Position numbers and translations under genes: made by a program
The notes under the pieces: generated by a model
What the model was told of the DNA's origin: nothing
The model's database searches: none
What the model saw: the letters and a program-made list of their open reading frames with translations, nothing else
Assembly: GCF_016899935.1 (NCBI RefSeq)
Contig: NZ_JACJJK010000001.1
Location: 248,001-312,000, forward strand
Length of the DNA: 64,000 nt
Source of the DNA: Olsenella uli
GTDB lineage: Bacteria; Actinomycetota; Coriobacteriia; Coriobacteriales; Atopobiaceae
Direction: 5' to 3'
Shown here: in pieces, positions 1 through 64,000 of the stretch
How positions within the stretch are numbered: position 1 is the first letter of the stretch
Layout of the letters: every line of letters begins with the position of its first letter

Positions 1-1419
1 TGCATCATGGTCTACTACAGCCTGCCGCTGACGCTCGTCGTGGTGGGCGGCGCCGTGGTGATGGCGCTTCTCGCCAAGACGCTGGCGGGGCGCTCCGCGC
101 GCAACTTCCTGCGCACGCAGCGCGCGGTGGCGACCGTGGAGGGCCACGTCGAGGAGGTCATGAACGGCGAGAAGGTCGTCAAGGTGTTCTGCCACGAGCG
201 CCAGACCGAGGCCGCCTTCGACGAGCTGAACGACGAGCTCGAGGCGGCGGCGCGGGCGGCCAACTCCTACGCCAACACGCTGATGCCGATCCTCATGAAC
301 GCGGGCAACCTGCTCTACGTGATCGTGGCCGTGGCGAGCGGCGTCTTCCTGGTGACGGGCATCCCCAACCCGTCGCTCTCCGGCCTGCCGCTCTCCATTG
401 CCGTGGCGGTGCCGTTCCTCAACATGACCAAACAGTTCGCCAACCAGATCGGCCAGATCTCCAACCAGGTGAACTCCGTGGTCATGGGCCTGGCCGGCGC
501 GGAGCGCATCTTCGAGCTGCTCGACGAGCCCGTGGAGGAGGACGAGGGCTACGTGGAGCTCGTGGCCTGCACGATCGGGCGCGACGGCACCGTGCGCGAG
601 TGCGACCGTCGCGACCACGACTGGGCCGGCCAGTGGGCGTGGCGCCACCCGCACCAGGCTGACGGGACCGTCACCTACACGCCGCTCGCCGGCGACGTGC
701 GCCTCTTCGACGTGGACTTTGCCTACGAGCCGGGCCACACCGTGCTGCACAACGTCTCGCTCTACGCCAAGCCCGGCCAGAAGGTGGCCTTCGTGGGCGC
801 CACGGGCGCGGGCAAGACCACGATCACCAACCTGCTGAACCGCTTCTACGACATCGAGGACGGCAAGATCCGTTACGACGGGATCAACATCAACAAGATC
901 AAGAAGCCGGACCTCAGGCGCTCGCTCGGCGTGGTCCTGCAGGACGTGAACCTCTTCACCGGAACCGTCATGGACAACATCCGCTACGGGCGCCTCGACG
1001 CAACGGACGAGGAGTGCGTCGCCGCCGCGCGGCTGGCCGGCGCGGACGACTTCGTGCGGCGCCTGCCGGAGGGCTACGACACGATGCTCACGGACAACGG
1101 CGCGGCGCTCTCGCAGGGTCAGCGGCAGCTGCTCTCGATCGCACGCGCGGCGGTGGCCGACCCGCCGGTCATGGTGCTCGACGAGGCAACGTCCTCGATC
1201 GACACGCGCACCGAGGCCATCGTCCAGCGCGGCATGGACGCGCTCATGACCGGGCGCACGACGTTCGTGATTGCCCACCGGCTGAGCACGGTCCGCAACT
1301 CCGACGTCATCATCGTGCTGGACCACGGCCGGATCATCGAGCGCGGCACGCACGACGAGCTGATCGCCAAGAAGGGCACGTACTACCAGCTCTACACCGG
1401 CGCGTTCGAGCTCGAGTAG
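1..1419 (+). CDS. ABC exporter, permease-ATPase subunit (5' end outside window)
   Basis: This is one half of an ABC-type exporter with a membrane domain fused to an ATPase domain. The frame is open to the left edge, so the first helices (about 120-150 residues compared with full-length family members) are missing and the ATG at position 7 is internal. The visible part begins inside a membrane helix and has further helices near residues 95-115. The ATPase domain starts near residue 235, with Walker A GATGAGKTT (about 265), signature LSQGQ (about 368), Walker B VMVLDEA (about 388) and the switch IAHRLS (about 422). It resembles the subunit at 48714-50486 more than its partner at 46981-48717, so a partner subunit probably lies just upstream. 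The substrate cannot be read from the sequence. Confidence 0.93.
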   Translation, partial: CIMVYYSLPLTLVVVGGAVVMALLAKTLAGRSARNFLRTQRAVATVEGHVEEVMNGEKVVKVFCHERQTEAAFDELNDELEAAARAANSYANTLMPILMNAGNLLYVIVAVASGVFLVTGIPNPSLSGLPLSIAVAVPFLNMTKQFANQIGQISNQVNSVVMGLAGAERIFELLDEPVEEDEGYVELVACTIGRDGTVRECDRRDHDWAGQWAWRHPHQADGTVTYTPLAGDVRLFDVDFAYEPGHTVLHNVSLYAKPGQKVAFVGATGAGKTTITNLLNRFYDIEDGKIRYDGININKIKKPDLRRSLGVVLQDVNLFTGTVMDNIRYGRLDATDEECVAAARLAGADDFVRRLPEGYDTMLTDNGAALSQGQRQLLSIARAAVADPPVMVLDEATSSIDTRTEAIVQRGMDALMTGRTTFVIAHRLSTVRNSDVIIVLDHGRIIERGTHDELIAKKGTYYQLYTGAFELE

Positions 1420-1425
1420 CGCGTG

Positions 1426-1452
1426 GTGGCCCCGGCGGCGTGCCGGGGCCAC
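1426..1452 (+). terminator. Rho-independent-like terminator of the ABC exporter
   Basis: A perfect 11-bp GC-rich stem (GTGGCCCCGGC and its complement) with a 5-nt loop begins 6 nt after the stop codon. It is followed by a short T-containing stretch, GTTCGTTCC. The T tract is weak, as is common in high-GC genomes. Confidence 0.65.
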
Positions 1453-1458
1453 GTTCGT

Positions 1459-1751
1459 TCCGGGAATTACCGCAGTTGGCGCGGGATGCTCCGGGAATTG
1501 GCGCGGTTGGTGCGGGGCGTTCCGTAAATCACCGCCCTTGTCGCAGCGTGCTCTAGAAAGTCGCGCCCGTGACGCACTCTCGTCCGAAAATCTCCGCCCG
1601 TGCGCAGTCTGGACACGCTCCAGCTGCGCACGGGCGGACTTTCTTAGAACGCCACGGGACAAGGCCGGCAATTCTGAGAGTGGATCGGGACAAGTGCCGC
1701 ATTTCTCGGAACGCGCTGGGACTAGGCCGGCAATTCCCGGACGCCAGCCAC
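1459..1751. repeat. 31-bp periodic opposed repeat array A
   Basis: About five degenerate 31-bp units read in one direction (core CCGRGAATCRCCGCCCTTGT). They are followed by about three units in the reverse-complement direction (core CAAGGCCGGCAATTCTSRGA). The two tracts meet at a hairpin with a perfect 14-bp stem (1594-1607 with 1624-1637). The same design recurs at 3122-3695 and 42922-43145. Units are only partly conserved: about 20 bp is shared and 11 bp varies. There are no unique spacers of CRISPR type. Arrays A and B flank the gene at 2020-3114. Confidence 0.85.
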
Positions 1752-2019
1752 GACGCGGGCGAGAAGAACGACGAACCACCCAAGACCACCCCGAACCAGG
1801 GCAGACCACCCCTTTTTGGCGCCAACGGCGAACGGCGGCGCATCCCCGGGCGAGCGGACGTCCACCGGCGCGGGGCAGCTCCCCGATACGGTGTCCGACG
1901 AGTGTCCCCATCTGGGCAAACGGCCCGTGCGTCAGTGAGCGGAAAGTCAGCCGTCAGCCAGCGAGCGACGTTTTTCCAAACGTGCCTCAGCGCCGACGGC
2001 AGTGCGCTAGGGTTTTCCC
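1752..2019 (+). promoter_or_regulatory. Gap with CGAGAAGAAC motif and a probable -10 box for the next gene
   Basis: No convincing gene is seen here. The interval opens with one copy of the genome-wide CGAGAAGAAC motif (1760-1769). It ends with TAGGGT at 2008-2013, a plausible -10 element placed so that transcription would start at or next to the ATG at 2020, which lacks a ribosome site. Leaderless translation is therefore likely. Confidence 0.4.
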
Positions 2020-3114
2020 ATGCCCATTCTGCTCTCACATACCACCGCACTCGAGGCGCTCAGGAGTGCCACCCTGAGGGGGCCGCTCGAGCGCGGCGAG
2101 CGCGTCAGCGTCCCGCTGCCCGAGACCTCGCCCGCCGAGGCCGAGGTCAGATCCGCCCTCGTGCGCCTTCCCCAGCTCACCTGCCCGCTCCACGTGGTGG
2201 CAGAGCGAAGGGGGCGGCGCGTCCCTCCCCGACTCGCGTGCGTGCACCGCTCGCAGGTCCCCCTTCCCCCCGACTCCGCAATCAGGCTCTCCGACGGTCT
2301 CTACTGCACGGCCCCCGAGCAGCTCGTCGTCCAGATGGCCCCCTCGCTCACCCATCTGGAGCTCGTCTTTCTTCTCGGCGAGCTTCTCGGCACCTACGCC
2401 ATCGCCCCCGACCGCGAGGACGGTATGTTCCAGCGCCGCAGGCCGCTCACGACCCGCGAGCGCGTCCTCGCCCACCTCGACGCGCTCGGCCCCGTCCCCG
2501 GGACGGCGCAGGTCCGCGCCGCGCTCAAGATGGCGTGCGAGCGCTCGGCCTCCCCCTACGAGACGCGCCTCTCGATGCGCCTGGGACTCAAACCGGCGCG
2601 CGGCGGCTACCACCTGCGCGTCCTCTCCATGAACGCGCCGCTCGAGGTCATGCGCATCGGTTTGGCGCTCGGGCCCGGCGTGCGCAAGCCCGACGTCCTG
2701 CTCGGGGCAACGAGCCCGGACGCGCCCTTCTCCGGGGTCTCCTTCGACTACAACGGGGGCGTCCACGCCACGCCCGCTGGCATCGAGCGCGACGCCCGCC
2801 GCCAGAACGAGATGCTGGCGGTCGACTTCAAGAACTACGTCCTCACCAAGGGGCTCTACGACGACCTGGACTACATGGACGACCTCGTCTCCCGGGTCAG
2901 GGCGGACCTCGGCATGTGCCCGCCGCACCTCACGCGCGACGAGGCGGCGCGGCGAAGGGCGTTGCGCGCGTGGCTGCACGACGAGCTCGAGCTCATCGAC
3001 GGCGTGCACTGGAACGGCCGGGCCCGCGAGCGCGCGCGGCGCGCGGCGGCCGAGGGGCGGCCCGAGGAACCCGTCATCGAGATGGTGCCAGTCGAGGCGT
3101 ACGGCGTCGACTGA
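2020..3114 (+). CDS. Hypothetical protein, possible PD-(D/E)XK / DUF559-like nuclease fold
   Basis: This 364-residue protein is not one I can name. Its second half shows a pattern seen in Vsr/DUF559-like proteins: SPYETRL near residue 185, KPDVLL near 227, FDYNGGVH near 243, then an Arg-rich RDARRQNEML segment. In that family these positions would give the acidic and His residues of a nuclease-like site. The N-terminal half is compatible with the helical or winged-helix part of AbiEi-like proteins. It stands alone between the two 31-bp arrays, an arrangement echoed by the AbiEi-like gene at 28874-29920. There is no ribosome site and the -10 box is very close, so translation is probably leaderless. 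The nuclease assignment is inference; catalysis is unproven. Confidence 0.6.
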   Translation: MPILLSHTTALEALRSATLRGPLERGERVSVPLPETSPAEAEVRSALVRLPQLTCPLHVVAERRGRRVPPRLACVHRSQVPLPPDSAIRLSDGLYCTAPEQLVVQMAPSLTHLELVFLLGELLGTYAIAPDREDGMFQRRRPLTTRERVLAHLDALGPVPGTAQVRAALKMACERSASPYETRLSMRLGLKPARGGYHLRVLSMNAPLEVMRIGLALGPGVRKPDVLLGATSPDAPFSGVSFDYNGGVHATPAGIERDARRQNEMLAVDFKNYVLTKGLYDDLDYMDDLVSRVRADLGMCPPHLTRDEAARRRALRAWLHDELELIDGVHWNGRARERARRAAAEGRPEEPVIEMVPVEAYGVD

Positions 3115-3121
3115 CGGCGGG

Positions 3122-3695
3122 GACATCTTCCGAGAATCGCCGCCCTTGTCGCACGGGCTCCTAGGAATCGGTTCCCTTGTCCCGCATGTTCCGGGAATCC
3201 GCGCCCTTGTACCGGCCAACTCTAAGAAACTCCGCCCTTGTCCCACGACGTTCTAAGAATCGACGCCCTTGCGCAGCCCGAATGCATCGGCGGCGCGCAA
3301 GGGCGCCATTTATCGGAAGGGATTGGGACAAGGTCAGCGTTTCCCAGAACGAACTGGGGCAAGGGCGACATTCTTTAGAAGCGCCTGCGACAAGGGCAGC
3401 GATTCTCGGAACGCGCTGCGACAAGAGCAACGTTTCTTAGAGTGGGTCGGAACAAGGTCGGCGTTTCTTAGAGTGGGTCGGGACAAGGTCGGCGTTTCTT
3501 AGGGTGGGTCGGGACAAGGTCGGCGTTTCTTAGATATACCCGCGACAAGGGCGGCGATTGTTGGAAGCCCACAAGACACGGGCAGCGATTCTCGGAACGC
3601 GCTGCGACAAGAACGGCGATTCTTGGAGTGCCTGCGGCAAGGGCGGCGATTCGCGGAGCGCGGCGGAGCAGGTCCGGCGGTTCCGGGGCGCACGC
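3122..3695. repeat. 31-bp periodic opposed repeat array B (largest copy)
   Basis: About five units in one direction (core GGAATCGCCGCCCTTGTC) are followed by about thirteen in the other (core CAAGGKCGGCGWTTCTYRGA). Spacing is 31 bp almost throughout. The tracts meet at a hairpin with a perfect 10-bp stem (3265-3274 with 3295-3304). Three neighbouring units around 3435-3530 are nearly identical, which points to recent local duplication; the outer units are more diverged. The array fills the whole gap between the gene ending at 3114 and the gene ending at 3712. No credible coding region lies within it. Confidence 0.9.
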
Positions 3696-3711
3696 AGACC
3701 GGACAGCAGCG

Positions 3712-4302
3712 CTACCGGTCGATCGGTCGCATCGAGAGGCCCTCCGCGATCAGGCTCAGCCCGCTCACGACCAGGTACGCCGCCACCACGTAGGCAAAGA
3801 CGATCCCGGAGAGCGCCGGCATGAACAGGAAGGCCACGCCGCAGACGATGTTCAGGACGCCCGTGAACGTGGTGAGCCCGGAGTCGGGAAGGCCGAAGTA
3901 GCGCCGGCGACGCGCGTGGGTGACGCGCTCGGCGCCCGAGATGATGAACAGGAACGCGAGCAGGAACCCGACCGTGCCCGCCGTGAGGTAGGACGGAAGC
4001 GCGAGCAGCATGACGCCGAGAAGCGCGTTGAGCACCCCCATCACGAGCATCGTGGGGCTGCGAAAGAGCTCGGGCGTGCGCGCGTAGGACACGATCTGCG
4101 CGGCGCCGCCCACGAGCAGCGCGGCGGCCACGAGGCCCTGGACGAGGGCGTAGACGCCGAGCGGCGCCGCGGCGCTCGCGATGCCCGCCAAAAGCAGGAG
4201 CGCCCCGATGGCGACGGTCCATCCCCGCGCGCGCCGCACGCCCGCGTTCCAGCGCTCGACGAAATCCCCGACGTGGTCAAAGTCAGAGTCGTAGCGATTC
4301 AT
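3712..4302 (-). CDS. HdeD/DUF308 family membrane protein
   Basis: This 196-residue integral membrane protein has about six hydrophobic helices arranged as repeated pairs, beginning near residue 28 (GWTVAIGALLLLAGIASAAA). It contains the glycine-rich pattern LVQGLVAAALLVGG typical of the DUF308 family. HdeD, the best-known member, is linked to acid resistance in enterobacteria, but that role cannot be carried over. The start has an AGGGAGG-type ribosome site. Array B lies immediately downstream. The gene reads in the same direction as the ABC1 kinase upstream, 51 bp away, so co-transcription is possible. Confidence 0.8.
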   Translation of the reverse strand: MNRYDSDFDHVGDFVERWNAGVRRARGWTVAIGALLLLAGIASAAAPLGVYALVQGLVAAALLVGGAAQIVSYARTPELFRSPTMLVMGVLNALLGVMLLALPSYLTAGTVGFLLAFLFIISGAERVTHARRRRYFGLPDSGLTTFTGVLNIVCGVAFLFMPALSGIVFAYVVAAYLVVSGLSLIAEGLSMRPIDR

Positions 4303-4353
4303 GAAACCTCCCTCGAACAGGTGGCCCCTCTCGGGCCGCCGATACCGCGTTTC

Positions 4354-6201
4354 CTAGCGCCTCCGGCGCCGGCGGCTCTCCCGGATGATGTCGACCGCCA
4401 CCCAGACCCCGAGCACGAACGCCGCGACGTAGCCCAAAAAGCCGATGATCGGGATGCCAAAGATGACCGGCTGGATGCGCGCGTAGTAGACCACCGACGA
4501 GCCGATGAACAGGCCCGCGACGATGACGCTCATCGTGAGGCGGTTGGCGATGCGCGCGAGGTCCTCGAGCGGGTCGGCCGTGCCGGCGAGGTCGAGGTTC
4601 ACGCGCAGCTGGCCGCGCGTGAGCATGCGCATCGCGAGGCCCGCGTCGCTCGCGGCGCCGAGCAGGCCGTGCGCCGCCGCGACGGACTCGCGCGCGAACC
4701 GGCTCGCCTCGCGCCGCGCGAGCTCGCCGGCGCTGTCGTGCGCGCGCAGGTGGGCGCTGATGATCTCCACGATCGAGGTGTCCGGCAGCAGGGCGTGCAC
4801 CGTCCCCTCGAGCGTGACGAGCGAGCGGGCGAGCATGGTCACGGAGCTCGGAAGCTCGATGCCGTCCTTCTGCGCCATGGAGATCAGCGAGTTCAGGAAC
4901 GCGCCGACGTCGAGGTCGGAGAGGTCGGCCAGGCCGTAGTCCGCCACGATCGCGTCCAGGTCGGCGAGCAGGTGCGCCTGGTCAACCTCGGAGGTGTCGG
5001 AGACCGAGAAGCGCATCAGGCCCTCGGCGAGCCGCGCCGAGTCGCAGGCGGCGACGGCCGTCACCATGTCGCGCATCGCGGAGCGGTCGTGGCTCGAGAG
5101 CCTCCCCATGATGCCGAGGTCGAGGTAGACGATCTTGCCGCCCACGACCACGAGGTTGCCCGGGTGTGGGTCGGCGTGGAAGAAGCCGTCATCGAGCATC
5201 TGGCTCGTGTAGTTGTCCGCGAGCTTGGTGCCGATCTCGGAGAGGTCGTAGCCCTCGGCCACCAGGCGCGCCGTGGCGTTGATCGGGATGCCCTCCACAT
5301 AGTCCATGACCACCACGTGCCGGGTGCAGAGCGCCGGGTAGGGCTTGGGGCAGTCCACGAAGGCGCACCCGGCGTTGTTGCGGCGGAACTCCTCGAGGCT
5401 GCGCGCCTCGACGAGGAAGTCGGTCTCCTCGCGGAAGCTCTGCCACAGCTCGTCCACCACGGACTGCAGGTCCAGGAACTGCTCGTCGCCCATGAAGCGC
5501 ATGGCGTGGCGCGCGAGCGAGCGCATGATCGAGATGTCCTGCGCCATGATCTCCTGGACGTGCGGGCGCTGCACCTTCACGGCGACGAGCTCGCCGGTCA
5601 CGAGGCGCGCCTTGTGGACCTGCGCCACCGAGGCCGAGCCGAGCGGCCGGTCGTCGATGGCGTCGAAGATCTCCTCGATCGGCTCGTCGTACTCGGCGCG
5701 CAGGGCGTCGAGCACGGCGTCGCGGTCCATCGGCTCCACGTCGGTGCGCAGGCGGGAGAGCTCGCGCATGAAGCTCTCGGGCAGGATCTCCGAGCGCATG
5801 GAGAGGATCTGGCCGGCCTTGACGAAGGTGGGCCCCAGCTCCTCGAGCATGCGCCGCAGGCCCTTGGGCGTGAGGCCGTGGAAGATGTCATAGCGGCGCA
5901 CGATCTGGATGATCTCGCCGATGCGCGCGAGGCGCGAGCCGCGCGTGAGGGAGGCCTCGTCGTCGCTGCGCCCGCCGAAGAGGCCGATCGTCTGGCGGTC
6001 CCCCACGAGCGCCTCGTGGCTCACCTTCTCGTACCAGGCGTCGAGCAGCTCCTGGGCCGAGCGCGCGGCGCGGGCCGAGGCGTCCCCGGACGCCGGGGCG
6101 CTCCCCTGCCCGGCGGCGCGATCGGCCTCCGGGCCCTCGTCCGCCGCCGCCCGCTCGGGCGCGTCGTCCAGGACCGAGTCGTCGTTCTTGTCGTGCGCCA
6201 C
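4354..6201 (-). CDS. ABC1 (AarF/UbiB/ADCK) family atypical kinase
   Basis: This 615-residue protein belongs to the UbiB/ADCK atypical kinase family, which acts at membranes in isoprenoid-lipid metabolism. Visible hallmarks are the KxGQ motif in FVKAGQILSMR, the loop GSASVAQVH, the ATP-binding Lys in VAVKVQRP, the catalytic FHADPHPGN and the DFG-like LDLG. A charged, low-complexity N-terminus of about 55 residues precedes it. Two hydrophobic helices at the C-terminus, followed by an RRRRRR tail, suggest a membrane anchor. The phasin-like gene lies 6 bp upstream and is probably co-transcribed, a pairing seen in other Actinobacteria. A ubiquinone role is unlikely in an anaerobe, so the target lipid is unknown. 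Confidence 0.9.
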   Translation of the reverse strand: MAHDKNDDSVLDDAPERAAADEGPEADRAAGQGSAPASGDASARAARSAQELLDAWYEKVSHEALVGDRQTIGLFGGRSDDEASLTRGSRLARIGEIIQIVRRYDIFHGLTPKGLRRMLEELGPTFVKAGQILSMRSEILPESFMRELSRLRTDVEPMDRDAVLDALRAEYDEPIEEIFDAIDDRPLGSASVAQVHKARLVTGELVAVKVQRPHVQEIMAQDISIMRSLARHAMRFMGDEQFLDLQSVVDELWQSFREETDFLVEARSLEEFRRNNAGCAFVDCPKPYPALCTRHVVVMDYVEGIPINATARLVAEGYDLSEIGTKLADNYTSQMLDDGFFHADPHPGNLVVVGGKIVYLDLGIMGRLSSHDRSAMRDMVTAVAACDSARLAEGLMRFSVSDTSEVDQAHLLADLDAIVADYGLADLSDLDVGAFLNSLISMAQKDGIELPSSVTMLARSLVTLEGTVHALLPDTSIVEIISAHLRAHDSAGELARREASRFARESVAAAHGLLGAASDAGLAMRMLTRGQLRVNLDLAGTADPLEDLARIANRLTMSVIVAGLFIGSSVVYYARIQPVIFGIPIIGFLGYVAAFVLGVWVAVDIIRESRRRRRR

Positions 6202-6207
6202 GTCGGC

Positions 6208-6555
6208 CTACTCGGCGGCTGCCGCGTCCCCGTCGGCGTCCTCGACGTCCACCTTCACGGCGGAGGCGTCGAGCTCGGCGGACATCGCGGCGACCTTCTC
6301 GGCGAAGGCGGCGCGCTCCTCGGCCGTCATGGCCCCGAGGCGGGCGCGCAGGGCGCTGTCGGAGGTGTTCTCGACGACCTCCCTGACCTTGTGCGTGAGC
6401 TCCTGGTTGAGCGTCTTGCCCTGCTCGACGGTCAGCTCCCCCTTCTTCACGAACTCCTCGACGACCTCCTGGGTCTTCTCGGCTCCCGTGGCCACGGCCC
6501 CCACGCCGGCAAGGAACATCTTGCGCAGGCCCTCGGTCAGGTCAAAGTCGGCCAT
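6208..6555 (-). CDS. Phasin-like / PhaF-type helical protein
   Basis: This 115-residue acidic, helix-rich protein has a start ADFDLTEGLRKMFLAGVGAV and a long amphipathic helix (TGAEKTQEVVEEFVKKGELT). Both match the family often annotated as polyhydroxyalkanoate-synthesis regulator phasin. The start at 6555 is chosen because GGAAGGAG lies five bases upstream; an upstream in-frame ATG has no ribosome site. The C-terminus is Asp/Ala-rich. No PHA synthase is nearby, so a PHA role is doubtful. It sits 6 bp before the ABC1 kinase and may be that kinase's accessory or scaffold, which is inference. Confidence 0.7.
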   Translation of the reverse strand: MADFDLTEGLRKMFLAGVGAVATGAEKTQEVVEEFVKKGELTVEQGKTLNQELTHKVREVVENTSDSALRARLGAMTAEERAAFAEKVAAMSAELDASAVKVDVEDADGDAAAAE

Positions 6556-6664
6556 GTCTCTCCTTCCGTCGGTTCGGGGCGTGCGCCCCATGCTCACCCT
6601 TCTACCCGCAACGCGGCGCGTCTTTCTCCCCGGGCGCCCCGAGCGGTCGGCACGGGGCGCGGCG

Positions 6665-7336
6665 TCAGCCGAGAAGAACGCGCCCCAGCTCCTCCACCGA
6701 GTCCACGCACGCGCACGCGCCGGCGCCCATGAGCTCGTCGACCGTGCCGGTCCCGCCGTAGGTGACGCCCACGCAGGGCACCCCGCAGGCCGCGGCGGCC
6801 TCGACGTCGTGGTGGCGGTCGCCGACCATGACGGCGTCGTCGGCCGTGGCGCCGAGCTCCTCGATGACGCGGGCGATGAGCGCGACCTTGTCGCCCTGCG
6901 CGTCGCTCGTCTTGCCGAGCGCGAGGTCGAAGAGGCCCGCGAGGTCGTTGTCCGCGAGCGCGCGGTCGATCAGGCGCTGCTGCTTGGACGACGCGACGGC
7001 GGTGAGGCGCCCGGCGGCGCGCAGGCGGGCAAGCATCTCCCGCACGCCGGGGAACAGCGGCCACGCCGACGGGCCGATCTCGCTGTAGAGCGCCCGGTAC
7101 TCGGCGGTGATCTGCGCCGCCTCCTCGGGCGAGAAGCCGTAGACCCACTCGTAGGCCTGGGGGAACGGCGGGCCCACGAGGCGCGTGAGGTCGCCCATGG
7201 CCTCGTCGTCGAGCCCGTGGTCCACGAGCACCGCGCGCGCCGTGCGCACGATGCCCGGCACGGTGTCTGCCAGCGTGCCGTCAAAGTCAAAGATCACGAG
7301 CCTCCTGCCCGCTGCGGTCGCGTCCGAGAGCGCCAT
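6665..7336 (-). CDS. HAD hydrolase, Gph/PpaX-like phosphatase
   Basis: This 223-residue haloacid dehalogenase-superfamily enzyme has motif I VIFDFDGTLADT, motif II with Ser in AVASSKQ, motif III Lys in DKVALIARV and motif IV VMVGDRHHDV. The helical cap follows motif I, as in phosphoglycolate phosphatase and PpaX. The start at 7336 is preferred because AGGAAAGGGG lies just upstream. The last codons carry a copy of the CGAGAAGAAC motif on the other strand (6670-6679), read in the gene as Val-Leu-Leu-Gly. The substrate is probably a small phosphorylated metabolite, but which one cannot be told. Confidence 0.85.
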   Translation of the reverse strand: MALSDATAAGRRLVIFDFDGTLADTVPGIVRTARAVLVDHGLDDEAMGDLTRLVGPPFPQAYEWVYGFSPEEAAQITAEYRALYSEIGPSAWPLFPGVREMLARLRAAGRLTAVASSKQQRLIDRALADNDLAGLFDLALGKTSDAQGDKVALIARVIEELGATADDAVMVGDRHHDVEAAAACGVPCVGVTYGGTGTVDELMGAGACACVDSVEELGRVLLG

Positions 7337-7384
7337 GGTTCCCCTTTCCTCGCGTGGCTGTTGCAAGGGTAGCACGTCCGCGCC

Positions 7385-7421
7385 ACTTGCCTAAAAGGGG
7401 TCTGACCCCTTTTAGGCAAGT
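7385..7421. repeat. Perfect 16-bp-stem hairpin, copy 1 of the GCCTAAAAGGGG family
   Basis: The two arms match perfectly over 16 bp with loop TCTGA. The core GCCTAAAAGGGG recurs at 15672-15706 and 46865-46899 with the same 5-nt loop or its complement. It lies between two divergent genes, so it is not simply a terminator for either. Confidence 0.9.
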
Positions 7422-7429
7422 CTGTCGGC

Positions 7430-7435
7430 TATGAT
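7430..7435 (+). promoter_or_regulatory. Probable -10 box of the DUF1015 gene
   Basis: TATGAT lies 27 bp before the ATG at 7463. A GAAGGAGG ribosome site sits between them. No good -35 hexamer is visible because the hairpin at 7385-7421 occupies that position. Confidence 0.5.
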
Positions 7436-7462
7436 GGCTGCACGCACGAAGAAGGAGGCCCC

Positions 7463-8746
7463 ATGCACGTCGAGCCCATCACCTGCTACCGGCCGCGCCC
7501 CGAGCGCGCCGCCGCGTTCGCCGCGCCGCCCTACGACGTCTTCGACGACGCCGGCGCCCGGTCCTACGTCGCCGCGCACCCGGGCTCGTTCCTGGAGATC
7601 GACCGCCCGGAGACGGGCTTCCCGCCCGACCACGACGCCCGCGCCGACGACGTCTACGCCCGCGCCCACGACCTGCTCGCCGCCCGCGTGGGCGACGGCA
7701 CGCTGCTGCGCGACGGCACGCCGTGCTTCTACCTCTGGCGCCTGCGCGCGGACGGCCGCGAGCAGACCGGCATCGTCGCTGCGTTCTCGGTCGACGACTA
7801 CACCAACGGCGTCATCCGCCGCCACGAGCTCACGCGGCCGGACAAGGTCGAGGACCGCGCCCGCCACATCGCGGCGACCTGCTGCCAGACGAGCCCGGCC
7901 CTGCTCACCTACCGCGACAACCCCGTGCTCGGCGCGCTCGTCGAGGCCGCCAAGGCGGCCGACCCCCTCTACGAGCTCGTCGACGGGGCGGGCGTGGAGC
8001 ACACCGTCTGGCGCGTCGCGCGGCCGGCGGCGGTCGAGTCGCTCCGCCTCATGCTCGAGTACGTCGAGCGCGCCTACGTCGCCGACGGCCACCACCGCAT
8101 CGCTGCGGCCGAGCGGGCGTGCCGCGAGGCGCGCACGGCCGAGGGCGGGCGCTGCAGCGGCGCGGAGGCCTACAACTACTTCCTCGGCGCGCTCTTCCCC
8201 GCGAGCCAGCTCGGCGTGCGCGCCTACGACCGCGTCGTCGCGGACACGGCGGGCCACGACGAGGCCGCCCTCGTGAGCGCGCTGGAGGGGCGCGGAGTGA
8301 CGGTGGGCCCGCGCCGGCCGGCGGGCGAGCGGCCCGGGGCGCCCGGGCGGGTGGACATGTACGCCTTCGGCGCGTGGCGCGAGCTCTCCCTTCCGGCGCC
8401 GGCCGCAGGCGACCCCGCGGCGGCGCTCGACGCGTCCGCCCTCCAGGAGCTCGTGCTCGGCCCCGTCCTGGGCGTCGCGGACCCCACGTCCGACCCACGC
8501 ATCTCCTTCGTGGGCAATGCGGGCGCCGACGAGCTCGAGCGGCGCGCCGGCGGGCAGGGCGTGGCCTTCGCCCTGCACCCGACCTCCGTGGCCCAGGTCA
8601 TGGCCGTCGCCGACGCCGGCCTCACCATGCCCCCCAAGTCCACGTGGTTCGAGCCCAAGCTCTTGAGCGGCCTCTTCGTGCGCCGCGTCAACCACCGAGA
8701 GTCCATCATCGACGGTGCGCGCCACGCGATCGAGGGGAATAAGTAA
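7463..8746 (+). CDS. DUF1015 family protein
   Basis: This 427-residue soluble protein matches the DUF1015 family: AAPPYDVF near the N-terminus, the RHELTRPDKVEDR segment near residue 125, VADGHHRIAAAER near 205 and MPPKSTWFEPKL near the C-terminus. The biochemical role of the family is not known. GAAGGAGG precedes the start. The next gene begins 31 bp after the stop and is probably in the same transcript. Confidence 0.88.
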   Translation: MHVEPITCYRPRPERAAAFAAPPYDVFDDAGARSYVAAHPGSFLEIDRPETGFPPDHDARADDVYARAHDLLAARVGDGTLLRDGTPCFYLWRLRADGREQTGIVAAFSVDDYTNGVIRRHELTRPDKVEDRARHIAATCCQTSPALLTYRDNPVLGALVEAAKAADPLYELVDGAGVEHTVWRVARPAAVESLRLMLEYVERAYVADGHHRIAAAERACREARTAEGGRCSGAEAYNYFLGALFPASQLGVRAYDRVVADTAGHDEAALVSALEGRGVTVGPRRPAGERPGAPGRVDMYAFGAWRELSLPAPAAGDPAAALDASALQELVLGPVLGVADPTSDPRISFVGNAGADELERRAGGQGVAFALHPTSVAQVMAVADAGLTMPPKSTWFEPKLLSGLFVRRVNHRESIIDGARHAIEGNK

Positions 8747-8777
8747 GGGGAGAGACGGCGCGGCGAGAGGAGGTGCC

Positions 8778-11012
8778 ATGAGCGAGGACGAGAGAAGCGA
8801 GCAGCACGGCAGGCTCGGGCGCCTCTTCGCGGCGCTCGTCGGCACCGACCCGGACGCCACAGACGCGGCGGGCGAGAAGGACCGCGCGCCCCTGGCCGGC
8901 ACCGCGACCGGCGCGGGCGCGGGCCCCTCCCACCTGGACCTCGACGCCCTCTCCGCGTCGCTCGCCGCCTCGACGGACCCCCTGCGCGCCCTGCGGCGCT
9001 TCACGGACGACGTGCGCGGGCGCGCCGCCGGCTCCGGGACGGGACCGGCCCCGAGCGCGCTCGAGACCTACCTCGCCGAGCGGCTCCAGGAGGCCGGGAT
9101 CGAGGACGACGAGCCCGGCGGCGCGCCGACGGTCAGGGTCGTCCGCCCGCACACCTCGGGCCTCTTCTACCTGCGCATCTCCGACGAGGAGCTCCCCTAT
9201 CCCGCCAAGCTGCGGGTGCTGAGGACGGAGGCCGCGCTCAACGGCGCGCTGCTCGCCTCCCTCGCCCTCGAGGACCCGGACGCCGCGAGCCTGGAGGACC
9301 TCGTGCGCTTCGAGGCGCGCTGCGCCCGCTCGATCGTCTCCCAGGCGCCCCTCCTCGCCCGCCGCCGTGAGGGCCCCGCCCGCGGCGAGTGGGAGGTGCG
9401 CCTCGCCCTCTCCGAGGCGATCGAGTCCGCGCGGCTCCCCCACCGCCTCACGGCGCGCTACCGCGTCAACGTGCGCGACCGGCGCGCCGCCTTCGAGGTC
9501 GACCTCGTGCCGCCCGCCGCCTGGCCCGCCACCAGCTACGTCGACGGCCTCGGCGTCGTGTCCGCCACCTCCGAGATGCGCCGCCGCGCGGCGAGCGACT
9601 ACGACCTGCGGCTGGGCGTCCTTCTCGCCTCCTACGCGCTGCTCGTGGCCCCCGAGCTCGAGGAGGTCTGGGTGGCCGGCGTGGAGGACGGGCCCCAGAG
9701 CCACGTCTGCCGCTACTCCGCGCGCCTCACGAGGGCGCTGCTGGAGGGCGTCGACCTGGAGGGGTCGCTCGACGTGTGGGCGCTCATGCGTGCCGCCGGA
9801 GCGCAGATGGACGAGAAGAACCTCGCGCTGGAACCCGTGCGCCCGGCCTTCTCGCTCGACGACGAGCGCCTCTGCCCCGCGCGGCGCTGGGAGCCCGTCG
9901 AGCTCTCGGGACGCGAGCTCGCCCCGGGACCTGCCCACGAGCTCGGGGCGCACGCGGTGCGCGACCTCGGCGTCGACGAGGCCGCCGCGCGCCGGCGGGC
10001 GGCCGACGAGCTGGTGCGCTCGCTCGGCGAGACGACCGAGCAGAACGTGCGCGCGCTGCTCGAGGCCGCCGAGGGGGCCCCGGACGATGTCCGCGACGCC
10101 GCGCTGCGCTGCGTGGGCGCCCTCATCGACGGGACGCTCGAGGACGACCCGCTGGCCATCGTGGAGGCCTTCGTCTCGGGCAGCCCGCTCGAGCGCGGGG
10201 TGGACCGTGCGCGCGAGGCCTTCTCCGCCCGCGACGGGGAGGAGGCCGAGGCCAGGGCGCGCGAGGCGCTCCGCGAGGCGGACAAGGCCGGGCGCTACGC
10301 GGACGGCGACGGGCTCGTCTGGCGCTCCTTCGCGACGTACGCCGACCGCGTGCTCTACGACCGCCTCGTGGCGCCACCGGGCGAGACCTGCCGGCTCGTG
10401 CCCGACGCCTACCTCGAGGGGCACCTGATCGTCTCGGCGTGCGCCCTCGCGCGCGGCGACGTCGGCGAGGCCCTCGCGCACGCGCGGCTCGCCCGGGAGC
10501 TGTCGCCGCTGTCCACGCAGACGAGCCTGCACCTCGCCCAGTGCCTCGAGGCGTCAGGCGACGCACGCGCGGCGGCCGACGAGCTGCGGCGCCTCCTCGC
10601 GCTCGCCCACGACCCCGAGACCGTCGGGATCGGCTACCTGCGCATGGCGCAGCTCCAGTGGCAGGAGGGCCACGTGCTCGCCGCCCAGGCGTGCTACCAG
10701 CTCGCGTGCAACCGGCTCGGGGCCCCCGTGCTCGTGGCGGGGCTCGCCGTCGTGGCGCTGATCGGGCACGTGAGCGGCGCCTCGGAGTCGTCGCTCACCG
10801 CCGAGCAGGTCGAGCGCGCCCTCGCGGCAGAAGACATCCCGCTCGCCCCGACCGAGGAGGTCACGACGGTCCTCATGGAGGCGAGCCGCGCGGCCGTGGA
10901 CGCCGAGCTCTTTGGCGTCGGGCGCGACGTGGTGCGCTCCCTGTGCTCGTCGCTGCGCGACGACGTGCTCTTCGGCGTGCTCCGCTCGCTCGAGGACGAG
11001 CCCGACCGGTGA
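8778..11012 (+). CDS. Large hypothetical protein with C-terminal TPR-like repeats
   Basis: I do not recognise a named family for this 744-residue soluble protein. The first 70 residues are charged and low in complexity. The middle is a mixed alpha/beta region with no obvious catalytic motif. From about residue 545 to 690, helical pairs such as LIVSACALARGDVGEALAHA and HLAQCLEASGDARAAADELR look like tetratricopeptide repeats, which usually bind other proteins. The start is set at 8778 because GAGAGGAGG lies just upstream; earlier in-frame codons have no site. Its stop overlaps the GTG of the next gene, suggesting translational coupling. No signal peptide or membrane helix is seen. Confidence 0.7.
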   Translation: MSEDERSEQHGRLGRLFAALVGTDPDATDAAGEKDRAPLAGTATGAGAGPSHLDLDALSASLAASTDPLRALRRFTDDVRGRAAGSGTGPAPSALETYLAERLQEAGIEDDEPGGAPTVRVVRPHTSGLFYLRISDEELPYPAKLRVLRTEAALNGALLASLALEDPDAASLEDLVRFEARCARSIVSQAPLLARRREGPARGEWEVRLALSEAIESARLPHRLTARYRVNVRDRRAAFEVDLVPPAAWPATSYVDGLGVVSATSEMRRRAASDYDLRLGVLLASYALLVAPELEEVWVAGVEDGPQSHVCRYSARLTRALLEGVDLEGSLDVWALMRAAGAQMDEKNLALEPVRPAFSLDDERLCPARRWEPVELSGRELAPGPAHELGAHAVRDLGVDEAAARRRAADELVRSLGETTEQNVRALLEAAEGAPDDVRDAALRCVGALIDGTLEDDPLAIVEAFVSGSPLERGVDRAREAFSARDGEEAEARAREALREADKAGRYADGDGLVWRSFATYADRVLYDRLVAPPGETCRLVPDAYLEGHLIVSACALARGDVGEALAHARLARELSPLSTQTSLHLAQCLEASGDARAAADELRRLLALAHDPETVGIGYLRMAQLQWQEGHVLAAQACYQLACNRLGAPVLVAGLAVVALIGHVSGASESSLTAEQVERALAAEDIPLAPTEEVTTVLMEASRAAVDAELFGVGRDVVRSLCSSLRDDVLFGVLRSLEDEPDR

Positions 11013-11680
11013 GCGCGGCGGCGCGGGCGAGCCTCTGGCCGCCGTCCTTCTCGGCCGCGATTTTTGACTTCGACGGCACTCTCGCGGAGTCCTCGCACGT
11101 CTGGCGACGCGTGGACGAGGTCTTCTTTGCCACGCGCGCGCTGCCCTTCGACGAGGACGCCGCCGCCACGATCTCAACGCTCGGCTTTGACGCCGGGGCG
11201 CGCTGGTGCGTCGAGCGCTACCGGCTGCGCGAGGAGCCCGAGGCCATCGCCGACGAGTGGCGCCGGCTGGGCTCGGCGCTCTACGAGACCGAGGTCGCCC
11301 TGCACCCCGGCGCGGAGGCCTACCTGCGGGCGCTGCGCGGGCGGGGCGTGCGCCTGGCGGTGGCGACCTCCAACGACCCGCACGTCCTGCGCTCGATGCG
11401 CCACGTGGACGTGGACGCCCTCTTTGACGCCGTAGTCTGCAGCTGCGACGTGGCGCGCGGCAAGGACCACCCGGACATCTACCTCGAGGCGGCGCGGCGG
11501 CTGGGGGCGGCGCCGGAGGGGTGCGCCGTCTTCGAGGACATCCTGCCGGGGGTGCGCGCGGCGGCGGGAGCCGGGATGGTCGCGGTCGCGGTGCGGACGT
11601 CGGACCCGCGCCAGCCCGTCGCGGAGCTGCGGCGGGCGGCGGAGTTGTGGGTCGACGGCTGGGAGGGGCTCGCGGGCTGA
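11009..11680 (+). CDS. HAD hydrolase, beta-phosphoglucomutase/phosphatase-like
   Basis: This 223-residue HAD-superfamily protein has motif I IFDFDGTLAES, motif II VATSNDPH, motif III Lys in GKDHPDIYLEAARR and motif IV VFEDILPGVRAA, with a helical cap between I and II. These features fit sugar-phosphate or mononucleotide phosphatases. It begins with GTG at 11009, overlapping the TGA of the upstream gene in a GTGA junction, so the two are translationally coupled. It differs from the HADs at 6665 and 23416, so the window holds three non-identical members. The substrate is unknown. Confidence 0.83.
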   Translation: MSAAARASLWPPSFSAAIFDFDGTLAESSHVWRRVDEVFFATRALPFDEDAAATISTLGFDAGARWCVERYRLREEPEAIADEWRRLGSALYETEVALHPGAEAYLRALRGRGVRLAVATSNDPHVLRSMRHVDVDALFDAVVCSCDVARGKDHPDIYLEAARRLGAAPEGCAVFEDILPGVRAAAGAGMVAVAVRTSDPRQPVAELRRAAELWVDGWEGLAG

Positions 11681-11716
11681 GGTCCTTCTCGCCCGCCGCG
11701 TGCGCCCTTTTGCCAG

Positions 11717-11831
11717 AAATCCCGAGTTGCGCGCTCCTCTCGCCGCGCGCTCCTCGGGATTCGCGGTCATCCGGACAAAAGTCCCGAGTTACGCACGCCT
11801 CAGGTACACGTATGGCGCGCGCTACTCGGAA
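11717..11831. repeat. Two CCCGAGTT/GCGCGC hairpins, another intergenic repeat family
   Basis: Two related stem-loops follow one another. The first pairs ATCCCGAG (11719-11726) with CTCGGGAT (11753-11760) around an inner GCGCGC pair. The second pairs CCCGAGT (11783-11789) with ACTCGG (11824-11829). A GTCCTTCTCG motif copy (11682-11691) lies just before them. The second hairpin runs over the last codons of the permease on the other strand. Confidence 0.7.
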
Positions 11832-13225
11832 TTTCCGGCGCCACGTCGCGGCGGCTCGTCCCCCAGCAGCACACGGCGGCACTCGCGGACGCAGAGCGCG
11901 CAGAAGAGGCCGAGAAGGGCGAGCGTGCCCAGGAGCGAGAGTGCCGCGATGGCGAGAAACGCCTCGTCGGGCACGCCGCGTGCGAGCTGGCGCACCAGGG
12001 CGAGCCCCACGAGGCCATGCGCCGCCGCCATCGCTGCGGGCAGCGCGAACGACGCCAGGACCTGGTCGCGCACCGCGGCGCGGAGCGACCGGCGGTCGGC
12101 GCCAAGCTCGGCGAGGGTGGCGTAGGCGCGCCGGCCGTCTACGGCCTGGGCGAGCTGCTGGAGGGCGAGCACGGCGCCCGCCGCCACGAGGAAGGCCTCG
12201 CCGTAGAAGATGCCCACGTAGCCGATCGGCGCGAGGCTCGCCTCCGCAGGCGCGCCCGCATCCGGCACGCCCGCCGCGCGCTGCCCCACCGAGAACGCGA
12301 GCCCCGCGCAGATCATGCAGACCGCGCAGGCCATGAGCACGCAGGTGCACGAGAGCGCCTGGCAGGTAGAGGAGACGCGGGCCTCCAGCTGGCGCAGCGT
12401 GAACGCGCGGAGGCCGTCCCAGTAGCGCGCGCTGCGGCGCACGCGGGCGGGCAGCCAGGTGGCCGCCACGCGGAAGACGAGCGAGGTCGCCACGTAGGCG
12501 GCCCAGCCCATCGGCAGGATGGCCAGCACAAAGAGCCCGGGCATCACCGCGCAGCTGCCCCACACCACGGCGAGCAGGACCACGGCCAGCGCGAGCTGCG
12601 CGCGCGTGGCGGGGCGGCCGGCGAGGGCCAGGCGCTCCGGCGCGCGGTCGCGGCAGACGAGCTCCACGAGCGGGCGGCGCAGCACGTAGGCGACGGAGAG
12701 CGCCACGGCAAGCCCCTCGATCGCGGCGAACCAGCCGCAGGTATCGAGCGCCGCCGCCGGCGAGAAGGACCACGCGAGCCGCCACGGCACGCCAAAGACG
12801 AAGGCCGCCACTCCGCCGAACGCGGGCGAGGCCAGCGCGCCGAGGGCCACGCCGCAGGCGAGCGCCGCCACGCCGGCGAGCGCGCCCTCGGCCACGAGGA
12901 CCGCCGCGATGGCCGGCGCGCGCATCCCCAGGAGCGCGTAGAGGCCAAACTCCCGCGAGCGGCGCCGCACGATGAAGCGGCTCGCGTACGCCACGAGCAC
13001 GGCAAAGACCAGCACCACAAAGACCGAGAAGGCACCCGTGACGTCGCGCGCCTTGTGGATGACGGCCAGCTGGTCGGCGGTGAGGGGCATCGCCAGCAGG
13101 TAGTCTCCCGAGGCGTTGAACGCATAGAGCAGACAGGTGGCGAACGCGAGCGTGACCAGGTAGACCGCGTAGTCCCGGGCGCTGCGGAAGACGTTTCCGA
13201 TCGCGAGGCGGACGGTGAGCGGCAT
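11822..13225 (-). CDS. FtsX-like ABC permease without an adjacent ATPase
   Basis: This 467-residue polytopic membrane protein has about ten hydrophobic helices. Its opening (LAIGNVFRSARDYAVYLVTL) and the segment FIVRRRSREFGLYALLGM are typical of BceB/FtsX-type permeases of peptide-handling ABC exporters. Family members are commonly near 650 residues, with a large outside domain between helices; here that loop is short, so the protein is a compact or degenerate form. No ATPase gene adjoins it on either side. An AAGGGAG ribosome site supports the start. The 3' end runs into the repeat hairpin at 11783-11831, so the C-terminus may have been altered by the repeat. Confidence 0.72.
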   Translation of the reverse strand: MPLTVRLAIGNVFRSARDYAVYLVTLAFATCLLYAFNASGDYLLAMPLTADQLAVIHKARDVTGAFSVFVVLVFAVLVAYASRFIVRRRSREFGLYALLGMRAPAIAAVLVAEGALAGVAALACGVALGALASPAFGGVAAFVFGVPWRLAWSFSPAAALDTCGWFAAIEGLAVALSVAYVLRRPLVELVCRDRAPERLALAGRPATRAQLALAVVLLAVVWGSCAVMPGLFVLAILPMGWAAYVATSLVFRVAATWLPARVRRSARYWDGLRAFTLRQLEARVSSTCQALSCTCVLMACAVCMICAGLAFSVGQRAAGVPDAGAPAEASLAPIGYVGIFYGEAFLVAAGAVLALQQLAQAVDGRRAYATLAELGADRRSLRAAVRDQVLASFALPAAMAAAHGLVGLALVRQLARGVPDEAFLAIAALSLLGTLALLGLFCALCVRECRRVLLGDEPPRRGAGNSE

Positions 13226-13344
13226 GGGCGGGCTCCCTTCGTGCGTGGGCGGACGACGCCATGGTCCTTCTCGCCGGGCGGCCGCGCCATCGACCGGGCT
13301 TATCGCCAGCTAAGGCTTTCGCAAGGGAGCGCGGGCCGGCGCGC

Positions 13345-13350
13345 TACAAT
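13345..13350 (+). promoter_or_regulatory. -10 box for a probably leaderless metallopeptidase mRNA
   Basis: TACAAT lies 7 bp before the ATG at 13358 and no ribosome site is present. The spacing places the transcription start at the ATG itself. A GTCCTTCTCG motif copy lies upstream at 13264-13273. Confidence 0.55.
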
Positions 13351-13357
13351 GCGGCGC

Positions 13358-14035
13358 ATGGCGAGAAGAACCACAACCAGGACCCTCCTTGCGGGCGGCA
13401 CGCCCGACCTCCCCGTGAAGGTCGAGCGCAAGCGCGTGCGACGGCTCAACCTGCGCGTGCGCGCGGACGGCTCGGCGCACCTCTCCGTCCCGGAGCGCTG
13501 CACGCTCGCCGAGGCGCAGCGCTTCCTGGACGCGCACGAGGCGTGGCTCCGCGCCCACGTGCGGCGCCGAGAGGAACGCGCCGCAGCCCAGGAGCCCGAT
13601 GACGGCCTCGTCCCGCTCTGGGGCCGCCTGGCTCCGTTGCCCGAGGGCACCGCCCCGGACGAGCTCTGGCGCGCCGAGCTGGCCGCACGCCTGCCCGAGG
13701 TCGCCGCCCGCATGGAGGCGGCGCTCGGCGTGCGGGCCGCCGGCTGGCAGCTGCGCAACATGTCCACGCGCTGGGGCTCGTGCACGCCCCGGACCGCCCG
13801 CATCCGCATCAACGTGCGCCTCGCCGCCTACCCGCCCACCTGCCTGGACTACGTCGTGGCCCACGAGCTCGCGCACCTGCTGGAGCCCAGCCACAACGAG
13901 CGGTTCCACGTCCTTCTCGCCCGCGCGTACCCGGACGAGGCCGGCGCCCGGGCCCTGCTGCGCCACTCTGCGCGCGAGCTCGCCGCCTCCGAATCGACGC
14001 CAATTCGTAACACGCACGAAACAGTCACCGAGTAA
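13358..14035 (+). CDS. YgjP/DUF45-type zinc metallopeptidase
   Basis: This 225-residue protein carries the family signature: STRWGSCTPRTARIRINVRL near residue 135, then VVAHELAHLLEPSHNERF near 168, which gives the HExxH zinc site plus the third ligand His. The Lys/Arg-rich N-terminal part (KVERKRVRRLNLRVRADGS) matches the domain that precedes the protease core in YgjP-like proteins. The start is placed at 13358; an ATG three codons earlier is possible. The first codons contain a CGAGAAGAAC motif copy. The family is often linked to restriction or phage-related genes elsewhere, but no partner is seen here. Confidence 0.85.
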   Translation: MARRTTTRTLLAGGTPDLPVKVERKRVRRLNLRVRADGSAHLSVPERCTLAEAQRFLDAHEAWLRAHVRRREERAAAQEPDDGLVPLWGRLAPLPEGTAPDELWRAELAARLPEVAARMEAALGVRAAGWQLRNMSTRWGSCTPRTARIRINVRLAAYPPTCLDYVVAHELAHLLEPSHNERFHVLLARAYPDEAGARALLRHSARELAASESTPIRNTHETVTE

Positions 14036-14070
14036 GCTGCCCCCAATCGTCTCCGAAAGGAAGGCAGTCA

Positions 14071-14166
14071 ATGTCCCGTCTCGCGCACATCGATCTTCTC
14101 GACGCCCAGCAGCTCGCTGGCGCTCGCGCGTGGTGGTGGACAAGGACGACCCCCTTCTCGGACTGA
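14071..14166 (+). CDS. trpL: Tryptophan leader peptide (attenuator)
   Basis: This small reading frame of 31 codons has a good ribosome site (GAAAGGAAGG) and ends 22 bp before a terminator. Near its end it has three consecutive Trp codons, in RAWWWTRTTPFSD. Trp is otherwise rare, so a run of three immediately before a terminator and a tryptophan synthase gene is the classic sign of ribosome-mediated attenuation. When charged tRNA-Trp is scarce, stalling at 14131-14139 should prevent the terminator at 14188-14225 from forming. The segment TCGGACTGA (14158-14166) resembles TCGGACTCA in the terminator's 5' arm and could be the alternative pairing partner; that detail is inference. Confidence 0.85.
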   Translation: MSRLAHIDLLDAQQLAGARAWWWTRTTPFSD

Positions 14167-14187
14167 CGAGGCCACTCGCGCATACAT

Positions 14188-14225
14188 AAAGGGCCCTCGG
14201 ACTCAGTTCCGGGGGCCCTTTTCTT
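14188..14225 (+). terminator. trp attenuator terminator
   Basis: AAAGGGCCC (14188-14196) pairs with GGGCCCTTT (14213-14221), extended inward by the CGGA/TTCCG pairing, and is followed by TTCTT. This is the strongest intrinsic terminator in the window. It lies between the Trp-rich leader frame and trpB, with no gene in between for it to terminate, so it is read as an attenuator. Confidence 0.85.
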
Positions 14226-14263
14226 GTGCGCCGCGACGCAAGCAACCACGAAAGGAGCGCGTC

Positions 14264-15664
14264 ATGACCGACCCCACCGCAACCGCCACCGCCCCCTACC
14301 GCACCTACCTGAGCGAGCAGCAGATTCCCACGGCCTGGTACAACCTGCGCGCCGACATGCCCGAGAAGCCCGAGCCCATGCGCCTGCCCAACGGGGCCAT
14401 CGCCACGCACGCCGACCTCGCCCCCGTCTTTGCCGACGCCCTCATCGACCAGGAGCTCGACGACGACACCCGCTACTTCGAGATTCCGGCGCCCGTGCTG
14501 GAGATGTACAAGGTCTACCGCCCGAGCCCGCTCTGCCGCGCCTACAACCTGGAGCGCGCCCTGGACACGCCCGCGCACATCTACTACAAGTTCGAGGGCA
14601 ACAACACGAGCGGCTCGCACAAGCTCAACTCCGCGCTCGCGCAGGCCTACTACGCTGCGGCGCAGGGCCTCTCCACCATCACCACCGAGACGGGCGCCGG
14701 CCAGTGGGGCACCGCGCTTGCCGAGGCCGCCGCGCACTACGGGCTTGACCTCGACGTCTTCATGGTCAAGTGCTCATACGAGCAGAAGCCGTTCCGTCGC
14801 AACATCATGGAGACCTTCGGCGCCTCGGTGACGCCCTCGCCGAGCGCCACGACCGAGGTCGGCCGCCGCATCCTGGCCGACCACCCCGACTCCACGGGAT
14901 CTCTCGGCACCGCGATCTCCGAGGCCGTGGAGCGCGCCCTTCACGTGCCGGAGAACCGAGGCCGCTACCAGCTGGGCAGCGTCCTCAACCAGGTGGTGCT
15001 GCACCAGAGCATCATCGGCCTCGAGAGCTACGAGGCCCTGCGCGAGCTCGGAGAGTACCCGGACGTCGTGATCGGCTGCGCGGGCGGCGGCTCCAACCTC
15101 GGCGGCCTCATCGCGCCCTTCATGCGCGACACGCTCACCGGCAAGCGCCCCGACACGCGCTTCATCGCCGTGGAGCCCGCGAGCTGCCCCTCGCTCACGC
15201 GCGGCCGCTACGCCTACGACTTCGCGGACACCGGCCAGACCTGCCCGCTCTGCAAGATGTACACGCTCGGCAACGGCTTCATCCCGAGCCCCGACCACGC
15301 GGGGGGACTCCGCTACCACGGCATGAGCCCGATCGTGTCCAAGCTCAAACATGACGGCTACCTAGACGCCGTCGCCGTGCGCCAGACCGAGGTCTTCGAG
15401 GCGGGCGAGAAGTTCGCCAAGCTGGAGACCATCCTGCCCGCGCCCGAGAGCGCGCACGCCATCCTCGTGGCTATGCGCGAGGCCGAGAGGTGCCGCGAGA
15501 CCGGCGAGGCCAAGACGATTCTCTTTGGCCTCACGGGCACCGGCTACTTCGACATGGTGGCCTACGACAAGTACAACCGCGGCGAGATGAGCGACCACGT
15601 CCCCACCGACGAGGAGCTCGAGGCCGGATTCGCCACGATTCCGCACGTCCCGGGCATCCAGTAG
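14264..15664 (+). CDS. trpB: Tryptophan synthase beta chain, TrpB2 type
   Basis: This 466-residue PLP enzyme belongs to the TrpB2 branch of tryptophan synthase beta subunits, which joins indole and serine to make tryptophan and usually works without TrpA. The family features visible are the long N-terminal extension with IPTAWYNLRAD, the PLP lysine in GSHKLNSA (Lys120), the ETGAGQWG segment and the glycine-rich phosphate loop CAGGGSNLGG. AAAGGAGCG precedes the start. No trpA or other trp gene is present, so the cell may use it to recapture indole. The attenuator at 14071-14225 controls it, indicating that its level responds to tryptophan supply. Confidence 0.93.
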   Translation: MTDPTATATAPYRTYLSEQQIPTAWYNLRADMPEKPEPMRLPNGAIATHADLAPVFADALIDQELDDDTRYFEIPAPVLEMYKVYRPSPLCRAYNLERALDTPAHIYYKFEGNNTSGSHKLNSALAQAYYAAAQGLSTITTETGAGQWGTALAEAAAHYGLDLDVFMVKCSYEQKPFRRNIMETFGASVTPSPSATTEVGRRILADHPDSTGSLGTAISEAVERALHVPENRGRYQLGSVLNQVVLHQSIIGLESYEALRELGEYPDVVIGCAGGGSNLGGLIAPFMRDTLTGKRPDTRFIAVEPASCPSLTRGRYAYDFADTGQTCPLCKMYTLGNGFIPSPDHAGGLRYHGMSPIVSKLKHDGYLDAVAVRQTEVFEAGEKFAKLETILPAPESAHAILVAMREAERCRETGEAKTILFGLTGTGYFDMVAYDKYNRGEMSDHVPTDEELEAGFATIPHVPGIQ

Positions 15665-15671
15665 CGCTGTG

Positions 15672-15706
15672 GTTGCCTAAAAGGGGTCAGACCCCTTTTA
15701 GGCAAC
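15672..15706. repeat. Perfect 15-bp-stem hairpin, copy 2 of the GCCTAAAAGGGG family
   Basis: The arms match perfectly over 15 bp with loop TCAGA, the inverted form of the loop in copies 1 and 3. It starts 8 bp after the trpB stop and may serve as its terminator. A GTTCTTCTCG motif (15718-15727) follows 11 bp later. Confidence 0.9.
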
Positions 15707-15795
15707 GGCGGGCGGACGTTCTTCTCGCCCGGGCGCCGCCCCCGTGCCGAATCGGACGCACATTTCCCCTCTATCGGGCACAGGCGGAAACGACA

Positions 15796-15831
15796 ACGAC
15801 GGGGCGCGGACAAACGTCCCCGCCCCGTCGT
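15796..15831 (-). terminator. Terminator of the cstA gene
   Basis: A perfect 16-bp stem (15796-15811 with 15816-15831) with a 4-nt loop lies 20 bp beyond the cstA stop. Read on the minus strand it is followed by TTGTCGTTTCC, a weak T tract. It may also stop transcription from the trpB side. Confidence 0.7.
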
Positions 15832-15851
15832 CGCGTGTTGTGCGGAACGAC

Positions 15852-17660
15852 CTACTGACCGCAGTTCTTACGGCCGAGCTCGGACCACTCCGGCTCCTCG
15901 TCGGGCAGCGACCCCGCCGCCTTGCCGAAGAGCTCCTTCAGGCAGTTGTAGGCCACGATGAGGCCGAGCACCATGAGCAGGATCGCAAAGACGAGCTGCA
16001 GGCCCTTGGTGGCCGCGACCGAGATGAGCGTGGGGTCGGTCGCCGAGGTGGGCATCACGCCGAACACGCCGTAGGCCTGGATGGCCGCGACGCAGCCCAT
16101 CGTGCTCTGCACGAGCGAGGTGAACGTGCACACGAGCAGGAAGGCCACGGGCACGTAGAGCATCCAGCCCTTGCGGCCGGTGCACTTGCAGAAGACCGCG
16201 AGCATGATCATCGTCATGCCGCCGAGCAGCTGGTTGGACGCGCCGAAGAGGGCCCAGATGTTGTTGTAGCCGCCGAAGGCGAGGGCGAGGCCCAGCGCCA
16301 GCGTGAGCACGGTGGCGACCCAGGTGTTGGACGCGACCTTGACCACGCCGGTGGCGTCGGCGCCGGCCTCCTCGGCCGCGTCGTTGGTCTTGGCGAAGAA
16401 CTCCTGGAACGAGAGGCGGCCGATGCGGGCCACAGCATCGACCGAGGTGAGCGCGAGCGCGGAGACGCACATGGTCATGAAGACGTTCGCGAGCGTGGCG
16501 TCCACGCCGAAGGTGGTCATGCCGCCGGCGACGCCCTGCGAGAAGACCTGGAAGGGCGTGCCCTCGATCTTGCCGAACGTGATGGCGGCCACCACGATGG
16601 CGAGCACGCCCACGAAGGACTCGGCGACCATGGCGCCGTAGCCGACGGGCAGCGCGTCGGTCTCCTTCTCGACCTGCTTGGAGGAGGTGTTGGTGGAGAC
16701 GAGGCTGTGGAAGCCGGAGAGCGCGCCACACGCCACGGAGACGAACAGCAGCGGGAAGACGTAGCTGCCGGCGTCCGCGAGCGCGCCGAGGTCGGCGATC
16801 ATCGGCGCGTTCATCTGCGCCTGGCCGTTGACGCCGAGCACGACGATGCCCACCACGGCGCACGCGATCATGACGATCATCATGATGGAGGTGAGGTAGT
16901 CGCGCGGCTGCTTGAGGGTCTGGATGGGCATGGCGGCGGCAAAGAGCAGGTAGACCGTGATGACGGCGAACCAGCCGAGCTTGTTCAGGTACAGCGGGAT
17001 CTGCATGCCCACGGCAAACATCAGCACGAAGAGCACCACGGCCAGGACGAGCTCCTTCCACCCGGAGAGTCCGAAGCGGCGGTTGATCCAGCCGAAGGCG
17101 ATGGCCACGAAGGTGAACAGGATCGAGATCGTGCCCGCAGCGCCGCCGAAGTAGGAGGCGGCGACGTCGACGGAGCCGTCGGCGGCGTAGGTCGCCTGGA
17201 AGGTGTTGGCCACCATGTCGACGAAGGCGGCGATCACGATGATCGTGAAGAGCCAGCTGAAGAGCAGGAACAGGCGCCGCCCGGTGCGACCGATGTACTT
17301 CTCGATGAGCTGGGCGAGCGACTTGCCGTTGTTCTTCATGGACGCGTAGAGCGCGCCGAAGTCGTGCACGGCGCCAAAGAAGATGCCGCCCACGAGCACC
17401 CACAGCAGCACCGGCAGCCAGCCGAACATCATGGCCTGGATGGTGCCCGTGACGGGGCCGGCGCCGCAGATGGAGCTGAACTGGTGCGAGAACACGGTGA
17501 AGCGCGACGCGGGCGAGAAGTTCTTCCCGTCCTCCATGCGGCGCGCCGGCGTGAGGGCGTCAGGGTCGATCCCCCACGACTTGGCCAGCCAGCGGCCGTA
17601 GACCAGGTACCCGGCGACCAGGACCACGGCCGCGACGAGCACGATGACGATTCCGTTCAT
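15852..17660 (-). CDS. cstA: Carbon starvation protein CstA / pyruvate-peptide permease
   Basis: This 602-residue polytopic membrane protein has about sixteen hydrophobic helices. It carries the CstA landmarks: YGRWLAKSWGIDPDALTPA at the N-terminus, HQFSSICGAGPVTGTIQAMM near residue 60 and GVHDFGALYAS-like GAVHDFGALYASMKNNGKS near 100. CstA and BtsT proteins take up pyruvate or peptides when preferred carbon is short. The length is shorter than the roughly 700-residue enterobacterial forms, as in many Gram-positives. It is divergent from the two-component system at 17852, but nothing proves that system controls it. A TATGAC box on the minus strand about 70 bp upstream is a possible -10. Confidence 0.92.
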   Translation of the reverse strand: MNGIVIVLVAAVVLVAGYLVYGRWLAKSWGIDPDALTPARRMEDGKNFSPASRFTVFSHQFSSICGAGPVTGTIQAMMFGWLPVLLWVLVGGIFFGAVHDFGALYASMKNNGKSLAQLIEKYIGRTGRRLFLLFSWLFTIIVIAAFVDMVANTFQATYAADGSVDVAASYFGGAAGTISILFTFVAIAFGWINRRFGLSGWKELVLAVVLFVLMFAVGMQIPLYLNKLGWFAVITVYLLFAAAMPIQTLKQPRDYLTSIMMIVMIACAVVGIVVLGVNGQAQMNAPMIADLGALADAGSYVFPLLFVSVACGALSGFHSLVSTNTSSKQVEKETDALPVGYGAMVAESFVGVLAIVVAAITFGKIEGTPFQVFSQGVAGGMTTFGVDATLANVFMTMCVSALALTSVDAVARIGRLSFQEFFAKTNDAAEEAGADATGVVKVASNTWVATVLTLALGLALAFGGYNNIWALFGASNQLLGGMTMIMLAVFCKCTGRKGWMLYVPVAFLLVCTFTSLVQSTMGCVAAIQAYGVFGVMPTSATDPTLISVAATKGLQLVFAILLMVLGLIVAYNCLKELFGKAAGSLPDEEPEWSELGRKNCGQ

Positions 17661-17774
17661 GTTTCCCTCCCTTGAATCGTTGGAGCGCTGTCCATGGTGC
17701 GCCTTCCGGCTTCACGATTCCGTCATAGTCGCCTACCGCTAACCGCCATGAAACATACCGTTCACAGGAGCCGC

Positions 17775-17790
17775 GTGACGGAACCGTCAC
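17775..17790. promoter_or_regulatory. Dyad operator GTGACGGAACCGTCAC, probable autoregulatory site
   Basis: A 7-bp inverted repeat with a 2-bp centre lies about 25 bp before the TATACT -10 box (17814-17819) of the response-regulator gene. A near-identical dyad (GTGACGGATCAGTCAC) occurs at 19578-19593, just before the ABC transporter genes. Two such sites flanking one regulatory system suggest the response regulator binds them. Confidence 0.6.
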
Positions 17791-17813
17791 AAGATCGTGT
17801 CCGGGGCGCCTCG

Positions 17814-17819
17814 TATACT
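17814..17819 (+). promoter_or_regulatory. -10 box of the response-regulator operon
   Basis: TATACT lies 33 bp before the ATG at 17852 with a GAAGGACGG-type ribosome site in between. No clear -35 hexamer is present, consistent with activation from the dyad upstream. Confidence 0.55.
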
Positions 17820-17851
17820 CGTGACAGGACCCGAGGGAAGGACGGAAGGCC

Positions 17852-18532
17852 ATGCTGCGCATCCTGCTCGCCGAGGACGACCCGCTGATCGTCGAGGGGC
17901 TCTCCGAGTTGCTCGCCGGCGAGGGCTACGTCGTGGTCTCCTCCCCCACCCAGGCCGGCGCTGTGGAGCTGGCCTGCGCGCCGGGCGCCGACATCGCGCT
18001 CGCGCTCGTGGACCTGACGCTCGCCGAGGGCAGCGGCTTTGCCGTCTGCAACGCCATCAAGCACGTGACGCCCGAGGTCCCGGTGATCTTTCTCACCGCC
18101 GCCGACGACGAGCTCTCCACCGTGACGGGCCTCGGCCTCGGCGCGGACGACTACATCGCCAAGCCGTTCCGCCCGCGCGAGCTCGTGGCCCGCGTGCAGG
18201 CCGCCCTGCGCCGCGCGCGCCCGGAGCGCTCCGTGGCGCGCCTCGGCCCCGTGACCATCGACCTCGACCGCGCCCGCGCCGAGAAGGACGGCCGCGAGGT
18301 GCCGCTCTCGGCCCTGGAGTACCGCCTGCTCCTGCTTTTTGCCAAGAACGCGGGCAAGGTCGTCACCCGTGACATGATCCGCGACGCCCTCTGGGACGAC
18401 GCAGGCGCCTACGTGGAGGAGAACACGCTCTCGGTCTACATCAAGCGCCTGCGCGACAAGCTCGAGGACGACCCGGCCGACCCGCGCCTGATCGTCACCG
18501 TGCGCGGCCTGGGCTACCGGGCCGAGGGCTAG
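17852..18532 (+). CDS. OmpR-family response regulator
   Basis: This 226-residue two-domain regulator has a receiver domain (residues 1-118) with acidic pocket EDD, phospho-acceptor Asp54 in ALVDLTL, Thr in FLTAADD and Lys in YIAKPF. The winged-helix DNA-binding domain (about 130-226) has SALEYRLLLLFAKNAGKVVT and VYIKRLRDKLEDD. It precedes its sensor kinase by 20 bp, and an ABC transporter follows, as in antimicrobial-peptide-sensing modules of Firmicutes. The ligand or stress is unknown. Confidence 0.93.
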   Translation: MLRILLAEDDPLIVEGLSELLAGEGYVVVSSPTQAGAVELACAPGADIALALVDLTLAEGSGFAVCNAIKHVTPEVPVIFLTAADDELSTVTGLGLGADDYIAKPFRPRELVARVQAALRRARPERSVARLGPVTIDLDRARAEKDGREVPLSALEYRLLLLFAKNAGKVVTRDMIRDALWDDAGAYVEENTLSVYIKRLRDKLEDDPADPRLIVTVRGLGYRAEG

Positions 18533-18552
18533 ACGGGGCGGGCGAGAAGGAC

Positions 18553-19581
18553 ATGCTGCTGAGAAACCCCGAGGTACGTCGTCTGGTCGTCGCGTTTCTC
18601 GCCGTGGGCGGGGCGGGCGCGGCGGCGTCGTGGGCCCTCGCGGGGCCGGAGGCGGCCGCCGTGTGCGCCGCGTGCGCCGCGGTCCTTCTCGCCGTCACGC
18701 TGGCGGCCACGCGCAGGCGCTACCGGGCCATCGCGCGCATGGCCGCGCAGGTGGACGCCGCGCTGCACGGCGAGCGCGACGTGAGCTTCGAGCGGATGCG
18801 CGAGGGCGAGCTCGCGATCCTGGCCTCCGAGCTGGACAAGATGCGCAGCCGCCTGACCCTTGCCAACGAGGACCTGGAGCGCGAGAGAAACGCGCTCGCC
18901 GACGCGCTCGCCGACATATCGCACCAGCTCAAAACGCCGCTCACGAGCCTCTCGCTCATGACGGCGCTCGCGCGCGGCGCGCTCGTGGCGGACGGCGGGC
19001 ACCCGGGCGAGGTCGAGCGCCTGCGCACGATGGAGCGGCTCGAGGACCGCGTGGAATGGCTCGTCTCGTCCCTGCTCAAGCTCGCGCGCATCGACGCGGG
19101 CGTGGTGAGCTTCGCGCGCGGGCGCGTCGACGGCGAGGAGCTCGTCGAGCGCGCCACCGAGCCGCTCGCCGTGGCCTTTGACCTCGCGGGCGTGGAGCTC
19201 GTGCGCGAGGTCGAGCCGGACTCCGGCTTTGTGGGCGACCTCGCCTGGACGGCCGAGGCGCTCGAGAACGTGCTCAAGAACTGCCTGGAGCACACGCCGG
19301 CGGGCGGGAGCGTGAGCGTGCGGGCGAGCGAGGACGCGCTCGCCTTCCGCGTGCGCGTGGAGGACACCGGCCCCGGCATCGCCCCCGAGGACCTGCCGCA
19401 CGTCTTCGAGCGCTTCTATCGGGGCGGGGACGCCGGGTCGGAGGTCGACCCCGGCGGCGTGGGCATCGGGCTCGCGCTGGCGAGGAGCCTCGTCTGCGCG
19501 CAGGGCGGCTCCATCCGCGCGGGCCGCGCGGCCGACGGAGGCGCGGCGTTCGACCTCGTCTTCTTCAGGGCGACCGTGTGA
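18553..19581 (+). CDS. Sensor histidine kinase, two-TM intramembrane-sensing type
   Basis: This 342-residue kinase has two N-terminal membrane helices joined by only a few residues (about 12-30 and 33-52), so it has no real outside sensor domain, as in BceS/VraS-type intramembrane-sensing kinases. A HAMP-like linker follows, then the H-box DISHQLKTPLT (His near 123), N-box NVLKNCLEHT, G1 DTGPGIAPEDL and G2 GVGIGLALA. Such kinases commonly respond through a partner ABC permease, which fits the transporter encoded next. A CGAGAAGGAC motif copy ends at the base before the start codon and may double as part of a weak ribosome site. Confidence 0.92.
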   Translation: MLLRNPEVRRLVVAFLAVGGAGAAASWALAGPEAAAVCAACAAVLLAVTLAATRRRYRAIARMAAQVDAALHGERDVSFERMREGELAILASELDKMRSRLTLANEDLERERNALADALADISHQLKTPLTSLSLMTALARGALVADGGHPGEVERLRTMERLEDRVEWLVSSLLKLARIDAGVVSFARGRVDGEELVERATEPLAVAFDLAGVELVREVEPDSGFVGDLAWTAEALENVLKNCLEHTPAGGSVSVRASEDALAFRVRVEDTGPGIAPEDLPHVFERFYRGGDAGSEVDPGGVGIGLALARSLVCAQGGSIRAGRAADGGAAFDLVFFRATV

Positions 19582-19593
19582 CGGATCAGTCAC
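19578..19593. promoter_or_regulatory. Dyad operator GTGACGGATCAGTCAC before the ABC transporter genes
   Basis: This second copy of the dyad at 17775-17790 overlaps the kinase stop codon and lies 68 bp upstream of the ATPase start. A further CGCGTCACGCG follows at once. It is the expected place for a regulator site controlling the transporter independently of the kinase operon. Confidence 0.6.
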
Positions 19594-19660
19594 CCGCGCG
19601 TCACGCGGGCGCAGGCCGCCTCCCCCACCATAGAATCGTCAGCAGGGACAAGGAGGCGGC

Positions 19661-20341
19661 ATGGACATTCTGCGCATAGAGCACCTGACCAAGACCTACG
19701 GCAGCGGCGACACCGCCGTGCGCGCGCTCGACGACGTGAGCTTCTCGGTGGCGTCCGGCGAGTTTCTGGCCATCATCGGCAGCTCGGGCTCGGGCAAGTC
19801 GACGCTTCTGCACATGATCGGCGGCGTGGACCGGCCCACGTCCGGCACGGTGTTTCTGAACGGCGAGAACGTCTTCGAGCGCACCGACGAGCAGCTCGCC
19901 GTGTTCCGTCGGCGCGAGGTGGGCCTGGTCTACCAGTTCTACAACCTCGTGCCGGTGCTGGACGTGGTGGAGAACATGTGCCTGCCCGTGCTCATGGACG
20001 GCCGCGCGGTGAACGAGAGGCGCCTCACGGGCCTCATCCGCACGCTCGGCCTCGAGGGACGCGAGCACCACCTGCCCAACCAGCTCTCCGGCGGCCAGCA
20101 GCAGCGCGTGGCCATCGGGCGCGCCCTCATGAATGCGCCGGCCGTGGTGCTGGCGGACGAGCCCACCGGCAACCTCGACTCCAAGAACTCGGCCGAGATC
20201 ATGGCCCTGCTGCGCCGCTCCAACCGCGAGCTCGGCCAGACGCTGATCGTGATTACGCACGACGAGGACATCGCGCTCTCGGCCGACCGCGTGATCGCGC
20301 TCGAGGACGGCCGCGTCGCCTCCGACACGAGGGCGAGGTAG
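19661..20341 (+). CDS. ABC transporter ATPase, MacB/BceA-type
   Basis: This 226-residue ATPase has Walker A GSSGSGKST (about residue 43), the Q-loop in VYQFYNLVP, signature LSGGQQQR, Walker B VVLADEPTGNLD and switch ITHDEDIA. The DEPTGNLDS stretch and the short length mark the LolD/MacB/BceA group that works with FtsX-like permeases in export or removal of peptides and lipids at the membrane face. It ends 2 bp before its permease and follows the two-component genes. AAGGAGG lies at the start. Confidence 0.94.
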   Translation: MDILRIEHLTKTYGSGDTAVRALDDVSFSVASGEFLAIIGSSGSGKSTLLHMIGGVDRPTSGTVFLNGENVFERTDEQLAVFRRREVGLVYQFYNLVPVLDVVENMCLPVLMDGRAVNERRLTGLIRTLGLEGREHHLPNQLSGGQQQRVAIGRALMNAPAVVLADEPTGNLDSKNSAEIMALLRRSNRELGQTLIVITHDEDIALSADRVIALEDGRVASDTRAR

Positions 20342-20343
20342 CC

Positions 20344-23340
20344 ATGGCCAAGCACTTCCGGAACGTGGAAAAGGGACTGTCCCTTTTCCACGTCAACGTC
20401 TTCACCCGATTCACGCTGCGCTCCCTGCGCGCGAACCGCGTGCGGACCATGGTCACGATCGTGGGCGTCGCGCTGGCGACGGGCCTGCTCATGGCCGTGC
20501 TCGCGAGCGTCACGAGCCTCCAGGCGGCGCTCGTGAACTACGTGCGCTCGACGGACGGCGTCTGGCAGGAGTCGTTCAGAACCACCGACGACGCCACGCT
20601 CGGCAACCTGCGCACGCTCGCCGGCGACCACCTGGACCGCCTCGCCACCCGCCGCGACCTGGGCGCCGCCGCGCTCTCGGCCGACAACGCCAGCTACGCG
20701 GGCACCTACCTCGGCCTCTACGACCTGCCCGTAGAGAGCGCGGACACACCGCGCGCCGCCGGCGACACGGACTACCCGGTCTACCCTGCGCCCGAGGTCG
20801 AGGAGGGCCGCCTGCCCGAGAAGAGCGGTGAGATCGCCCTTCCCGCCTACCTGCGCAGCGAGAAGCTCACCGCCGGCGCCTCGCAGGTGAGCGGCGTGGA
20901 CGGCGGCGCCACCTCGGACGGCGAGCTCGCGCTCGGCAGCAAGGTGACGCTTGCGGCCGGCCGGCGCGTCTGGCTCGACGAGCCCGAGACGCCCATCGCC
21001 TCCGGACAGGCGTACAAGATTGACTACGGCTCCGGCACGGACGGGGGCGACGCTGCCGGCTCGGACGCCGAGAAGCCCCTCGAGACCCTGACCGACGTGG
21101 GCGCGCCGCGCACCTACACGGTGGTCGGCTTCGTGAACACGTCCTTCTCGGACGGCAGCGTGGCCTACGTCAACGGGGACGAGCCCGCAGCCACCGCCTC
21201 CGGTGACGTGGTGACGACCGCGTTCTTCTCGACCACCGGCTACGCCTCCAAGGACGAGCTCTCCGACCTCATGGAGCGCATCCTCGGCGTGGACGGCGAC
21301 TGGGTCAGCAACGACGGCCTGCTCACGTACCAGGGGCTCGACACCGGTCGGCAGATGACCAGCTCGCTCCAGATGTTCGCCGTCGTGCTCGCTGCGGTGA
21401 TCGTGGTGGCGGCCGTCTCGCTCATCTCCAACGCGTTCACGATCTCCATCTCCGAGCGCACGCGGCAGTTTGGCCTGCTCGCCTCGCTCGGGGCCTCGCG
21501 CCGGCAGCTCCGCCGCACGGTCTACACCGAGGCGGCCGTGATCGGTCTCCTCGGCATCCCGCTCGGCGTGGCGCTCGGCGTGGGCGGGGCGGCCGCGGCC
21601 TTTGCGCTCACGGCCGAGGGCTGGTCGATGATCGTGGGCAACGGCGTCACGGTGGGCCTCGTCCTGCGACCGACGGACTTCGTCCTCGCCGTGGCGCTCG
21701 GCGCGCTGGCGCTTCTGGTGAGCGCCCTCGTCCCGGCGCTGCGCGCGAGCCGCGTCTCGGCCGTGGACGCCATCCGGCAGGCCCAGGACGTGCGGCCGAG
21801 CAGACGCCTCCTGCGCGTGTTCCGGCGCCGCCGCGCCGCGATGGACGACTTCGCCGCGGACGGCCGGCGCCCGCGCGGCCTAGCGGCGCGCCTTGGCGGC
21901 ATGCCGGCGTTTCTCGCCCGACGCACGCTCGCGGTCTCCGCGTCCAAGTCCCGCACGGCCGCCGTGGCGCTCGCGATCTCCGTGGCGCTGCTCGTGACGG
22001 CCGGGCTGGTCAGCGACTACCTGGAGAGCGTCACGAGCTACGTTGACTACGACGGCAGCGCGGATCTGGAGGTCTACGTCAACACCCCCGCGACCACGAG
22101 CGCGGTCGCCGCAGACGCCGGCGCCGACCTGGCCGACATCACGGCCGACATCGCGCAGGTGCCGGGCGTCACGGACGTGAGCGGCATGGTGCGCGCGTAC
22201 GGCTCGGTGCACGTGGACCCCATGGACGTCAGGTGGGACGCGGTGGACACCTATGACGAGAGCGCCCCCTACGGCGTCTTCCAGCTGGACCGCCAGGGCT
22301 ACGGCAACGCCAGCTTCTGGCTCCTGGACGACGCCACGTGGCGCGCGTTCGCTGCGGACCAGGGCCTCACCGGCGACGCGGCGGACCCCACGCACCTGGG
22401 CTGCGTAGCCTTCAACGCCACGAACGCCAACAACGGCAGGACCTACGGCACGGTGGCGCCCCTCACCGGGGACGCCACGACGATCGACGTGCTGGTCCAG
22501 CCAGACGCCCTCGCGGACAACCAGTGGCTCGGCATGAGCGCTGACGGGACCTACGGACTGATCACCACGGACGAGCAGACCTACGAGGACACGTCCTTCT
22601 CGCCTGCCGACGAGCTGGGGCTGGACACCGTGAGCGTGCCCGTGACCGCCTACACGGACGACCTCGGCGCGCACTTTCCCGTGGGCAACCTCATGGTGGC
22701 GGACTCGAGCAGCCTCAACTTCGTGATGCCGACGAGCGCCGTGGTGGGAAGCAACCTCGCGAACGAGCTGCGCAACTCGCTCACCCAGTTCTACGCGAGC
22801 TTTGCCGAGGGCGCAGACGAGGACGCCGTGGTGGAGGGCATCCAGGAGCGGCTCGGCGGGCGTGACGACGTCAGCAGCGTGCAGGTCACGAACCTTGTCG
22901 AGATGCTGCGCCAGTACAACGCGACGACCTTCACCGTGAACGTCTTCCTCTACTGCTTCATCGCGATCACGATGGCGATCGCCGTAGCCAACGTCTTCAA
23001 CACCATCGCCTCCGGGCTCATGCTGCGCACGCGCGAGTTTGCGACGCTGCAATCCGTGGGCATGGGGCGGCGCAGCTTCCGCCGGATGATCTTCCTCGAG
23101 TGCGCGGACTTCGCGTGCAAGGGCCTGGTAGGCGGCGTGGCGCTGGCGGCTCTCGTCAACCTGGGGTTCTTCTCGGCGCTCTCCAGCTCCATCTCCACGC
23201 TCGCCTTTGAGATGCCATGGGGCCACGTGGCGCTGGCCTTTGCCGTGGTGGTCGCCGTGCTGGCGGCGAGCGCGGCCTACGCCCTCCACAAGACGCACGC
23301 GATGAACCTCGTGGAGGCGCTGCGGGCGGACGCGCTGTAG
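20344..23340 (+). CDS. Large FtsX-family ABC permease with two extracellular domains
   Basis: This 998-residue permease has two FtsX modules. The first helix is at about residues 35-57, followed by an outside domain of about 280 residues, then three helices (about 345-365, 398-420, 440-462). The second half repeats this: a helix near 540, an outside domain to about 845, and three helices (about 865-890, 920-945, 960-985). This 4+4 layout differs from BceB, which has one outside domain. With the ATPase at 19661 and the upstream two-component system it likely forms a detoxification or sensing module for membrane-active compounds. A perfect palindrome lies inside codons 8-17. Confidence 0.9.
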   Translation: MAKHFRNVEKGLSLFHVNVFTRFTLRSLRANRVRTMVTIVGVALATGLLMAVLASVTSLQAALVNYVRSTDGVWQESFRTTDDATLGNLRTLAGDHLDRLATRRDLGAAALSADNASYAGTYLGLYDLPVESADTPRAAGDTDYPVYPAPEVEEGRLPEKSGEIALPAYLRSEKLTAGASQVSGVDGGATSDGELALGSKVTLAAGRRVWLDEPETPIASGQAYKIDYGSGTDGGDAAGSDAEKPLETLTDVGAPRTYTVVGFVNTSFSDGSVAYVNGDEPAATASGDVVTTAFFSTTGYASKDELSDLMERILGVDGDWVSNDGLLTYQGLDTGRQMTSSLQMFAVVLAAVIVVAAVSLISNAFTISISERTRQFGLLASLGASRRQLRRTVYTEAAVIGLLGIPLGVALGVGGAAAAFALTAEGWSMIVGNGVTVGLVLRPTDFVLAVALGALALLVSALVPALRASRVSAVDAIRQAQDVRPSRRLLRVFRRRRAAMDDFAADGRRPRGLAARLGGMPAFLARRTLAVSASKSRTAAVALAISVALLVTAGLVSDYLESVTSYVDYDGSADLEVYVNTPATTSAVAADAGADLADITADIAQVPGVTDVSGMVRAYGSVHVDPMDVRWDAVDTYDESAPYGVFQLDRQGYGNASFWLLDDATWRAFAADQGLTGDAADPTHLGCVAFNATNANNGRTYGTVAPLTGDATTIDVLVQPDALADNQWLGMSADGTYGLITTDEQTYEDTSFSPADELGLDTVSVPVTAYTDDLGAHFPVGNLMVADSSSLNFVMPTSAVVGSNLANELRNSLTQFYASFAEGADEDAVVEGIQERLGGRDDVSSVQVTNLVEMLRQYNATTFTVNVFLYCFIAITMAIAVANVFNTIASGLMLRTREFATLQSVGMGRRSFRRMIFLECADFACKGLVGGVALAALVNLGFFSALSSSISTLAFEMPWGHVALAFAVVVAVLAASAAYALHKTHAMNLVEALRADAL
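20363..20393. repeat. Perfect 15-bp-stem palindrome inside the permease coding sequence
   Basis: The arms ACGTGGAAAAGGGAC and complement flank a single central base. The GGGAC-W-GTCCC core is the same as in the two hairpins at 31564-31590 and 31604-31630. Here it is read through in frame and encodes part of NVEKGLSLFHVNVF, ahead of the first membrane helix, so the repeat has been absorbed into the protein's N-terminus. Confidence 0.85.
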
Positions 23341-23346
23341 GCGGCG

Positions 23347-23385
23347 CGGCCTCGGCCTGCGGCGACTCGCGGGCCGGGGCCGTTT
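23347..23385 (+). terminator. Terminator after the permease operon
   Basis: CGGCCTCGGCC (23347-23357) pairs with GGCCGGGGCCG (23372-23382) with one mismatched pair and is followed by TTT. It lies 6 bp after the permease stop, and a CGAGAAGAAC motif follows at 23394. Confidence 0.55.
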
Positions 23386-23415
23386 GCATGAGGCGAGAAG
23401 AACGAGGGGCCGCCG

Positions 23416-24066
23416 CTACCCCAGGATCGCGGCGGGGAGCTCGGCCAGGCCGTCGAGCACCGCGGCGCACAGGGCGGTCACGTCAGGGTCGGCCTCTGCC
23501 CACTCCGGGACCAGGTAGGTGACCATCCCCGCCGCGAGAGCCGCACGCGCACCGTTCATCGAGTCCTCCACCGCCGCGCACGCCTCGGGCGCGACGACCA
23601 GACGGCGCGCCGCCTCCAGATAGATGTCCGGCGCGGGCTTGGAACGCTCGATCTCGTCGCCGAAGGTCATGGCCGAGAAGAACGGCGTCATGCCGAAGCG
23701 GTCCATCTCCTTCTGGGCGTGCGCGCGCTCCGTGGTCGTGGCGAGGGCGAGCGTGACGCCCGCCTCGGCGAGCGCCCGCAGCGCCTCGAGCGCGCCCTCA
23801 CGCGGCGCGAGGATCTCGTCCTCGAGCGCGAAGAAGAGCTCGCGCTGGTGAGCGAAGAGGCGGTCGGTGAGGCGCTCGTCGCCGAACTCCTCGTTGATCA
23901 TCGCGCGCGCGTTGGGGATGCTGCAGCCCACGAAGGCGTTCCAGATGCGCCCCGGGACGTCGAGCCCCAGATCGGCCGCCGCGCGACGCCACGCCGTCTG
24001 GCTCACCCGCTCCGTGTCGATGAGCGTGCCGTCCATGTCAAAGATCACTGCCTGGGGCGTGGGCAT
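23416..24066 (-). CDS. HAD hydrolase, beta-phosphoglucomutase-like
   Basis: This 216-residue HAD enzyme has motif I VIFDMDGTLIDTE, motif II ALATTTERA, Lys in RSKPAPDIYLEAARR and motif IV AVEDSMNGARAA. The SKPAPDIYLEAA and EDSxNG patterns are those of beta-phosphoglucomutase and related sugar-phosphate phosphatases. The mutase-specific residues cannot be confirmed here, so a phosphatase is equally likely. It converges with the permease operon. A TACAAT box at 24105-24110 lies about 40 bp upstream. Confidence 0.85.
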   Translation of the reverse strand: MPTPQAVIFDMDGTLIDTERVSQTAWRRAAADLGLDVPGRIWNAFVGCSIPNARAMINEEFGDERLTDRLFAHQRELFFALEDEILAPREGALEALRALAEAGVTLALATTTERAHAQKEMDRFGMTPFFSAMTFGDEIERSKPAPDIYLEAARRLVVAPEACAAVEDSMNGARAALAAGMVTYLVPEWAEADPDVTALCAAVLDGLAELPAAILG

Positions 24067-24104
24067 CAGCGTCCTCTCCGTCGCGCCGTCCGTTCCGACG
24101 CCGC

Positions 24105-24110
24105 ATTGTA
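24105..24110 (-). promoter_or_regulatory. -10 box of the HAD gene
   Basis: Read on the minus strand the bases are TACAAT, preceded by TATA, about 40 bp before the start at 24066. No clear -35 is seen; the hairpin at 24118-24155 lies in that region. Confidence 0.5.
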
Positions 24111-24117
24111 TACGAAA

Positions 24118-24155
24118 GCGCCCCTCTCGCCGCGCGGAACGGACGAGAGGGGCGT
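24118..24155. terminator. Hairpin terminator of the SPFH gene
   Basis: GCGCCCCTCTCG pairs with CGAGAGGGGCG over 11 bp with a GC-rich loop of about 14 nt. It is 17 bp past the stop of the SPFH gene on the minus strand and is followed in that direction by CTTTCG. Confidence 0.6.
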
Positions 24156-24171
24156 CACCCGGGTCGCTCCC

Positions 24172-25128
24172 CTACTGTTGCGGACGGGCCGGCGGGACGC
24201 TCGCGTCGCGCCCGGCGGCGCCGGCGGCGAGCATCTGCTCGAACATGCCCGCCGTCTGCGTGAAGTCGCTCGGCAGCACGACCGTCGCGGCCTTGCCCGT
24301 CTTGGCGAACTCGCCCATCATCTCGGTCCACTGCGTGAACATGAAGAGCTGGTTGGCCTCGGCGGCCGAGACGCCCGTCTCCTGGATCGTGGCGAGCGAG
24401 TCGGAGATGCCGGCGGCGATGGCCTTGCGCTGGTTGGCGATGCCCTCGCCGGACTTCTCCATGGCCTCGGCCTCGGCCTGTGCCTCGGTCACGCGGCGGA
24501 TGCGGTCGGCCTCGGCGAGGTCCTGCGCCGCGGCCTTGGTGCGCTGGGCGGCGTTGATCTGGTTCATGGAGTCCTCGACCTCGGCCGGCAGCGCGATCTT
24601 GGTGATGAGCGTGGAGACGAGCGTGAAGCCATAGGCGGCCATCTGCTCGGACACGGTGGCGTTGACGTCCTTGGCGATGTCGTCCTTCTTGGCGAAGACC
24701 TCGTCCAGCGTGTAGACGGGGATCGACGAGCGCAGCGCGTCGGTGATGAAGTCGCGCATCTGCGCCACGGGCTGCTGCAGCATGTAGTAGCTCTTGTAGA
24801 CGCCGGACTGCTGCGGCATGGCGCCCGTCTCGTAGCTCACGTGGTACTGCGCGGAGATCTCGAGGCCGATGGTGACGTTGTCCTCGGTCTTGACGTCGAT
24901 GTTGAAGCCGTTCTTCATGGTGCGCAGGGAGACCGTCGCGGCCTTGCGGTCCACGAACGGGATCTTGGCGTGGAAGCCCGCGCCCACGATGCGGTAGAAC
25001 TTGCCCAGCCGCTCGATGATGACGGCGTGCTGCTGCTTGACCACGTAGAACAGGTTGCCGGTGACGATGCCCACGATCACGAAGACCACGACCAGGGCGA
25101 CGAGAAAACCGAGAAGACCCTCAAACAT
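24172..25128 (-). CDS. SPFH/Band 7 membrane protein (QmcA/stomatin-like)
   Basis: This 318-residue protein has one N-terminal membrane helix (about residues 5-27), then a band-7 domain with QQHAVIIERLGKF, the GFHAKIPFVDR segment and TKIALPAEVEDSMN near 190, then a coiled-coil of Ala/Glu-rich helices (AEADRIRRVTEAQAEAEAME). These proteins form large ring or cage assemblies at the inner membrane, often with proteases or in membrane microdomains. No NfeD or protease partner is adjacent. The C-terminus ends in a Pro/Arg-rich tail. Confidence 0.9.
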   Translation of the reverse strand: MFEGLLGFLVALVVVFVIVGIVTGNLFYVVKQQHAVIIERLGKFYRIVGAGFHAKIPFVDRKAATVSLRTMKNGFNIDVKTEDNVTIGLEISAQYHVSYETGAMPQQSGVYKSYYMLQQPVAQMRDFITDALRSSIPVYTLDEVFAKKDDIAKDVNATVSEQMAAYGFTLVSTLITKIALPAEVEDSMNQINAAQRTKAAAQDLAEADRIRRVTEAQAEAEAMEKSGEGIANQRKAIAAGISDSLATIQETGVSAAEANQLFMFTQWTEMMGEFAKTGKAATVVLPSDFTQTAGMFEQMLAAGAAGRDASVPPARPQQ

Positions 25129-25185
25129 ATGCGCTCCCTAGAACGGCTTACGTTCCCCTAGCATACCCATCCACCGTGACGACAA

Positions 25186-25191
25186 TATACT
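25186..25191 (+). promoter_or_regulatory. -10 box of the anchored-protein gene
   Basis: TATACT lies 34 bp before the ATG at 25226; an AAGGGGG ribosome site lies between. No clear -35 hexamer is seen. Confidence 0.5.
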
Positions 25192-25225
25192 GGGAAGGGC
25201 AAAAGGCCGTAAGAAGGGGGTCAGC

Positions 25226-26248
25226 ATGCCACGCTTCACGTTCTCGGACCGGGACGACGCCCAGGTGGACCCCTTCAGCGCCGGCGACCCGGTCATGCCC
25301 GGTGACGAGCTGACGTGGACGGGCGACGAGGGCCACGATGGCGTCGGGGGCGGCGAGGAGCCCGACTACGCCCCGCACGGCGAGCCGGGCGGCGAGCCCC
25401 ACAAGCGGGACGACAACTACCGGGCGCCCACCACGCGCGCTCACGGCTACGATGCGCCGTCGACCGAGGGCACACCCGCTCGCAGGGGCGTCCGACACCC
25501 GATGCACAGGCGCCGCCGCGGCTGCGGGTGCGCGGCCCTGATCGTCAGCATGGTCCTCGTCGTCATCGCCCTCGGCGGGGCGTTCGTTGAGTGGGTCGCG
25601 ACCGAGGGGACGAGCCTCTCGGACAGCATCAACGAATTCCTGGACGGCGACGGCGTCACCTTCGACGACTACGTCTCCGACGGCGACACCGACTGGCGTG
25701 ACACCGCCGACGAGCTCGACCGGGCGGCGGGCGAGGCCGTCGAGCGGCGGCTGGACGAGCTTCTCGCCGACCCTGCCGCCGGGCCCCTGCACGACCGCGT
25801 CGCCGCCTACCTCGACGAGGAGCTCCAGTTCTGGGAGGGCCGCACGGCCGCCGAGCTCGGTATCGACGCCGACGCTTGGGCGACGTGGGCGCTCACGGAC
25901 ACCACCTACGAGCTCAGCAGCGTCTACGCCTACGACGACGGAACGGGCTCGGCCTACTTCGACACCGAGGCGCGCGACCTCTCTGGCATCATCAGCGAGG
26001 CGGACACGGAGCTCTCCAGCTATCTCGGCGAGCGCGGCCTCATCGTCCGGGACGGCGAGGAGCCGGCCCCGCTGAGCGAGGAGCAGCGCGCGGAGGTCGC
26101 CACCCTCTGGCAGGACGCCTGCGAGCGGGCCGCCGGGTCCCCGCATGACTCGTTCGTCAGCGTCGAGCTCACGCGCATTGACGGCGTCTGGACCGTCGAC
26201 GAGGAGTCGCTCGACGAGGCCTTCCGGAGCGCGCTCTACCTCCTCTAG
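25226..26248 (+). CDS. Hypothetical single-pass membrane protein
   Basis: I recognise no domain in this 340-residue protein. The first 90 residues are acidic and Gly/Pro-rich, ending in an Arg-rich patch (MHRRRRGCGC). One membrane helix follows (about 97-118, AALIVSMVLVVIALGGAFVE). The remaining 220 residues are acidic and should lie outside the cell, with several Trp and Tyr residues but no catalytic motif. The positive residues before the helix predict an inside N-terminus. The gene stands alone with its own -10 box. Confidence 0.65.
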   Translation: MPRFTFSDRDDAQVDPFSAGDPVMPGDELTWTGDEGHDGVGGGEEPDYAPHGEPGGEPHKRDDNYRAPTTRAHGYDAPSTEGTPARRGVRHPMHRRRRGCGCAALIVSMVLVVIALGGAFVEWVATEGTSLSDSINEFLDGDGVTFDDYVSDGDTDWRDTADELDRAAGEAVERRLDELLADPAAGPLHDRVAAYLDEELQFWEGRTAAELGIDADAWATWALTDTTYELSSVYAYDDGTGSAYFDTEARDLSGIISEADTELSSYLGERGLIVRDGEEPAPLSEEQRAEVATLWQDACERAAGSPHDSFVSVELTRIDGVWTVDEESLDEAFRSALYLL

Positions 26249-26358
26249 CGCCGACGAGGCCAAACGCAGTTTCTGCGAGAACGCGCGCGTCGCGGCGCGC
26301 GGCCCGGTCGCGCGGGCTACCATGTTCCGGCCGGAAACGGATTGGGACGGGAGGCGAC

Positions 26359-27726
26359 ATGACGCGCGACGGCACGGGACGCTACTCACTGATGACGGCG
26401 ATCTGCCTCATCATGGGCATCTGCATCGGCTCGGGCATCTTCTTCAAGTCCGACAACGTGCTCGTGGCCTCCGGCGGCAGCGTGGGCGCCGGGGTGGCCA
26501 TGTTCTGCCTCGCCGCCACCTACATCGTCTTCGGCGGCCTCTGCCTCTCGCTCTTCGCCGCGCGCGAGGGCGGCGCCGGCGGGCTCGTGGCCTACGCGGA
26601 GCGCTTCGTCTCGCCGCGCTTCGCCCGGCTCATCGGCTGGCACTTCGCCTTCCTCTACCTGCCGTCCATCTCCGCAGTGATCTTCTGGGTCGCCGGCGTC
26701 TACGCGTGCATGGTGCTCGGCCTGCCCGGCACCCTCGCCAACCAGATGGGTATCGGCCTCGCGCTCATGCTCGCCTGCTCGCTCGCCAACGCGCTCGCGC
26801 CGCGCGCCTCGGGCTGGACGCAGAACGCCCTCACCGTGGTCAAGGTCGCGCCGCTCGTCGTCGTGGGGCTGGTCGGGCTCGTCGCCGTGCTCGCCGGTCG
26901 CGCCCAGACGGGCGCCGTCGCGGCGGGCGCCACGGACGGCGCGGGCGGCGGGCTCGCCTGGCTCGGCGCCGCCGCGCCGGTCGCCTTCTCCTTCGACGGC
27001 TGGCCCGCCGCGACCTCCATCGCCCCGGAGCTGCGCCGCGCCCGGCGCAACCTCCCGATTGCCCTCGTCGCGGCCCCGCTCGCCATCCTCGCCCTCTACC
27101 TCGCCTACTTCGTGGGTCTCTCCGTCACGCTCGGCCCCGCCACGGTCATGGGGGCGGGCGACGCGAGCCTCTCGCTGCTCTTCTCGCGCCTCTTCGGCGA
27201 GCGGGCGGCCGCCTGGCCCAACCTCGTCGCGCTGCTCGCCGTCCTCGGGACCGGCAATGGACTCGTCCTCTCGCTGCAGCGACTCCCCCGCGCGCTCGGG
27301 GAGCGCGGCGACGTGCCCGGCCGCGCGGGCGCCTGGCTCCGCCGCGAGAGCCCGCGCTCGGGCCGCCCCGTCAACAGCGCCCTCGCGGCCACCGGCTGCA
27401 TGCTCGCGTGGAGCGCCATCCACGCGCTCGCGCAGGCCGGCGGCCTCGTCCCCAACGGCGACGTCTCCGAGGTCAGCGTCTGCCTCACGATGCTGCTCAT
27501 GCTCCCCTTCTTCGCCGGCGCGTGGCGCCTGCGCGGCGAGGGCGGGGCGGGCGCGCTGCGCGGCCGCGTGGCCCCCGTGCTCGCGACCGCATGCTGCCTG
27601 GTCGTGGGCCTCTCGGGGCTCGCCGAGCCGGCGCGCGCGGCGCTGGCCGCCCTGGAGCTCGGCGTTCTTCTCGCCCTGCTCCTCGTGAATAGGGACGGGC
27701 GCGACGGGGAACAAAAGAGTGGCTGA
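26359..27726 (+). CDS. APC-superfamily amino-acid permease
   Basis: This 455-residue membrane protein has about twelve helices. The first carries GICIGSGIFFKSDNV, the unwound glycine motif that binds the substrate backbone in APC transporters. GLVAYAERFVSPRFARLIGW and the SFDGWPAATSIAPELRRARRN segment are also family hallmarks. The sequence is closest to the serine/threonine- or general amino-acid exchanger (LAT-like) group, but the substrate is not readable. GGGAGG lies before the start and a TACCAT -10 box about 35 bp upstream. The next gene starts 24 bp after the stop. Confidence 0.88.
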   Translation: MTRDGTGRYSLMTAICLIMGICIGSGIFFKSDNVLVASGGSVGAGVAMFCLAATYIVFGGLCLSLFAAREGGAGGLVAYAERFVSPRFARLIGWHFAFLYLPSISAVIFWVAGVYACMVLGLPGTLANQMGIGLALMLACSLANALAPRASGWTQNALTVVKVAPLVVVGLVGLVAVLAGRAQTGAVAAGATDGAGGGLAWLGAAAPVAFSFDGWPAATSIAPELRRARRNLPIALVAAPLAILALYLAYFVGLSVTLGPATVMGAGDASLSLLFSRLFGERAAAWPNLVALLAVLGTGNGLVLSLQRLPRALGERGDVPGRAGAWLRRESPRSGRPVNSALAATGCMLAWSAIHALAQAGGLVPNGDVSEVSVCLTMLLMLPFFAGAWRLRGEGGAGALRGRVAPVLATACCLVVGLSGLAEPARAALAALELGVLLALLLVNRDGRDGEQKSG

Positions 27727-27750
27727 CGATTCCGGAGGTTCGAGAGACCC

Positions 27751-28725
27751 ATGCAGGACACATCCAACGAGAGCACGGCCCCTGAGCGGGGCATTCACGC
27801 GGGCATCTTCGAGGTGGGGCACGCTTCGCACGAGCTCGTCCCCGCCGCCGACGGCCCCGCGCCGATCGAGGGGCGCCTGCGCAAGGCGCCGCTGCGCGTA
27901 CCGGACAACTACGAGGCGTGCAGCGGCTTCACGCTCTTTGGTCGGCGCATCAGGACGCTCCTCTACTCCACCGACGTCGCCGCGATCCGCAACTCCAACG
28001 CGGACGCGATCTTTGCCGTCTACCCGTTCACGGCGCAGCCCGCCATCACGCAAGCCCTGCTCACGGTGGCCGAGGCCCCGCTCTTCGTGGGCGTGGGCGG
28101 CGGCACCACCACCGGGCGGCGCGCCGCCGAACTCGCCGCCGTCTCGGAGATGCAGGGCGCGGCGGGCGTGGTCCTGAACTCCCCCGCCACGCCGGAGATG
28201 GTCGCGCAGGTGGCCTCCACCGTGGACATCCCCGTGATCGCCACGATCACGCGCTTTGACAACGGGGCGGTCGAGAAGATCCAGTCCGGCGCGCGCATCA
28301 TCAACGTGGCGGCCGGGCGGCGCACGCCCGAGGTCATCGCGGCGCTGCGGGCCGCCTTCCCCGCGCTGCCGATCATCGCCACCGGTGGCCGCGACGACGA
28401 CACCGCGGCGGCCACCGTCGCCGCCGGCGCCAACGCGCTCATCTGGGCGCCGCCGAGCGTCGTGGAGCTCCAGCGCGACATGATGGTCCGCTACCGCGAG
28501 AAGGCCGAGGCCGCCGCGGGGGCCGCCGGCGACGAGGCGCCCGCCGCCGCGGGCGTGCCCGTGCCCGACATCACCGACATGCCGGTGGCCGACGTGCCGA
28601 ACGGTGTGGTGGAGAGCGTCTCGCCCGAGGTCGAGAAGGCCGAGCAGATCGGCGACGAGGACTTCGTGAGCCCCTACCGCGGGCTCCTCCCGCGCCTGCC
28701 GCTCTTCGGCCGCAAGCGCGGGTAG
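27751..28725 (+). CDS. TIM-barrel protein of unknown substrate (often called hydrolase)
   Basis: This 324-residue soluble protein has the alternating strand/helix pattern of a TIM barrel. LFVGVGGGTTTGRRAAELAA (near residue 110) and IIATGGRDDDTAAATVAAGA (near 208) resemble the phosphate- or flavin-binding ends of IMP dehydrogenase- and nitronate monooxygenase-like barrels. An Ala-rich linker near 250 leads to a C-terminal tail ending in basic residues. I cannot name the reaction. It is 24 bp downstream of the permease and probably co-transcribed. A motif copy, GTTCTTCTCG, begins 4 bp after the stop. Confidence 0.6.
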   Translation: MQDTSNESTAPERGIHAGIFEVGHASHELVPAADGPAPIEGRLRKAPLRVPDNYEACSGFTLFGRRIRTLLYSTDVAAIRNSNADAIFAVYPFTAQPAITQALLTVAEAPLFVGVGGGTTTGRRAAELAAVSEMQGAAGVVLNSPATPEMVAQVASTVDIPVIATITRFDNGAVEKIQSGARIINVAAGRRTPEVIAALRAAFPALPIIATGGRDDDTAAATVAAGANALIWAPPSVVELQRDMMVRYREKAEAAAGAAGDEAPAAAGVPVPDITDMPVADVPNGVVESVSPEVEKAEQIGDEDFVSPYRGLLPRLPLFGRKRG

Positions 28726-28744
28726 CACGTTCTTCTCGCCCGCG

Positions 28745-28862
28745 CGCAATACGCGTTTTCCAACGTTTCTGGCCCCGATTCTGTTGGTTTTCGCGTATTC
28801 CCAATTGGCAGTACGCGATTTCCAACGTTTTGGGGCCCCATTTCGTTGGGAATCGCGTATTG
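28745..28862. repeat. Pair of AATACGCG hairpins, copy 1
   Basis: Two stem-loops of about 55 bp lie in tandem. The first pairs AATACGCG with CGCGTATT and CCAAC with GTTGG; the second pairs ACGCGATT-CCAACG with its complement. A GTTCTTCTCG motif (28729-28738) sits 7 bp before. The same composite, in the same orientation, recurs at 30811-30944, and the two copies enclose the AbiEi-like gene and xpt. Confidence 0.85.
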
Positions 28863-28873
28863 CTGGCTCGCAC

Positions 28874-29920
28874 CTACCGTCGCAGCAGCACGCTCCAGTC
28901 CGGCAGCGTCGTCGGACCTGCGGGCGCGAGCGGTGAGCCCAGACGCGGCACGCCGTAGAGCTCGAGCTTGCTGACGAGCTCGCTCACCCCGGCGGCCTCC
29001 TCGTAGGTGAAGCGCAGGACGGAGACGTCGTAGGCGGTGATGAGCCCCTCGCGCTTCCGTTGGTCGAGAAGAACCTGCTGCGGCGTGCGTCCTCGCGTCA
29101 TCGTGGGGTCGAGCAGCTTGCGCAGGCCGTCGCACTCGCCCACAATCACGCGGCCGTCGGCGCGCACCCAGACGAAGTCCACGCGAAACGTCCGTCCCGG
29201 GTGCAGCGGGTCGGGCACCTCCACCTGCTGGGCCGGCAGCAGATAGCCCTCCTCGATCATCACGGCCCGCGCGATCGACTCGCCGCCGCTCTCGGCGAGC
29301 CCGGTGGCGCGAGCGAACGTCGACAGGGCTGACTTGACGCCGCGACAGGAGCCAATCAGGTGGTAGGCGTATTCGACGAAGTCGCGCCACGCAACGCCAC
29401 GCGCACCCATCGCCCAGTCCGCGACCACCATGCCCTCGCGGAAGCTCATCCACCGCAGGCTGTCGAGGGTCGTGCGGAGAGGCGGCGTGACGCGCAGGCC
29501 GCGCGCCTCAATCGGCCTCTCCCGGGCGTCATCCGCGTTGAGCGCGAGCCGATGATGCGTCATGAGTGCCGTCGGGGCGGAGACGGACCCGCTCTCGAGC
29601 ATCACGTGAAGCGGGCGCTGCCAGGCATAGGGCACCTCGCAGCCGAGCGCGAGCGCCGCGGAGGGACCGCAGAAGACCCAGTTTGGGTGGGCGCGCTGCA
29701 GGGAGCGCATAATGGCGAGCGTCTGGGCGGAATAGCCGAGCGCCTCCCACCACGCACGGCGCGCATAGAGCCCATGCGCGGGCGAGACGAGCTCCCCGTC
29801 CTCGTTCGCGCGGCGGGCGCACGCCGCCCGGATGCGCTCCGTCTCCGGCCTCATGCACGCGCCGCGCGCCTCCGCCTCCGCAAACAGCTCGCCCAGCTCC
29901 CGGTCGACCTTCTCGCTCAT
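28874..29920 (-). CDS. AbiEi-like protein with C-terminal Vsr/DUF559-type domain
   Basis: This 348-residue protein has the layout of AbiEi-like antitoxin-domain proteins common in Actinobacteria. An N-terminal part contains GLYARRAWWEA and a helical segment (residues 20-110). A middle part has RTTLDSLRWMSFREGMVVAD (about 145-165). A C-terminal PD-(D/E)XK-like domain has ESIARAVMIEEGYLLPAQ, VDFVWVRADGRVIVGECDG (near 265) and LLDQRKREG. The start at 29920 is preferred over an earlier ATG because GGGGAGG lies just upstream. No AbiEii toxin gene is adjacent, so its action is unclear. It lies between two copies of the AATACGCG hairpin pair. Confidence 0.72.
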   Translation of the reverse strand: MSEKVDRELGELFAEAEARGACMRPETERIRAACARRANEDGELVSPAHGLYARRAWWEALGYSAQTLAIMRSLQRAHPNWVFCGPSAALALGCEVPYAWQRPLHVMLESGSVSAPTALMTHHRLALNADDARERPIEARGLRVTPPLRTTLDSLRWMSFREGMVVADWAMGARGVAWRDFVEYAYHLIGSCRGVKSALSTFARATGLAESGGESIARAVMIEEGYLLPAQQVEVPDPLHPGRTFRVDFVWVRADGRVIVGECDGLRKLLDPTMTRGRTPQQVLLDQRKREGLITAYDVSVLRFTYEEAAGVSELVSKLELYGVPRLGSPLAPAGPTTLPDWSVLLRR

Positions 29921-30217
29921 GGCGCCTCCCCTCGTGGGAGGCATTCTGGCACGGACGGCATGTCGGCGCGGGGAAGGCGCTTGCGCAAAATGTTTATCGT
30001 TTCGATATTTTTTGCAATATGGCCGATAAGAGCAAGGTTCTCTTGCACGGAGCTACCTGTCAGATACGTGCAACACGCTTACGGAAACCAAAAATCGGCG
30101 AACGGTACCGACGTCCCGGCAAACAATCATGGACGAGTTTTCAGGTGAGCGGGGCCAAACGCGCGCAGAGCGTGCATAATGGACGGAACGCCAACACCAC
30201 ACGAGAGGGGCAGGCAC
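29921..30217. promoter_or_regulatory. Divergent intergenic region with an AT-rich tract and the xpt promoter
   Basis: No gene is seen. A tract at about 29988-30020 is much richer in A+T than its surroundings and contains the small dyad TATCG-TTT-CGATA (29996-30008). A small GCAAG/CTTGC hairpin follows near 30035. CATAAT at 30175-30180 is a plausible -10 box for xpt. I looked for a purine riboswitch and did not find its conserved loops. Confidence 0.45.
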
Positions 30218-30796
30218 ATGATCGAGCTCGAGGACCGCATCCGCAAAGACGGCATCGTGCGCGAGGGCAACGTCCTCAAGGTCGACAACTTCCTCAACCA
30301 TCAGTGCGACGTGGCGCTCTACGACCACATGGGCGCCGAGTGGGCGCGCCTCTTTGCCGGCAAGCGGATCGACAAGATCCTCACGATCGAGGCCTCCGGC
30401 ATCGGCATCGCGTGCGTGGCGGCGACCCACTTCGGCGGCGTGCCCGTGGTCTTTGCTCGCAAGACCGAGTCCAAGAACCTCGACGGCGAGCAGTACCGCA
30501 CCAACATCAGGAGTTACACCAAGGGCCGCGAGTACCAGGTCATCGTTGCCAAGCGCTTCCTCACGCGCGGCGAGCACGTGCTGATCATCGACGACTTCAT
30601 GGCCATGGGCTGCGCGATGAACGGCCTGCTGGAGATCTGCGACGAGGCGGGCGTCATCGTGGAGGGCATCGGCATCGCCATCGAGAAGGGCTTCCAGCCG
30701 GGCGGCGACGGGCTGCGGAAGCGCGGCTACCAGGTGGAGTCGCTCGCCATCGTGAAGTCGATGGACGCGGAGACCGGAAAGATCGAGTTCGCGTAG
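30218..30796 (+). CDS. xpt: Xanthine phosphoribosyltransferase
   Basis: This 192-residue enzyme transfers phosphoribose from PRPP to xanthine (and more weakly other purines), salvaging it to XMP. It has the Xpt start [25 protein letters not shown] in outline (first residues IELEDRI, then [10 protein letters not shown]), the ARKTESKN segment and the PRPP-binding loop [17 protein letters not shown] near residue 120. The ATG at 30218 is chosen because GAGAGGGG lies just upstream. It is monocistronic. In Firmicutes xpt is often under a purine riboswitch, but none is recognisable here. Confidence 0.94.
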
Positions 30797-30826
30797 GGCT
30801 GCGGCGGGGCGTTCTTCTCGCCCTGT

Positions 30827-30944
30827 CGCAATACGCAACAGCCAACGTTTTGGGGCCATATTCCGTAGGAAATCGCGTATTTGTAGTTGGCGATACGCGA
30901 TTGCCAACGTTTTGGGCCGCACTTCCGTCGGAAAGCGCGTATTG
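30827..30944. repeat. Pair of AATACGCG hairpins, copy 2
   Basis: Two stem-loops match those at 28745-28862 in order and orientation, each with the CCAACGTTTTGGG core. A GTTCTTCTCG motif lies 6 bp before (30811-30820). It starts about 30 bp after the xpt stop. Confidence 0.85.
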
Positions 30945-30970
30945 AGTGCTCGGGCGGCGGAAAAACTCCG

Positions 30971-30998
30971 TTGACATATGAACGTATGCTCATATAAT
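30971..30998 (+). promoter_or_regulatory. Promoter and ArsR-type operator of the metal-efflux operon
   Basis: TTGACA (30971-30976) and TATAAT (30993-30998) are separated by 16 bp, the best promoter in the window. Between and overlapping them is ATATGAACGTATGCTCATAT (30976-30995), a 6-bp inverted repeat of the ATATGA-N8-TCATAT type bound by ArsR/SmtB metal sensors. Repressor here would block RNA polymerase. Confidence 0.88.
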
Positions 30999-31028
30999 CA
31001 TATGCACACGCAAACGAGAGGAGCGCGC

Positions 31029-31340
31029 ATGCCCGAGGAGCCCACCCCCACCGAGATGCCCGACGAGGAGCTGCTCTACGACCTCGCGGACCTGTTCAAG
31101 GTGTTCAGCGACACCACCCGCATCAAGATCCTCTACGCCCTCATGGGCCGCGAGCTCTGCGTGGCGGACATCGCCGAGGAGACCGGCTCCACGCAGAGCG
31201 CGGTCTCCCACCAGCTGCGCACGCTCAAGCAGGCGCGCCTGGTGCGCTTCCAGCGCGACGGCCGCAACGTGCTCTACTCGCTCGCCGACGACCACGTTTA
31301 CACCATGCTCAGCCAGGGCATGTCCCACATCTGCGAGTAA
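31029..31340 (+). CDS. ArsR/SmtB-family metal-responsive repressor
   Basis: This 103-residue winged-helix repressor has LADLFKVFSDTTRIKILYAL, the metal-type ELCVADIAEE segment and the recognition helix TQSAVSHQLRTLKQARLV, then the beta wing FQRDGRNVLYSLADDHV. ELCV at the third helix holds the single Cys typical of CadC/CzrA-like sensors, and Asp/His residues near the C-terminus (ADDHVYTMLSQGMSHICE) could form the second, alpha5-type zinc site. It should bind the operator overlapping its own promoter and release it when Zn, Cd or Pb is in excess. The start is set by GAGAGGAG just upstream. Confidence 0.92.
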   Translation: MPEEPTPTEMPDEELLYDLADLFKVFSDTTRIKILYALMGRELCVADIAEETGSTQSAVSHQLRTLKQARLVRFQRDGRNVLYSLADDHVYTMLSQGMSHICE

Positions 31341-31349
31341 GGAGACGCG

Positions 31350-31568
31350 ATGAGAAAGTCATTCAGGCTCGACGAGATTGACTGCGCCGTCTGCGCGGGC
31401 AAGCTCGAGGACGCCATCGCCAGGCTCGACGGCGTGGAGGCCGTCTCCGTGAACTTCCTGACCCAGAAGCTCACGCTCACCGCTGCGGACGACCGCTTCG
31501 ACGACGTGCTGGCGCGCGTGGTCGACCTCGCCGCGCGCGTCGAGCCCGACTGCGAGATCGTCTGCTAA
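31350..31568 (+). CDS. Small heavy-metal-associated (HMA) domain protein
   Basis: This 72-residue protein is a single ferredoxin-like HMA domain with the metal-binding pair in DCAVCAGK (residues 11-18). It starts 9 bp after the repressor. In many Zn/Cd P-type ATPases this domain is fused to the N-terminus; here the ATPase at 31643 lacks it, so this protein probably plays the same part as a separate chaperone. A further Cys pair near the end (DCEIVC) is notable. The stop codon is inside a perfect palindrome. Confidence 0.85.
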   Translation: MRKSFRLDEIDCAVCAGKLEDAIARLDGVEAVSVNFLTQKLTLTAADDRFDDVLARVVDLAARVEPDCEIVC

Positions 31569-31630
31569 TTGGGGACAGTCCCCAATTAGCAGAAACCTTT
31601 TATGTGAAATGGGGACTGTCCCCAATTTAC
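31564..31630. repeat. Two GGGGAC-W-GTCCCC hairpins between the HMA and ATPase genes
   Basis: The first (31564-31590) is a perfect 13-bp inverted repeat around a single A and covers the stop codon of the HMA gene. The second (31604-31630) has the same core around a T with near-perfect arms. The core is shared with the palindrome at 20363-20393. The hairpins may tune expression between the two genes, but dispersed copies suggest a repeat element. Confidence 0.85.
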
Positions 31631-31642
31631 AGAGGAGCTGCT

Positions 31643-33556
<1,914 letters not shown>

Positions 33557-33559
33557 CGG

Positions 33560-34357
33560 CTAGCTGACGGGAACCTGCTCCTCGGTCTCCATGACGAAGC
33601 CGATCTTGTCGTCCTGGTAGAAGCCGCTCACGTTGCCGGGGACGTCGTACATGGCCCACGAGCCGTCGACCTTGAGCAGGGTCGCGTAGTTCTCGGTACC
33701 GCCGTCGTTGTTGGGCTCGCCCGCGGCCCACGACGCGTAGGAGAACTCCGACCCGTCCACCCAGGCCCAGCCGCCGTCCGAGGTCCGGTACGCCCCGATC
33801 CAGCAGGACACGAGCCCCTCGGCGGGAAGCTGCGAGAGCACCTCGTCGAGCTCGTCGGCGCTCGAGATCGTGACCAGGTGGCCGCCGTTGTCCTCGCAGT
33901 ACTGGCGCGCCTCGTCCCACGTCATGCACTCGTGCACGAGCTGGTAGTGGTTGACGGTGACCGTCTCGGGCTCGGGGTCCGGCTCCGGCTCGGCCTCGGG
34001 CGCCGGCTCGGTCTTGGCCTCGGGCTCGGACGTCCCCTCCGACCCCGACCCGGGCGCGGGCGTCTCCTCCGGCGTGGCGGCGGGCTGCGTCGCCGCCGGC
34101 TGCGGCGCCTCGGCGAACGGCCCCACCTTCAGGGCGAACATCACGCCGCAGGCGGCGCCCGCCACGGCGAGAAGGACCGCGACCACGATCGCCGCCACGG
34201 CGCCCGGGTGCATCCGGTGGGGCGTCGAGGGGTGGGGCCAGGGCTCGGGGCCGGGGTCGAACCCGGCCAGGGGCTCCTCCGTCACGAGCGGCGCGCCGCA
34301 TCCCGTGCAGAACTTCGCGCCGTCCTTGTTCTCCTGACCGCAGTTCGTACAGAACAT
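33560..34357 (-). CDS. Zinc-ribbon, single-TM protein with extracellular C-type-lectin-like domain
   Basis: This 265-residue protein begins with a zinc ribbon (CTNCGQENKDGAKFCTGCG). A membrane helix follows (about 50-75), then a Pro/Glu-rich spacer with repeated EPEPDP. The last 125 residues form a C-type-lectin-like domain with HECMTWDEARQYCEDNGGHL, CWIGAYRTSDGGWAWVDG, FSYASWAAGEPNNDGG and GFVMETE. EPN is the triplet linked to mannose-type binding in animal lectins, but the fold in bacteria is often used for other ligands. The ribbon should lie inside and the lectin domain outside. It is monocistronic. Confidence 0.82.
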   Translation of the reverse strand: MFCTNCGQENKDGAKFCTGCGAPLVTEEPLAGFDPGPEPWPHPSTPHRMHPGAVAAIVVAVLLAVAGAACGVMFALKVGPFAEAPQPAATQPAATPEETPAPGSGSEGTSEPEAKTEPAPEAEPEPDPEPETVTVNHYQLVHECMTWDEARQYCEDNGGHLVTISSADELDEVLSQLPAEGLVSCWIGAYRTSDGGWAWVDGSEFSYASWAAGEPNNDGGTENYATLLKVDGSWAMYDVPGNVSGFYQDDKIGFVMETEEQVPVS

Positions 34358-34404
34358 CGCGCCACGCCCTTCTCGTCCGCGCCGAGCCGTCCTCTATGGC
34401 GATG

Positions 34405-35622
34405 CTACTCCAGACGGCCGAGCTTGACCGTGAGAATGCGCTCGACGGACTCGTCGATGCGCTCCTCGCTCAGCTCCCCGGACGCGACGGCGTCGAGCAC
34501 GCCCTGGTAGGCCGCGCGCAGGTCGGCCGGCATGAGCACGATGTCCACGCCCGCCAGGAGCGCCGCGGCGGCGACGCGCTCCACGCCGACCGCCTCGGTC
34601 GCCGCGCCCATGCCCATGGAGTCGGTGATGATGATCCCCTGGTAGCCGAGCTCGTCGCGCAGCAGGTCGGTCACGATCTCGCTCGAGATGGAGGCGGGGT
34701 CGTCGTCGCCGGTGACGTTGGGCAGCGAGAGGTGGCCGACCATGACGAACGGCACGTCCTCCTCGATCGCCGCCTCGAAGGGGCGCAGCTCCTCCGCGCG
34801 GATCTCGTCGAGGGTCTTCTCGGAGTAGATCGAGCCGTCGTGGCTGTCGCCCGCCGCGCCGCCGATCCCCGGGAAGTGCTTGGCCGCGCAGAGCATGCCG
34901 GCGTCCGTGAAGCCGCGCACCTGCGCCGCCACCATCGGGGCCACCACGTCGGCGGTGGCGCCGAAGGAGCGCAGGCCCATCGTGCCGTCCGGGTTGTTGG
35001 CGATGTCGGCGTCCGGCGCAAAGTCCACGTTGAAGCCCAGCTCGTCGAGGTAGGTGCCGATGTGTTCGGCCACCTCGCGGGCATGCTCGGTGTCGCCGGT
35101 CGCCCCCACGTCGCACATGTCGCCGACGTTCTCCACGTCAAAGCCCGGGTTGCCGCCCACGCGCGAGACCGTGCCGCCCTCCTCGTCCACGCACAGGAAC
35201 ATCGGCAGGCCGTTGGCCTCGCGGCCGTACGCCATCGTGTTCGCGAGCATCTCGCGCGTCTGGTCGGGGTCGAGCAGGTTGGGCGCGAAGTAGCAGATGC
35301 CGGCGACGGGCAGCTCCGCGAGGGCGGCGCGCGTGGCCTCGCCGGCCGCCGTGACCTGGCCCATGTCCGTGAGCGCCTCGGGGCGCACGACGAAGAGCTG
35401 CGCGACCTTCTGCTCGAGCGTCAGCGCGTCCATCGCCGCGCGCACCCGGGCGGCGAGGTCGCCCTGGCCGGCGGCGCCGGGGGCGGGACGGTCGCTCACG
35501 GTGGCGCGCTCGCCCCCTGCGGACGCGGACGGCGCGTCCGAGCAGCCGGCGAGCGTCAGGACGGAGAGCGCGGCGGCCGAGGTCAGGGCCTCGCGGCGGG
35601 TGAGCAGGCGCGGGTCGGGCAC
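34405..35622 (-). CDS. GH3 beta-N-acetylhexosaminidase-like lipoprotein
   Basis: This 405-residue glycoside hydrolase family 3 enzyme has a Tat-like signal with TRREALTSAAAL and the lipobox LAGC. It should therefore be exported folded and lipid-anchored outside the membrane. Family motifs include KHFPGIGGAAGDSHDGS, the NagZ-type His/Asp loop, and the nucleophile Asp in IIITDSMGMGA (near residue 333). NagZ-like enzymes release N-acetylglucosamine from peptidoglycan or other glycans. The start is taken as GTG at 35622, preceded by GAGGAAAGG and a minus-strand TATACT box (35658-35663). It diverges from the GH2 gene. Confidence 0.9.
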   Translation of the reverse strand: MPDPRLLTRREALTSAAALSVLTLAGCSDAPSASAGGERATVSDRPAPGAAGQGDLAARVRAAMDALTLEQKVAQLFVVRPEALTDMGQVTAAGEATRAALAELPVAGICYFAPNLLDPDQTREMLANTMAYGREANGLPMFLCVDEEGGTVSRVGGNPGFDVENVGDMCDVGATGDTEHAREVAEHIGTYLDELGFNVDFAPDADIANNPDGTMGLRSFGATADVVAPMVAAQVRGFTDAGMLCAAKHFPGIGGAAGDSHDGSIYSEKTLDEIRAEELRPFEAAIEEDVPFVMVGHLSLPNVTGDDDPASISSEIVTDLLRDELGYQGIIITDSMGMGAATEAVGVERVAAAALLAGVDIVLMPADLRAAYQGVLDAVASGELSEERIDESVERILTVKLGRLE

Positions 35623-35753
35623 GAAGACACCTTTCCTCGTTCTTGTCGGGCACCTATAGTATAGGGGCATCGGACCCGCGGCCGGAACCGCCCCGCGCCC
35701 GCGTCCCGCCCGCCGGCCATGCTCACGTGCCCTCACCAAGCAAAGGAGTAGCA

Positions 35754-38723
35754 GTGGCCGCTCTTCCTCAACCCGCGGTTGCCCCTCTTCCCGCCGAAGT
35801 CGCCGGCACCGCCGAGCCCGCGATCGACCTCAACGACCGCTCGGGCGGGACCTGGGAGTTCCTGCCCGGCGCGCACGACCTCGCGCCCGCCCTGGACGCG
35901 CCGTGTCAGGACCTCGACGCGACCTCGCTGCCCGCCGAGGGCTGGGTCGGCGTGGCCGTGCCCTCGGAGCTGGCGATGCAGGGCTTTGACATCCGGAACA
36001 ACGTCGAGCACTACTACCGACGGACGGTGAGCGTGCCGGCGGACTATGCGGGCCGCCGCGTTCTCGTACGCTTTGACGGCGTCTACAGCGCCGCGCGCGT
36101 CTGGGCGGATGGCCGGCTCGTGGGCGCCCACGTGGGCGGGTTCACCACCTGGCACTGCGACGTCACCGAGGTCGCCCGCCCCGGAGGGACCTTCGAGCTG
36201 GTGGTGGGCGTGGCCGACGTCGAGGGGAGCGAGCCGGGAACGCGCAACCCGGAGGGGCTCGTCCGGGGAGACGCCTCGTGGGCGAGCTGCTACGCCCATC
36301 ACAACGTGGGCGGGATCCTGCGCGACGTGACGCTCGTCGCCCTGCCCGCGGCGCATCTCGTCCGCCTGAGCGTGGAGACCGTCTTTGACGGGCGCCTCGT
36401 CGACGCGACCCTGCGCGTCCGCGCGGTCCTCTCCGACCCCGCCGCGCGCCTCTCGCTCCTTCTTCGCGGCCCGGACGGCGAGGACGTCGCCCGCGCCGGG
36501 GCCGTGCCGGCGGCGGACGGCACGCTCGACCTCGAGCTGCCCGTGGCCTCCCCGCGGAAGTGGGACGCCGAGCATCCCGTCCTCTACCTGCTGGAGGCAT
36601 CGGTCGAGAGGGACGGCTCCGTCGTGGAGCGCGTGCGCGAGCGCGTGGGGTTTCGCGAGGTCACCTACGGCGGGGCGCGCGGCACGGCGCCCAACCGCGT
36701 CTACGTGAACGGTCGCGAGGTCAAGCTGCGCGGCGTCTGCCGCCACGACGTCTCGGACCGCTTTGGCCGCTCGACCACCCGCGAGGAGGACTTCGCCGAG
36801 GTCGCGGCCTACCGCGACGCCAACGTCAACCACGTGCGCACCTCCCACTACCCTCCCTCGCGCCACTTCCTCGAGGCCTGCGACGAGCTGGGCATGTACG
36901 TGGAGGAGGAGACGAGCGTCTGCTTCCAGGGCACGGGCGGCAAGGGCATTCACGCGACGGCCGACGAGTTCGTGCTCCCCACGGCCGAGATGGTCGAGCG
37001 CGACCGCAACCACCCGAGCGTCATCATCTGGTCCGTCGGCAACGAGTCGGCCTTCGACCGCACGCCGGGACTCCGCCGCGCCTACGACCACGTCAAGCGC
37101 GCCGACCCGACGAGGCCCGTCATCTTTAGCTACCCCTACACGGTGGAGACGCTGCCGCTGCCCTACGACATCATCAGCCGCCACTACGAGAGCACGGAGG
37201 GCTTCCTGGGCGACTCCAACCTCCCCGTGCTGCACGACGAGTTCGCCCACGTGCCCTGCTACGACATGGACGAGCTCCGGCGCGACCCCAACGTCCGCAG
37301 CTTCTGGGGCCACAACCTGCGCCGCGCCTGGGAGCGGGTCTTCAAGACCCCGGGGGCGCTCGGCTGCGACCTCTGGAGCGCGATCGACGACGTCTTCCCG
37401 CTGCCCGAGGGCGTGGGCGCGCGCTGGCAGCGCCACTCGCGCGGGGCCTGGCCGGGATACGGGGAGTGGGGCGCGATCCTCGACTGCCACAGGCGCCCCA
37501 AGCCCGAGGCGTTCCTCGTTCGCAAGGCCTTCTCGCCGGTGCGCGTCGACGAGCGGCGCTTCCACGTGCGGGGGGACGAGCTCCTGGTGCCGGTGGCCAA
37601 CTGGTTTGACCACACGCCGCTCTCGGAGCTGCGGCTCGCGGTCACGGTGGACGGGCGCCCCTCCGCCGGCGCCGTCGTGCCCGACGTGGCCCCGCACGAC
37701 GAGGGCCTGCTCGTCGTGCGCGGCGTCTGGGAGGGCGTGCGCGAGGTCGGGCTCTCCTGGAGCCTCGCCGGCCGCGTCGTGGACGAGCAGGTCCTCGCGC
37801 TCGCGGGGCGCCCGGAGCCGGCGTCTGCGGCCGGGCGGCGCGAGGCGCCCGCGCTCGACGTGACGCCCGATGAGATACGCGTGAGTTGCGCCAACGGCGC
37901 GTGCTACCGCTTCTCCCGACGCACCGGCCTGCTCGACCGGGCCGAGGCGGGGGGCCGCGTCGTCCTCACGGGCGGCCCGTGGCTCCATCTCACGGGCGTC
38001 GAGCTCTCGCGCCCCTGGACCGTGACGCACGCGCCGTGGGCGGCCGTCGAGGGCGACCACGTCACCGTGGTGCTCCAGGGTCGTCACGGCACGCGCGTGC
38101 CGCTGCAGTTTGTGTGCCGGGTCTTCGGCGACGGCCGCATGGACGTGAGCTGGCACACGCGCGAGACCAACCTCGACGCCTCGCGCATGTCCGAGATGGG
38201 CGTCGCCTTTGACCTCCCCGATGACGCCGACGCCGTGAGCTGGCTGCGCGACGCGCCCTACGCCCGCTATCCCGAGGGCCACATCGCGCGCGGCGCGGGC
38301 ACGGCGCGGCGGGTCTGTCCCGAGGCGATCGCCGCCGGCTACGGGGCGCTTCCGAGCTGGCCCTGGGAGCAGGACATGTTCGACGCCTACCTCACGGGGC
38401 CCGAGGGCGACGGCTGGCGCGTGGCCACGAGCGACTTCAAGGCGCTGCGCGAGAACATCCGCAGCTACACGGTGCACTTCTCGTCCGGGGAGCAGACGGT
38501 GAGCGCGCTCTCCGACGGCCGCGCCGCCGCGCGCGTGGAGCTCTCCGGAAGGAGCCCGCGCCTCGTGATCGACCAGCAGTGGTGGTACCCGCAGCTCGGC
38601 TGGGGCAACGACTGCGGCAGGCCCGTCAGCCTCGTGGAGGGCACCGGGCGCGGCGAGGCGAGCGTGCGCGTGGAGCCCGGCCCCGAGGCGCACCCCGACC
38701 GCGACCGAAGGAGCCGCTCATGA
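35754..38723 (+). CDS. Glycoside hydrolase family 2 (beta-galactosidase-like)
   Basis: This 989-residue enzyme shows the GH2 order: sugar-binding jelly roll (from about residue 20), immunoglobulin-like domain (about 200-300), TIM barrel (about 300-590), and further beta domains. The acid/base Glu is in SVGNES (about 430) and the nucleophile Glu in HDEFAH (about 495). The substrate could be galactosides, glucuronides or mannosides; the sequence does not settle it. There is no signal peptide, so it acts inside the cell. The GTG start at 35754 has AAAGGAG. Its stop overlaps the ATG of the MFS gene, so the two form an operon for sugar use. Confidence 0.9.
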   Translation: MAALPQPAVAPLPAEVAGTAEPAIDLNDRSGGTWEFLPGAHDLAPALDAPCQDLDATSLPAEGWVGVAVPSELAMQGFDIRNNVEHYYRRTVSVPADYAGRRVLVRFDGVYSAARVWADGRLVGAHVGGFTTWHCDVTEVARPGGTFELVVGVADVEGSEPGTRNPEGLVRGDASWASCYAHHNVGGILRDVTLVALPAAHLVRLSVETVFDGRLVDATLRVRAVLSDPAARLSLLLRGPDGEDVARAGAVPAADGTLDLELPVASPRKWDAEHPVLYLLEASVERDGSVVERVRERVGFREVTYGGARGTAPNRVYVNGREVKLRGVCRHDVSDRFGRSTTREEDFAEVAAYRDANVNHVRTSHYPPSRHFLEACDELGMYVEEETSVCFQGTGGKGIHATADEFVLPTAEMVERDRNHPSVIIWSVGNESAFDRTPGLRRAYDHVKRADPTRPVIFSYPYTVETLPLPYDIISRHYESTEGFLGDSNLPVLHDEFAHVPCYDMDELRRDPNVRSFWGHNLRRAWERVFKTPGALGCDLWSAIDDVFPLPEGVGARWQRHSRGAWPGYGEWGAILDCHRRPKPEAFLVRKAFSPVRVDERRFHVRGDELLVPVANWFDHTPLSELRLAVTVDGRPSAGAVVPDVAPHDEGLLVVRGVWEGVREVGLSWSLAGRVVDEQVLALAGRPEPASAAGRREAPALDVTPDEIRVSCANGACYRFSRRTGLLDRAEAGGRVVLTGGPWLHLTGVELSRPWTVTHAPWAAVEGDHVTVVLQGRHGTRVPLQFVCRVFGDGRMDVSWHTRETNLDASRMSEMGVAFDLPDDADAVSWLRDAPYARYPEGHIARGAGTARRVCPEAIAAGYGALPSWPWEQDMFDAYLTGPEGDGWRVATSDFKALRENIRSYTVHFSSGEQTVSALSDGRAAARVELSGRSPRLVIDQQWWYPQLGWGNDCGRPVSLVEGTGRGEASVRVEPGPEAHPDRDRRSRS

Positions 38724-39931
38724 CCCGCTCCCCCTCCGCTCGGCGCGGGACGCCCCTGGCCGCGGGCGAGCTGCTGCCGCTGCTCGCCCTCACGCTCTCG
38801 GCGTTTCTGCTCAACACCTCTGAGTTCGTGCCCATCGGCCTGCTCACGGACATCGCGGGGTCCTTCTCGCTGAGCGAGTCCGGCGCCGGGCTCATGGTCT
38901 CCGTCTATGCCGCCGCGGTCGCGCTGCTGTCGCTGCCGCTCATGCTCGCGGCGAGCCGCCTGGCGCCCCGCCCGCTCATCGTGACGGTGCTCGCCCTGTT
39001 CTGCGCGGGGCAGGCCGCCTCCGCGGCCGCCCCCACCTTCGAGCTGCTCGTGGCGGCCCGCCTCCTGGTCGCGGCCACGCATGCCGTGTTCTGGTCCGTG
39101 GCCACGCCGTTCGCGGTGCGCGCGGTCGCTCCGGAGCACGCCTCGCTCGCCATGTCCATGATCATCACCGGCACCTCGGTCGCCATGATCTTGGGCATGC
39201 CGATGGGACGGACCCTGGGGCTCGCCCTCGGGTGGCGCATGACGTTCGTCTGCATGGGGGCGCTGGCGCTCGTGGCCCTCGTCGGGCTTCTCGCCTTCTT
39301 CCCGCGCCTGGGCGCCGGCGCGCCCTTCACCCTCTCCCGCCTGCCCGAGCTCGCCCGCAACCGCCCGCTCATGGCGCTCTACCTCTGCTCGGTGCTCTTT
39401 GCCACGGGCTACTACACCGCCTACAGCTACGTCGAGCCCTTCCTCCGGCAGGTCGCGGGGATGCCCGGCGGGCTCGTCACCGCGGCGCTCACCGTCTTTG
39501 GCGCGGCGGGGCTCGTGGGCAGCTGGCTCTTTGCACGCCTCTTCGACGCGCATCGCCAGGCCTTCCTCACGGCCACGATCTGCGGCCTCACAGCGGCGCT
39601 CTTCCTGCTGCTGCCGCTCTCGGGGCTGGCCGGAGGGCCGTTTGCGGTCTGCGCCCTGTGGGGCGCCTGCGCCACGGCCTACAACGTGGCCGTCCAGGCG
39701 GAGATCATCCGCACCACCTCCCCGGACGCCTCCGCGGTCGCGATGTCGATCTTCTCCGGCCTCTTCAACGTGGGAATCGGCGCGGGCTCGGCCGTGGGCG
39801 GGGCGGTCTGCGACAGCATGGGCATCGGGGCGCTCGGCGTGGTCGGCGGGGCCGTCGCCGGCGCCGGGGCGATCTGGTGCGCGTCGGTGGTGCGCCGGAC
39901 GCTCCGCGCCGCCGCGGCCGAGCGGGCGTAG
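38720..39931 (+). CDS. MFS transporter, SotB/AraJ sugar-exporter type
   Basis: This 403-residue protein has twelve predicted helices. SEFVPIGLLTDIAGSFSLSE in the first outside loop and the LPLMLAASRLAPRPLI loop are typical of the drug/sugar-efflux family of SotB and AraJ. The ATG overlaps the GH2 stop in an ATGA junction, indicating coupled translation. Coupling to a cytoplasmic glycosidase suggests that it moves the sugars handled by that enzyme, perhaps as an overflow exporter; direction is not shown by the sequence. Confidence 0.85.
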   Translation: MTRSPSARRGTPLAAGELLPLLALTLSAFLLNTSEFVPIGLLTDIAGSFSLSESGAGLMVSVYAAAVALLSLPLMLAASRLAPRPLIVTVLALFCAGQAASAAAPTFELLVAARLLVAATHAVFWSVATPFAVRAVAPEHASLAMSMIITGTSVAMILGMPMGRTLGLALGWRMTFVCMGALALVALVGLLAFFPRLGAGAPFTLSRLPELARNRPLMALYLCSVLFATGYYTAYSYVEPFLRQVAGMPGGLVTAALTVFGAAGLVGSWLFARLFDAHRQAFLTATICGLTAALFLLLPLSGLAGGPFAVCALWGACATAYNVAVQAEIIRTTSPDASAVAMSIFSGLFNVGIGAGSAVGGAVCDSMGIGALGVVGGAVAGAGAIWCASVVRRTLRAAAAERA

Positions 39932-39946
39932 CGGACGGGCGGCGCG

Positions 39947-40483
39947 CTACCGCTCGGGATAGCGCGGGGCCACCAGCCCCGCGCGCTCAAGCGCCACGAC
40001 GACCGGCACCACGACCACGAGCTGCAGCACGATGCCCGGCAGGCCGGTCAGCAGGTAGCCCGCGGCCCACGCCGCGAGCGAGTAGGACCCGGCCGAGAAG
40101 ATCAGCGCCTGCAGCGCCCCGCCCAGGACGCGGCCGCAGACCATGGCACCGACGAGCGAGACGTAGAGGTCGAGCGGCAGGCGCCCCGTGCGCACGCGGG
40201 CCGAGAGCAGGCCCGAGACCAGGCCGTACGTGACGAGCTCGCAGGCCATCGACGGCAGGATGGGCGCGGCGGGCATGCCGGTGAGCAGGCTCGAGAGCAC
40301 CGGCGCAAGGAGGCCGGCGGCGGCGCCGGGGGCAGGCCCGGCCACGAGGCCGCAGATCATCACGGGGACGTGCATCGGCAGCCAGGCGTTGCCGGCGCCG
40401 GGGATCGCGTGGAAGGCCATCGGCAGCACGATGCCGAGCGCGGCGCAGACCGCCGCGACGACGACTCTCTTGACGGGGCTCAT
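39947..40483 (-). CDS. ECF transporter substrate-binding (S) component
   Basis: This 178-residue membrane protein has about six helices. It carries the pattern VLPMAFHAIPGAGNAWLPMH followed by PVMICGLVAGPAPGAAAGLL, which is shared by S components of energy-coupling factor transporters for vitamins and other micronutrients. The substrate cannot be named from this. Its ATG lies just inside the end of the EcfT gene (4-bp overlap). GAGAGGAGAGG precedes the start. It is the last gene of a four-gene operon with EcfT and two ATPases, so this is a dedicated (group I) ECF system. Confidence 0.85.
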   Translation of the reverse strand: MSPVKRVVVAAVCAALGIVLPMAFHAIPGAGNAWLPMHVPVMICGLVAGPAPGAAAGLLAPVLSSLLTGMPAAPILPSMACELVTYGLVSGLLSARVRTGRLPLDLYVSLVGAMVCGRVLGGALQALIFSAGSYSLAAWAAGYLLTGLPGIVLQLVVVVPVVVALERAGLVAPRYPER

Positions 40484-41202
40484 GGGCACCTCTCCTCTCG
40501 GGCGCGCGCGGCACGGCCGCCGAGGCGGTACCCGCGCGCCTCCATGGCGACGGACAGCTCGTCCGCGCGGCGGAACGCGGCGACGAAGACGGGGACGAGT
40601 AGCCGAACATAGCTGACGGCGCGTCGCATAATACCACGCGTCGCCCCGTCGCCGCAGCGCAGCGCCTGCGCGCGCATGAGCTGGCGGCTCTCGCGCAACA
40701 GCGTGGGCACGAACTGCACGGTCACGCCGACCGCGAGCGCGGCCGCCTCGGTGGGCACGCCGAGGCGCGCGAGCGGGCGCAGCAGGTCGCGCACCCCTCC
40801 CGTGACCTGCTGCGGGAGCGTGGTCGCAGTGAGCAGCGCGCCGAGGGCGACCACGAGCGCCGTTCGGACGACCACGCGGGCGCCCTGCGCGACCCCAGCC
40901 GCCGTGAGGTGCACGGGACCCAGCGAGAGGAGCGGGTCGGCGGACGAGAAGAGCAGCGCGTTCAGGCAGAGCACGACGAGCAGGAACCAGCGGAGGCCCC
41001 AGAGCGGGCGCCCGACGACCCCCCAGCTGACGCGCGAGACGGCGACGAGCGCCGCGACGCCAAATGCCGCGAGGGCGAGCTGGGCCGGCGTGGTCGCCAG
41101 CACCACGAGCGCGACGGCGACGACGAGGCCCGCGAGCTTGACCGAGGCCGAGGCCCGGTGCAGCGGCGAGTCCGCCCACACGTATCCGCCCGCGGCCCTC
41201 AT
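40480..41202 (-). CDS. ecfT: ECF transporter transmembrane protein EcfT
   Basis: This 240-residue membrane protein has about five helices and the EcfT coupling signature AMEARGYRLGG near residue 225; the Ala-Arg-Gly triplets on the coupling helices contact the ATPases. LPQQVTGGVRDLLRPLARLG and the FVPTLLRESRQLMRAQALR segment are also typical. It overlaps EcfA2 by 4 bp upstream and the S component by 4 bp downstream. Confidence 0.92.
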   Translation of the reverse strand: MRAAGGYVWADSPLHRASASVKLAGLVVAVALVVLATTPAQLALAAFGVAALVAVSRVSWGVVGRPLWGLRWFLLVVLCLNALLFSSADPLLSLGPVHLTAAGVAQGARVVVRTALVVALGALLTATTLPQQVTGGVRDLLRPLARLGVPTEAAALAVGVTVQFVPTLLRESRQLMRAQALRCGDGATRGIMRRAVSYVRLLVPVFVAAFRRADELSVAMEARGYRLGGRAARAREERCP

Positions 41203-42014
41203 CGGGCGCGCCTCCCGGCCGCGATGGCGGCGGCGAGCTCGTCGGCCGTGAGCGGGGCGCCCGGCACGGCGACGCCCGCCCGGCGCAGGGCGGAGGCGGC
41301 GCGTGCGGCGCAGGCCGGCTCGAGCCCGTGCGCGCGCATGAGCGGCGCGTCCGCGAGCAGGTCGCGGGCGGGGCCGTCGAGCGTCACGCGCCCGTCCTCG
41401 AGCGTCACGAGCCGGTCGGCCACCTCGGCGAGCGCGTTGGCGTCATGGCTGGCCACGACGACGGTGGCGCCCGCCCGCGCCGCGGCGCGCACGGCGTCGA
41501 GGCAGGCGCGGCGGGCGCGCGGGTCGAGCCCGGCCGTGGGCTCGTCGAGCAGCAGCAGCTCGGGACGGAGCGCCAGCGCGGACGCCAGGGCCACGCGGCG
41601 CTGCTGCCCGCCGGAGAGCGAGAAGGGCGAACGGTGCGCGAGCTCGGCCAGGTCGAGCCCCATGAGCGCGAGGGCGCGCGACGCCCGCGCGCGGGCCTCG
41701 GCAGCCGGCACGCCGCGCGCGAGCAGGCCGAAGGTGACCTCGCGCTCGACCGTCGCCTCGAAGAACTGCCGCTCCGGCAGCTGGAACACGAGCGCGACCC
41801 CGCCGTCCTTCTCGGCCCTCCGCTCGACGCGGCCCGAATCGGGCGGCGTCGCGCCCGCCATGACCTCGAGCAGCGTCGTCTTGCCGGAGCCCGTGCGGCC
41901 CATGAGGCCGCAGACGCCGCCCGAGAGCTCGAGCGTGACGCCATCGAGCGCGCGGACCCGCTCGCCCGACGAGCCCTCGTAGGCGAGGCTCACGTTGTCG
42001 AGCGTCACGCGCAC
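41199..42014 (-). CDS. ecfA2: ECF transporter ATPase, second subunit
   Basis: This 271-residue ATPase has Walker A GRTGSGKTT (about residue 40), Q-loop LVFQLPERQFFEATVEREV, signature LSGGQQRR and Walker B LLLLDEPTAGLD. The FQLPERQ motif with ATV is diagnostic for EcfA2-type subunits. The GTG at 42014 is taken as the start, overlapping the end of EcfA1 by 10 bp; the GTG at 42008 is an alternative. It pairs with EcfA1 to drive EcfT. Confidence 0.92.
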   Translation of the reverse strand: MRVTLDNVSLAYEGSSGERVRALDGVTLELSGGVCGLMGRTGSGKTTLLEVMAGATPPDSGRVERRAEKDGGVALVFQLPERQFFEATVEREVTFGLLARGVPAAEARARASRALALMGLDLAELAHRSPFSLSGGQQRRVALASALALRPELLLLDEPTAGLDPRARRACLDAVRAAARAGATVVVASHDANALAEVADRLVTLEDGRVTLDGPARDLLADAPLMRAHGLEPACAARAASALRRAGVAVPGAPLTADELAAAIAAGRRAR

Positions 42015-42814
42015 AGGGCGCTCACCAGCCCCTCGACCGTGACCGGCGCGGGTCCGGAGACGACGCCGCGCGCCACGAGCCCCTCCCAGACGCGCGCGGC
42101 GAGCGGCGGCTCCAGGCCGGCACCCTCCAGCAGCGCGCGATCGGCCAGCACCCGCTCCGGCGCGCCCTGAGCGACGACCGCACCGGCGCGCATGACCACG
42201 ACGCGGTCGGCGCGGGCGGCGAGCTCCATGTCGTGCGTGATCCAGACGACGGTGGCCCCGCGCTCCGCCCGCGCGCGCAGGACCGCCCGGACCAGCTCGT
42301 CTCGCCCCTGGGGGTCGATCATCGAGGTGGCCTCGTCGAGCACGATCACGTCCGGGCCGCACGCGAGCACGCCGGCGAGCGCCACGCGCTGCTGCTGGCC
42401 GCCGGAGAGCGCGTGGACGTCGCGCCGCTCGAAGCCCGCGAGCCCCACGGCGGCAAGGGCCGCGGACGCCGCGCGCCCGGCGTCCTTCTCGCCCGCGCCG
42501 AAGTTGCGCGGCCCAAAGGCCACGTCCTCCCCCACCGACGTGGAGACGAACTGGTTCTCGGGGGTCTGGAAGACCATGCCGCACGCGCGGCGCAGCTCCC
42601 AGACGCGCGCGGGGTCGGCGGCGTCGATGCCGGCCACGGTGAGCTCGCCCGCCTGCAGCGGCACGAGCGCGTTGAGGTGGCGCGCGAGCGTGGTCTTGCC
42701 GGAGCCGTTCTCGCCGACGATCGCCACGAGCTCGCCGGGCGCCACGTCGAGGGAGACGTCGCGCAGCGTGGGCCGGCCCGGCACGTACGCATGGCTGACC
42801 CCGCGCGCCTCCAC
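42005..42814 (-). CDS. ecfA1: ECF transporter ATPase, first subunit
   Basis: This 269-residue ATPase has Walker A GENGSGKTT, the EcfA1 Q-loop MVFQTPENQFVSTSVGEDV, signature LSGGQQQR and Walker B VIVLDEATSMID. The start is uncertain. The frame is open much further upstream into array C, but that part does not look like protein. The GTG at 42814 gives a normal beginning (EARGVSHAYVPG) close to the first strand of the fold, with purine-rich GGGAGG/GGGGGAG farther upstream; GTG at 42838 is the other choice. Confidence 0.88.
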   Translation of the reverse strand: MEARGVSHAYVPGRPTLRDVSLDVAPGELVAIVGENGSGKTTLARHLNALVPLQAGELTVAGIDAADPARVWELRRACGMVFQTPENQFVSTSVGEDVAFGPRNFGAGEKDAGRAASAALAAVGLAGFERRDVHALSGGQQQRVALAGVLACGPDVIVLDEATSMIDPQGRDELVRAVLRARAERGATVVWITHDMELAARADRVVVMRAGAVVAQGAPERVLADRALLEGAGLEPPLAARVWEGLVARGVVSGPAPVTVEGLVSALCA

Positions 42815-42872
42815 GATCTTCTCGCCCGTCTCCCCCACCTCCCGGCGGCACGTTGTTGACAAAACGTCGACT

Positions 42873-42878
42873 ATTCTA
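42873..42878 (-). promoter_or_regulatory. -10 box of the ECF operon
   Basis: On the minus strand this reads TAGAAT. Just downstream, GTTGAC and GTCGAC flank AAAAC (about 42855-42871), an imperfect dyad that could be an operator at the transcription start. Confidence 0.45.
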
Positions 42879-42921
42879 CCCGCATCGGGGGCGCGCGTGC
42901 GTGGCCGCGTCCGCATCTGCG

Positions 42922-43145
42922 CCCAGGAATCGTCGCCGTTGTCCCGACCCAGTCTAGAAACCGCCGCCATTGTCCCGCGCGCGTCCGGGAAACCGGGACC
43001 TTGTCGCAGCCACGTCCCGGAATCGCTTGCCTTGCACCACGTTTATCCGTGAATCCCCGACCTTGCGCAGCGCCGCCACGCCGCCCGCGCGCACGGTCCC
43101 CGATTCCAGGACGCACCCGGAACAAGCCCGTCCATTCCCGGATCC
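42922..43145. repeat. 31-bp periodic opposed repeat array C
   Basis: About five units of 31 bp (core CCGGGAATCGCCGMCCTTGTC) are followed, after a GC-rich centre near 43075-43095, by about two in the opposite direction (CCGATTCCAGGA, then CAAGCCCGTCCATTCCCGGA). This is the same design as at 1459-1751 and 3122-3695, and again the first tract has five units. It separates the divergent ECF and molybdenum-hydroxylase operons and extends over the open frame upstream of EcfA1. Confidence 0.82.
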
Positions 43146-43249
43146 GCCCGCCCCGCAGCGTTATAGCGCCGAATGTGCAACGCTGCGCGCTAAAGTGTCG
43201 CCCACCTGCGGTATCCTTGACGCATCACCGAGAAAACCAAGGAGGACAC

Positions 43250-44062
43250 GTGCTCACCTTCGAGAAGTACGTCCGCCCCGGCAGCGCGCGGCAGGCCCTG
43301 GAGCTCCTGCGGGAGAACCGGCAGGCCACCGTCATCGGCGGCATGATGTGGCTGCGCCTGGCCGACCGCACCTCGCCGCTGGGGATCGACCTCTCCGGCT
43401 GCGGGCTCGATCGCATCGAGGAGACCGACGACGCCTTCCGCATCGGCGCGATGGTGACCCTCGCCCAGCTGGAGGGCCACGAGCGCTTCCAGGCCGCCAC
43501 CTGCGGCGTCTTCACCGAGGCCGTCCGCGACATCGTGGGCACGCAGTTCCGCAACCTCGCCACGGTGGGCGGCTCGCTCTACGCGCGCATGGGCTTCTCT
43601 GACGTGGTCACGGCGCTGCTGGCGCTCGACACCGAGGTGGAGCTCGAGGGCGCGGGCACCATGCCGATCGTCCCGTTCGTGGAGCGCGGGGCAAGAAACG
43701 ACATCCTTACGCACGTCGTCGTGCGCAAACACCGCTACCGGGCCGCCTTCGAGTCCGTCCGCAACGCCGCGACGGACTTCTCCGCGCTCAACGCGGCGGC
43801 CGCCTGCTGGCAGGGCTCCTGGCACGTCACCGTGGGCGCGCGTCCCAAGAAGGCCGCGCTCATCACCGGCGGCGAGCGCGTCCCGCTGCGCGCGGAGTTC
43901 TCGCCGGCGGAGCTGGACGGCGTCTGCGAGCTGGCTGAGAGCCTGGACTTTGGCTCCGACCTGCGCGGCACCGACGCCTGGCGGCGCACCGTCGCGCCCG
44001 CCCTCGTTCGCCGCGCCGTGGAGCGCGCCGCTGCCAAGCCCCGCGCCGATAAGGAGGCCTAA
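43250..44062 (+). CDS. FAD-binding subunit of a molybdenum hydroxylase
   Basis: This 270-residue protein is the flavin subunit (XdhB/CoxM type) of a xanthine dehydrogenase-family enzyme. It has TVIGGMMWLRLADR in place of the usual FAD-binding glycine loop, RIGAMVTLAQLE, and IVGTQFRNLATVGGSLYAR, the second FAD contact. It passes electrons from the iron-sulfur clusters to an acceptor. The GTG start at 43250 has AAGGAGG; a TATCCT box lies at 43211-43216. It is 2 bp before the large subunit gene. Confidence 0.9.
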   Translation: MLTFEKYVRPGSARQALELLRENRQATVIGGMMWLRLADRTSPLGIDLSGCGLDRIEETDDAFRIGAMVTLAQLEGHERFQAATCGVFTEAVRDIVGTQFRNLATVGGSLYARMGFSDVVTALLALDTEVELEGAGTMPIVPFVERGARNDILTHVVVRKHRYRAAFESVRNAATDFSALNAAAACWQGSWHVTVGARPKKAALITGGERVPLRAEFSPAELDGVCELAESLDFGSDLRGTDAWRRTVAPALVRRAVERAAAKPRADKEA

Positions 44063-44064
44063 GG

Positions 44065-46860
44065 ATGCAGATCACCCTCACCCTGAACGGCGCGACGCTC
44101 ACCGAGGACGTCCGCCCGGACATGACGCTCTTCGACTTCTGCCGCGCGCACGGCGCGAAGTCCGTGAAGTGCGCCTGCGAGACCTCCAACTGCGGCCTCT
44201 GCACCGTGCTCATGGACGGCGAGCCCGTGCTCTCCTGCTCCGTCCTCATGGCGCGCGTTGACGGCCATGAGGTCACCACGCTCGAGGGCATGCGCGACGG
44301 CCGGCGCGAGCTTTTGGCCCAGTGCCTCGCCGAGGAGGGCGCCGAGCAGTGCGGCTTCTGCGCGCCGGGCCTCGAGATGGCCGTGCTCGCGCTCGACGCC
44401 GCCCACCCGGGCGCGGACGACGAGACCGCCCGCCGCTACCTCTCCGGCAACCTCTGCCGCTGTTCCGGCTACGCGAGCCAGATGCGCGCGATCCGCCGCT
44501 TCCTCGCCCGGCACAAAAACGGCGGCGCGCTGCCGCCGCGCGAGGTCCCGGACGACCCGACCACGGAGTCGGGCGAGAGGCACGACCAGATCGCGCGCCC
44601 CGTGGCCAAGAAGGACTCCGCCGCGCTTCTCGCCGGCGCGCCCGTCTACACGGCCGACCTCGCGCCCGAGGACGCCCTCGTGGTGCGGCTCGTCCGCAGC
44701 CGTCACGCCAACGCGCTGGTCACGGACGTCGACAAGAGCCGCGCGCTCGAGATTCCGGGCGTGGTGGCCGTCTTTGGCCCGGACGACGTGCCGCACCACC
44801 GCTTCACGCTGGCCGGTCAGTCCTTCCCCGAGCCGAGCCCCTACGACACCGTGCTTCTCGACCGTCACGTGCGCTACGTGGGCGACGAGGTGGCGATCGT
44901 CGTGGCCGAGACCGAGGCCGCGGCGGCGGCCGGCATGAAGGCCGTAAAGGTCACCTACGAGCAGCTGCCCGCCGTGCTGGACGTCGAGGACGCGCTGGAC
45001 AACGCCACCGTCGTCCACGACGAGGACGACTGGGCGCCCGGCGGCGACACGTCCGGCGACCCGGCGCGCAACCTCGTGGCGCACGGCGAGTGCGTCCACG
45101 GCGACCTGGACGCCGCCTTCGCCGCCTCCGACGTGGTGATCGAGCGCACCTACCGCACACAGGCCACCGAGCAGGCCATGATGGAGACCTTCCGCTCCTT
45201 CGCCTACACCGACGCCTTCGGCCGCGTGACCGTGGTCAGCTCCACGCAGGTGCCCTTCCACATCCGCCGCCAGGTGGCGAACGCCCTCGGCATCCCCAAG
45301 CGCCAGGTGCGCGTCATCAAGCCGCGCGTGGGCGGCGGCTTCGGCGCCAAGCAGAGCGGCTGCAACGAGCCCTTCGCCGCCTTCGCCGCGATGGCCACGA
45401 GCCGCCCCTGCATCTGCGTCCAGACGCGCGAGGAGACCATGTGCTGCTCCAACACGCGCCACGAGATGATCCTCACGGTGCGCGTGGGCGCGCGGCGCGA
45501 CGGCACGCTCACGGCCATCGACCTCCACGCGCTCTCCAACGCCGGCGCCTACGGCTACCATGCCACCACCACGGTGACGCTCGTGGGCGGCAAGGCGCTG
45601 CCGATCTACAACCACGTGGCGGCAAGCCGCTTCACCTACGACGTTGCCTACACCAACACCACGCCGGGCGGCGCCTACCGCGGCTACGGCGCCACGCAGG
45701 GCTGCTTTGCCGTGGAGTCCGCCGTGAACGAGATGGCCGACGAGCTGGGCATGGACCCGTGCGAGCTGCGCCTCAAGAACCTGGTGAAGCCCGGCGAGAC
45801 CCTCTGGCAGCTGAACGAAGAGCCGCTCCACAGCTGCCGGCTCGACGAGTGCCTGGGCCGCGCGATGGAGATGGTGGGCTGGAAGGACCGACCCCTGCGC
45901 GAGGACCTGGGCGAGAAGGTCCGCGGGCTCGGCGTGGCCCTCACGATGCAGGGCTCCGGCATCGCGATGGTGGACATCGCCAACGTGGACATCCGCCTGG
46001 AGGACGACGGCTTCTACGTGCTCTCCATCGGCGCCACCGACGTGGGCACCGGCGCGGACACGATCCTCGCGCAGATGGCGGCCGAGGCGCTCGGCTGCGA
46101 CGTGGACCGCATCGTCACCAAGGGCGTTGACACCGACACCTCCCCCTTCGACACCGGCGCCTACGCCTCCTCGGGCACCTACACCACGGGCGGCGCCGTC
46201 GTGCGCGCGGCCGAGGACCTCATCCGGCAAATCCGCGAGCAGGCGGCGCGCGTCTTCGGCGTAGCCGAGAAGGACGTGGAGTTTGACGGCGAGTCTGTGC
46301 GCTGCGTGGGCGCGGACGGCGCCGCGCAGGAGATGAGCGTGGCGGCGCTCGCCAACAAGCTCATCGGCTTTGGCCTCAACCCCGGCATGCTCGAGGGCCA
46401 CGGAACCAACGCCCAGCCCACCTCGCCGCCGCCCTACATGGCCGGCGTCGCCGAGGTGGAGGTGGACAAGGCCACCGGACTCGTGCGCGTGACCGACTAC
46501 GCGGCCGTCGTGGACTGCGGCACCGTGATCAACCCGGCGCTCGCGCGCGTGCAGGCCGAGGGCGGCATCGTCCAGGGCATCGGCATGGCGCTCACCGAGG
46601 ACGTCTCCCGCGACGAGCGGGGCAACCTGCGCACGGGCAGCTTCATGACCTACAACCTTCCCACCCGTCTGGACGTGCCCGAGCCGCGCGTGGAGTTCAT
46701 GCCGAGCTTCGAGCCCACGGGGCCCTTCGGCGCCAAGTCCATCGGCGAGGTCGTCATCAACACGCCCTCGCCGGCGGTCATGAGCGCCGTGGCCCACGCC
46801 ACGGGCCGCTACGTCCGCGACCTGCCGATCCTGCCGAGCAAGGTGCTGGCAGCAAAGTAG
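44065..46860 (+). CDS. Molybdenum hydroxylase, fused 2Fe-2S and molybdopterin subunit
   Basis: This 931-residue protein joins two subunits that are usually separate. Residues 1-155 carry two 2Fe-2S clusters: CACETSNCGLC with a distal Cys, then QCGFCAPG and LCRCSG. From about 180 on is the molybdopterin domain with GGGFGAKQSG (about 423), TPGGAYRGYGATQG and the catalytic Glu in GAKSIGEVVIN (about 889). It hydroxylates a purine or other N-heterocycle or aldehyde; the substrate is not clear. No XdhC-like chaperone or cofactor gene is nearby. The gene ends 4 bp before a perfect hairpin. Confidence 0.9.
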   Translation: MQITLTLNGATLTEDVRPDMTLFDFCRAHGAKSVKCACETSNCGLCTVLMDGEPVLSCSVLMARVDGHEVTTLEGMRDGRRELLAQCLAEEGAEQCGFCAPGLEMAVLALDAAHPGADDETARRYLSGNLCRCSGYASQMRAIRRFLARHKNGGALPPREVPDDPTTESGERHDQIARPVAKKDSAALLAGAPVYTADLAPEDALVVRLVRSRHANALVTDVDKSRALEIPGVVAVFGPDDVPHHRFTLAGQSFPEPSPYDTVLLDRHVRYVGDEVAIVVAETEAAAAAGMKAVKVTYEQLPAVLDVEDALDNATVVHDEDDWAPGGDTSGDPARNLVAHGECVHGDLDAAFAASDVVIERTYRTQATEQAMMETFRSFAYTDAFGRVTVVSSTQVPFHIRRQVANALGIPKRQVRVIKPRVGGGFGAKQSGCNEPFAAFAAMATSRPCICVQTREETMCCSNTRHEMILTVRVGARRDGTLTAIDLHALSNAGAYGYHATTTVTLVGGKALPIYNHVAASRFTYDVAYTNTTPGGAYRGYGATQGCFAVESAVNEMADELGMDPCELRLKNLVKPGETLWQLNEEPLHSCRLDECLGRAMEMVGWKDRPLREDLGEKVRGLGVALTMQGSGIAMVDIANVDIRLEDDGFYVLSIGATDVGTGADTILAQMAAEALGCDVDRIVTKGVDTDTSPFDTGAYASSGTYTTGGAVVRAAEDLIRQIREQAARVFGVAEKDVEFDGESVRCVGADGAAQEMSVAALANKLIGFGLNPGMLEGHGTNAQPTSPPPYMAGVAEVEVDKATGLVRVTDYAAVVDCGTVINPALARVQAEGGIVQGIGMALTEDVSRDERGNLRTGSFMTYNLPTRLDVPEPRVEFMPSFEPTGPFGAKSIGEVVINTPSPAVMSAVAHATGRYVRDLPILPSKVLAAK

Positions 46861-46864
46861 CCGC

Positions 46865-46899
46865 GTTGCCTAAAAGGGGTCTGACCCCTTTTAGGCAAC
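46865..46899. repeat. Perfect 15-bp-stem hairpin, copy 3 of the GCCTAAAAGGGG family
   Basis: This copy matches that at 7385-7421, including loop TCTGA. It lies just after the molybdenum hydroxylase stop and could act as its terminator. A GTTCTTCTCG motif copy (46963-46972) follows. Confidence 0.9.
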
Positions 46900-46943
46900 T
46901 GTCATGACTTCGCAAGCTCGACCGGCCGAAGGGGCGCCCGCGC

Positions 46944-46949
46944 TACACT
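46944..46949 (+). promoter_or_regulatory. -10 box of the ABC exporter operon
   Basis: TACACT lies 32 bp before the ATG at 46981. A motif copy, GTTCTTCTCG, lies between it and the GGAGGTCGG ribosome site, inside the presumed untranslated leader. Confidence 0.5.
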
Positions 46950-46980
46950 TGTGCGGTTGGACGTTCTTCTCGGAGGTCGG

Positions 46981-48717
46981 ATGTTCAAGCTCAGGCGCTA
47001 CCTCGCGGGCCACTACGCCGAGTGCGTGCTGGCGCCGCTCTTCAAGATGCTGGAGGCCCTCCTCCAGCTCCTCGTCCCGCTCGTGATGGCCCAGGTCATC
47101 GACGTCGGCATCCCCGCGCGCGACGCCGGCTACGTGCTCGCCCACGGCGCGCTGCTCGTGGTCATGGGCGTCCTCGCGTGGGTCGTCGCCGTCGCGGCGC
47201 AGTTCTTCAGCGCGCGGCTCGCCGCCTCCTTCGGCACCGCGCTGCGCGACGACCTCTTCGCCCACGTGCTCTCCCTCTCGCGCGAGGACGTGGAGCGCCT
47301 CGGCCGCGCGAGCCTCGTCACGCGCCTCACCAACGACTCCCAGCAGGTCCAGGACGGCCTCAACATGTTTTTCCGCCTGATCCTGCGCTCGCCGTTCGTG
47401 ACCTTCGGCACCGTCGTGGCGGCCTTTCTCGTGGACGGCGTCGAGGGCGCGGCACTGCTCGTCGCCGTGCTCGTGGCCGGCGCGCTCGTCCTCGGCTTCA
47501 TGCGCCTGACCGCGAGCCGCTACCGCGCCATCCAGCGCGGCCTCGACGAGGTCCAGCTCCGCGTCTCCGAGAACCTCGAGGGCGTCCGCGTCCTGCGCGC
47601 CTTCCGCCGCGAGGCCGGCGAGCGCGCCGACTTCGCCGCGACCGCCTCCGCCGTCCGCGACCGCCAGGTCACGACCGGCGACCTCTCCGCCCTCGTGAAC
47701 CCGCTCACCTACGCGGTCGTCAACTGCGGCCTCATCGCGCTTCTGTGGTTCGGCGGGGCGCAGGTGAACGTCGGCAACCTCACGCAGGGCCAGCTCGTGG
47801 CCCTCGTGAGCTACGTGAGCCAGGCGCTCGTCGAGCTCCTCAAGCTCACGAACCTCATCGTCCTTCTCGCCAAGGCATCCGCCTGCGCCAAACGCATCAA
47901 CGAGGTCTTTGAGACCGCGCCCACCCTCGCGGACGGCACGCTCGACACCGCGCCGGACGCGGGCCCGGGCGCCCCCGCGCTCGCCTTCGACGACGTGAGC
48001 TTCTCCTACCCCGGCGCCGCCGGCGACGCCCTCTCCCACGTGAGCTTCTCGCTCGCCCCGGGCGCCACGCTCGGCGTGATCGGCGGCACGGGTTCCGGCA
48101 AGTCCACGCTCGCGAGCCTCGCTCTGCGCTTCTACGACGTCACGGGCGGCGAGGTCAAGGTCGGCGGCAGCGACGTGCGCGACCTCACGCGCCACGCGCT
48201 GCGCCGCCGGGTCTCGCTCGTGGAGCAGGGCGCCACGCTCTTCTCGGGCACCATCGCCTCCAACCTGCGCTGGGGAAGCGCCGAGGCGGACGAGCAGGAC
48301 CTCCGCTCGGCGCTCGCCACCGCGCAGGCCACAGGAGTCGTCGCCGGCAAGGCCGGCGACCTCGACGCGGAGGTCGAGCAGTTCGGGCGCAACTTCTCCG
48401 GCGGCCAGCGCCAGCGCCTCACGATCGCGCGCGCCCTCGTGCGCCGCCCGCGCGTCCTCATCCTCGACGACGCCTCCTCCGCGCTCGACTTTGCCACCGA
48501 CGCCGCCCTGCGCCGCGCGATCGCCCGCGACTGCGCGGGCACGGCCGTGGTCACCATCTCGCAGCGCGTGACCGCCGTGCGCCACGCCAACCAGATCCTC
48601 GTGCTCGACGGCGGGCGCCAGGTGGGCCTCGGCACCCACGAGGAGCTGCTCGCGAGCTGTCCCGTCTACCGCGAGATCTGCGAGTCCCAGCTCACCGAGG
48701 AGGAGGTGGCGCGATGA
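46981..48717 (+). CDS. ABC exporter, first permease-ATPase subunit
   Basis: This 578-residue half-transporter has six membrane helices (from about residue 15 to 290) and an ATPase domain with Walker A GGTGSGKST (about 368), signature FSGGQRQR (about 472) and Walker B VLILDDASSALD. The Asp in place of the catalytic Glu after Walker B (LDDAS) marks the degenerate site of heterodimeric exporters; its partner at 48714 has the normal Glu. The start at 46981 follows GGAGGTCGG. Its stop overlaps the ATG of the partner. The likely role is multidrug, lipid or peptide export. Confidence 0.92.
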   Translation: MFKLRRYLAGHYAECVLAPLFKMLEALLQLLVPLVMAQVIDVGIPARDAGYVLAHGALLVVMGVLAWVVAVAAQFFSARLAASFGTALRDDLFAHVLSLSREDVERLGRASLVTRLTNDSQQVQDGLNMFFRLILRSPFVTFGTVVAAFLVDGVEGAALLVAVLVAGALVLGFMRLTASRYRAIQRGLDEVQLRVSENLEGVRVLRAFRREAGERADFAATASAVRDRQVTTGDLSALVNPLTYAVVNCGLIALLWFGGAQVNVGNLTQGQLVALVSYVSQALVELLKLTNLIVLLAKASACAKRINEVFETAPTLADGTLDTAPDAGPGAPALAFDDVSFSYPGAAGDALSHVSFSLAPGATLGVIGGTGSGKSTLASLALRFYDVTGGEVKVGGSDVRDLTRHALRRRVSLVEQGATLFSGTIASNLRWGSAEADEQDLRSALATAQATGVVAGKAGDLDAEVEQFGRNFSGGQRQRLTIARALVRRPRVLILDDASSALDFATDAALRRAIARDCAGTAVVTISQRVTAVRHANQILVLDGGRQVGLGTHEELLASCPVYREICESQLTEEEVAR

Positions 48718-50486
48718 GCGAGAAGAACCTCGGGCCCAGGCCCCGGCCCACCACGTCCGACACCGTCCGTCGCGTGCTCGCGCTCTTCTCGGCGCGTCGC
48801 GCCTCGCTCGTCGCGGCCGGGGCGCTCTCCGTGGCCGTGGTCGTGGGGACGCTCGCGCTGCCCGTGCTCTCGGGCCGGGCGGTCGACTGCGTGGTCGGCG
48901 TCGGGCAGGTGGACTTTGCCGGCCTCTATCGCGCGCTCGCCTGGATCGCCGTCACGCTCGGCGCGACCGCGATCTGCCAGTGGTCGCTCACGGCCGTCAC
49001 CAACCGGCTCGCCTTCGGCGCGGCGCTCACGCTGCGCCGGCGCGCCTTCGACCACCTGCAGGAGCTCCCGCTCTCCTATATCGACTCCCACGGCCACGGC
49101 GACCTCGCCGCGCGCATCGTCACGGATGCGGACATGCTCACGAACGGCCTGCTCATGGCCTTCCAGCAGCTGCCCGTCGGCGTGCTCACGATCGTGGTGA
49201 CGCTCGTCTTCATGTTTGCGCTGAACCCGGCCATCGCGGCCGTGGTGGCGCTGCTCACGCCCATCTCGATCTTCACCGCGCGCTTCATCGCCACGCACAG
49301 CGCCAAGCACTTCTCGGGCCAGACCCGGCTGCGCGGCGAGCTCACGGCCTACGTCGAGGAGATGGTCGGCGGCATCTCGGCGATCGAGACCTTCGACATG
49401 GCCGACGCCGTCCACGAGCGCTTCGCCGAGACGGACGCGGCACTCGGCCAGGAGAGCTTCAAGGCGGTGTTCTTCTCGTCTTTGGTGAACCCCACCACGC
49501 GCTTTGCGAACGCCCTCGTGTACGCGGCGATCGGCATCTTTGGCGCCTTCGTGGCCATGGGCGGCGGCATCACCGTGGGCGGGCTCTCGGCCTTCCTCGG
49601 CTACGCGGACCAGTACGCCAAGCCCTTCAACGACATCTCCGGCGTGGCCACCGAGCTCCAGAACTCCGTCGCGTGCGCGCGGCGGCTCTTCGCCCTGCTG
49701 GACGTGCCCGCCGAGGAGCCGGACGCCCCGGGTGCCGCCGTGCTGGCCGAGCCGCGCGGCGAGGTGGAGCTCGACCACGTGGCCTTTGGCTACGATCCGC
49801 GCCGGCCCGTCCTGCGCGACGTGGACCTCTCCGTGCGCCCGGGCCAGCGCATCGCCCTCGTGGGCGAGACGGGCTGCGGCAAGACGACCCTCATCAACCT
49901 CATCATGCGCTTCTACGACGTGGACGCGGGCGCCGTGCGCGTGGACGGCCACGACGTGCGCGACCTCACGCGCGAGAGCCTGCGCGCCGGCTGGGGCATG
50001 GTGCTGCAGGACACGTGGGTGCGCCGCGCCACGGTGCGCGAGAACGTGAGCATGGGCCGGCCCGACGCCACGCTCGAGGAGGTACGCGCCGCCTGCCGCG
50101 AGGCCTACGCGGACGACTTCATCTGCCGCCTGCCGGCCGGCTACGACACGGTGCTCGACGGGAGCGCCTCGCTCTCTGCGGGGCAGCGGCAGCTCCTGTG
50201 CATCGCGCGCGTCATGCTGGCGCGGCCGGCGATGCTGATCCTCGACGAGGCGACGAGCAACATCGACACGCGCACCGAGCTTCTGGTCCAGCGGGCGCTC
50301 GCGCGCCTCATGGAGGGCCGCACGAGCTTCGTGGTGGCGCACCGGCTCTCCACCGTGCGCGACGCCGACCTCATCTGCGTGGTGGCCGACGGCGTGATCG
50401 CCGAGCGCGGCACCCACGACGAGCTGCTCGCCGCCGGCGGGCGCTACCGCCGCATCTACGAGGCCCAGTTCGCGCCGACGGAGTGA
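48714..50486 (+). CDS. ABC exporter, second permease-ATPase subunit
   Basis: This 590-residue partner has six helices (about 20-320), Walker A GETGCGKTT (about 385), signature LSAGQRQL, Walker B AMLILDEATSNID and switch VVAHRLSTV. The intact Glu makes this the catalytically competent site of the heterodimer. It overlaps the first subunit in an ATGA junction. Its first codons contain a CGAGAAGAAC motif copy. The truncated subunit at 1-1419 is similar, so the genome holds at least two such exporters. Confidence 0.93.
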   Translation: MSEKNLGPRPRPTTSDTVRRVLALFSARRASLVAAGALSVAVVVGTLALPVLSGRAVDCVVGVGQVDFAGLYRALAWIAVTLGATAICQWSLTAVTNRLAFGAALTLRRRAFDHLQELPLSYIDSHGHGDLAARIVTDADMLTNGLLMAFQQLPVGVLTIVVTLVFMFALNPAIAAVVALLTPISIFTARFIATHSAKHFSGQTRLRGELTAYVEEMVGGISAIETFDMADAVHERFAETDAALGQESFKAVFFSSLVNPTTRFANALVYAAIGIFGAFVAMGGGITVGGLSAFLGYADQYAKPFNDISGVATELQNSVACARRLFALLDVPAEEPDAPGAAVLAEPRGEVELDHVAFGYDPRRPVLRDVDLSVRPGQRIALVGETGCGKTTLINLIMRFYDVDAGAVRVDGHDVRDLTRESLRAGWGMVLQDTWVRRATVRENVSMGRPDATLEEVRAACREAYADDFICRLPAGYDTVLDGSASLSAGQRQLLCIARVMLARPAMLILDEATSNIDTRTELLVQRALARLMEGRTSFVVAHRLSTVRDADLICVVADGVIAERGTHDELLAAGGRYRRIYEAQFAPTE

Positions 50487-50519
50487 TCGGCGGACGCCGC
50501 CCGGCCGTTGCCCGGCCAT

Positions 50520-50592
50520 CGCCGAGACGGAGCGACCGCGGAAAATCGGCCCTCTGGGGGCTCCGTTTTCCGCAGATGCTCCGTCTCGGCGG
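50520..50592. repeat. 73-bp palindromic repeat, left copy flanking the DUF3990 cassette
   Basis: A nested palindrome pairs CGCCGAGACGGAGC with its complement at the ends and CGCGGAAAA with TTTTCCGC inside, around TCGGCCCTCTGGGGGCTCC. A near-identical copy in the opposite orientation lies at 52070-52143. It begins 33 bp after the exporter stop. A motif copy (50626-50635) lies 33 bp to the right. Confidence 0.92.
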
Positions 50593-50654
50593 TTTCTCTG
50601 TCTCGCCGCGAGGCGGCAGCGACGCGTCCTTCTCGTGTATGGAACATCCGCGTT

Positions 50655-50684
50655 CGGGTACTATCACTCTAGTGATAGTACCCG
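50655..50684. promoter_or_regulatory. Perfect 14-bp inverted repeat, likely autoregulatory operator
   Basis: The arms CGGGTACTATCACT and complement are separated by two bases. It lies 18 bp before the DUF3990 start. This is where toxin-antitoxin operons carry the site bound by their HTH antitoxin, here probably the protein encoded at 51346. Its A+T content is far above the surroundings. Confidence 0.75.
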
Positions 50685-50702
50685 ACGAGAAAGGCGGCGC
50701 CC

Positions 50703-51374
50703 ATGGAGCTCTGGCATGGGTCCCAGCAGATGGTGGAGCGCCCCGCGCTCGCGCTCTGCCGCCCGCACAACGACTACGGGCCGGGCTTCTACTGCACGCA
50801 GCACCCCGAGCTCGCGCGCGAGTGGGCCTGCCCCGTCCAGCACGACGGCTTTGCCAACCACTACGCGCTCGACGACCGTGACCTCCGCACGCTCGACCTC
50901 GCCGACCCGAAGCTCACCATCCTGTCCTGGCTTGCGGTGCTGCTCAAGAACAGGGTCGTCGACCTCTCCAACCCCGTGGCGCGCGAGGGGCGCGCCTTCC
51001 TGCTCGACCGCTTCCTCCCCGACACCGACGGCCATGACGTCATCAGGGGGCCGCGCGCCGACGACTCCTCTTTCTCCTTCGCACGGGCCTTTCTCAACAA
51101 CACCATCTCGGTCTCCCAGCTCGCCCATGCCATGCGGCTCGGAAAGCTCGGCGAGCAGGTCGCGCTCGTGAGCGAGCGGGCCTTCGACCGTCTCGTCTTT
51201 CTCGAGGCAGCGCCCGTCCCGTACGTGCCCTATCACGCCCTTCGCATGGAGCGCGACCGAGACGCGCGCGAGCGCTACGCCTCCATCGCGAACGCCTTCG
51301 ACCGGGACGGGGTCTACCTGCGCGACCTCATCGTGGGAGGAGTCGATGTCCATGATGCACGCCTGTACGAATAA
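50703..51374 (+). CDS. DUF3990 protein, probable ADP-ribosyltransferase-like toxin
   Basis: This 223-residue protein has the DUF3990 start: ELWHGSQQMVERPALAL, then DYGPGFYCTQHPELAREWA (about residues 24-42). That GxGFYxT pattern belongs to the ADP-ribosyltransferase fold (NAD-binding His/Tyr region). DUF3990 genes commonly lie next to DUF3791 or HTH genes in what are thought to be toxin-antitoxin pairs. It overlaps its partner by 29 bp. No ribosome site beyond AAAGGCGGC is seen. Toxicity and target are inference. Confidence 0.72.
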   Translation: MELWHGSQQMVERPALALCRPHNDYGPGFYCTQHPELAREWACPVQHDGFANHYALDDRDLRTLDLADPKLTILSWLAVLLKNRVVDLSNPVAREGRAFLLDRFLPDTDGHDVIRGPRADDSSFSFARAFLNNTISVSQLAHAMRLGKLGEQVALVSERAFDRLVFLEAAPVPYVPYHALRMERDRDARERYASIANAFDRDGVYLRDLIVGGVDVHDARLYE

Positions 51375-52050
51375 CGCGAGCGCGCGGGCCTATCCGCAGG
51401 CGTACCTCGAGGACGCGATGACGGCCCTCGCCGGGTTCTTCGACTACGCGGTGAACGACTACGGGGCTGAGGGTCCGCTCGTCGCCGGCCTGTTTGCCCA
51501 GAGCGCCGTGGGGCGCCTCTTCGAGCGCGGGGCTCCCTGGGTCGTGTCCGGCAGGTCGGGCGTCGAGCTCTTTCTTGACCTCAGCCGCGAGCTCGGGCAC
51601 ACGGACGTCTCGGCGTTTCCCGCCCCGCGCTGGCACTGCGAGAGGACGGCCCCCTACTGGGCGGGATGGGTCGCGGCCTACGCCCAGTGGCGCCTGAACC
51701 TCACGTTTCGCCAGCTCTTTGCTGCGCTGCCCTTCGACGAGCTGGCCGGGCTGTACGACCCCTGGCACGAGGCCTCGGAGGAGCGCTTCTCCGCCCTCGT
51801 GGCGGAGCGCGTCCGCGCTCGCATCCGCCCCACCAACCTCGCCCGCATCCGCCGCGCCGTCGGGTTCACGCAGGCCGAGCTCGCACGGGTCGCCGGAGTG
51901 GACGTGCGCTCAATCCAGATGTACGAGCAGCGCAACAAGAACGTCAATCACGCGCGGGCCACCACCCTCCTCGCCCTCGCGCGCGCCCTCCGCTGTCCCC
52001 TGGAGGACCTGCTGGAGCCCGAGCCGGCGGACGAGAAGGACGTCGCCTAA
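51346..52050 (+). CDS. HTH-containing partner of DUF3990 (probable antitoxin/repressor)
   Basis: This 234-residue protein has an N-terminal helical part (residues 15-60) that may be DUF3791-like, as in YLEDAMTALAGFFDYAVNDY. An unassigned middle follows, then a C-terminal XRE-type helix-turn-helix (about 170-225: GFTQAELARVAGVDVRSIQM). It starts inside the toxin gene with its own GGGAGGAG, so both are made together. The HTH suggests binding to the palindrome at 50655. The last codons contain a CGAGAAGGAC motif copy. The right-hand 73-bp palindrome follows 20 bp later. Confidence 0.7.
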   Translation: MSMMHACTNNASARAYPQAYLEDAMTALAGFFDYAVNDYGAEGPLVAGLFAQSAVGRLFERGAPWVVSGRSGVELFLDLSRELGHTDVSAFPAPRWHCERTAPYWAGWVAAYAQWRLNLTFRQLFAALPFDELAGLYDPWHEASEERFSALVAERVRARIRPTNLARIRRAVGFTQAELARVAGVDVRSIQMYEQRNKNVNHARATTLLALARALRCPLEDLLEPEPADEKDVA

Positions 52051-52069
52051 TCCCGCCGCGCCCCACTCC

Positions 52070-52143
52070 CGCCGAGACGGAGCAACCGCGGAAAACGGAG
52101 CCTCCCAGAGGGCCGATTTTCCGCGGATGCTCCGTCTCGGCGG
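52070..52143. repeat. 73-bp palindromic repeat, right copy in inverse orientation
   Basis: The sequence matches the reverse complement of 50520-50592 with only a few changes; the asymmetric centre (GGAGCCTCCCAGAGGGCCGA) shows the orientation. Together the two copies form inverted terminal repeats around a 1.5-kb two-gene unit. Confidence 0.92.
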
Positions 52144-52173
52144 AAAGGGCGGTGCGGACGCCGCAGGGGCGCG

Positions 52174-52377
52174 CTACAGGCCGCGCTCGCGAAGGCGGGC
52201 GTCGATCTCCTTGAGCGTGATGCGCGCGGCGAAGAGCTGGCGGTACGTGGCGGTCTTCACCTTGCCCGCCGCCGCGAGCTCGTCCATGCGCGCCTTCGTG
52301 GCCGCGAGCTCGTCGCGCACGTCGGTGGCGAAGCTGTCGTAGGCAGCCAGGCGCGCCGCGTCGTTCTTCTCGCCCAT
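52174..52377 (-). CDS. Small helical protein of unknown function
   Basis: This 67-residue, almost wholly helical and charged protein (LAAYDSFATDVRDELAATKA, then KVKTATYRQLFAARITLKEI) is probably a coiled coil. It starts with GEKNDAA, encoded by a motif copy (52363-52372). GAGAGGGG lies upstream, which supports translation. No family is recognised. Similar codons also occur at 52561-52586 without a following gene. Confidence 0.55.
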   Translation of the reverse strand: MGEKNDAARLAAYDSFATDVRDELAATKARMDELAAAGKVKTATYRQLFAARITLKEIDARLRERGL

Positions 52378-52408
52378 CGCTAGCCCCTCTCGTCAGACGG
52401 ACGGTCAT

Positions 52409-52558
52409 CGCGCAGGTTATGCGCAGTCGCTGAGGTTGTGCGCACCCCACAAGGGTATGCGCACGGTTTCGATTTGCATAGATGCAGGTAAGAAACCTAC
52501 TGAGAAGAACCCGGCGCCCCGGCGCTGCGCATAACCTCCGGCATTGCGCATAACCTGC
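52409..52558. repeat. AGGTTATGCGCA repeats in inverted arrangement
   Basis: Three near-direct copies (AGGTTATGCGCA, AGGTTGTGCGCA, AGGGTATGCGCA) about 20 bp apart at 52414-52465 face two inverted copies (TGCGCATAACCT) at 52525-52556. Exact motif copies lie on each side (52363 and 52572), and a one-mismatch copy is in the middle (52500). There is no convincing gene in the interval 52378-52585. Confidence 0.75.
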
Positions 52559-52585
52559 ATGGCGCCGCGTCGTTCTTCTCGGCCA

Positions 52586-52936
52586 TCAGAAGTTGGACCC
52601 GTTCCAGCCGAAGTCGGGCGTCCAGCCGTAGCGGATGTAGAGCCGGGACGCGTCCACACCCAGCTCGCGGCAGATGACGGGCGTGACCTCCTCGGTGAAG
52701 GCCTCCCACGCGCTCGGCGGCACCTCCGCGCGGGAAAACGCGCTCACGTCAACGAGGGCGGACGGCGCGGCGTCGTCCCCGGCAAAGTAGATGGGCGTCT
52801 CGTCCTCGAAGAGGCACATGAGCCACGCCTCGGACTTGCCGGGGACGTTCCCGATCGCGCTGCCGTAGGCGGCCTTCAGTGCCTCGCGCGCGGCGGGCGC
52901 GATCGGCGCGGAGCAGTAGGTGTGGACGACGGGCAT
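52586..52936 (-). CDS. MIF/phenylpyruvate tautomerase-like protein
   Basis: This 116-residue protein belongs to the tautomerase/MIF fold. Pro2 directly after the start Met is the expected catalytic base. PGKSEAWLMCLFEDETPIYF (about 40-60) is the family's core strand, and RLYIRYGWTPDFGWNGSNF ends the protein as in MIF. The true substrate is unknown; phenylpyruvate or hydroxyphenylpyruvate is the usual test compound. The start at 52936 follows GAGGAGAGGAG. It is a single gene between the repeat at 52409-52558 and the PTS operon. Confidence 0.85.
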   Translation of the reverse strand: MPVVHTYCSAPIAPAAREALKAAYGSAIGNVPGKSEAWLMCLFEDETPIYFAGDDAAPSALVDVSAFSRAEVPPSAWEAFTEEVTPVICRELGVDASRLYIRYGWTPDFGWNGSNF

Positions 52937-53009
52937 GGCGGCTCCTCTCCTCTCGGTTGGCGTTTCCATGAGCATAGCCGAGAAGGACGAGGGGCCGCCA
53001 CCAAAACGA

Positions 53010-53753
53010 TCAGAAGCGGTAGTGAATGCAGTCGCGGTACTCGTCGACGAGGCGCTGGTTGAGCTCGTCGCCACCGTCAAGGTTGGCGCTGTAGAACACC
53101 GGCGGGTGCTCCATGCCCTCGTCGACGAGACGCTGGACGAGCGCCGCGACGATAGAGTTCAGCATGATCGCGCCCACCACGGTGGACGTGGGCGACACGC
53201 GCTGGTCGAGCCCCTCGATCGCCACCGCCGCGTCGCCGACCTCGCCGTGGTTGTCGAGCACGACGTCGGCAAGCTCGAACAGGCGCAGGCCCGAGGGGTG
53301 GCGGGAGGTCACCGACTGCGAGTAGGTCAGGTTGGTGATCGCAATGACCTTCGCGCCGGCGTCACGGGCCGCCATGGCCACCTCGATCGTCACGGGGTTG
53401 CGCCCAGAGACGGAGTGGGCGATAAGGACGTCGCCGGGGCGGAAGTCCGCCTGGTCGTGCGCGAGCTGGGTGCCGTAGCCCACGAGGCGCTCCATATGGC
53501 TCGTGTGGGTGATTGGCGTGGTGTCGAGCATGATCTCGCGCCCGAAGATGGGGTTCATGAGCATGAGGCCGCCGGCGCGGTAGTACATCTCCTCGGAGAG
53601 GATGCCCGCATGGCTCGCGCCGAAGGTGTAGATGGCGTGCTTACCCGTCACGCACTCGGCGAGCAGCTCGACGCACTGCTCCATGTGCTCGTGCTCCCGC
53701 TCCTCGATCGTGTCGATCAGGCCGCGCACGATGTCGATGTAGTCAAAGCGCAT
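53010..53753 (-). CDS. SIS-domain protein (UPF0309-like), PTS-associated
   Basis: This 247-residue SIS-domain protein is of the sugar-phosphate isomerase or binding type. It has YTFGASHAGILSEEMYYRAG (about 42-62) and LIAHSVSGRNPVTIEVAMAA (about 108-128), the Ser-rich phosphate sites of the fold. It is the last gene of the PTS operon, so it probably acts on the phosphorylated amino sugar or sugar acid imported by the PTS. GGGGG-AAG precedes the start. Confidence 0.85.
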   Translation of the reverse strand: MRFDYIDIVRGLIDTIEEREHEHMEQCVELLAECVTGKHAIYTFGASHAGILSEEMYYRAGGLMLMNPIFGREIMLDTTPITHTSHMERLVGYGTQLAHDQADFRPGDVLIAHSVSGRNPVTIEVAMAARDAGAKVIAITNLTYSQSVTSRHPSGLRLFELADVVLDNHGEVGDAAVAIEGLDQRVSPTSTVVGAIMLNSIVAALVQRLVDEGMEHPPVFYSANLDGGDELNQRLVDEYRDCIHYRF

Positions 53754-53774
53754 GTGCTTCCCCCTTCTGGAAGA

Positions 53775-53807
53775 GGGGCGCGCACGAACCCCGTCCGTGC
53801 GCGCCCC
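53775..53807. terminator. Hairpin between the EIIC and SIS genes
   Basis: GGGGCGCGCACG pairs perfectly with CGTGCGCGCCCC around a 9-nt loop, and a second GGCCCC/GGGGCC hairpin follows at 53811-53829. There is no T tract, so it more likely protects or processes the mRNA between the two cistrons than ends it. Confidence 0.5.
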
Positions 53808-53851
53808 GCAGGCCCCGTCCTCCGGGGCCGGCTCGGCTTGGAGCGAGGCGG

Positions 53852-55147
53852 CTACGCGACGCCCGCGATCAGACGCGCGACGGCACCGCAGACCATGCCC
53901 CACAGGTCGAAGTCCTGGCCACCGTAGACGAGCATCCAGGACTGGATCGTGTTGTTGAAGAAGTACGCGCCGAAGCCGACGAGCAGGACGGCGAGGATAC
54001 CGCAGACGGCGGCGCCCACGATCGCGCCGCGAATGCCGCCCTCGGCGTTGCCCACGATCGTCGCGCAGCCGATCTCGAAGAAGCAGGTGGAGATCAGCGG
54101 GATGACGACGGTCGGGAAGATGCCCATGGAGCCGGTGATCAGGATCGTGGCGGTGGAGGTGATGAGGGCCACGATGAAGCCGATCAGCAGCGCGTTGGGG
54201 GCGTAGGGGAAGATGACCGGGCAGTCGAGGGCCGGGATGGCGTCGGGGACGACCTTCTCGGCGATGCCCTGGAAGGCAGGGACGATCTCGGCGATGAGCA
54301 TGCGGACGCCCTGGAGCATGATCGTCATGCCGACGCCGAAGTAGATGGCGTGCGTGAAGATGTAGGTGAAGATGCCCGTGGTGCCCTCGGCGTAGCCCCA
54401 GACGACGGCCGGGTCGTAGCCGTTGGCGGTGAGGATGAAGAACATCACGATATAGCTGATCGCGATCGCGATGGAGCCGGTGATGGAGATCTCACGCAGG
54501 AAGCCCAGGGACTTGGGGAACTTGATGTCCTCGGTGGAATGGCTGGGGTCGCCGACGAGGCGAGCGAGCAGGCCGGAGATCACCGAGAGGCAGGTGGTGG
54601 GGTGACCGATCGTGAACGAGTCGTCGCCGGTGACCTTCTTCACGAACGGCTTCATGAGGTTCGGGGAAATGATCATGTAGAGCGCCGTGAAGATCGCGGC
54701 GAGCGCGATCAGCGGGGCACCGGAGAGGCCCGCGCCCACGCCGGCGGCGACGAAGACGTACGGGAACCAGTAGAGCATGTGGCCCGTCAGGAAGATGGAC
54801 TTCCACTTGGTGAAGCGGGCAAAAATCACGTTGATCGCAAAGGCCACGATCATGACGATGCCGATCTCGGTGCCGAACTCGCCGCCGATGTCGACGGTGG
54901 TGGACTCGACGGCCTGCGGCATGACGGTGTTGAACGCCGTGGCGATGCCGTCGATGGAGCTGCCGGTGATGAGGCCGGTACCGGTGTTGAGCACGAAGAA
55001 GCCGATGGCGGTCATGAGCGTGCCGCGCACAATCTCCGAGAAGGACTTCTTCTGGAGGATCAGGCCGATCATGGCGATGAGCGCCAGGAAGATGGCACCC
55101 TGTCCGAAGATCTCGTTGATGATGAAGTTGAGCCAGGCTGGCATCAT
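53852..55147 (-). CDS. PTS EIIC component, ascorbate/galactitol (UlaA) type
   Basis: This 431-residue polytopic membrane protein has about eleven helices and the order of features of UlaA/SgaT-type EIIC permeases: MTAIGFFVLNTGTGLITGSS near residue 45, FTIGHPTTCLSVISGLLARL near 175 and FFEIGCATIVGNAEGG near 345. It carries the sugar across while EIIB phosphorylates it. The substrate is unsure: ascorbate, galactitol or a related acid or alcohol. It is followed by the SIS gene and preceded by EIIB. Confidence 0.88.
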   Translation of the reverse strand: MMPAWLNFIINEIFGQGAIFLALIAMIGLILQKKSFSEIVRGTLMTAIGFFVLNTGTGLITGSSIDGIATAFNTVMPQAVESTTVDIGGEFGTEIGIVMIVAFAINVIFARFTKWKSIFLTGHMLYWFPYVFVAAGVGAGLSGAPLIALAAIFTALYMIISPNLMKPFVKKVTGDDSFTIGHPTTCLSVISGLLARLVGDPSHSTEDIKFPKSLGFLREISITGSIAIAISYIVMFFILTANGYDPAVVWGYAEGTTGIFTYIFTHAIYFGVGMTIMLQGVRMLIAEIVPAFQGIAEKVVPDAIPALDCPVIFPYAPNALLIGFIVALITSTATILITGSMGIFPTVVIPLISTCFFEIGCATIVGNAEGGIRGAIVGAAVCGILAVLLVGFGAYFFNNTIQSWMLVYGGQDFDLWGMVCGAVARLIAGVA

Positions 55148-55199
55148 CGTTCCTTTCTCTCAGATGTCGGGACTCCCGCAGGGCCGCGCGAGCCGCCCG

Positions 55200-55490
55200 C
55201 TACTTGCCGAACGACGCGAGGTACGCGAGGGTCTTCTCCTCCACCTCGGCCTTGTTCATGAAGTTGTCGAACTCCACGACGGGGACCTTGGCGCGGCCCT
55301 CGATACGCTCGCCGAGCTCCTTGGAGATGAAGATGACGTCGCAGTCGTTGCCGCAGCAGGTCCCCACGTCGCCGCAGAACGCCTCCACCTCGTAGCCGTT
55401 GGCCTTGGCGATCTTCTCGACGTTCATGCGAAGCATGAGCGACGAGCCGCACCCGTAACCGCAGACCGTCTGGATCTTTGGCACCGCCAT
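55200..55490 (-). CDS. PTS EIIB component, galactitol/ascorbate type
   Basis: This 96-residue cytoplasmic protein has its phosphorylated Cys at residue 10 in VCGYGCGSSLMLRMN, the pattern of GatB/UlaB-type EIIB. It takes phosphate from EIIA and passes it to the sugar held by EIIC. The extra pair CC in VGTCCGND is unusual but away from the active loop. The start at 55490 follows AAGGGAG. Confidence 0.88.
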   Translation of the reverse strand: MAVPKIQTVCGYGCGSSLMLRMNVEKIAKANGYEVEAFCGDVGTCCGNDCDVIFISKELGERIEGRAKVPVVEFDNFMNKAEVEEKTLAYLASFGK

Positions 55491-55533
55491 AGGTGACTCC
55501 CTTCTCTCGTGGCCCTGCGGGCCGCTTCCCTTC

Positions 55534-55968
55534 CTATGCGTTGACGAGCTCGTAGAGCTCCTGGTCGCTCCGGCAGGCGACCATGCGCACCACGAACGTG
55601 TCGTCGAGCAGCTTCTCGGCCACCGCCTGCAGCCGGGCGATGTGGGACTCCCGGTCCACGCAGGCGAGGCACATGACCACGCGCACCGGGTCGTTGTCGG
55701 AGCCGAAGAAGACCTCGTCGTCAAAGAGCGCGACGGAGAGGTCGCTCCGGTGGACGTCCTCCCCCGGCGCCGCGTGCGCGAGGGCGAACCCCGGCATGAG
55801 CACGATGTAGGGGCCGAGCTCCACGACGCTTGAGATCATGCGGTCCACGTAGCCGTCCTCGACGCTGCCGCGCTCGACGAGCGGGGCGGCGGCGGCGCGG
55901 ATCGCGTCCTGCCACGAGCCGGCGCGCAGGCCGGTCCTGACGCAGTCGCGTGCGATCGAATCGCTCAT
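55534..55968 (-). CDS. PTS EIIA component, mannitol/fructose (UlaC) type
   Basis: This 144-residue EIIA has the phospho-His at residue 65 in MPGFALAHAAPGEDV. It receives phosphate from HPr. It resembles the C-terminal EIIA-like domain of the PRD regulator encoded upstream (LTPRTAYVHAGM), a usual feature of these operons. The ATG at 55968 has AAGGAAGG; an upstream in-frame ATG would run into the repeats at 55988-56031. Confidence 0.88.
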   Translation of the reverse strand: MSDSIARDCVRTGLRAGSWQDAIRAAAAPLVERGSVEDGYVDRMISSVVELGPYIVLMPGFALAHAAPGEDVHRSDLSVALFDDEVFFGSDNDPVRVVMCLACVDRESHIARLQAVAEKLLDDTFVVRMVACRSDQELYELVNA

Positions 55969-55987
55969 CTTCCCTTCCTTCTCCCTT

Positions 55988-56031
55988 CTGTCGGATGGCT
56001 GTCGGATGCCTGTCAGATGTCCGTCGGACGT
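55988..56031. repeat. Four 11-bp direct repeats before the PTS operon, probable operator
   Basis: The unit TGTCGGATGSC occurs four times with an exact 11-bp period (TCGG, TCGG, TCAG, TCGG starting at 55991, 56002, 56013 and 56024). One helical turn per unit would put bound protein on one face of the DNA. The tract fills the gap between the regulator gene and EIIA, where the PTS promoter should lie. Confidence 0.75.
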
Positions 56032-56033
56032 CG

Positions 56034-58025
56034 TCAATCGTGCTGGTCGAGCAGCTCGGACGCCGTGAGGTCGGCGCGCCCGAGCGCCCGTATGGTCTGG
56101 TCGAGCTCGAAGATCGGGGCGAGGCCCAGAAGGAGGCTGCGCTCGGCGTCGTGGATGCCGAGGACGACGACGCAGCGCACGGGCTTCTCGCCGCGCGGCC
56201 CGAAGGGCACGTCATGGCTCAGCACCAGCACCGAGGCGCAGTTCTCGCGCGCGCCGTCGGCCATGCCCGCGTGCACGTACGCCGTGCGGGGCGTGAGCAC
56301 CATGTAGGGGCCAAAGTCCTCGACCGCCGCGACCATGCGCTCCACGTAGCGCTCCTCGATGGCGCCGCGCTCCAGCAGCGGCCGGGCGGCGACGCTGATG
56401 GCCTCGCGCCAGTCGTCGCAGTCCACGCCCACGCGGACGTCCTCCGGGCGCACGAAGTCCCGCACGTGGTGCATGACGTCCTCGTCCGGTCCCGTGGTCG
56501 CGTACGAGCGCAGGAAGTGCGAGCAGACCTTGGAGTAGGAGAGCTGCATGATCTGGCTCTTGACGCGCTCGATCTCCGACTGGCGCAGCAGCGGGTCCAC
56601 GGTCATCACCGGGACGTCGGGCAGACGGCAGTCCGTGGTGGAGACGACGAGGTCCACGGGGTTTCTCGCCACGTAGTCGCGCGCCTCGGCCTCGGTCATG
56701 GGCCCCACGACGGTGCACTCCGCGAGCGCGTAGGAGAGCCGCGTCATGAGCACCGAGCTCGACGCCAGCCCGAAGGGACACACGAAGAGCACCTTGAGGA
56801 CCACGGAGTCCCGGGCGCTCGACTCGTAGATGGCGTCGAGGTACATCGCGACGTAGGCGATCTCCGCCTCGTTGAGGCTGATGCCGTAGCGCCGCTCGGC
56901 GAGGCGCATCTGCTCGCGCGTGAAGTCGTAGAGCAGCGAGATGGAGGCCATGAGCTGGCGCGGGAGCTCGCTCTCCACCTGGATGTCGTTGCGGCACCGG
57001 TAGATGGCGGCGCGCAGGTGCGTGGTGAGGCCGTCGATGAGGTGCTGGAGGGCGCCCTCGTCGATCACGTGCAGCTCGCGCAGGGCCGCGATGAGGTCGC
57101 GCGAGATCTGGGCCGCCTCGTCGTCGGTCGCGGGCGGGACGCGGTGCATGGCGCCCACGCTCGTGGTGCGCTGCGCGAAGACGAGCGAGCCCGCGTAGCG
57201 GCGCTCCTGCGGCCGGTCGAAGGCGTCGCACAAGAGCTCGCTCAGCGAGCGGAGGAAGAGGTCGTCCGTAGCTTCCGGGGCGCTCGCGACCTCGTCCGCC
57301 GGGGCGGCCGGGGCCTGCGGGACGGCGGCCGACTCGGCTATGACCCTGCCGGCGGCGACGCGCTCGATCGCGTACGCAAGGGAGATGACGAGCGCGTCGC
57401 CGTCGACGAAGGAGGCACCCTGAAGACGCTCGATGTCCGCGACCAGGCGCTCGGCGCGCGCGAGGTGGTCGGGCGCGAGCTCGCGGCGCGCGATCGGCCG
57501 CGCGACGTCGCGCGCGTCCTCGCGGGTGACGAGCCTCGTGAGGCAGTGGCGCATCTCGAGCTCGGGCCCCCGCAGGAAGGACCCCACGCCCTGCTCGCGG
57601 CAGAGCTCGATGCCCGACGCCCCGAAGAGCGCGGCCACGTCGTCGCACTGCGCGACGACGGTCTGCCTGCTCACGCCGCAGAGCTCGGCGATCTGCTGGA
57701 AGGTGACCGTGGGGCGCACGAGCAGCAGGACCGCCGCCGCCACGACGCGGTCCTCGCGGTCCGGATAGGCGGTGTCGGGCTCGTCGAGCGCGGCGAGAAG
57801 GGCGTCGCGGGCGGCGTCTCCGGCCACCACGCGAACCCCGAGGCCCGGGACGCGGTCGAGCTCGGCACCCCGCTCGCGCACGTACGCCCCTACGACGCCG
57901 AGGTCGGAGCGCACGGTTCGCTCCGACACGCCCAGACGATGGGCGAGAAGGGCGGTCGTGACGTGGTCGTCCCGTCGGCTCAGGTACCGCAGGCACGCCT
58001 TCTGTCGTCTGCTCAGCTCGATCAT
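56034..58025 (-). CDS. PRD-containing transcriptional regulator with EIIB- and EIIA-like domains
   Basis: This 663-residue regulator of the MtlR/LicR type has an N-terminal HTH (RRDDHVTTALLAHRLGVSER), a second HTH (TFQQIAELCGVSRQTVV), two PTS-regulation domains (about 205-270 and 285-395), an EIIB-like domain with VLFVCPFGLASSSVL and an EIIA-like domain with YVHAGM. The PTS would phosphorylate it to report sugar and glucose status. Some expected PRD histidines appear replaced (LAYAIER in the first, AYVAMYLDAI in the second). It is upstream of and parallel to the PTS genes and probably binds the 11-bp repeats. The ATG at 58025 follows GAGGAGGG. Confidence 0.88.
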   Translation of the reverse strand: MIELSRRQKACLRYLSRRDDHVTTALLAHRLGVSERTVRSDLGVVGAYVRERGAELDRVPGLGVRVVAGDAARDALLAALDEPDTAYPDREDRVVAAAVLLLVRPTVTFQQIAELCGVSRQTVVAQCDDVAALFGASGIELCREQGVGSFLRGPELEMRHCLTRLVTREDARDVARPIARRELAPDHLARAERLVADIERLQGASFVDGDALVISLAYAIERVAAGRVIAESAAVPQAPAAPADEVASAPEATDDLFLRSLSELLCDAFDRPQERRYAGSLVFAQRTTSVGAMHRVPPATDDEAAQISRDLIAALRELHVIDEGALQHLIDGLTTHLRAAIYRCRNDIQVESELPRQLMASISLLYDFTREQMRLAERRYGISLNEAEIAYVAMYLDAIYESSARDSVVLKVLFVCPFGLASSSVLMTRLSYALAECTVVGPMTEAEARDYVARNPVDLVVSTTDCRLPDVPVMTVDPLLRQSEIERVKSQIMQLSYSKVCSHFLRSYATTGPDEDVMHHVRDFVRPEDVRVGVDCDDWREAISVAARPLLERGAIEERYVERMVAAVEDFGPYMVLTPRTAYVHAGMADGARENCASVLVLSHDVPFGPRGEKPVRCVVVLGIHDAERSLLLGLAPIFELDQTIRALGRADLTASELLDQHD

Positions 58026-58138
58026 CTCGGCCCTCCTCGAATCCATCGTGGCGGGAGGCACGGGGCGCTTCAATGGCAAAAGGGCGCAGCGGCTGCGGCA
58101 ATTATCTTACTTGCCCCCGGGGCGGGGGCCTCCGGGGC

Positions 58139-58144
58139 TACCAT
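58139..58144 (+). promoter_or_regulatory. -10 box of the small membrane-protein gene
   Basis: TACCAT in the context GGGCTACCATG lies 34 bp before the ATG at 58178. The same GGGCTACCATG context precedes the permease gene at 26359. Confidence 0.45.
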
Positions 58145-58177
58145 GTGTGAGACGACCACGGCGAGAGGGGCGGGGAC

Positions 58178-58648
58178 ATGCGACAGTCACGGACGTTCTG
58201 GGCGGGGTTCGGCCTTCTGTGCGGAGCGATGCTGCTCTGCGCGCTCAACCCCTGCGTGGGGATCTTCGCTCTGTTCTACCTGATACTCGCGTTCGTGGTG
58301 CTGACGGGCTACCTGGTCATGCGCCGGCGCGCGCTCAACCTGCGCGCCCTCGCGCACAGAAGCGAGGCCGCGCGCGAGGCGTCGCGGACGAGCGTGGCGC
58401 TCATGAGCCGGATGCTCTTCGGCATGGCCGCCGTGTTCGCGGTCTTTGTCGCCGTGGCGACCCTCGTGCTCACGATGCTCGGCCTGGACCCGGAGGTCGG
58501 CGGGCGGGTGATGTTCCCCGTGCAGCTGGCCCCCTTCGACGTCGCGTTCGACCTCTGGGCGCTCTCCGCCGTCGCGGCGGTCGCCGGGGCGGTGCTGCTC
58601 GTGACCGCAGGGTCCGACGTGCGCCGCTGGCTCGGAAGCGTGGGATAG
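58178..58648 (+). CDS. Hypothetical four-helix membrane protein
   Basis: This 156-residue protein has four predicted helices in two pairs (about 8-24 and 28-48; 78-100 and 126-146) separated by a charged cytoplasmic loop (RRRALNLRALAHRSEAAREA). It has no recognised family. GAGAGGGGCGGGG precedes the start. It stands alone, converging with the ArfB-like gene. Confidence 0.6.
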   Translation: MRQSRTFWAGFGLLCGAMLLCALNPCVGIFALFYLILAFVVLTGYLVMRRRALNLRALAHRSEAAREASRTSVALMSRMLFGMAAVFAVFVAVATLVLTMLGLDPEVGGRVMFPVQLAPFDVAFDLWALSAVAAVAGAVLLVTAGSDVRRWLGSVG

Positions 58649-58658
58649 GCGCCGGGCC

Positions 58659-59036
58659 CTACTCCCCCTCCACGCGGCGGCGGAGCTGCTTCACCTTACT
58701 GCGGGCGCGCTTGGCCTCCAGCCGCCTGCGCTTCTGCGCGGCGGAGACGTGCGTCCTCTTGCGCGGGCGCGGCGGGCGGGAGCGCCGGCGGCAGGCCTCG
58801 AGGATCTTCTCGACGCAGCGCTCGCGGTTGCGCAGCTGGCTGCGCTCCTCACGCGACACCACCACGATCCCGGTCGGCACGTGGCGCATGCGCACGGCGG
58901 AGTCGGCCGTGTTCACGCCCTGGCCCCCGGGGCCCGAGGCATGGAACGTCTGCACCTCGCAGTCGCGCGCGATCTCCTCGGCGCTCATCCGCGCGAAGGC
59001 GGCGTAGTCGCGATATGTCAGGTCTGCTCCGCTCAT
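58659..59036 (-). CDS. arfB: ArfB/YaeJ-like peptidyl-tRNA hydrolase (RF-1 domain)
   Basis: This 125-residue protein has the release-factor GGQ motif in [20 protein letters not shown] (about 31-50) and a long basic tail ([20 protein letters not shown], continuing with [13 protein letters not shown]). The tail binds the empty mRNA channel of stalled ribosomes while GGQ frees the nascent peptide. It lacks the codon-recognition domains of RF1 and RF2. It is monocistronic. Confidence 0.88.
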
Positions 59037-59081
59037 GGGGCCATCCTAGCAGAGCCGCCGGACGCGGGTCGCCCGGCCTGC

Positions 59082-59110
59082 GCACGTTCTTGACGCGGAG
59101 CCCGTATCAT
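59082..59110 (+). promoter_or_regulatory. Conserved upstream element of the first LtaS-like gene
   Basis: TTGACG (59090-59095) and TATCAT (59105-59110) lie only 9 bp apart, too close for an ordinary promoter pair. The block GCACGTTCTTGACGCGG continues to CCCGTATCAT and is matched at 61341-61371 before the second paralogue, so it is functional. It may hold an operator (CGG-N3-CCG) over a -10 box. Confidence 0.55.
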
Positions 59111-59154
59111 GGGCCCTCCCGCAAGTTTTCAGTAACCTGACCACAAGGACGCCC

Positions 59155-61281
59155 ATGCCCGCATCGCCTCTGGCCCTCGTTCCCCTGGCGGCCGTCGCCG
59201 CCGTCGTCGTGTCCGCCCTCCGCCTCGCCCGCGCCGGGAGCCGGCCGCGCCTGAGCGACCTCTGCTGGCTCGCCGTGCCCCTCGTCGCGCTCGCGGCCGC
59301 CTGCGCGTGGTGCACGCTCGGGCTCTACCGGGGCGGTGCCGCCGAGCTGGTCGCGCTGGACGGCGCGGCGCTCGTGGCGGCCGCCTCGGCGCTGGGCCGC
59401 CGCCGGGCGCTCGCGGCCGTCGACGCGTGGGCAGAGCGGCGCGGCGCGCGGGTCCGGCTCGTGCGCGCCCTTCTCGGCACGGGCGTCCTTCTCGCCTGCA
59501 CGGCGCTCGGCTTCCTGGCGCTCGAACTGCCCTACAACACCCTCCTGCCCGAGATGGTCCGTAGGTTTGCCCTGATCGAGTGCCTCCTCATCCTCGCGGC
59601 GCTGGCGTGCCTGCTCTTCCTCTTCCAGCGGCACGGCGCGGGCGTGGCGCTGGGGGTCGGCGCCTGCTTTTTCGTCGGCCTCGCGCAGTTCTTCGTCGCG
59701 ACCTTCAAGGGCGCCGCCATCCTGCCCAACGACCTCTTCGTTCTCGGGACTGCGGCGGCCGTGAGCGGCGGCTACGTCTACGCCGTGGACGGGGGCGTCA
59801 TCCTCGGCCTCGCCTGCCTGCTGCTCGCCGCAGCGGCCTCGGCGCTCGTAGTGCCGGCGGCGCCGGGGGCGACGACCCTCCGTGCCCGCGCCCGGCGCGT
59901 CGGCGCCAACCTCGCCGCCTCCGCCGCCCTTCTCGCCGCGCTCGTCACCGGCGTCACCGTGCCCAGCTACTTTGACGACCTGGGCCTGGGGATGTACTAC
60001 TGGTACTCGCTCGACTACTACCGCCGGCAGGGCTTCCTCACCACGTTCGTCGCCGTCGCGCAGGATCTTCCCGTGCCGATGCCCGAGGGCTACGCGGCCG
60101 AGGGCGCCGCCGAACTGGAGCGCTCCTACGCCGCGCGTTACGACGAGACCCGCGGCCTAGACGCAGGCCGCGCCGCAGCCGAGGCGCAGTTCGACGAGCT
60201 GCGGCCTACGGTCGTCTGCATCATGAACGAGACCTTCGCCGACCTCAGCCTCCTCGACGGCGCCTCCTGGGGCTACGAGGGGCCGACGCGCTACAACGCG
60301 GCCACGGACCGCCTCATGACCGGCGAGCTCCTCGTCTCCGTCCACGGCGCCGCGACCTGCAACACGGAGTTCGAGTTCCTGACCGGCGTCTCGCTCCCCT
60401 ACCTCGGCGACGGTAAGTACCCCTACTCGCTCTACGACCTCTCCGGGGCGCCCAGCCTGGTGCGCCAGTTCTCCGAGCTTGGCTACGCGACCACCGCAAT
60501 CCACCCCAACCTCACGAGCAACTGGAACCGCGGCCGCGTCTACGAGGCGCTCGGCTTCGACCGCTTCCTCACGATCGACGACTTCGAGGGCGCCGAGCGG
60601 TTTCACAGCGGCGTCTCGGACGAGGAGACCTACGACAGGGTCCTCGAGCTGCTGGAGCAGGACGACGGCCCCCAGCTCATCTTTGACGTCACCATGCAGA
60701 ACCACTCCGGCTACGACCAGAACAACATAGGGGAGGTCCCCCGGTACGCCGTCGAGGGGCTCGACGAGGCGCAGAACGCCCAGCTCAGCGAGTACCTCGC
60801 CTGCATCGAGGAGTCCGACCGCGCGCTCGCGGAGTTCCTCGCCGAGCTCGAGGGGCTCGACCGGCCCGTGATCGTCGTGTTCTTTGGCGACCATCAGCCC
60901 AAGCTCTCGCGGGACCTCTGCGACGCCCTCTACGGCACCAACGAGGACGCCCTCACGCGCAACCGGCGCCTCTACGAGACCACCTACTCCGTCTGGACCA
61001 ACTACGACGTGGCCGGAGTCGCAGGCGCGCAGGGCGACGGGCGTGCGCACGCAAGCATCTCCTACCTCTCTGCGGCGACGCTCGAGGCCATCGGCGCGCC
61101 GCTCACGGACTTCCAGAAGGCGCAGCTCGTGGCCAGCGAGGAGATTCCCCTGCTGAGCCTGGCGGGCGCCCAGCTGGACGACGGGGCCTGGGTCGCGATC
61201 GACGACGAGGACGCGCTGCCCTCAGCCTATGACGACATGGCGCAGATCACCTACCTCGAGTTCGCGAGCGAGCTGGGATAG
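59155..61281 (+). CDS. LtaS-like phosphoglycerol transferase/sulfatase-fold membrane protein 1
   Basis: This 708-residue protein has six to seven N-terminal helices (to about residue 290) and an extracellular sulfatase-fold domain. Metal and catalytic residues are visible: Glu in MNETFADLS (about 357), Thr401 in AATCNTEFEFLTG, the FDVTMQNHSGYDQ segment and the metal pair in FFGDHQPKLS (about 575). These match lipoteichoic acid synthase-like enzymes, which move phosphoglycerol onto a lipid or glycan. No glycosyltransferase is adjacent. The product polymer is unknown. Confidence 0.88.
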   Translation: MPASPLALVPLAAVAAVVVSALRLARAGSRPRLSDLCWLAVPLVALAAACAWCTLGLYRGGAAELVALDGAALVAAASALGRRRALAAVDAWAERRGARVRLVRALLGTGVLLACTALGFLALELPYNTLLPEMVRRFALIECLLILAALACLLFLFQRHGAGVALGVGACFFVGLAQFFVATFKGAAILPNDLFVLGTAAAVSGGYVYAVDGGVILGLACLLLAAAASALVVPAAPGATTLRARARRVGANLAASAALLAALVTGVTVPSYFDDLGLGMYYWYSLDYYRRQGFLTTFVAVAQDLPVPMPEGYAAEGAAELERSYAARYDETRGLDAGRAAAEAQFDELRPTVVCIMNETFADLSLLDGASWGYEGPTRYNAATDRLMTGELLVSVHGAATCNTEFEFLTGVSLPYLGDGKYPYSLYDLSGAPSLVRQFSELGYATTAIHPNLTSNWNRGRVYEALGFDRFLTIDDFEGAERFHSGVSDEETYDRVLELLEQDDGPQLIFDVTMQNHSGYDQNNIGEVPRYAVEGLDEAQNAQLSEYLACIEESDRALAEFLAELEGLDRPVIVVFFGDHQPKLSRDLCDALYGTNEDALTRNRRLYETTYSVWTNYDVAGVAGAQGDGRAHASISYLSAATLEAIGAPLTDFQKAQLVASEEIPLLSLAGAQLDDGAWVAIDDEDALPSAYDDMAQITYLEFASELG

Positions 61282-61340
61282 CACGGGCGAGAAGGACGGC
61301 GCGGTCCGGGCGCATCGGGGCGACGCGCGCGGGCGAGCCT

Positions 61341-61371
61341 GCACACGTTTTTGACACGGGTCCCGTATGAT
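61341..61371 (+). promoter_or_regulatory. Conserved upstream element of the second LtaS-like gene
   Basis: TTGACA (61351-61356) and TATGAT (61366-61371) are 9 bp apart, exactly as at 59090-59110, inside a conserved block with ACGGG-T-CCCGT, a perfect 5-bp dyad. Conservation between the paralogues goes beyond the two hexamers. Confidence 0.55.
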
Positions 61372-61405
61372 AAGGGGTTCGTAAACCCGTCGTCAGGAAA
61401 GCCCC

Positions 61406-63490
61406 ATGATCAGCCTTCGCCTCCTCGCCCCCCTGCTCTCGCTCGCCGCACTCGTCGCCGGCACGGTCCTGCTCGCCCGCCGCGACGGGCGGCCGCGCCC
61501 CGCGACCGTCGCGTGGCTCGCCGTGCCCGTGCTCGCGCTCGTGTGGCTCGCCGCGTGGCTCGGCCTCGACCTCTACCACGAGGGACGCGCCGAGATCGTG
61601 GCCTTCTGCGCGGCGGCGCTCGTCGCGGGCGCGTGCGCGCTCGGGCGCGACCGCGTGCGGTCGGCGCTCGCCGCCAAGGGGGCTCGCGTGCGCGCCGCCG
61701 CCTTCGTCGGCTCGTTGCTCCTCTGCACGGCGCTCGCCTTCGTCGCGCTCGAGCTGCCCTCCGCCGTTGACGCCGACACGATCCTCCCCCAGTTCGCGCT
61801 GCTGGAGTGCGCGCTCATCCTGGGGGCCGACCTCGCGCTCTACTTCCTCCTCCAGCGGCGCGGCGCGGGCGTCGCGGCCCTCTCCACGGTCCTCGTCATT
61901 GTCGGCATCGCGGAGTTCTTCGTCATGTCCTTCAAGGGCGCCGCGATCCTGCCGACCGACCTGCTCGTCCTCGGCACCGCCGCCGCCGTGAGCGGGGGCT
62001 ACGTCTACGTGGTCAGCGGGCAGGTTCTTCTCGGCCTCTCGTGCTGGCTGCTCTGCGTGGCCGTGAGCTCGCTCATGCCCGTCTTCCCCGCCGCGCAGGC
62101 CGACGCGCACCCCCACACGGCGCTGCGCAACGTCGCCGCCGGCCTCGCCTGCGCCCTCGCCGTCGCGCTCGGCGTGGCGCTGCCGTCCTACGAGGACCTC
62201 GGGGTGGAGATCAGCTACTGGAACACGGTCTGGACTTACCACACGCACGGGTTTCTCCCCGCGTTCGTCGCCGTGACGCAGGACCTCGCGATCGAGGTGC
62301 CCGAGGGCTACTCCGACGAGGCCGCCGAGAAGCTCGAGGCCTCCTACGTCGCCGCCTACGACGAGACGCGCGGCGCCTCGGAGAGCCGCAAGGCAGCCGA
62401 GGAGCAGTTCAGCGAGCTGCAGCCCTCGGTCGTCTACGTGGTCAACGAGACCTTCGCCGACCTCAACTCGCTCGGCGGCGAGCCGTGGGGCTACGCCGGC
62501 CCCGAGCGCTACAACTCCCGTGACGACGACCTGCTGCGCGGCGCGCTTTCCGTCTCCACCACAGGCGGCGGCACCGCGAACTCGGAGTTCGAGCTGCTCA
62601 CTGGCGTCTCGCTCGCCTACGTGGGCGAGGGGAAGTACCCCTTCTCCCTCTATGACCTGAGCCTGGGGCCGAGCGTGGTCCAGCAGTTCAGGGACCTCGG
62701 CTACGCGACCACGGCCATGCACCCCAACAACCCCAACAACTACAACCGTCTGACCGCCTACGCGGGCCTCGGGTTTGACACCTACCTCTCCGCCGAGGAC
62801 TTCGCGGGCGACGAGTGGTTCCACAGCGGCGTCTCCGACGCCGCCACCTACGACAAGGTGCTCGAGGTGCTGGAGTCGAGCGACCAGCCGCAGTTCGTCC
62901 TCGACCTCACGATGCAGAACCACTCCGGCTACGCGCAGAACAACCTCGGAGAGGTGCCCCAATACTCCATCGACGGGCTCACCGAGGAGGAGAACGCCCA
63001 GCTCAGCGAGTACCTCGCCTGCATCGAGGAGTCCGACCGCGCGCTCGAGGAGTTTCTCGCCGAGCTCGAGGAGCTCGACCGCCCGGTGGTCGTGGTCTTT
63101 CTCGGCGACCACGAGCCGTACTGTGCGCCCTTCGTCAACGACGCCCTCCATCCCGGGGAGAGCGGCTACGAGCACGAGACGCGCCTCTACGAGACCACCT
63201 ACATGGTCTGGGCCAACTACGACGTCGCCGGCGCGGACCAGGACAGCCCCACGCGCGACGCGGGCATCTCGTACGTGACGGCGCTCGCGCTCGACGCGGT
63301 GGGAGCCCCCATGACCGACCTTCAGAAGGCCCAGGTGGTCGCCAGCGAGACGCTCCCGGCCGTCACTGCCATGGGCGTCCGCGACCTCGAGGGAACCTGG
63401 GTCCCGCTCGACGAGGCGGCCACGGTGTCGGAGGCCTACGCGGACCTGCAGACGATCACGTACCTGGAGTTCGGCCGGCTCGTGAGCTAG
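61406..63490 (+). CDS. LtaS-like phosphoglycerol transferase/sulfatase-fold membrane protein 2
   Basis: This 694-residue paralogue of the upstream gene has the same layout: about seven helices (to about 270) and an extracellular sulfatase-fold domain with Glu in VNETFADLN (about 346), Thr390 in GGTANSEFELLTG, LTMQNHSGYAQNN and FLGDHEPYCAP. The last differs from the first copy, where Gln-Pro-Lys follows GDH. Similarity is strongest in the catalytic domain (LSEYLACIEESDRAL in both). The pair probably arose by tandem duplication and may act on different lipids or steps. It has its own upstream element. Confidence 0.88.
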   Translation: MISLRLLAPLLSLAALVAGTVLLARRDGRPRPATVAWLAVPVLALVWLAAWLGLDLYHEGRAEIVAFCAAALVAGACALGRDRVRSALAAKGARVRAAAFVGSLLLCTALAFVALELPSAVDADTILPQFALLECALILGADLALYFLLQRRGAGVAALSTVLVIVGIAEFFVMSFKGAAILPTDLLVLGTAAAVSGGYVYVVSGQVLLGLSCWLLCVAVSSLMPVFPAAQADAHPHTALRNVAAGLACALAVALGVALPSYEDLGVEISYWNTVWTYHTHGFLPAFVAVTQDLAIEVPEGYSDEAAEKLEASYVAAYDETRGASESRKAAEEQFSELQPSVVYVVNETFADLNSLGGEPWGYAGPERYNSRDDDLLRGALSVSTTGGGTANSEFELLTGVSLAYVGEGKYPFSLYDLSLGPSVVQQFRDLGYATTAMHPNNPNNYNRLTAYAGLGFDTYLSAEDFAGDEWFHSGVSDAATYDKVLEVLESSDQPQFVLDLTMQNHSGYAQNNLGEVPQYSIDGLTEEENAQLSEYLACIEESDRALEEFLAELEELDRPVVVVFLGDHEPYCAPFVNDALHPGESGYEHETRLYETTYMVWANYDVAGADQDSPTRDAGISYVTALALDAVGAPMTDLQKAQVVASETLPAVTAMGVRDLEGTWVPLDEAATVSEAYADLQTITYLEFGRLVS

Positions 63491-63542
63491 CCCGCGCGGC
63501 GCGCCCGGGGCGTGCGCTCAGGGGGCGGGGTCCTGCGCTTCC

Positions 63543-64000
63543 CTAGAGGCCGAGCAGCCTGACGCGCTCGTGGATGGCCGCCTCGACCTCCTCGCAGATC
63601 TGCTCGAAGGTGACCGTCGGCGCCGTCGCGGTCTCACGACCCCGCCCCGGATGGAGGATGTCCCAGCGGGAGATCTTGCCCGCGGCGCGGCCCCTGCCGG
63701 GAGCGTGGTTGCCAAAGCCGGGCACGATCGAGTTCCACACCGGCACGTAGCGGGCGATGAGGGCCGACTCCGTGAGGGGCACCCAGACCGCGTTGAGGAC
63801 GAGCATGCGGCACGAGAAGTCCTCGACCCTCAGGTTGGTGGCCGCCTCGATCGACGCGCGATGGTCGCTCGCCACGCGGTCGTAGAGACGGGTGCCGGCC
63901 CTCGGCGTGTCGACGGCGCTGGTGTCCAGCTCGTTGCCCGTCAGGGTCTTGGGGCTCGCCTTGCCGATGTAGATGGGAAACGTGCCGGGGTCGGCGAGGT
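63543..64000 (-). CDS. Eco29kI-like GIY-YIG restriction endonuclease (5' end outside window)
   Basis: The visible 152 codons run off the right edge and are the C-terminal part of a type II restriction enzyme of the Eco29kI group. The segments are FPIYIGKAS (the YIG strand of the GIY-YIG site), TRLYDRVASDHRASIEAATN with the expected catalytic Arg, VEDFSCRMLVLNAVWVPLTE with the Glu, and PVWNSIVPGFGNHAPGRGR with the conserved Asn-His. WDILHPGRG closes the domain. Eco29kI-type enzymes cut at CCGCGG. A cytosine methyltransferase should lie beyond the edge. Confidence 0.85.
   Translation of the reverse strand, partial: LADPGTFPIYIGKASPKTLTGNELDTSAVDTPRAGTRLYDRVASDHRASIEAATNLRVEDFSCRMLVLNAVWVPLTESALIARYVPVWNSIVPGFGNHAPGRGRAAGKISRWDILHPGRGRETATAPTVTFEQICEEVEAAIHERVRLLGL

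What the first reader, a model, noticed from the sequence alone, without database searches (positions are those of the whole stretch)
1760..61297. A 10-mer, CGAGAAGRAC, is hugely over-represented: a candidate DNA-uptake or chromosome-handling sequence
I find 44 exact copies on the two strands (20 and 24), about one per 1.45 kb. Random expectation for this degenerate 10-mer in 64 kb is about 0.25. Near-misses (one base off) are also common. About 13 copies are intergenic, more than the small non-coding share of the window predicts. In coding DNA the motif is read as Glu-Lys-Asp/Asn, as Val-Leu-Leu (using CTT, rare in this genome) or as Phe/Ser-Phe-Ser, so no one peptide explains it. Density and even strands resemble Neisseria and Haemophilus uptake sequences. 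I know of no uptake sequence described in Coriobacteriia.
Basis: partly seen in the sequence, partly recalled or inferred. Interest (0 to 1): 0.93.

Follow-up and report, generated by a model that had tools for sequence, protein, structure and literature searches.

The report
Candidate DNA-uptake sequence in a Gram-positive
A bacterium of the genus Thermophilibacter carries about 1,200 copies of one 10-letter DNA word, and several relatives carry 'dialects' of it; this is the pattern of the self-recognition tags that a few other bacteria use when taking up DNA, and would be new for Gram-positive bacteria if experiments confirm it.

Summary
The window has 46 copies of CGAGAAGRAC (20 +, 26 -; 0.27 expected). 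The genome has 1,204 (583/621) against 38 of the reversed word. The signal acts on DNA, not peptides: in 490 kb, 100 copies are intergenic against 0.57 expected, and antisense coding frames hold 76 against 4.5 after synonymous-codon shuffling. No leading-strand bias was seen. The genus is Thermophilibacter (Atopobiaceae): 31 of 31 genomes are enriched, and none of 270 phylum genomes sampled outside the class comes near (by eye). Sister genera carry dialects around a CGAGAA core: TGCCGAGAAACCC (g16), TTGGCGAGAAACCC (Lancefieldella parvula), CGGCGAGAAGNNC (g28). The genome has comEA-comEC, dprA and a single type II/IV ATPase, which sits in a Tad/Flp pilus locus; tad genes and comEA/comEC are required for transformation of Micrococcus luteus. 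Best explanation: a DNA uptake sequence read by a Tad-pilus competence machine. Uptake, binding and receptor are untested. Tad loci and ComEC also occur in relatives without the signal, and no receptor candidate stands out.

The parts
1760..1769 (+). motif copy, intergenic
6670..6679 (+). motif copy, in a called gene
8873..8882 (+). motif copy, in a called gene
9618..9627 (-). motif copy, in a called gene
9812..9821 (+). motif copy, in a called gene
11044..11053 (-). motif copy, in a called gene
11682..11691 (-). motif copy, intergenic
12761..12770 (+). motif copy, in a called gene
13264..13273 (-). motif copy, intergenic
13362..13371 (+). motif copy, intergenic
13910..13919 (-). motif copy, in a called gene
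15718..15727 (-). motif copy, intergenic, beside the 34-bp palindrome
18280..18289 (+). motif copy, in a called gene
18543..18552 (+). motif copy, intergenic
18682..18691 (-). motif copy, in a called gene
21141..21150 (-). motif copy, in a called gene
21222..21231 (-). motif copy, in a called gene
22593..22602 (-). motif copy, in a called gene
23166..23175 (-). motif copy, in a called gene
23394..23403 (+). motif copy, intergenic
23674..23683 (+). motif copy, in a called gene
27664..27673 (-). motif copy, in a called gene
28729..28738 (-). motif copy, intergenic
29065..29074 (+). motif copy, in a called gene
30811..30820 (-). motif copy, intergenic
32062..32071 (+). motif copy, in a called gene
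32749..32758 (-). motif copy, in a called gene
33193..33202 (+). motif copy, in a called gene
34168..34177 (+). motif copy, in a called gene
38860..38869 (-). motif copy, in a called gene
41805..41814 (-). motif copy, in a called gene
42482..42491 (-). motif copy, in a called gene
46266..46275 (+). motif copy, in a called gene
46963..46972 (-). motif copy, intergenic
47860..47869 (-). motif copy, in a called gene
48719..48728 (+). motif copy, in a called gene
49469..49478 (-). motif copy, in a called gene; kept in the 4 of 9 relatives that align here
50626..50635 (-). motif copy, intergenic
52032..52041 (+). motif copy, in a called gene
52363..52372 (-). motif copy, in a called gene
52572..52581 (-). 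motif copy, intergenic
52979..52988 (+). motif copy, intergenic
55037..55046 (+). motif copy, in a called gene
59485..59494 (-). motif copy, in a called gene
61288..61297 (+). motif copy, intergenic
62024..62033 (-). motif copy, in a called gene; outside the finding's stated range

Best explanation
GSCGAGAAGRACG is the DNA uptake sequence of Thermophilibacter. Shown: the word is dispersed on both strands at about one per 1.8 kb, selected or driven at the DNA level, lineage-specific, and present in dialects in several sister genera; the genome carries comEA-comEC, dprA and one Tad/Flp pilus locus, and PF00437 finds no other type II/IV secretion ATPase in the assembly. Inferred: a surface component of the Tad/Flp competence pseudopilus, or a protein that works with it, binds the word in free DNA. 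DNA of kin is therefore taken in preferentially through ComEA/ComEC and recombined with the help of DprA. Repeated uptake and recombination then spreads and maintains the word across the chromosome, most freely where no coding constraint acts. Dialects would keep genera apart.
For: Genome count 1,204 vs 38 control, balanced strands (p=0.29). Intergenic: 100 of 274 copies in 490 kb with 11% non-coding, 175x over a second-order Markov model there; single-base variants are at 0-18x, but for one at 41x. Antisense coding frames 76 vs 4.5 under synonymous shuffling. No leading-strand bias. 31 of 31 genus members enriched; densest of 270 phylum rows outside the class, read by eye, is 157 in 3.4 Mb. 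Word counts in intergenic DNA return genus dialects with the same CGAGAA core among the top words, and CGAGAAACCC reaches 130 or more in 6 of 140 family genomes, at most 51 in the rest. ComEC in 137 of 140 family genomes, with 101 of 101 good-quality ones. In the window's genome: comEA-comEC, tad locus, dprA. tad genes and comEA/comEC are required for transformation of M. luteus (PMC4322843, passages).
Against: No uptake, binding or transformation data. No receptor found: net charge behind residue 45 is negative in TadG of 18 of 19 relatives, p147 16 of 19, TadF 12 of 19, TadE 10 of 19, with many ORF ends uncertain, and the distal half of the locus is missing from the window's own assembly piece. 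Tad loci and ComEC also occur in genomes without the signal, such as G040, G052 and G018, so machinery alone does not predict the word. In one search, intergenic CGAGAA exceeds the highest control permutation clearly in 11 of 21 genomes only. Single sites turn over: 16 of 33 aligned coding site-genome pairs and 1 of 7 intergenic keep the motif, coding background 0.26-0.48. Inverted pairs as in Neisseria terminators are not a feature. In g34 (G116) the core is abundant genome-wide but no dialect tops the intergenic list.
Confidence: 0.72

Rival explanations
1. The word is the binding site of a chromosome-organising or nucleoid protein inside the cell, and diverged with that protein between genera.
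For: Spacing is close to random to slightly even (97 windows of 5 kb: mean 2.80, variance 2.43), and dialects would follow a co-evolving protein.
Against: No polarity relative to the inferred replication direction. Such sites need not rewrite proteins, yet EKD/EKN tripeptides are 3.6-5x in excess. I know of no nucleoid protein with a 10-13-bp asymmetric site in over 1,000 copies that has genus dialects (recalled).
Confidence: 0.13
2. It is a Chi-like recombination hot-spot that acts on the host's AddAB/AdnAB/RecBCD-type nuclease.
For: Short asymmetric word, dense, genome-wide, species-variable, as Chi sites are (recalled).
Against: Chi and KOPS are strand-biased in known cases (recalled); here leading/lagging is 33/33 in Lancefieldella parvula, 39/45 in G057 and 39/28 in G028 (origin assumed near coordinate 1, backed by a clean skew switch only in the first) and +58/-56 over parts of C49 where genes run mostly one way. 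Intergenic density is 5x that of genes. The nuclease genes were not searched for.
Confidence: 0.08
3. It is a by-product: codon or peptide bias, mutation bias, or a family of dispersed REP-like elements.
For: The sense frame reading EKD/EKN holds 77 of 157 coding copies. Over the class the 8-mer GSCGAGAA is commonly 2-4x its control, and outside the family G159 and G165 reach about 6x without intergenic excess, so coding bias does add to such counts.
Against: Antisense frames and intergenic DNA are strongly enriched, the reversed word is at background, strong conservation around copies ends at -2 and +10, and sister genera have other dialects.
Confidence: 0.03
4. A restriction-modification or other defence system uses the word as a self mark.
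For: Self marking also predicts abundance in the host and rarity in foreign DNA; two sampled 20-kb stretches lacked the genus word and have low GC, though the bare core CGAGAA is there 31 and 21 times.
Against: Modification enzymes do not create their sites; sites of restriction systems are usually neutral or avoided (recalled). A linked methyltransferase was not searched for.
Confidence: 0.04

Closest known systems
DNA uptake sequence (DUS) of Neisseriaceae (GCCGTCTGAA and dialects)
   Same: 10-12-mer at thousand-copy scale, with dialects around an invariant core (CTG there, CGAGAA here); PMC3630211, abstract and section 'DUS dialects' read. Both strands and intergenic preference as in Neisseria are recalled.
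   Different: Gram-positive Actinomycetota; a Tad/Flp pilus locus instead of a type IVa pilus; close pairs are mostly same-direction, not inverted. No ComP homologue was searched for.
Uptake signal sequence (USS) of Pasteurellaceae
   Same: Genome-wide short word tied to competence (recalled); receptor also long unknown (PMC12616744, start of abstract in a listing only).
   Different: Unrelated sequence and lineage; USS has AT-rich flanks (recalled), here the flanks are GC-rich.
Flp/Tad-pilus transformation of Micrococcus luteus
   Same: High-GC Gram-positive with tad genes plus comEA/comEC and no comG cluster (PMC4322843 passages; PMC6370729 passages).
   Different: M. luteus needs two tad loci; 'uptake sequence' occurs 0 times in the main text of PMC4322843.
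Chi / KOPS chromosome signals
   Same: Short, asymmetric, frequent (recalled).
   Different: No leading-strand bias here.

Membership tests
DNA uptake sequence (DUS/USS) | One short word hugely over-represented genome-wide | tested here: met
   1,204 vs 38 reversed control; 31 of 31 genus genomes
DNA uptake sequence (DUS/USS) | Both strands equally, no replication polarity | tested here: met
   583/621; 33/33, 39/45, 39/28 in sampled stretches of three relatives
DNA uptake sequence (DUS/USS) | DNA-level enrichment beyond codon and peptide bias, intergenic preference | tested here: met
DNA uptake sequence (DUS/USS) | Competence machinery in the same genome | tested here: met
   comEA-comEC, dprA, tad locus; competence itself not shown
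DNA uptake sequence (DUS/USS) | Dialects around a conserved core in relatives | tested here: met
   not in every genus
DNA uptake sequence (DUS/USS) | Preferential uptake of DNA carrying the word | not testable with these tools
   needs a bench assay
DNA uptake sequence (DUS/USS) | Dedicated surface receptor (ComP in Neisseria) | tested here: inconclusive
   Tad pseudopilins of relatives found, many acidic, ORF ends uncertain; no ComP search was made
Neisseria-type DUS | Frequent inverted pairs as terminators (recalled) | tested here: not met
   13 pairs within 60 bp, 9 same-direction, 4 inverted
Chi or KOPS | Leading-strand orientation bias (recalled) | tested here: not met
REP/BIME repeats | Longer homologous or palindromic unit around each copy (recalled) | tested here: not met
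   strong conservation ends at -2 and +10, weak traces at -6, -4 and +12

The most novel reading that the evidence does not exclude
This is the first uptake-sequence system of a Gram-positive lineage, read by a Tad/Flp competence pseudopilus rather than a type IVa pilus. It arose independently of the Neisseria and Pasteurellaceae systems and has split Atopobiaceae into dialect groups that limit recombination between genera.
Probability: 0.55. Interest if true: 0.95.

Novelty: new variant of a known kind. Interest (0 to 1): 0.87.

Why it matters
Uptake sequences are known to me only from Neisseriaceae and Pasteurellaceae (recalled). A third, independent case in a monoderm phylum with a different pilus would let one ask why such systems evolve at all, whether by selection for kin DNA or by drive. 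It would also give a genetic tool (motif-tagged donor DNA) for gut and oral bacteria with few genetic tools, and a natural experiment of dialect change inside one genus (g15, which includes Lancefieldella parvula).

Tried and rejected
Codon or peptide origin was tested by synonymous-codon and codon-order shuffling and rejected. Replication-polarised signals were rejected on strand counts. REP-like elements were rejected on flank profiles. A site-by-site conservation test was too small to decide. Correlation with presence of machinery gave nothing: ComEC is in 137 of 140 family genomes, PF00437 matches 28 of 28 genomes asked, and of the 20 relatives whose locus I fetched 19 have the genes from CpaB to TadF, G002 being atypical. 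A receptor candidate by charge gave nothing. A TadA search of named genomes gave mainly distant relatives, 22 of whose 80 loci I counted: the full word is 0-3 times per locus, no dialect data of use; it did give the name of the genus. Rfam (gathering threshold) and tRNA scans of the window were empty. Paper searches: an uptake sequence with Coriobacteriia or Olsenella gave 0 papers, with Atopobium 1 paper, on gonococcal efflux; natural transformation, competence and Coriobacteriia gave 4 papers that by title and abstract start are on other subjects; the broader searches showed nothing on point in their listings, of which I opened only PMC6370729 (passages). Subscription papers and preprints are mostly not in that library. 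Structure prediction was not used.
Full report
OBSERVATION. The window has 46 exact CGAGAAGRAC (20 +, 26 -) against 0.27 expected by dinucleotide shuffles. The window is G000:C49:248001-312000 of a 2.125-Mb genome in 131 contigs; genome-wide there are 583 + 621 copies, and 18 + 20 of the reversed word. It leads the 10-mers of the window.

NOT CODONS. In 450 kb of the genome (pieces of C49, C10, C21) there are 252 copies: 157 in genes, 95 outside, i.e. 0.39 and 1.93 per kb. Shuffling synonymous codons within genes (100 runs) gives 59.4 copies in genes (maximum 68) against 157: antisense frames have 76 against 4.5, the EKD/EKN frame 77 against 54.8. Shuffling codon order (60 runs) gives 15.4. 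Much of the sense-frame count thus sits in the proteins themselves: in 144,025 residues EKD is 56 against 15.4 expected, EKN 33 against 6.7, while DKE is 6 against 18.1; the relatives G040, G052 and G018, which lack the signal, show no EKD/EKN excess in their smaller samples. The word appears to have shaped proteins, not the reverse.

FORM. With two more 20-kb pieces (490 kb, 274 copies, 100 intergenic) the intergenic profile is G-S-CGAGAAGRAC-G with weak preferences at -6 (G), -4 (C) and +12 (C). Base-by-base tolerance in intergenic DNA: 100 copies against 0.57 expected (175x); the eighth base is A or G alike; other single changes are at 0-18x, except G to C at the fourth base (15 copies, 41x). 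Spacing is close to Poisson, slightly even (97 windows of 5 kb: mean 2.80, variance 2.43, 4 empty against 5.9 expected). Thirteen pairs lie within 60 bp, 9 of them same-direction, 7 of these at 12-19 bp. Density per kb is 2.9 between convergent genes, 2.0 between co-directional and 1.1 between divergent genes (91 of the 95 intergenic copies placed).

POLARITY. Over the parts of C49 where genes run mostly one way (0-60 and 80-240 kb) the word is +58/-56 (my sum of the rows; test). In sampled stretches of complete or large chromosomes, taking the origin near coordinate 1, leading/lagging counts of the dialect word are 33/33 (G023, which shows a clear GC-skew switch), 39/45 (G057) and 39/28 (G028); for the last two the assumption is not backed by skew.

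WHO. A locus of Thermophilibacter mediterraneus is 100% identical over 4.5 kb to G089, a same-genus relative of the window's genome, so the genus is Thermophilibacter, family Atopobiaceae. G036 has the chromosome length of Olsenella uli (2,051,896 bp; PMC3035265 passage) and G023 that of Atopobium parvulum IPP 1246 (1,543,805 bp; PMC3035223 passage; now Lancefieldella, recalled).

RELATIVES. In the 140 held family genomes, the 31 of genus g1 have 255-1,517 copies (lowest G088, 255; controls 26-47). Genus g27 has 650-867 and g34 279-412; g13, g15, g20 and g25 run from 113 to 442. Others range from control level to about 7x (G045 241 vs 34, G057 290 vs 39, G138 259 vs 34). In a phylum sample (296 genomes, 270 outside the class) the densest, read by eye, is G475 with 157 in 3.4 Mb, against 1,204 in 2.1 Mb here. 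The 8-mer GSCGAGAA over 396 class genomes is 5-15x its control in g1, 6-11x in g34, about 7-8x in g28, 6-8x in g51, 4-7x in g15 and 5x in g16. Several others reach 5-8x, among them G159 and G165 outside the family, which show no intergenic excess. 2-4x is common, so part of this is coding background.

DIALECTS. Counting all 8- to 12-mers in intergenic DNA against a second-order Markov model returns among the top words, without being told the core: CGAGAAGRAC in G000 (54 + 46 copies); CCGAGAAACCC (16 copies, 0.02 expected) and TGCCGAGAAAC (13) in G028 (g16); TTGGCGAGAAA (7), TGGCGAGAAAC (6) and CGAGAAACCC (9) in G023 (g15); CGGCGAGAAG (23, 0.25 expected) in G057 (g28). Unrelated repeats share the lists, such as a palindrome in G000. 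Intergenic CGAGAA against 19 CG-containing permutations of its letters (mean, maximum): G000 207, G028 58, G023 56, G057 95, G116 57, G291+G236 of another family 78. Genome-wide, CGAGAAACCC (140 genomes) is 215 and 225 in G028 and G029, 130 and 195 in G023 and G027, 150 in G030 and 131 in G010; the rest have at most 51, some still above control (g2: 37-45 vs 3-8; much of g1). G024-G026, of the same genus as G023, have only 14-18 of it but 276-294 CGAGAAGRAC; G023 and G027 also keep 171 and 211 of the latter. Against the reading: G116 shows no dialect at the top of its list. In one search, with less DNA, intergenic CGAGAA stays within the highest control in 9 of 21 genomes (G020, G036, G040, G052, G018, G002, G022, G159, G165), barely exceeds it in G177, and clearly exceeds it in 11.

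TURNOVER. Over the aligned stretch around a 7.7-kb query, with nine relatives of 84-90% identity, 16 of 33 coding site-genome pairs keep the motif (background identity of coding 10-mers 0.26-0.48) and 1 of 7 intergenic pairs. Sites come and go while density stays; the sample is small.

MACHINE. The genome has comEA (SLBB and helix-hairpin-helix domains) followed by comEC, dprA and, by PF00437, one type II/IV secretion ATPase. That ATPase is TadA, with CpaB, TadZ, TadB, TadC and an Flp-like pilin beside it; the contig ends inside the locus, so its distal genes were not seen in this genome. In relatives the locus runs CpaB-TadZ-TadA-TadB-TadC-Flp-p147-Flp2-TadE-TadG-TadF-FHA; 19 of 20 fetched loci have the genes from CpaB to TadF. 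TadF, TadG and p147 have no Pfam match and are named by order and size. ComEC is in 137 of 140 family genomes. In Micrococcus luteus, tad loci and comEA/comEC are both required for transformation (PMC4322843, passages), and a comG cluster is absent there (PMC6370729, passages). No receptor stands out.

INTERPRETATION. What it works like: an uptake sequence. Whether it is one: of seven defining features five were met, the receptor is inconclusive and preferential uptake could not be tested; a frequent Neisseria trait, inverted terminator pairs, is not met. The dialect structure is of the kind seen in Neisseriaceae, where eight dialects share a CTG core and the counts given run from 943 to 5,918 per genome (PMC3630211, section read). 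I put 0.72 on the uptake reading. The main rivals are an intracellular DNA-binding protein and a Chi-like signal. The paper searches listed in Tried and rejected found no uptake sequence reported for these bacteria.

Noticed in passing
window near 7390, 15676 and 46869 (C49:255389, 263675, 294868): A 34-bp near-perfect palindrome TTGCCTAAAAGGGGTC[TA]GACCCCTTTTAGGCAA recurs at 18 places in 490 kb of the genome (32 half-site hits) and leads the non-coding word list; function unknown, perhaps a dispersed hairpin element.
   Followed up: partly
L157:12905-14681 (Thermophilibacter mediterraneus): The flp pilin frame is cut short (39 aa) and followed by a serine recombinase (Resolvase, Recombinase and zinc-ribbon domains) and genes that look phage-like by eye; no TadE, TadG or TadF match lies in the fetched stretch, and the last 8 kb hold no motif copy. 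An element seems to have inserted in the competence-pilus gene.
   Followed up: partly
L250 (G057:C1:1500001-1520000) and L246 (G023:C1:1400001-1420000): Two of the sampled 20-kb stretches lack the genus word (about 7-10 expected from the sample mean) and have lower GC than their samples, though the bare CGAGAA core occurs 31 and 21 times; perhaps acquired islands. Chosen after seeing the counts.
   Followed up: partly
G000:C102:1 (L117): The contig opens with a frame reading DVYKRQ, which looks like a leftover sequencing-library adapter (adapter identity recalled).
   Followed up: no
L119-L124 (G236, G291): A CRISPR-like repeat containing GTCAGCGGGGATGATCC occurs about 44-48 times in DNA called non-coding.
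   Followed up: no
L108-L111 (G022): Separate words around CGTGGACAAACGGCT are strongly over-represented in this family member.
   Followed up: no
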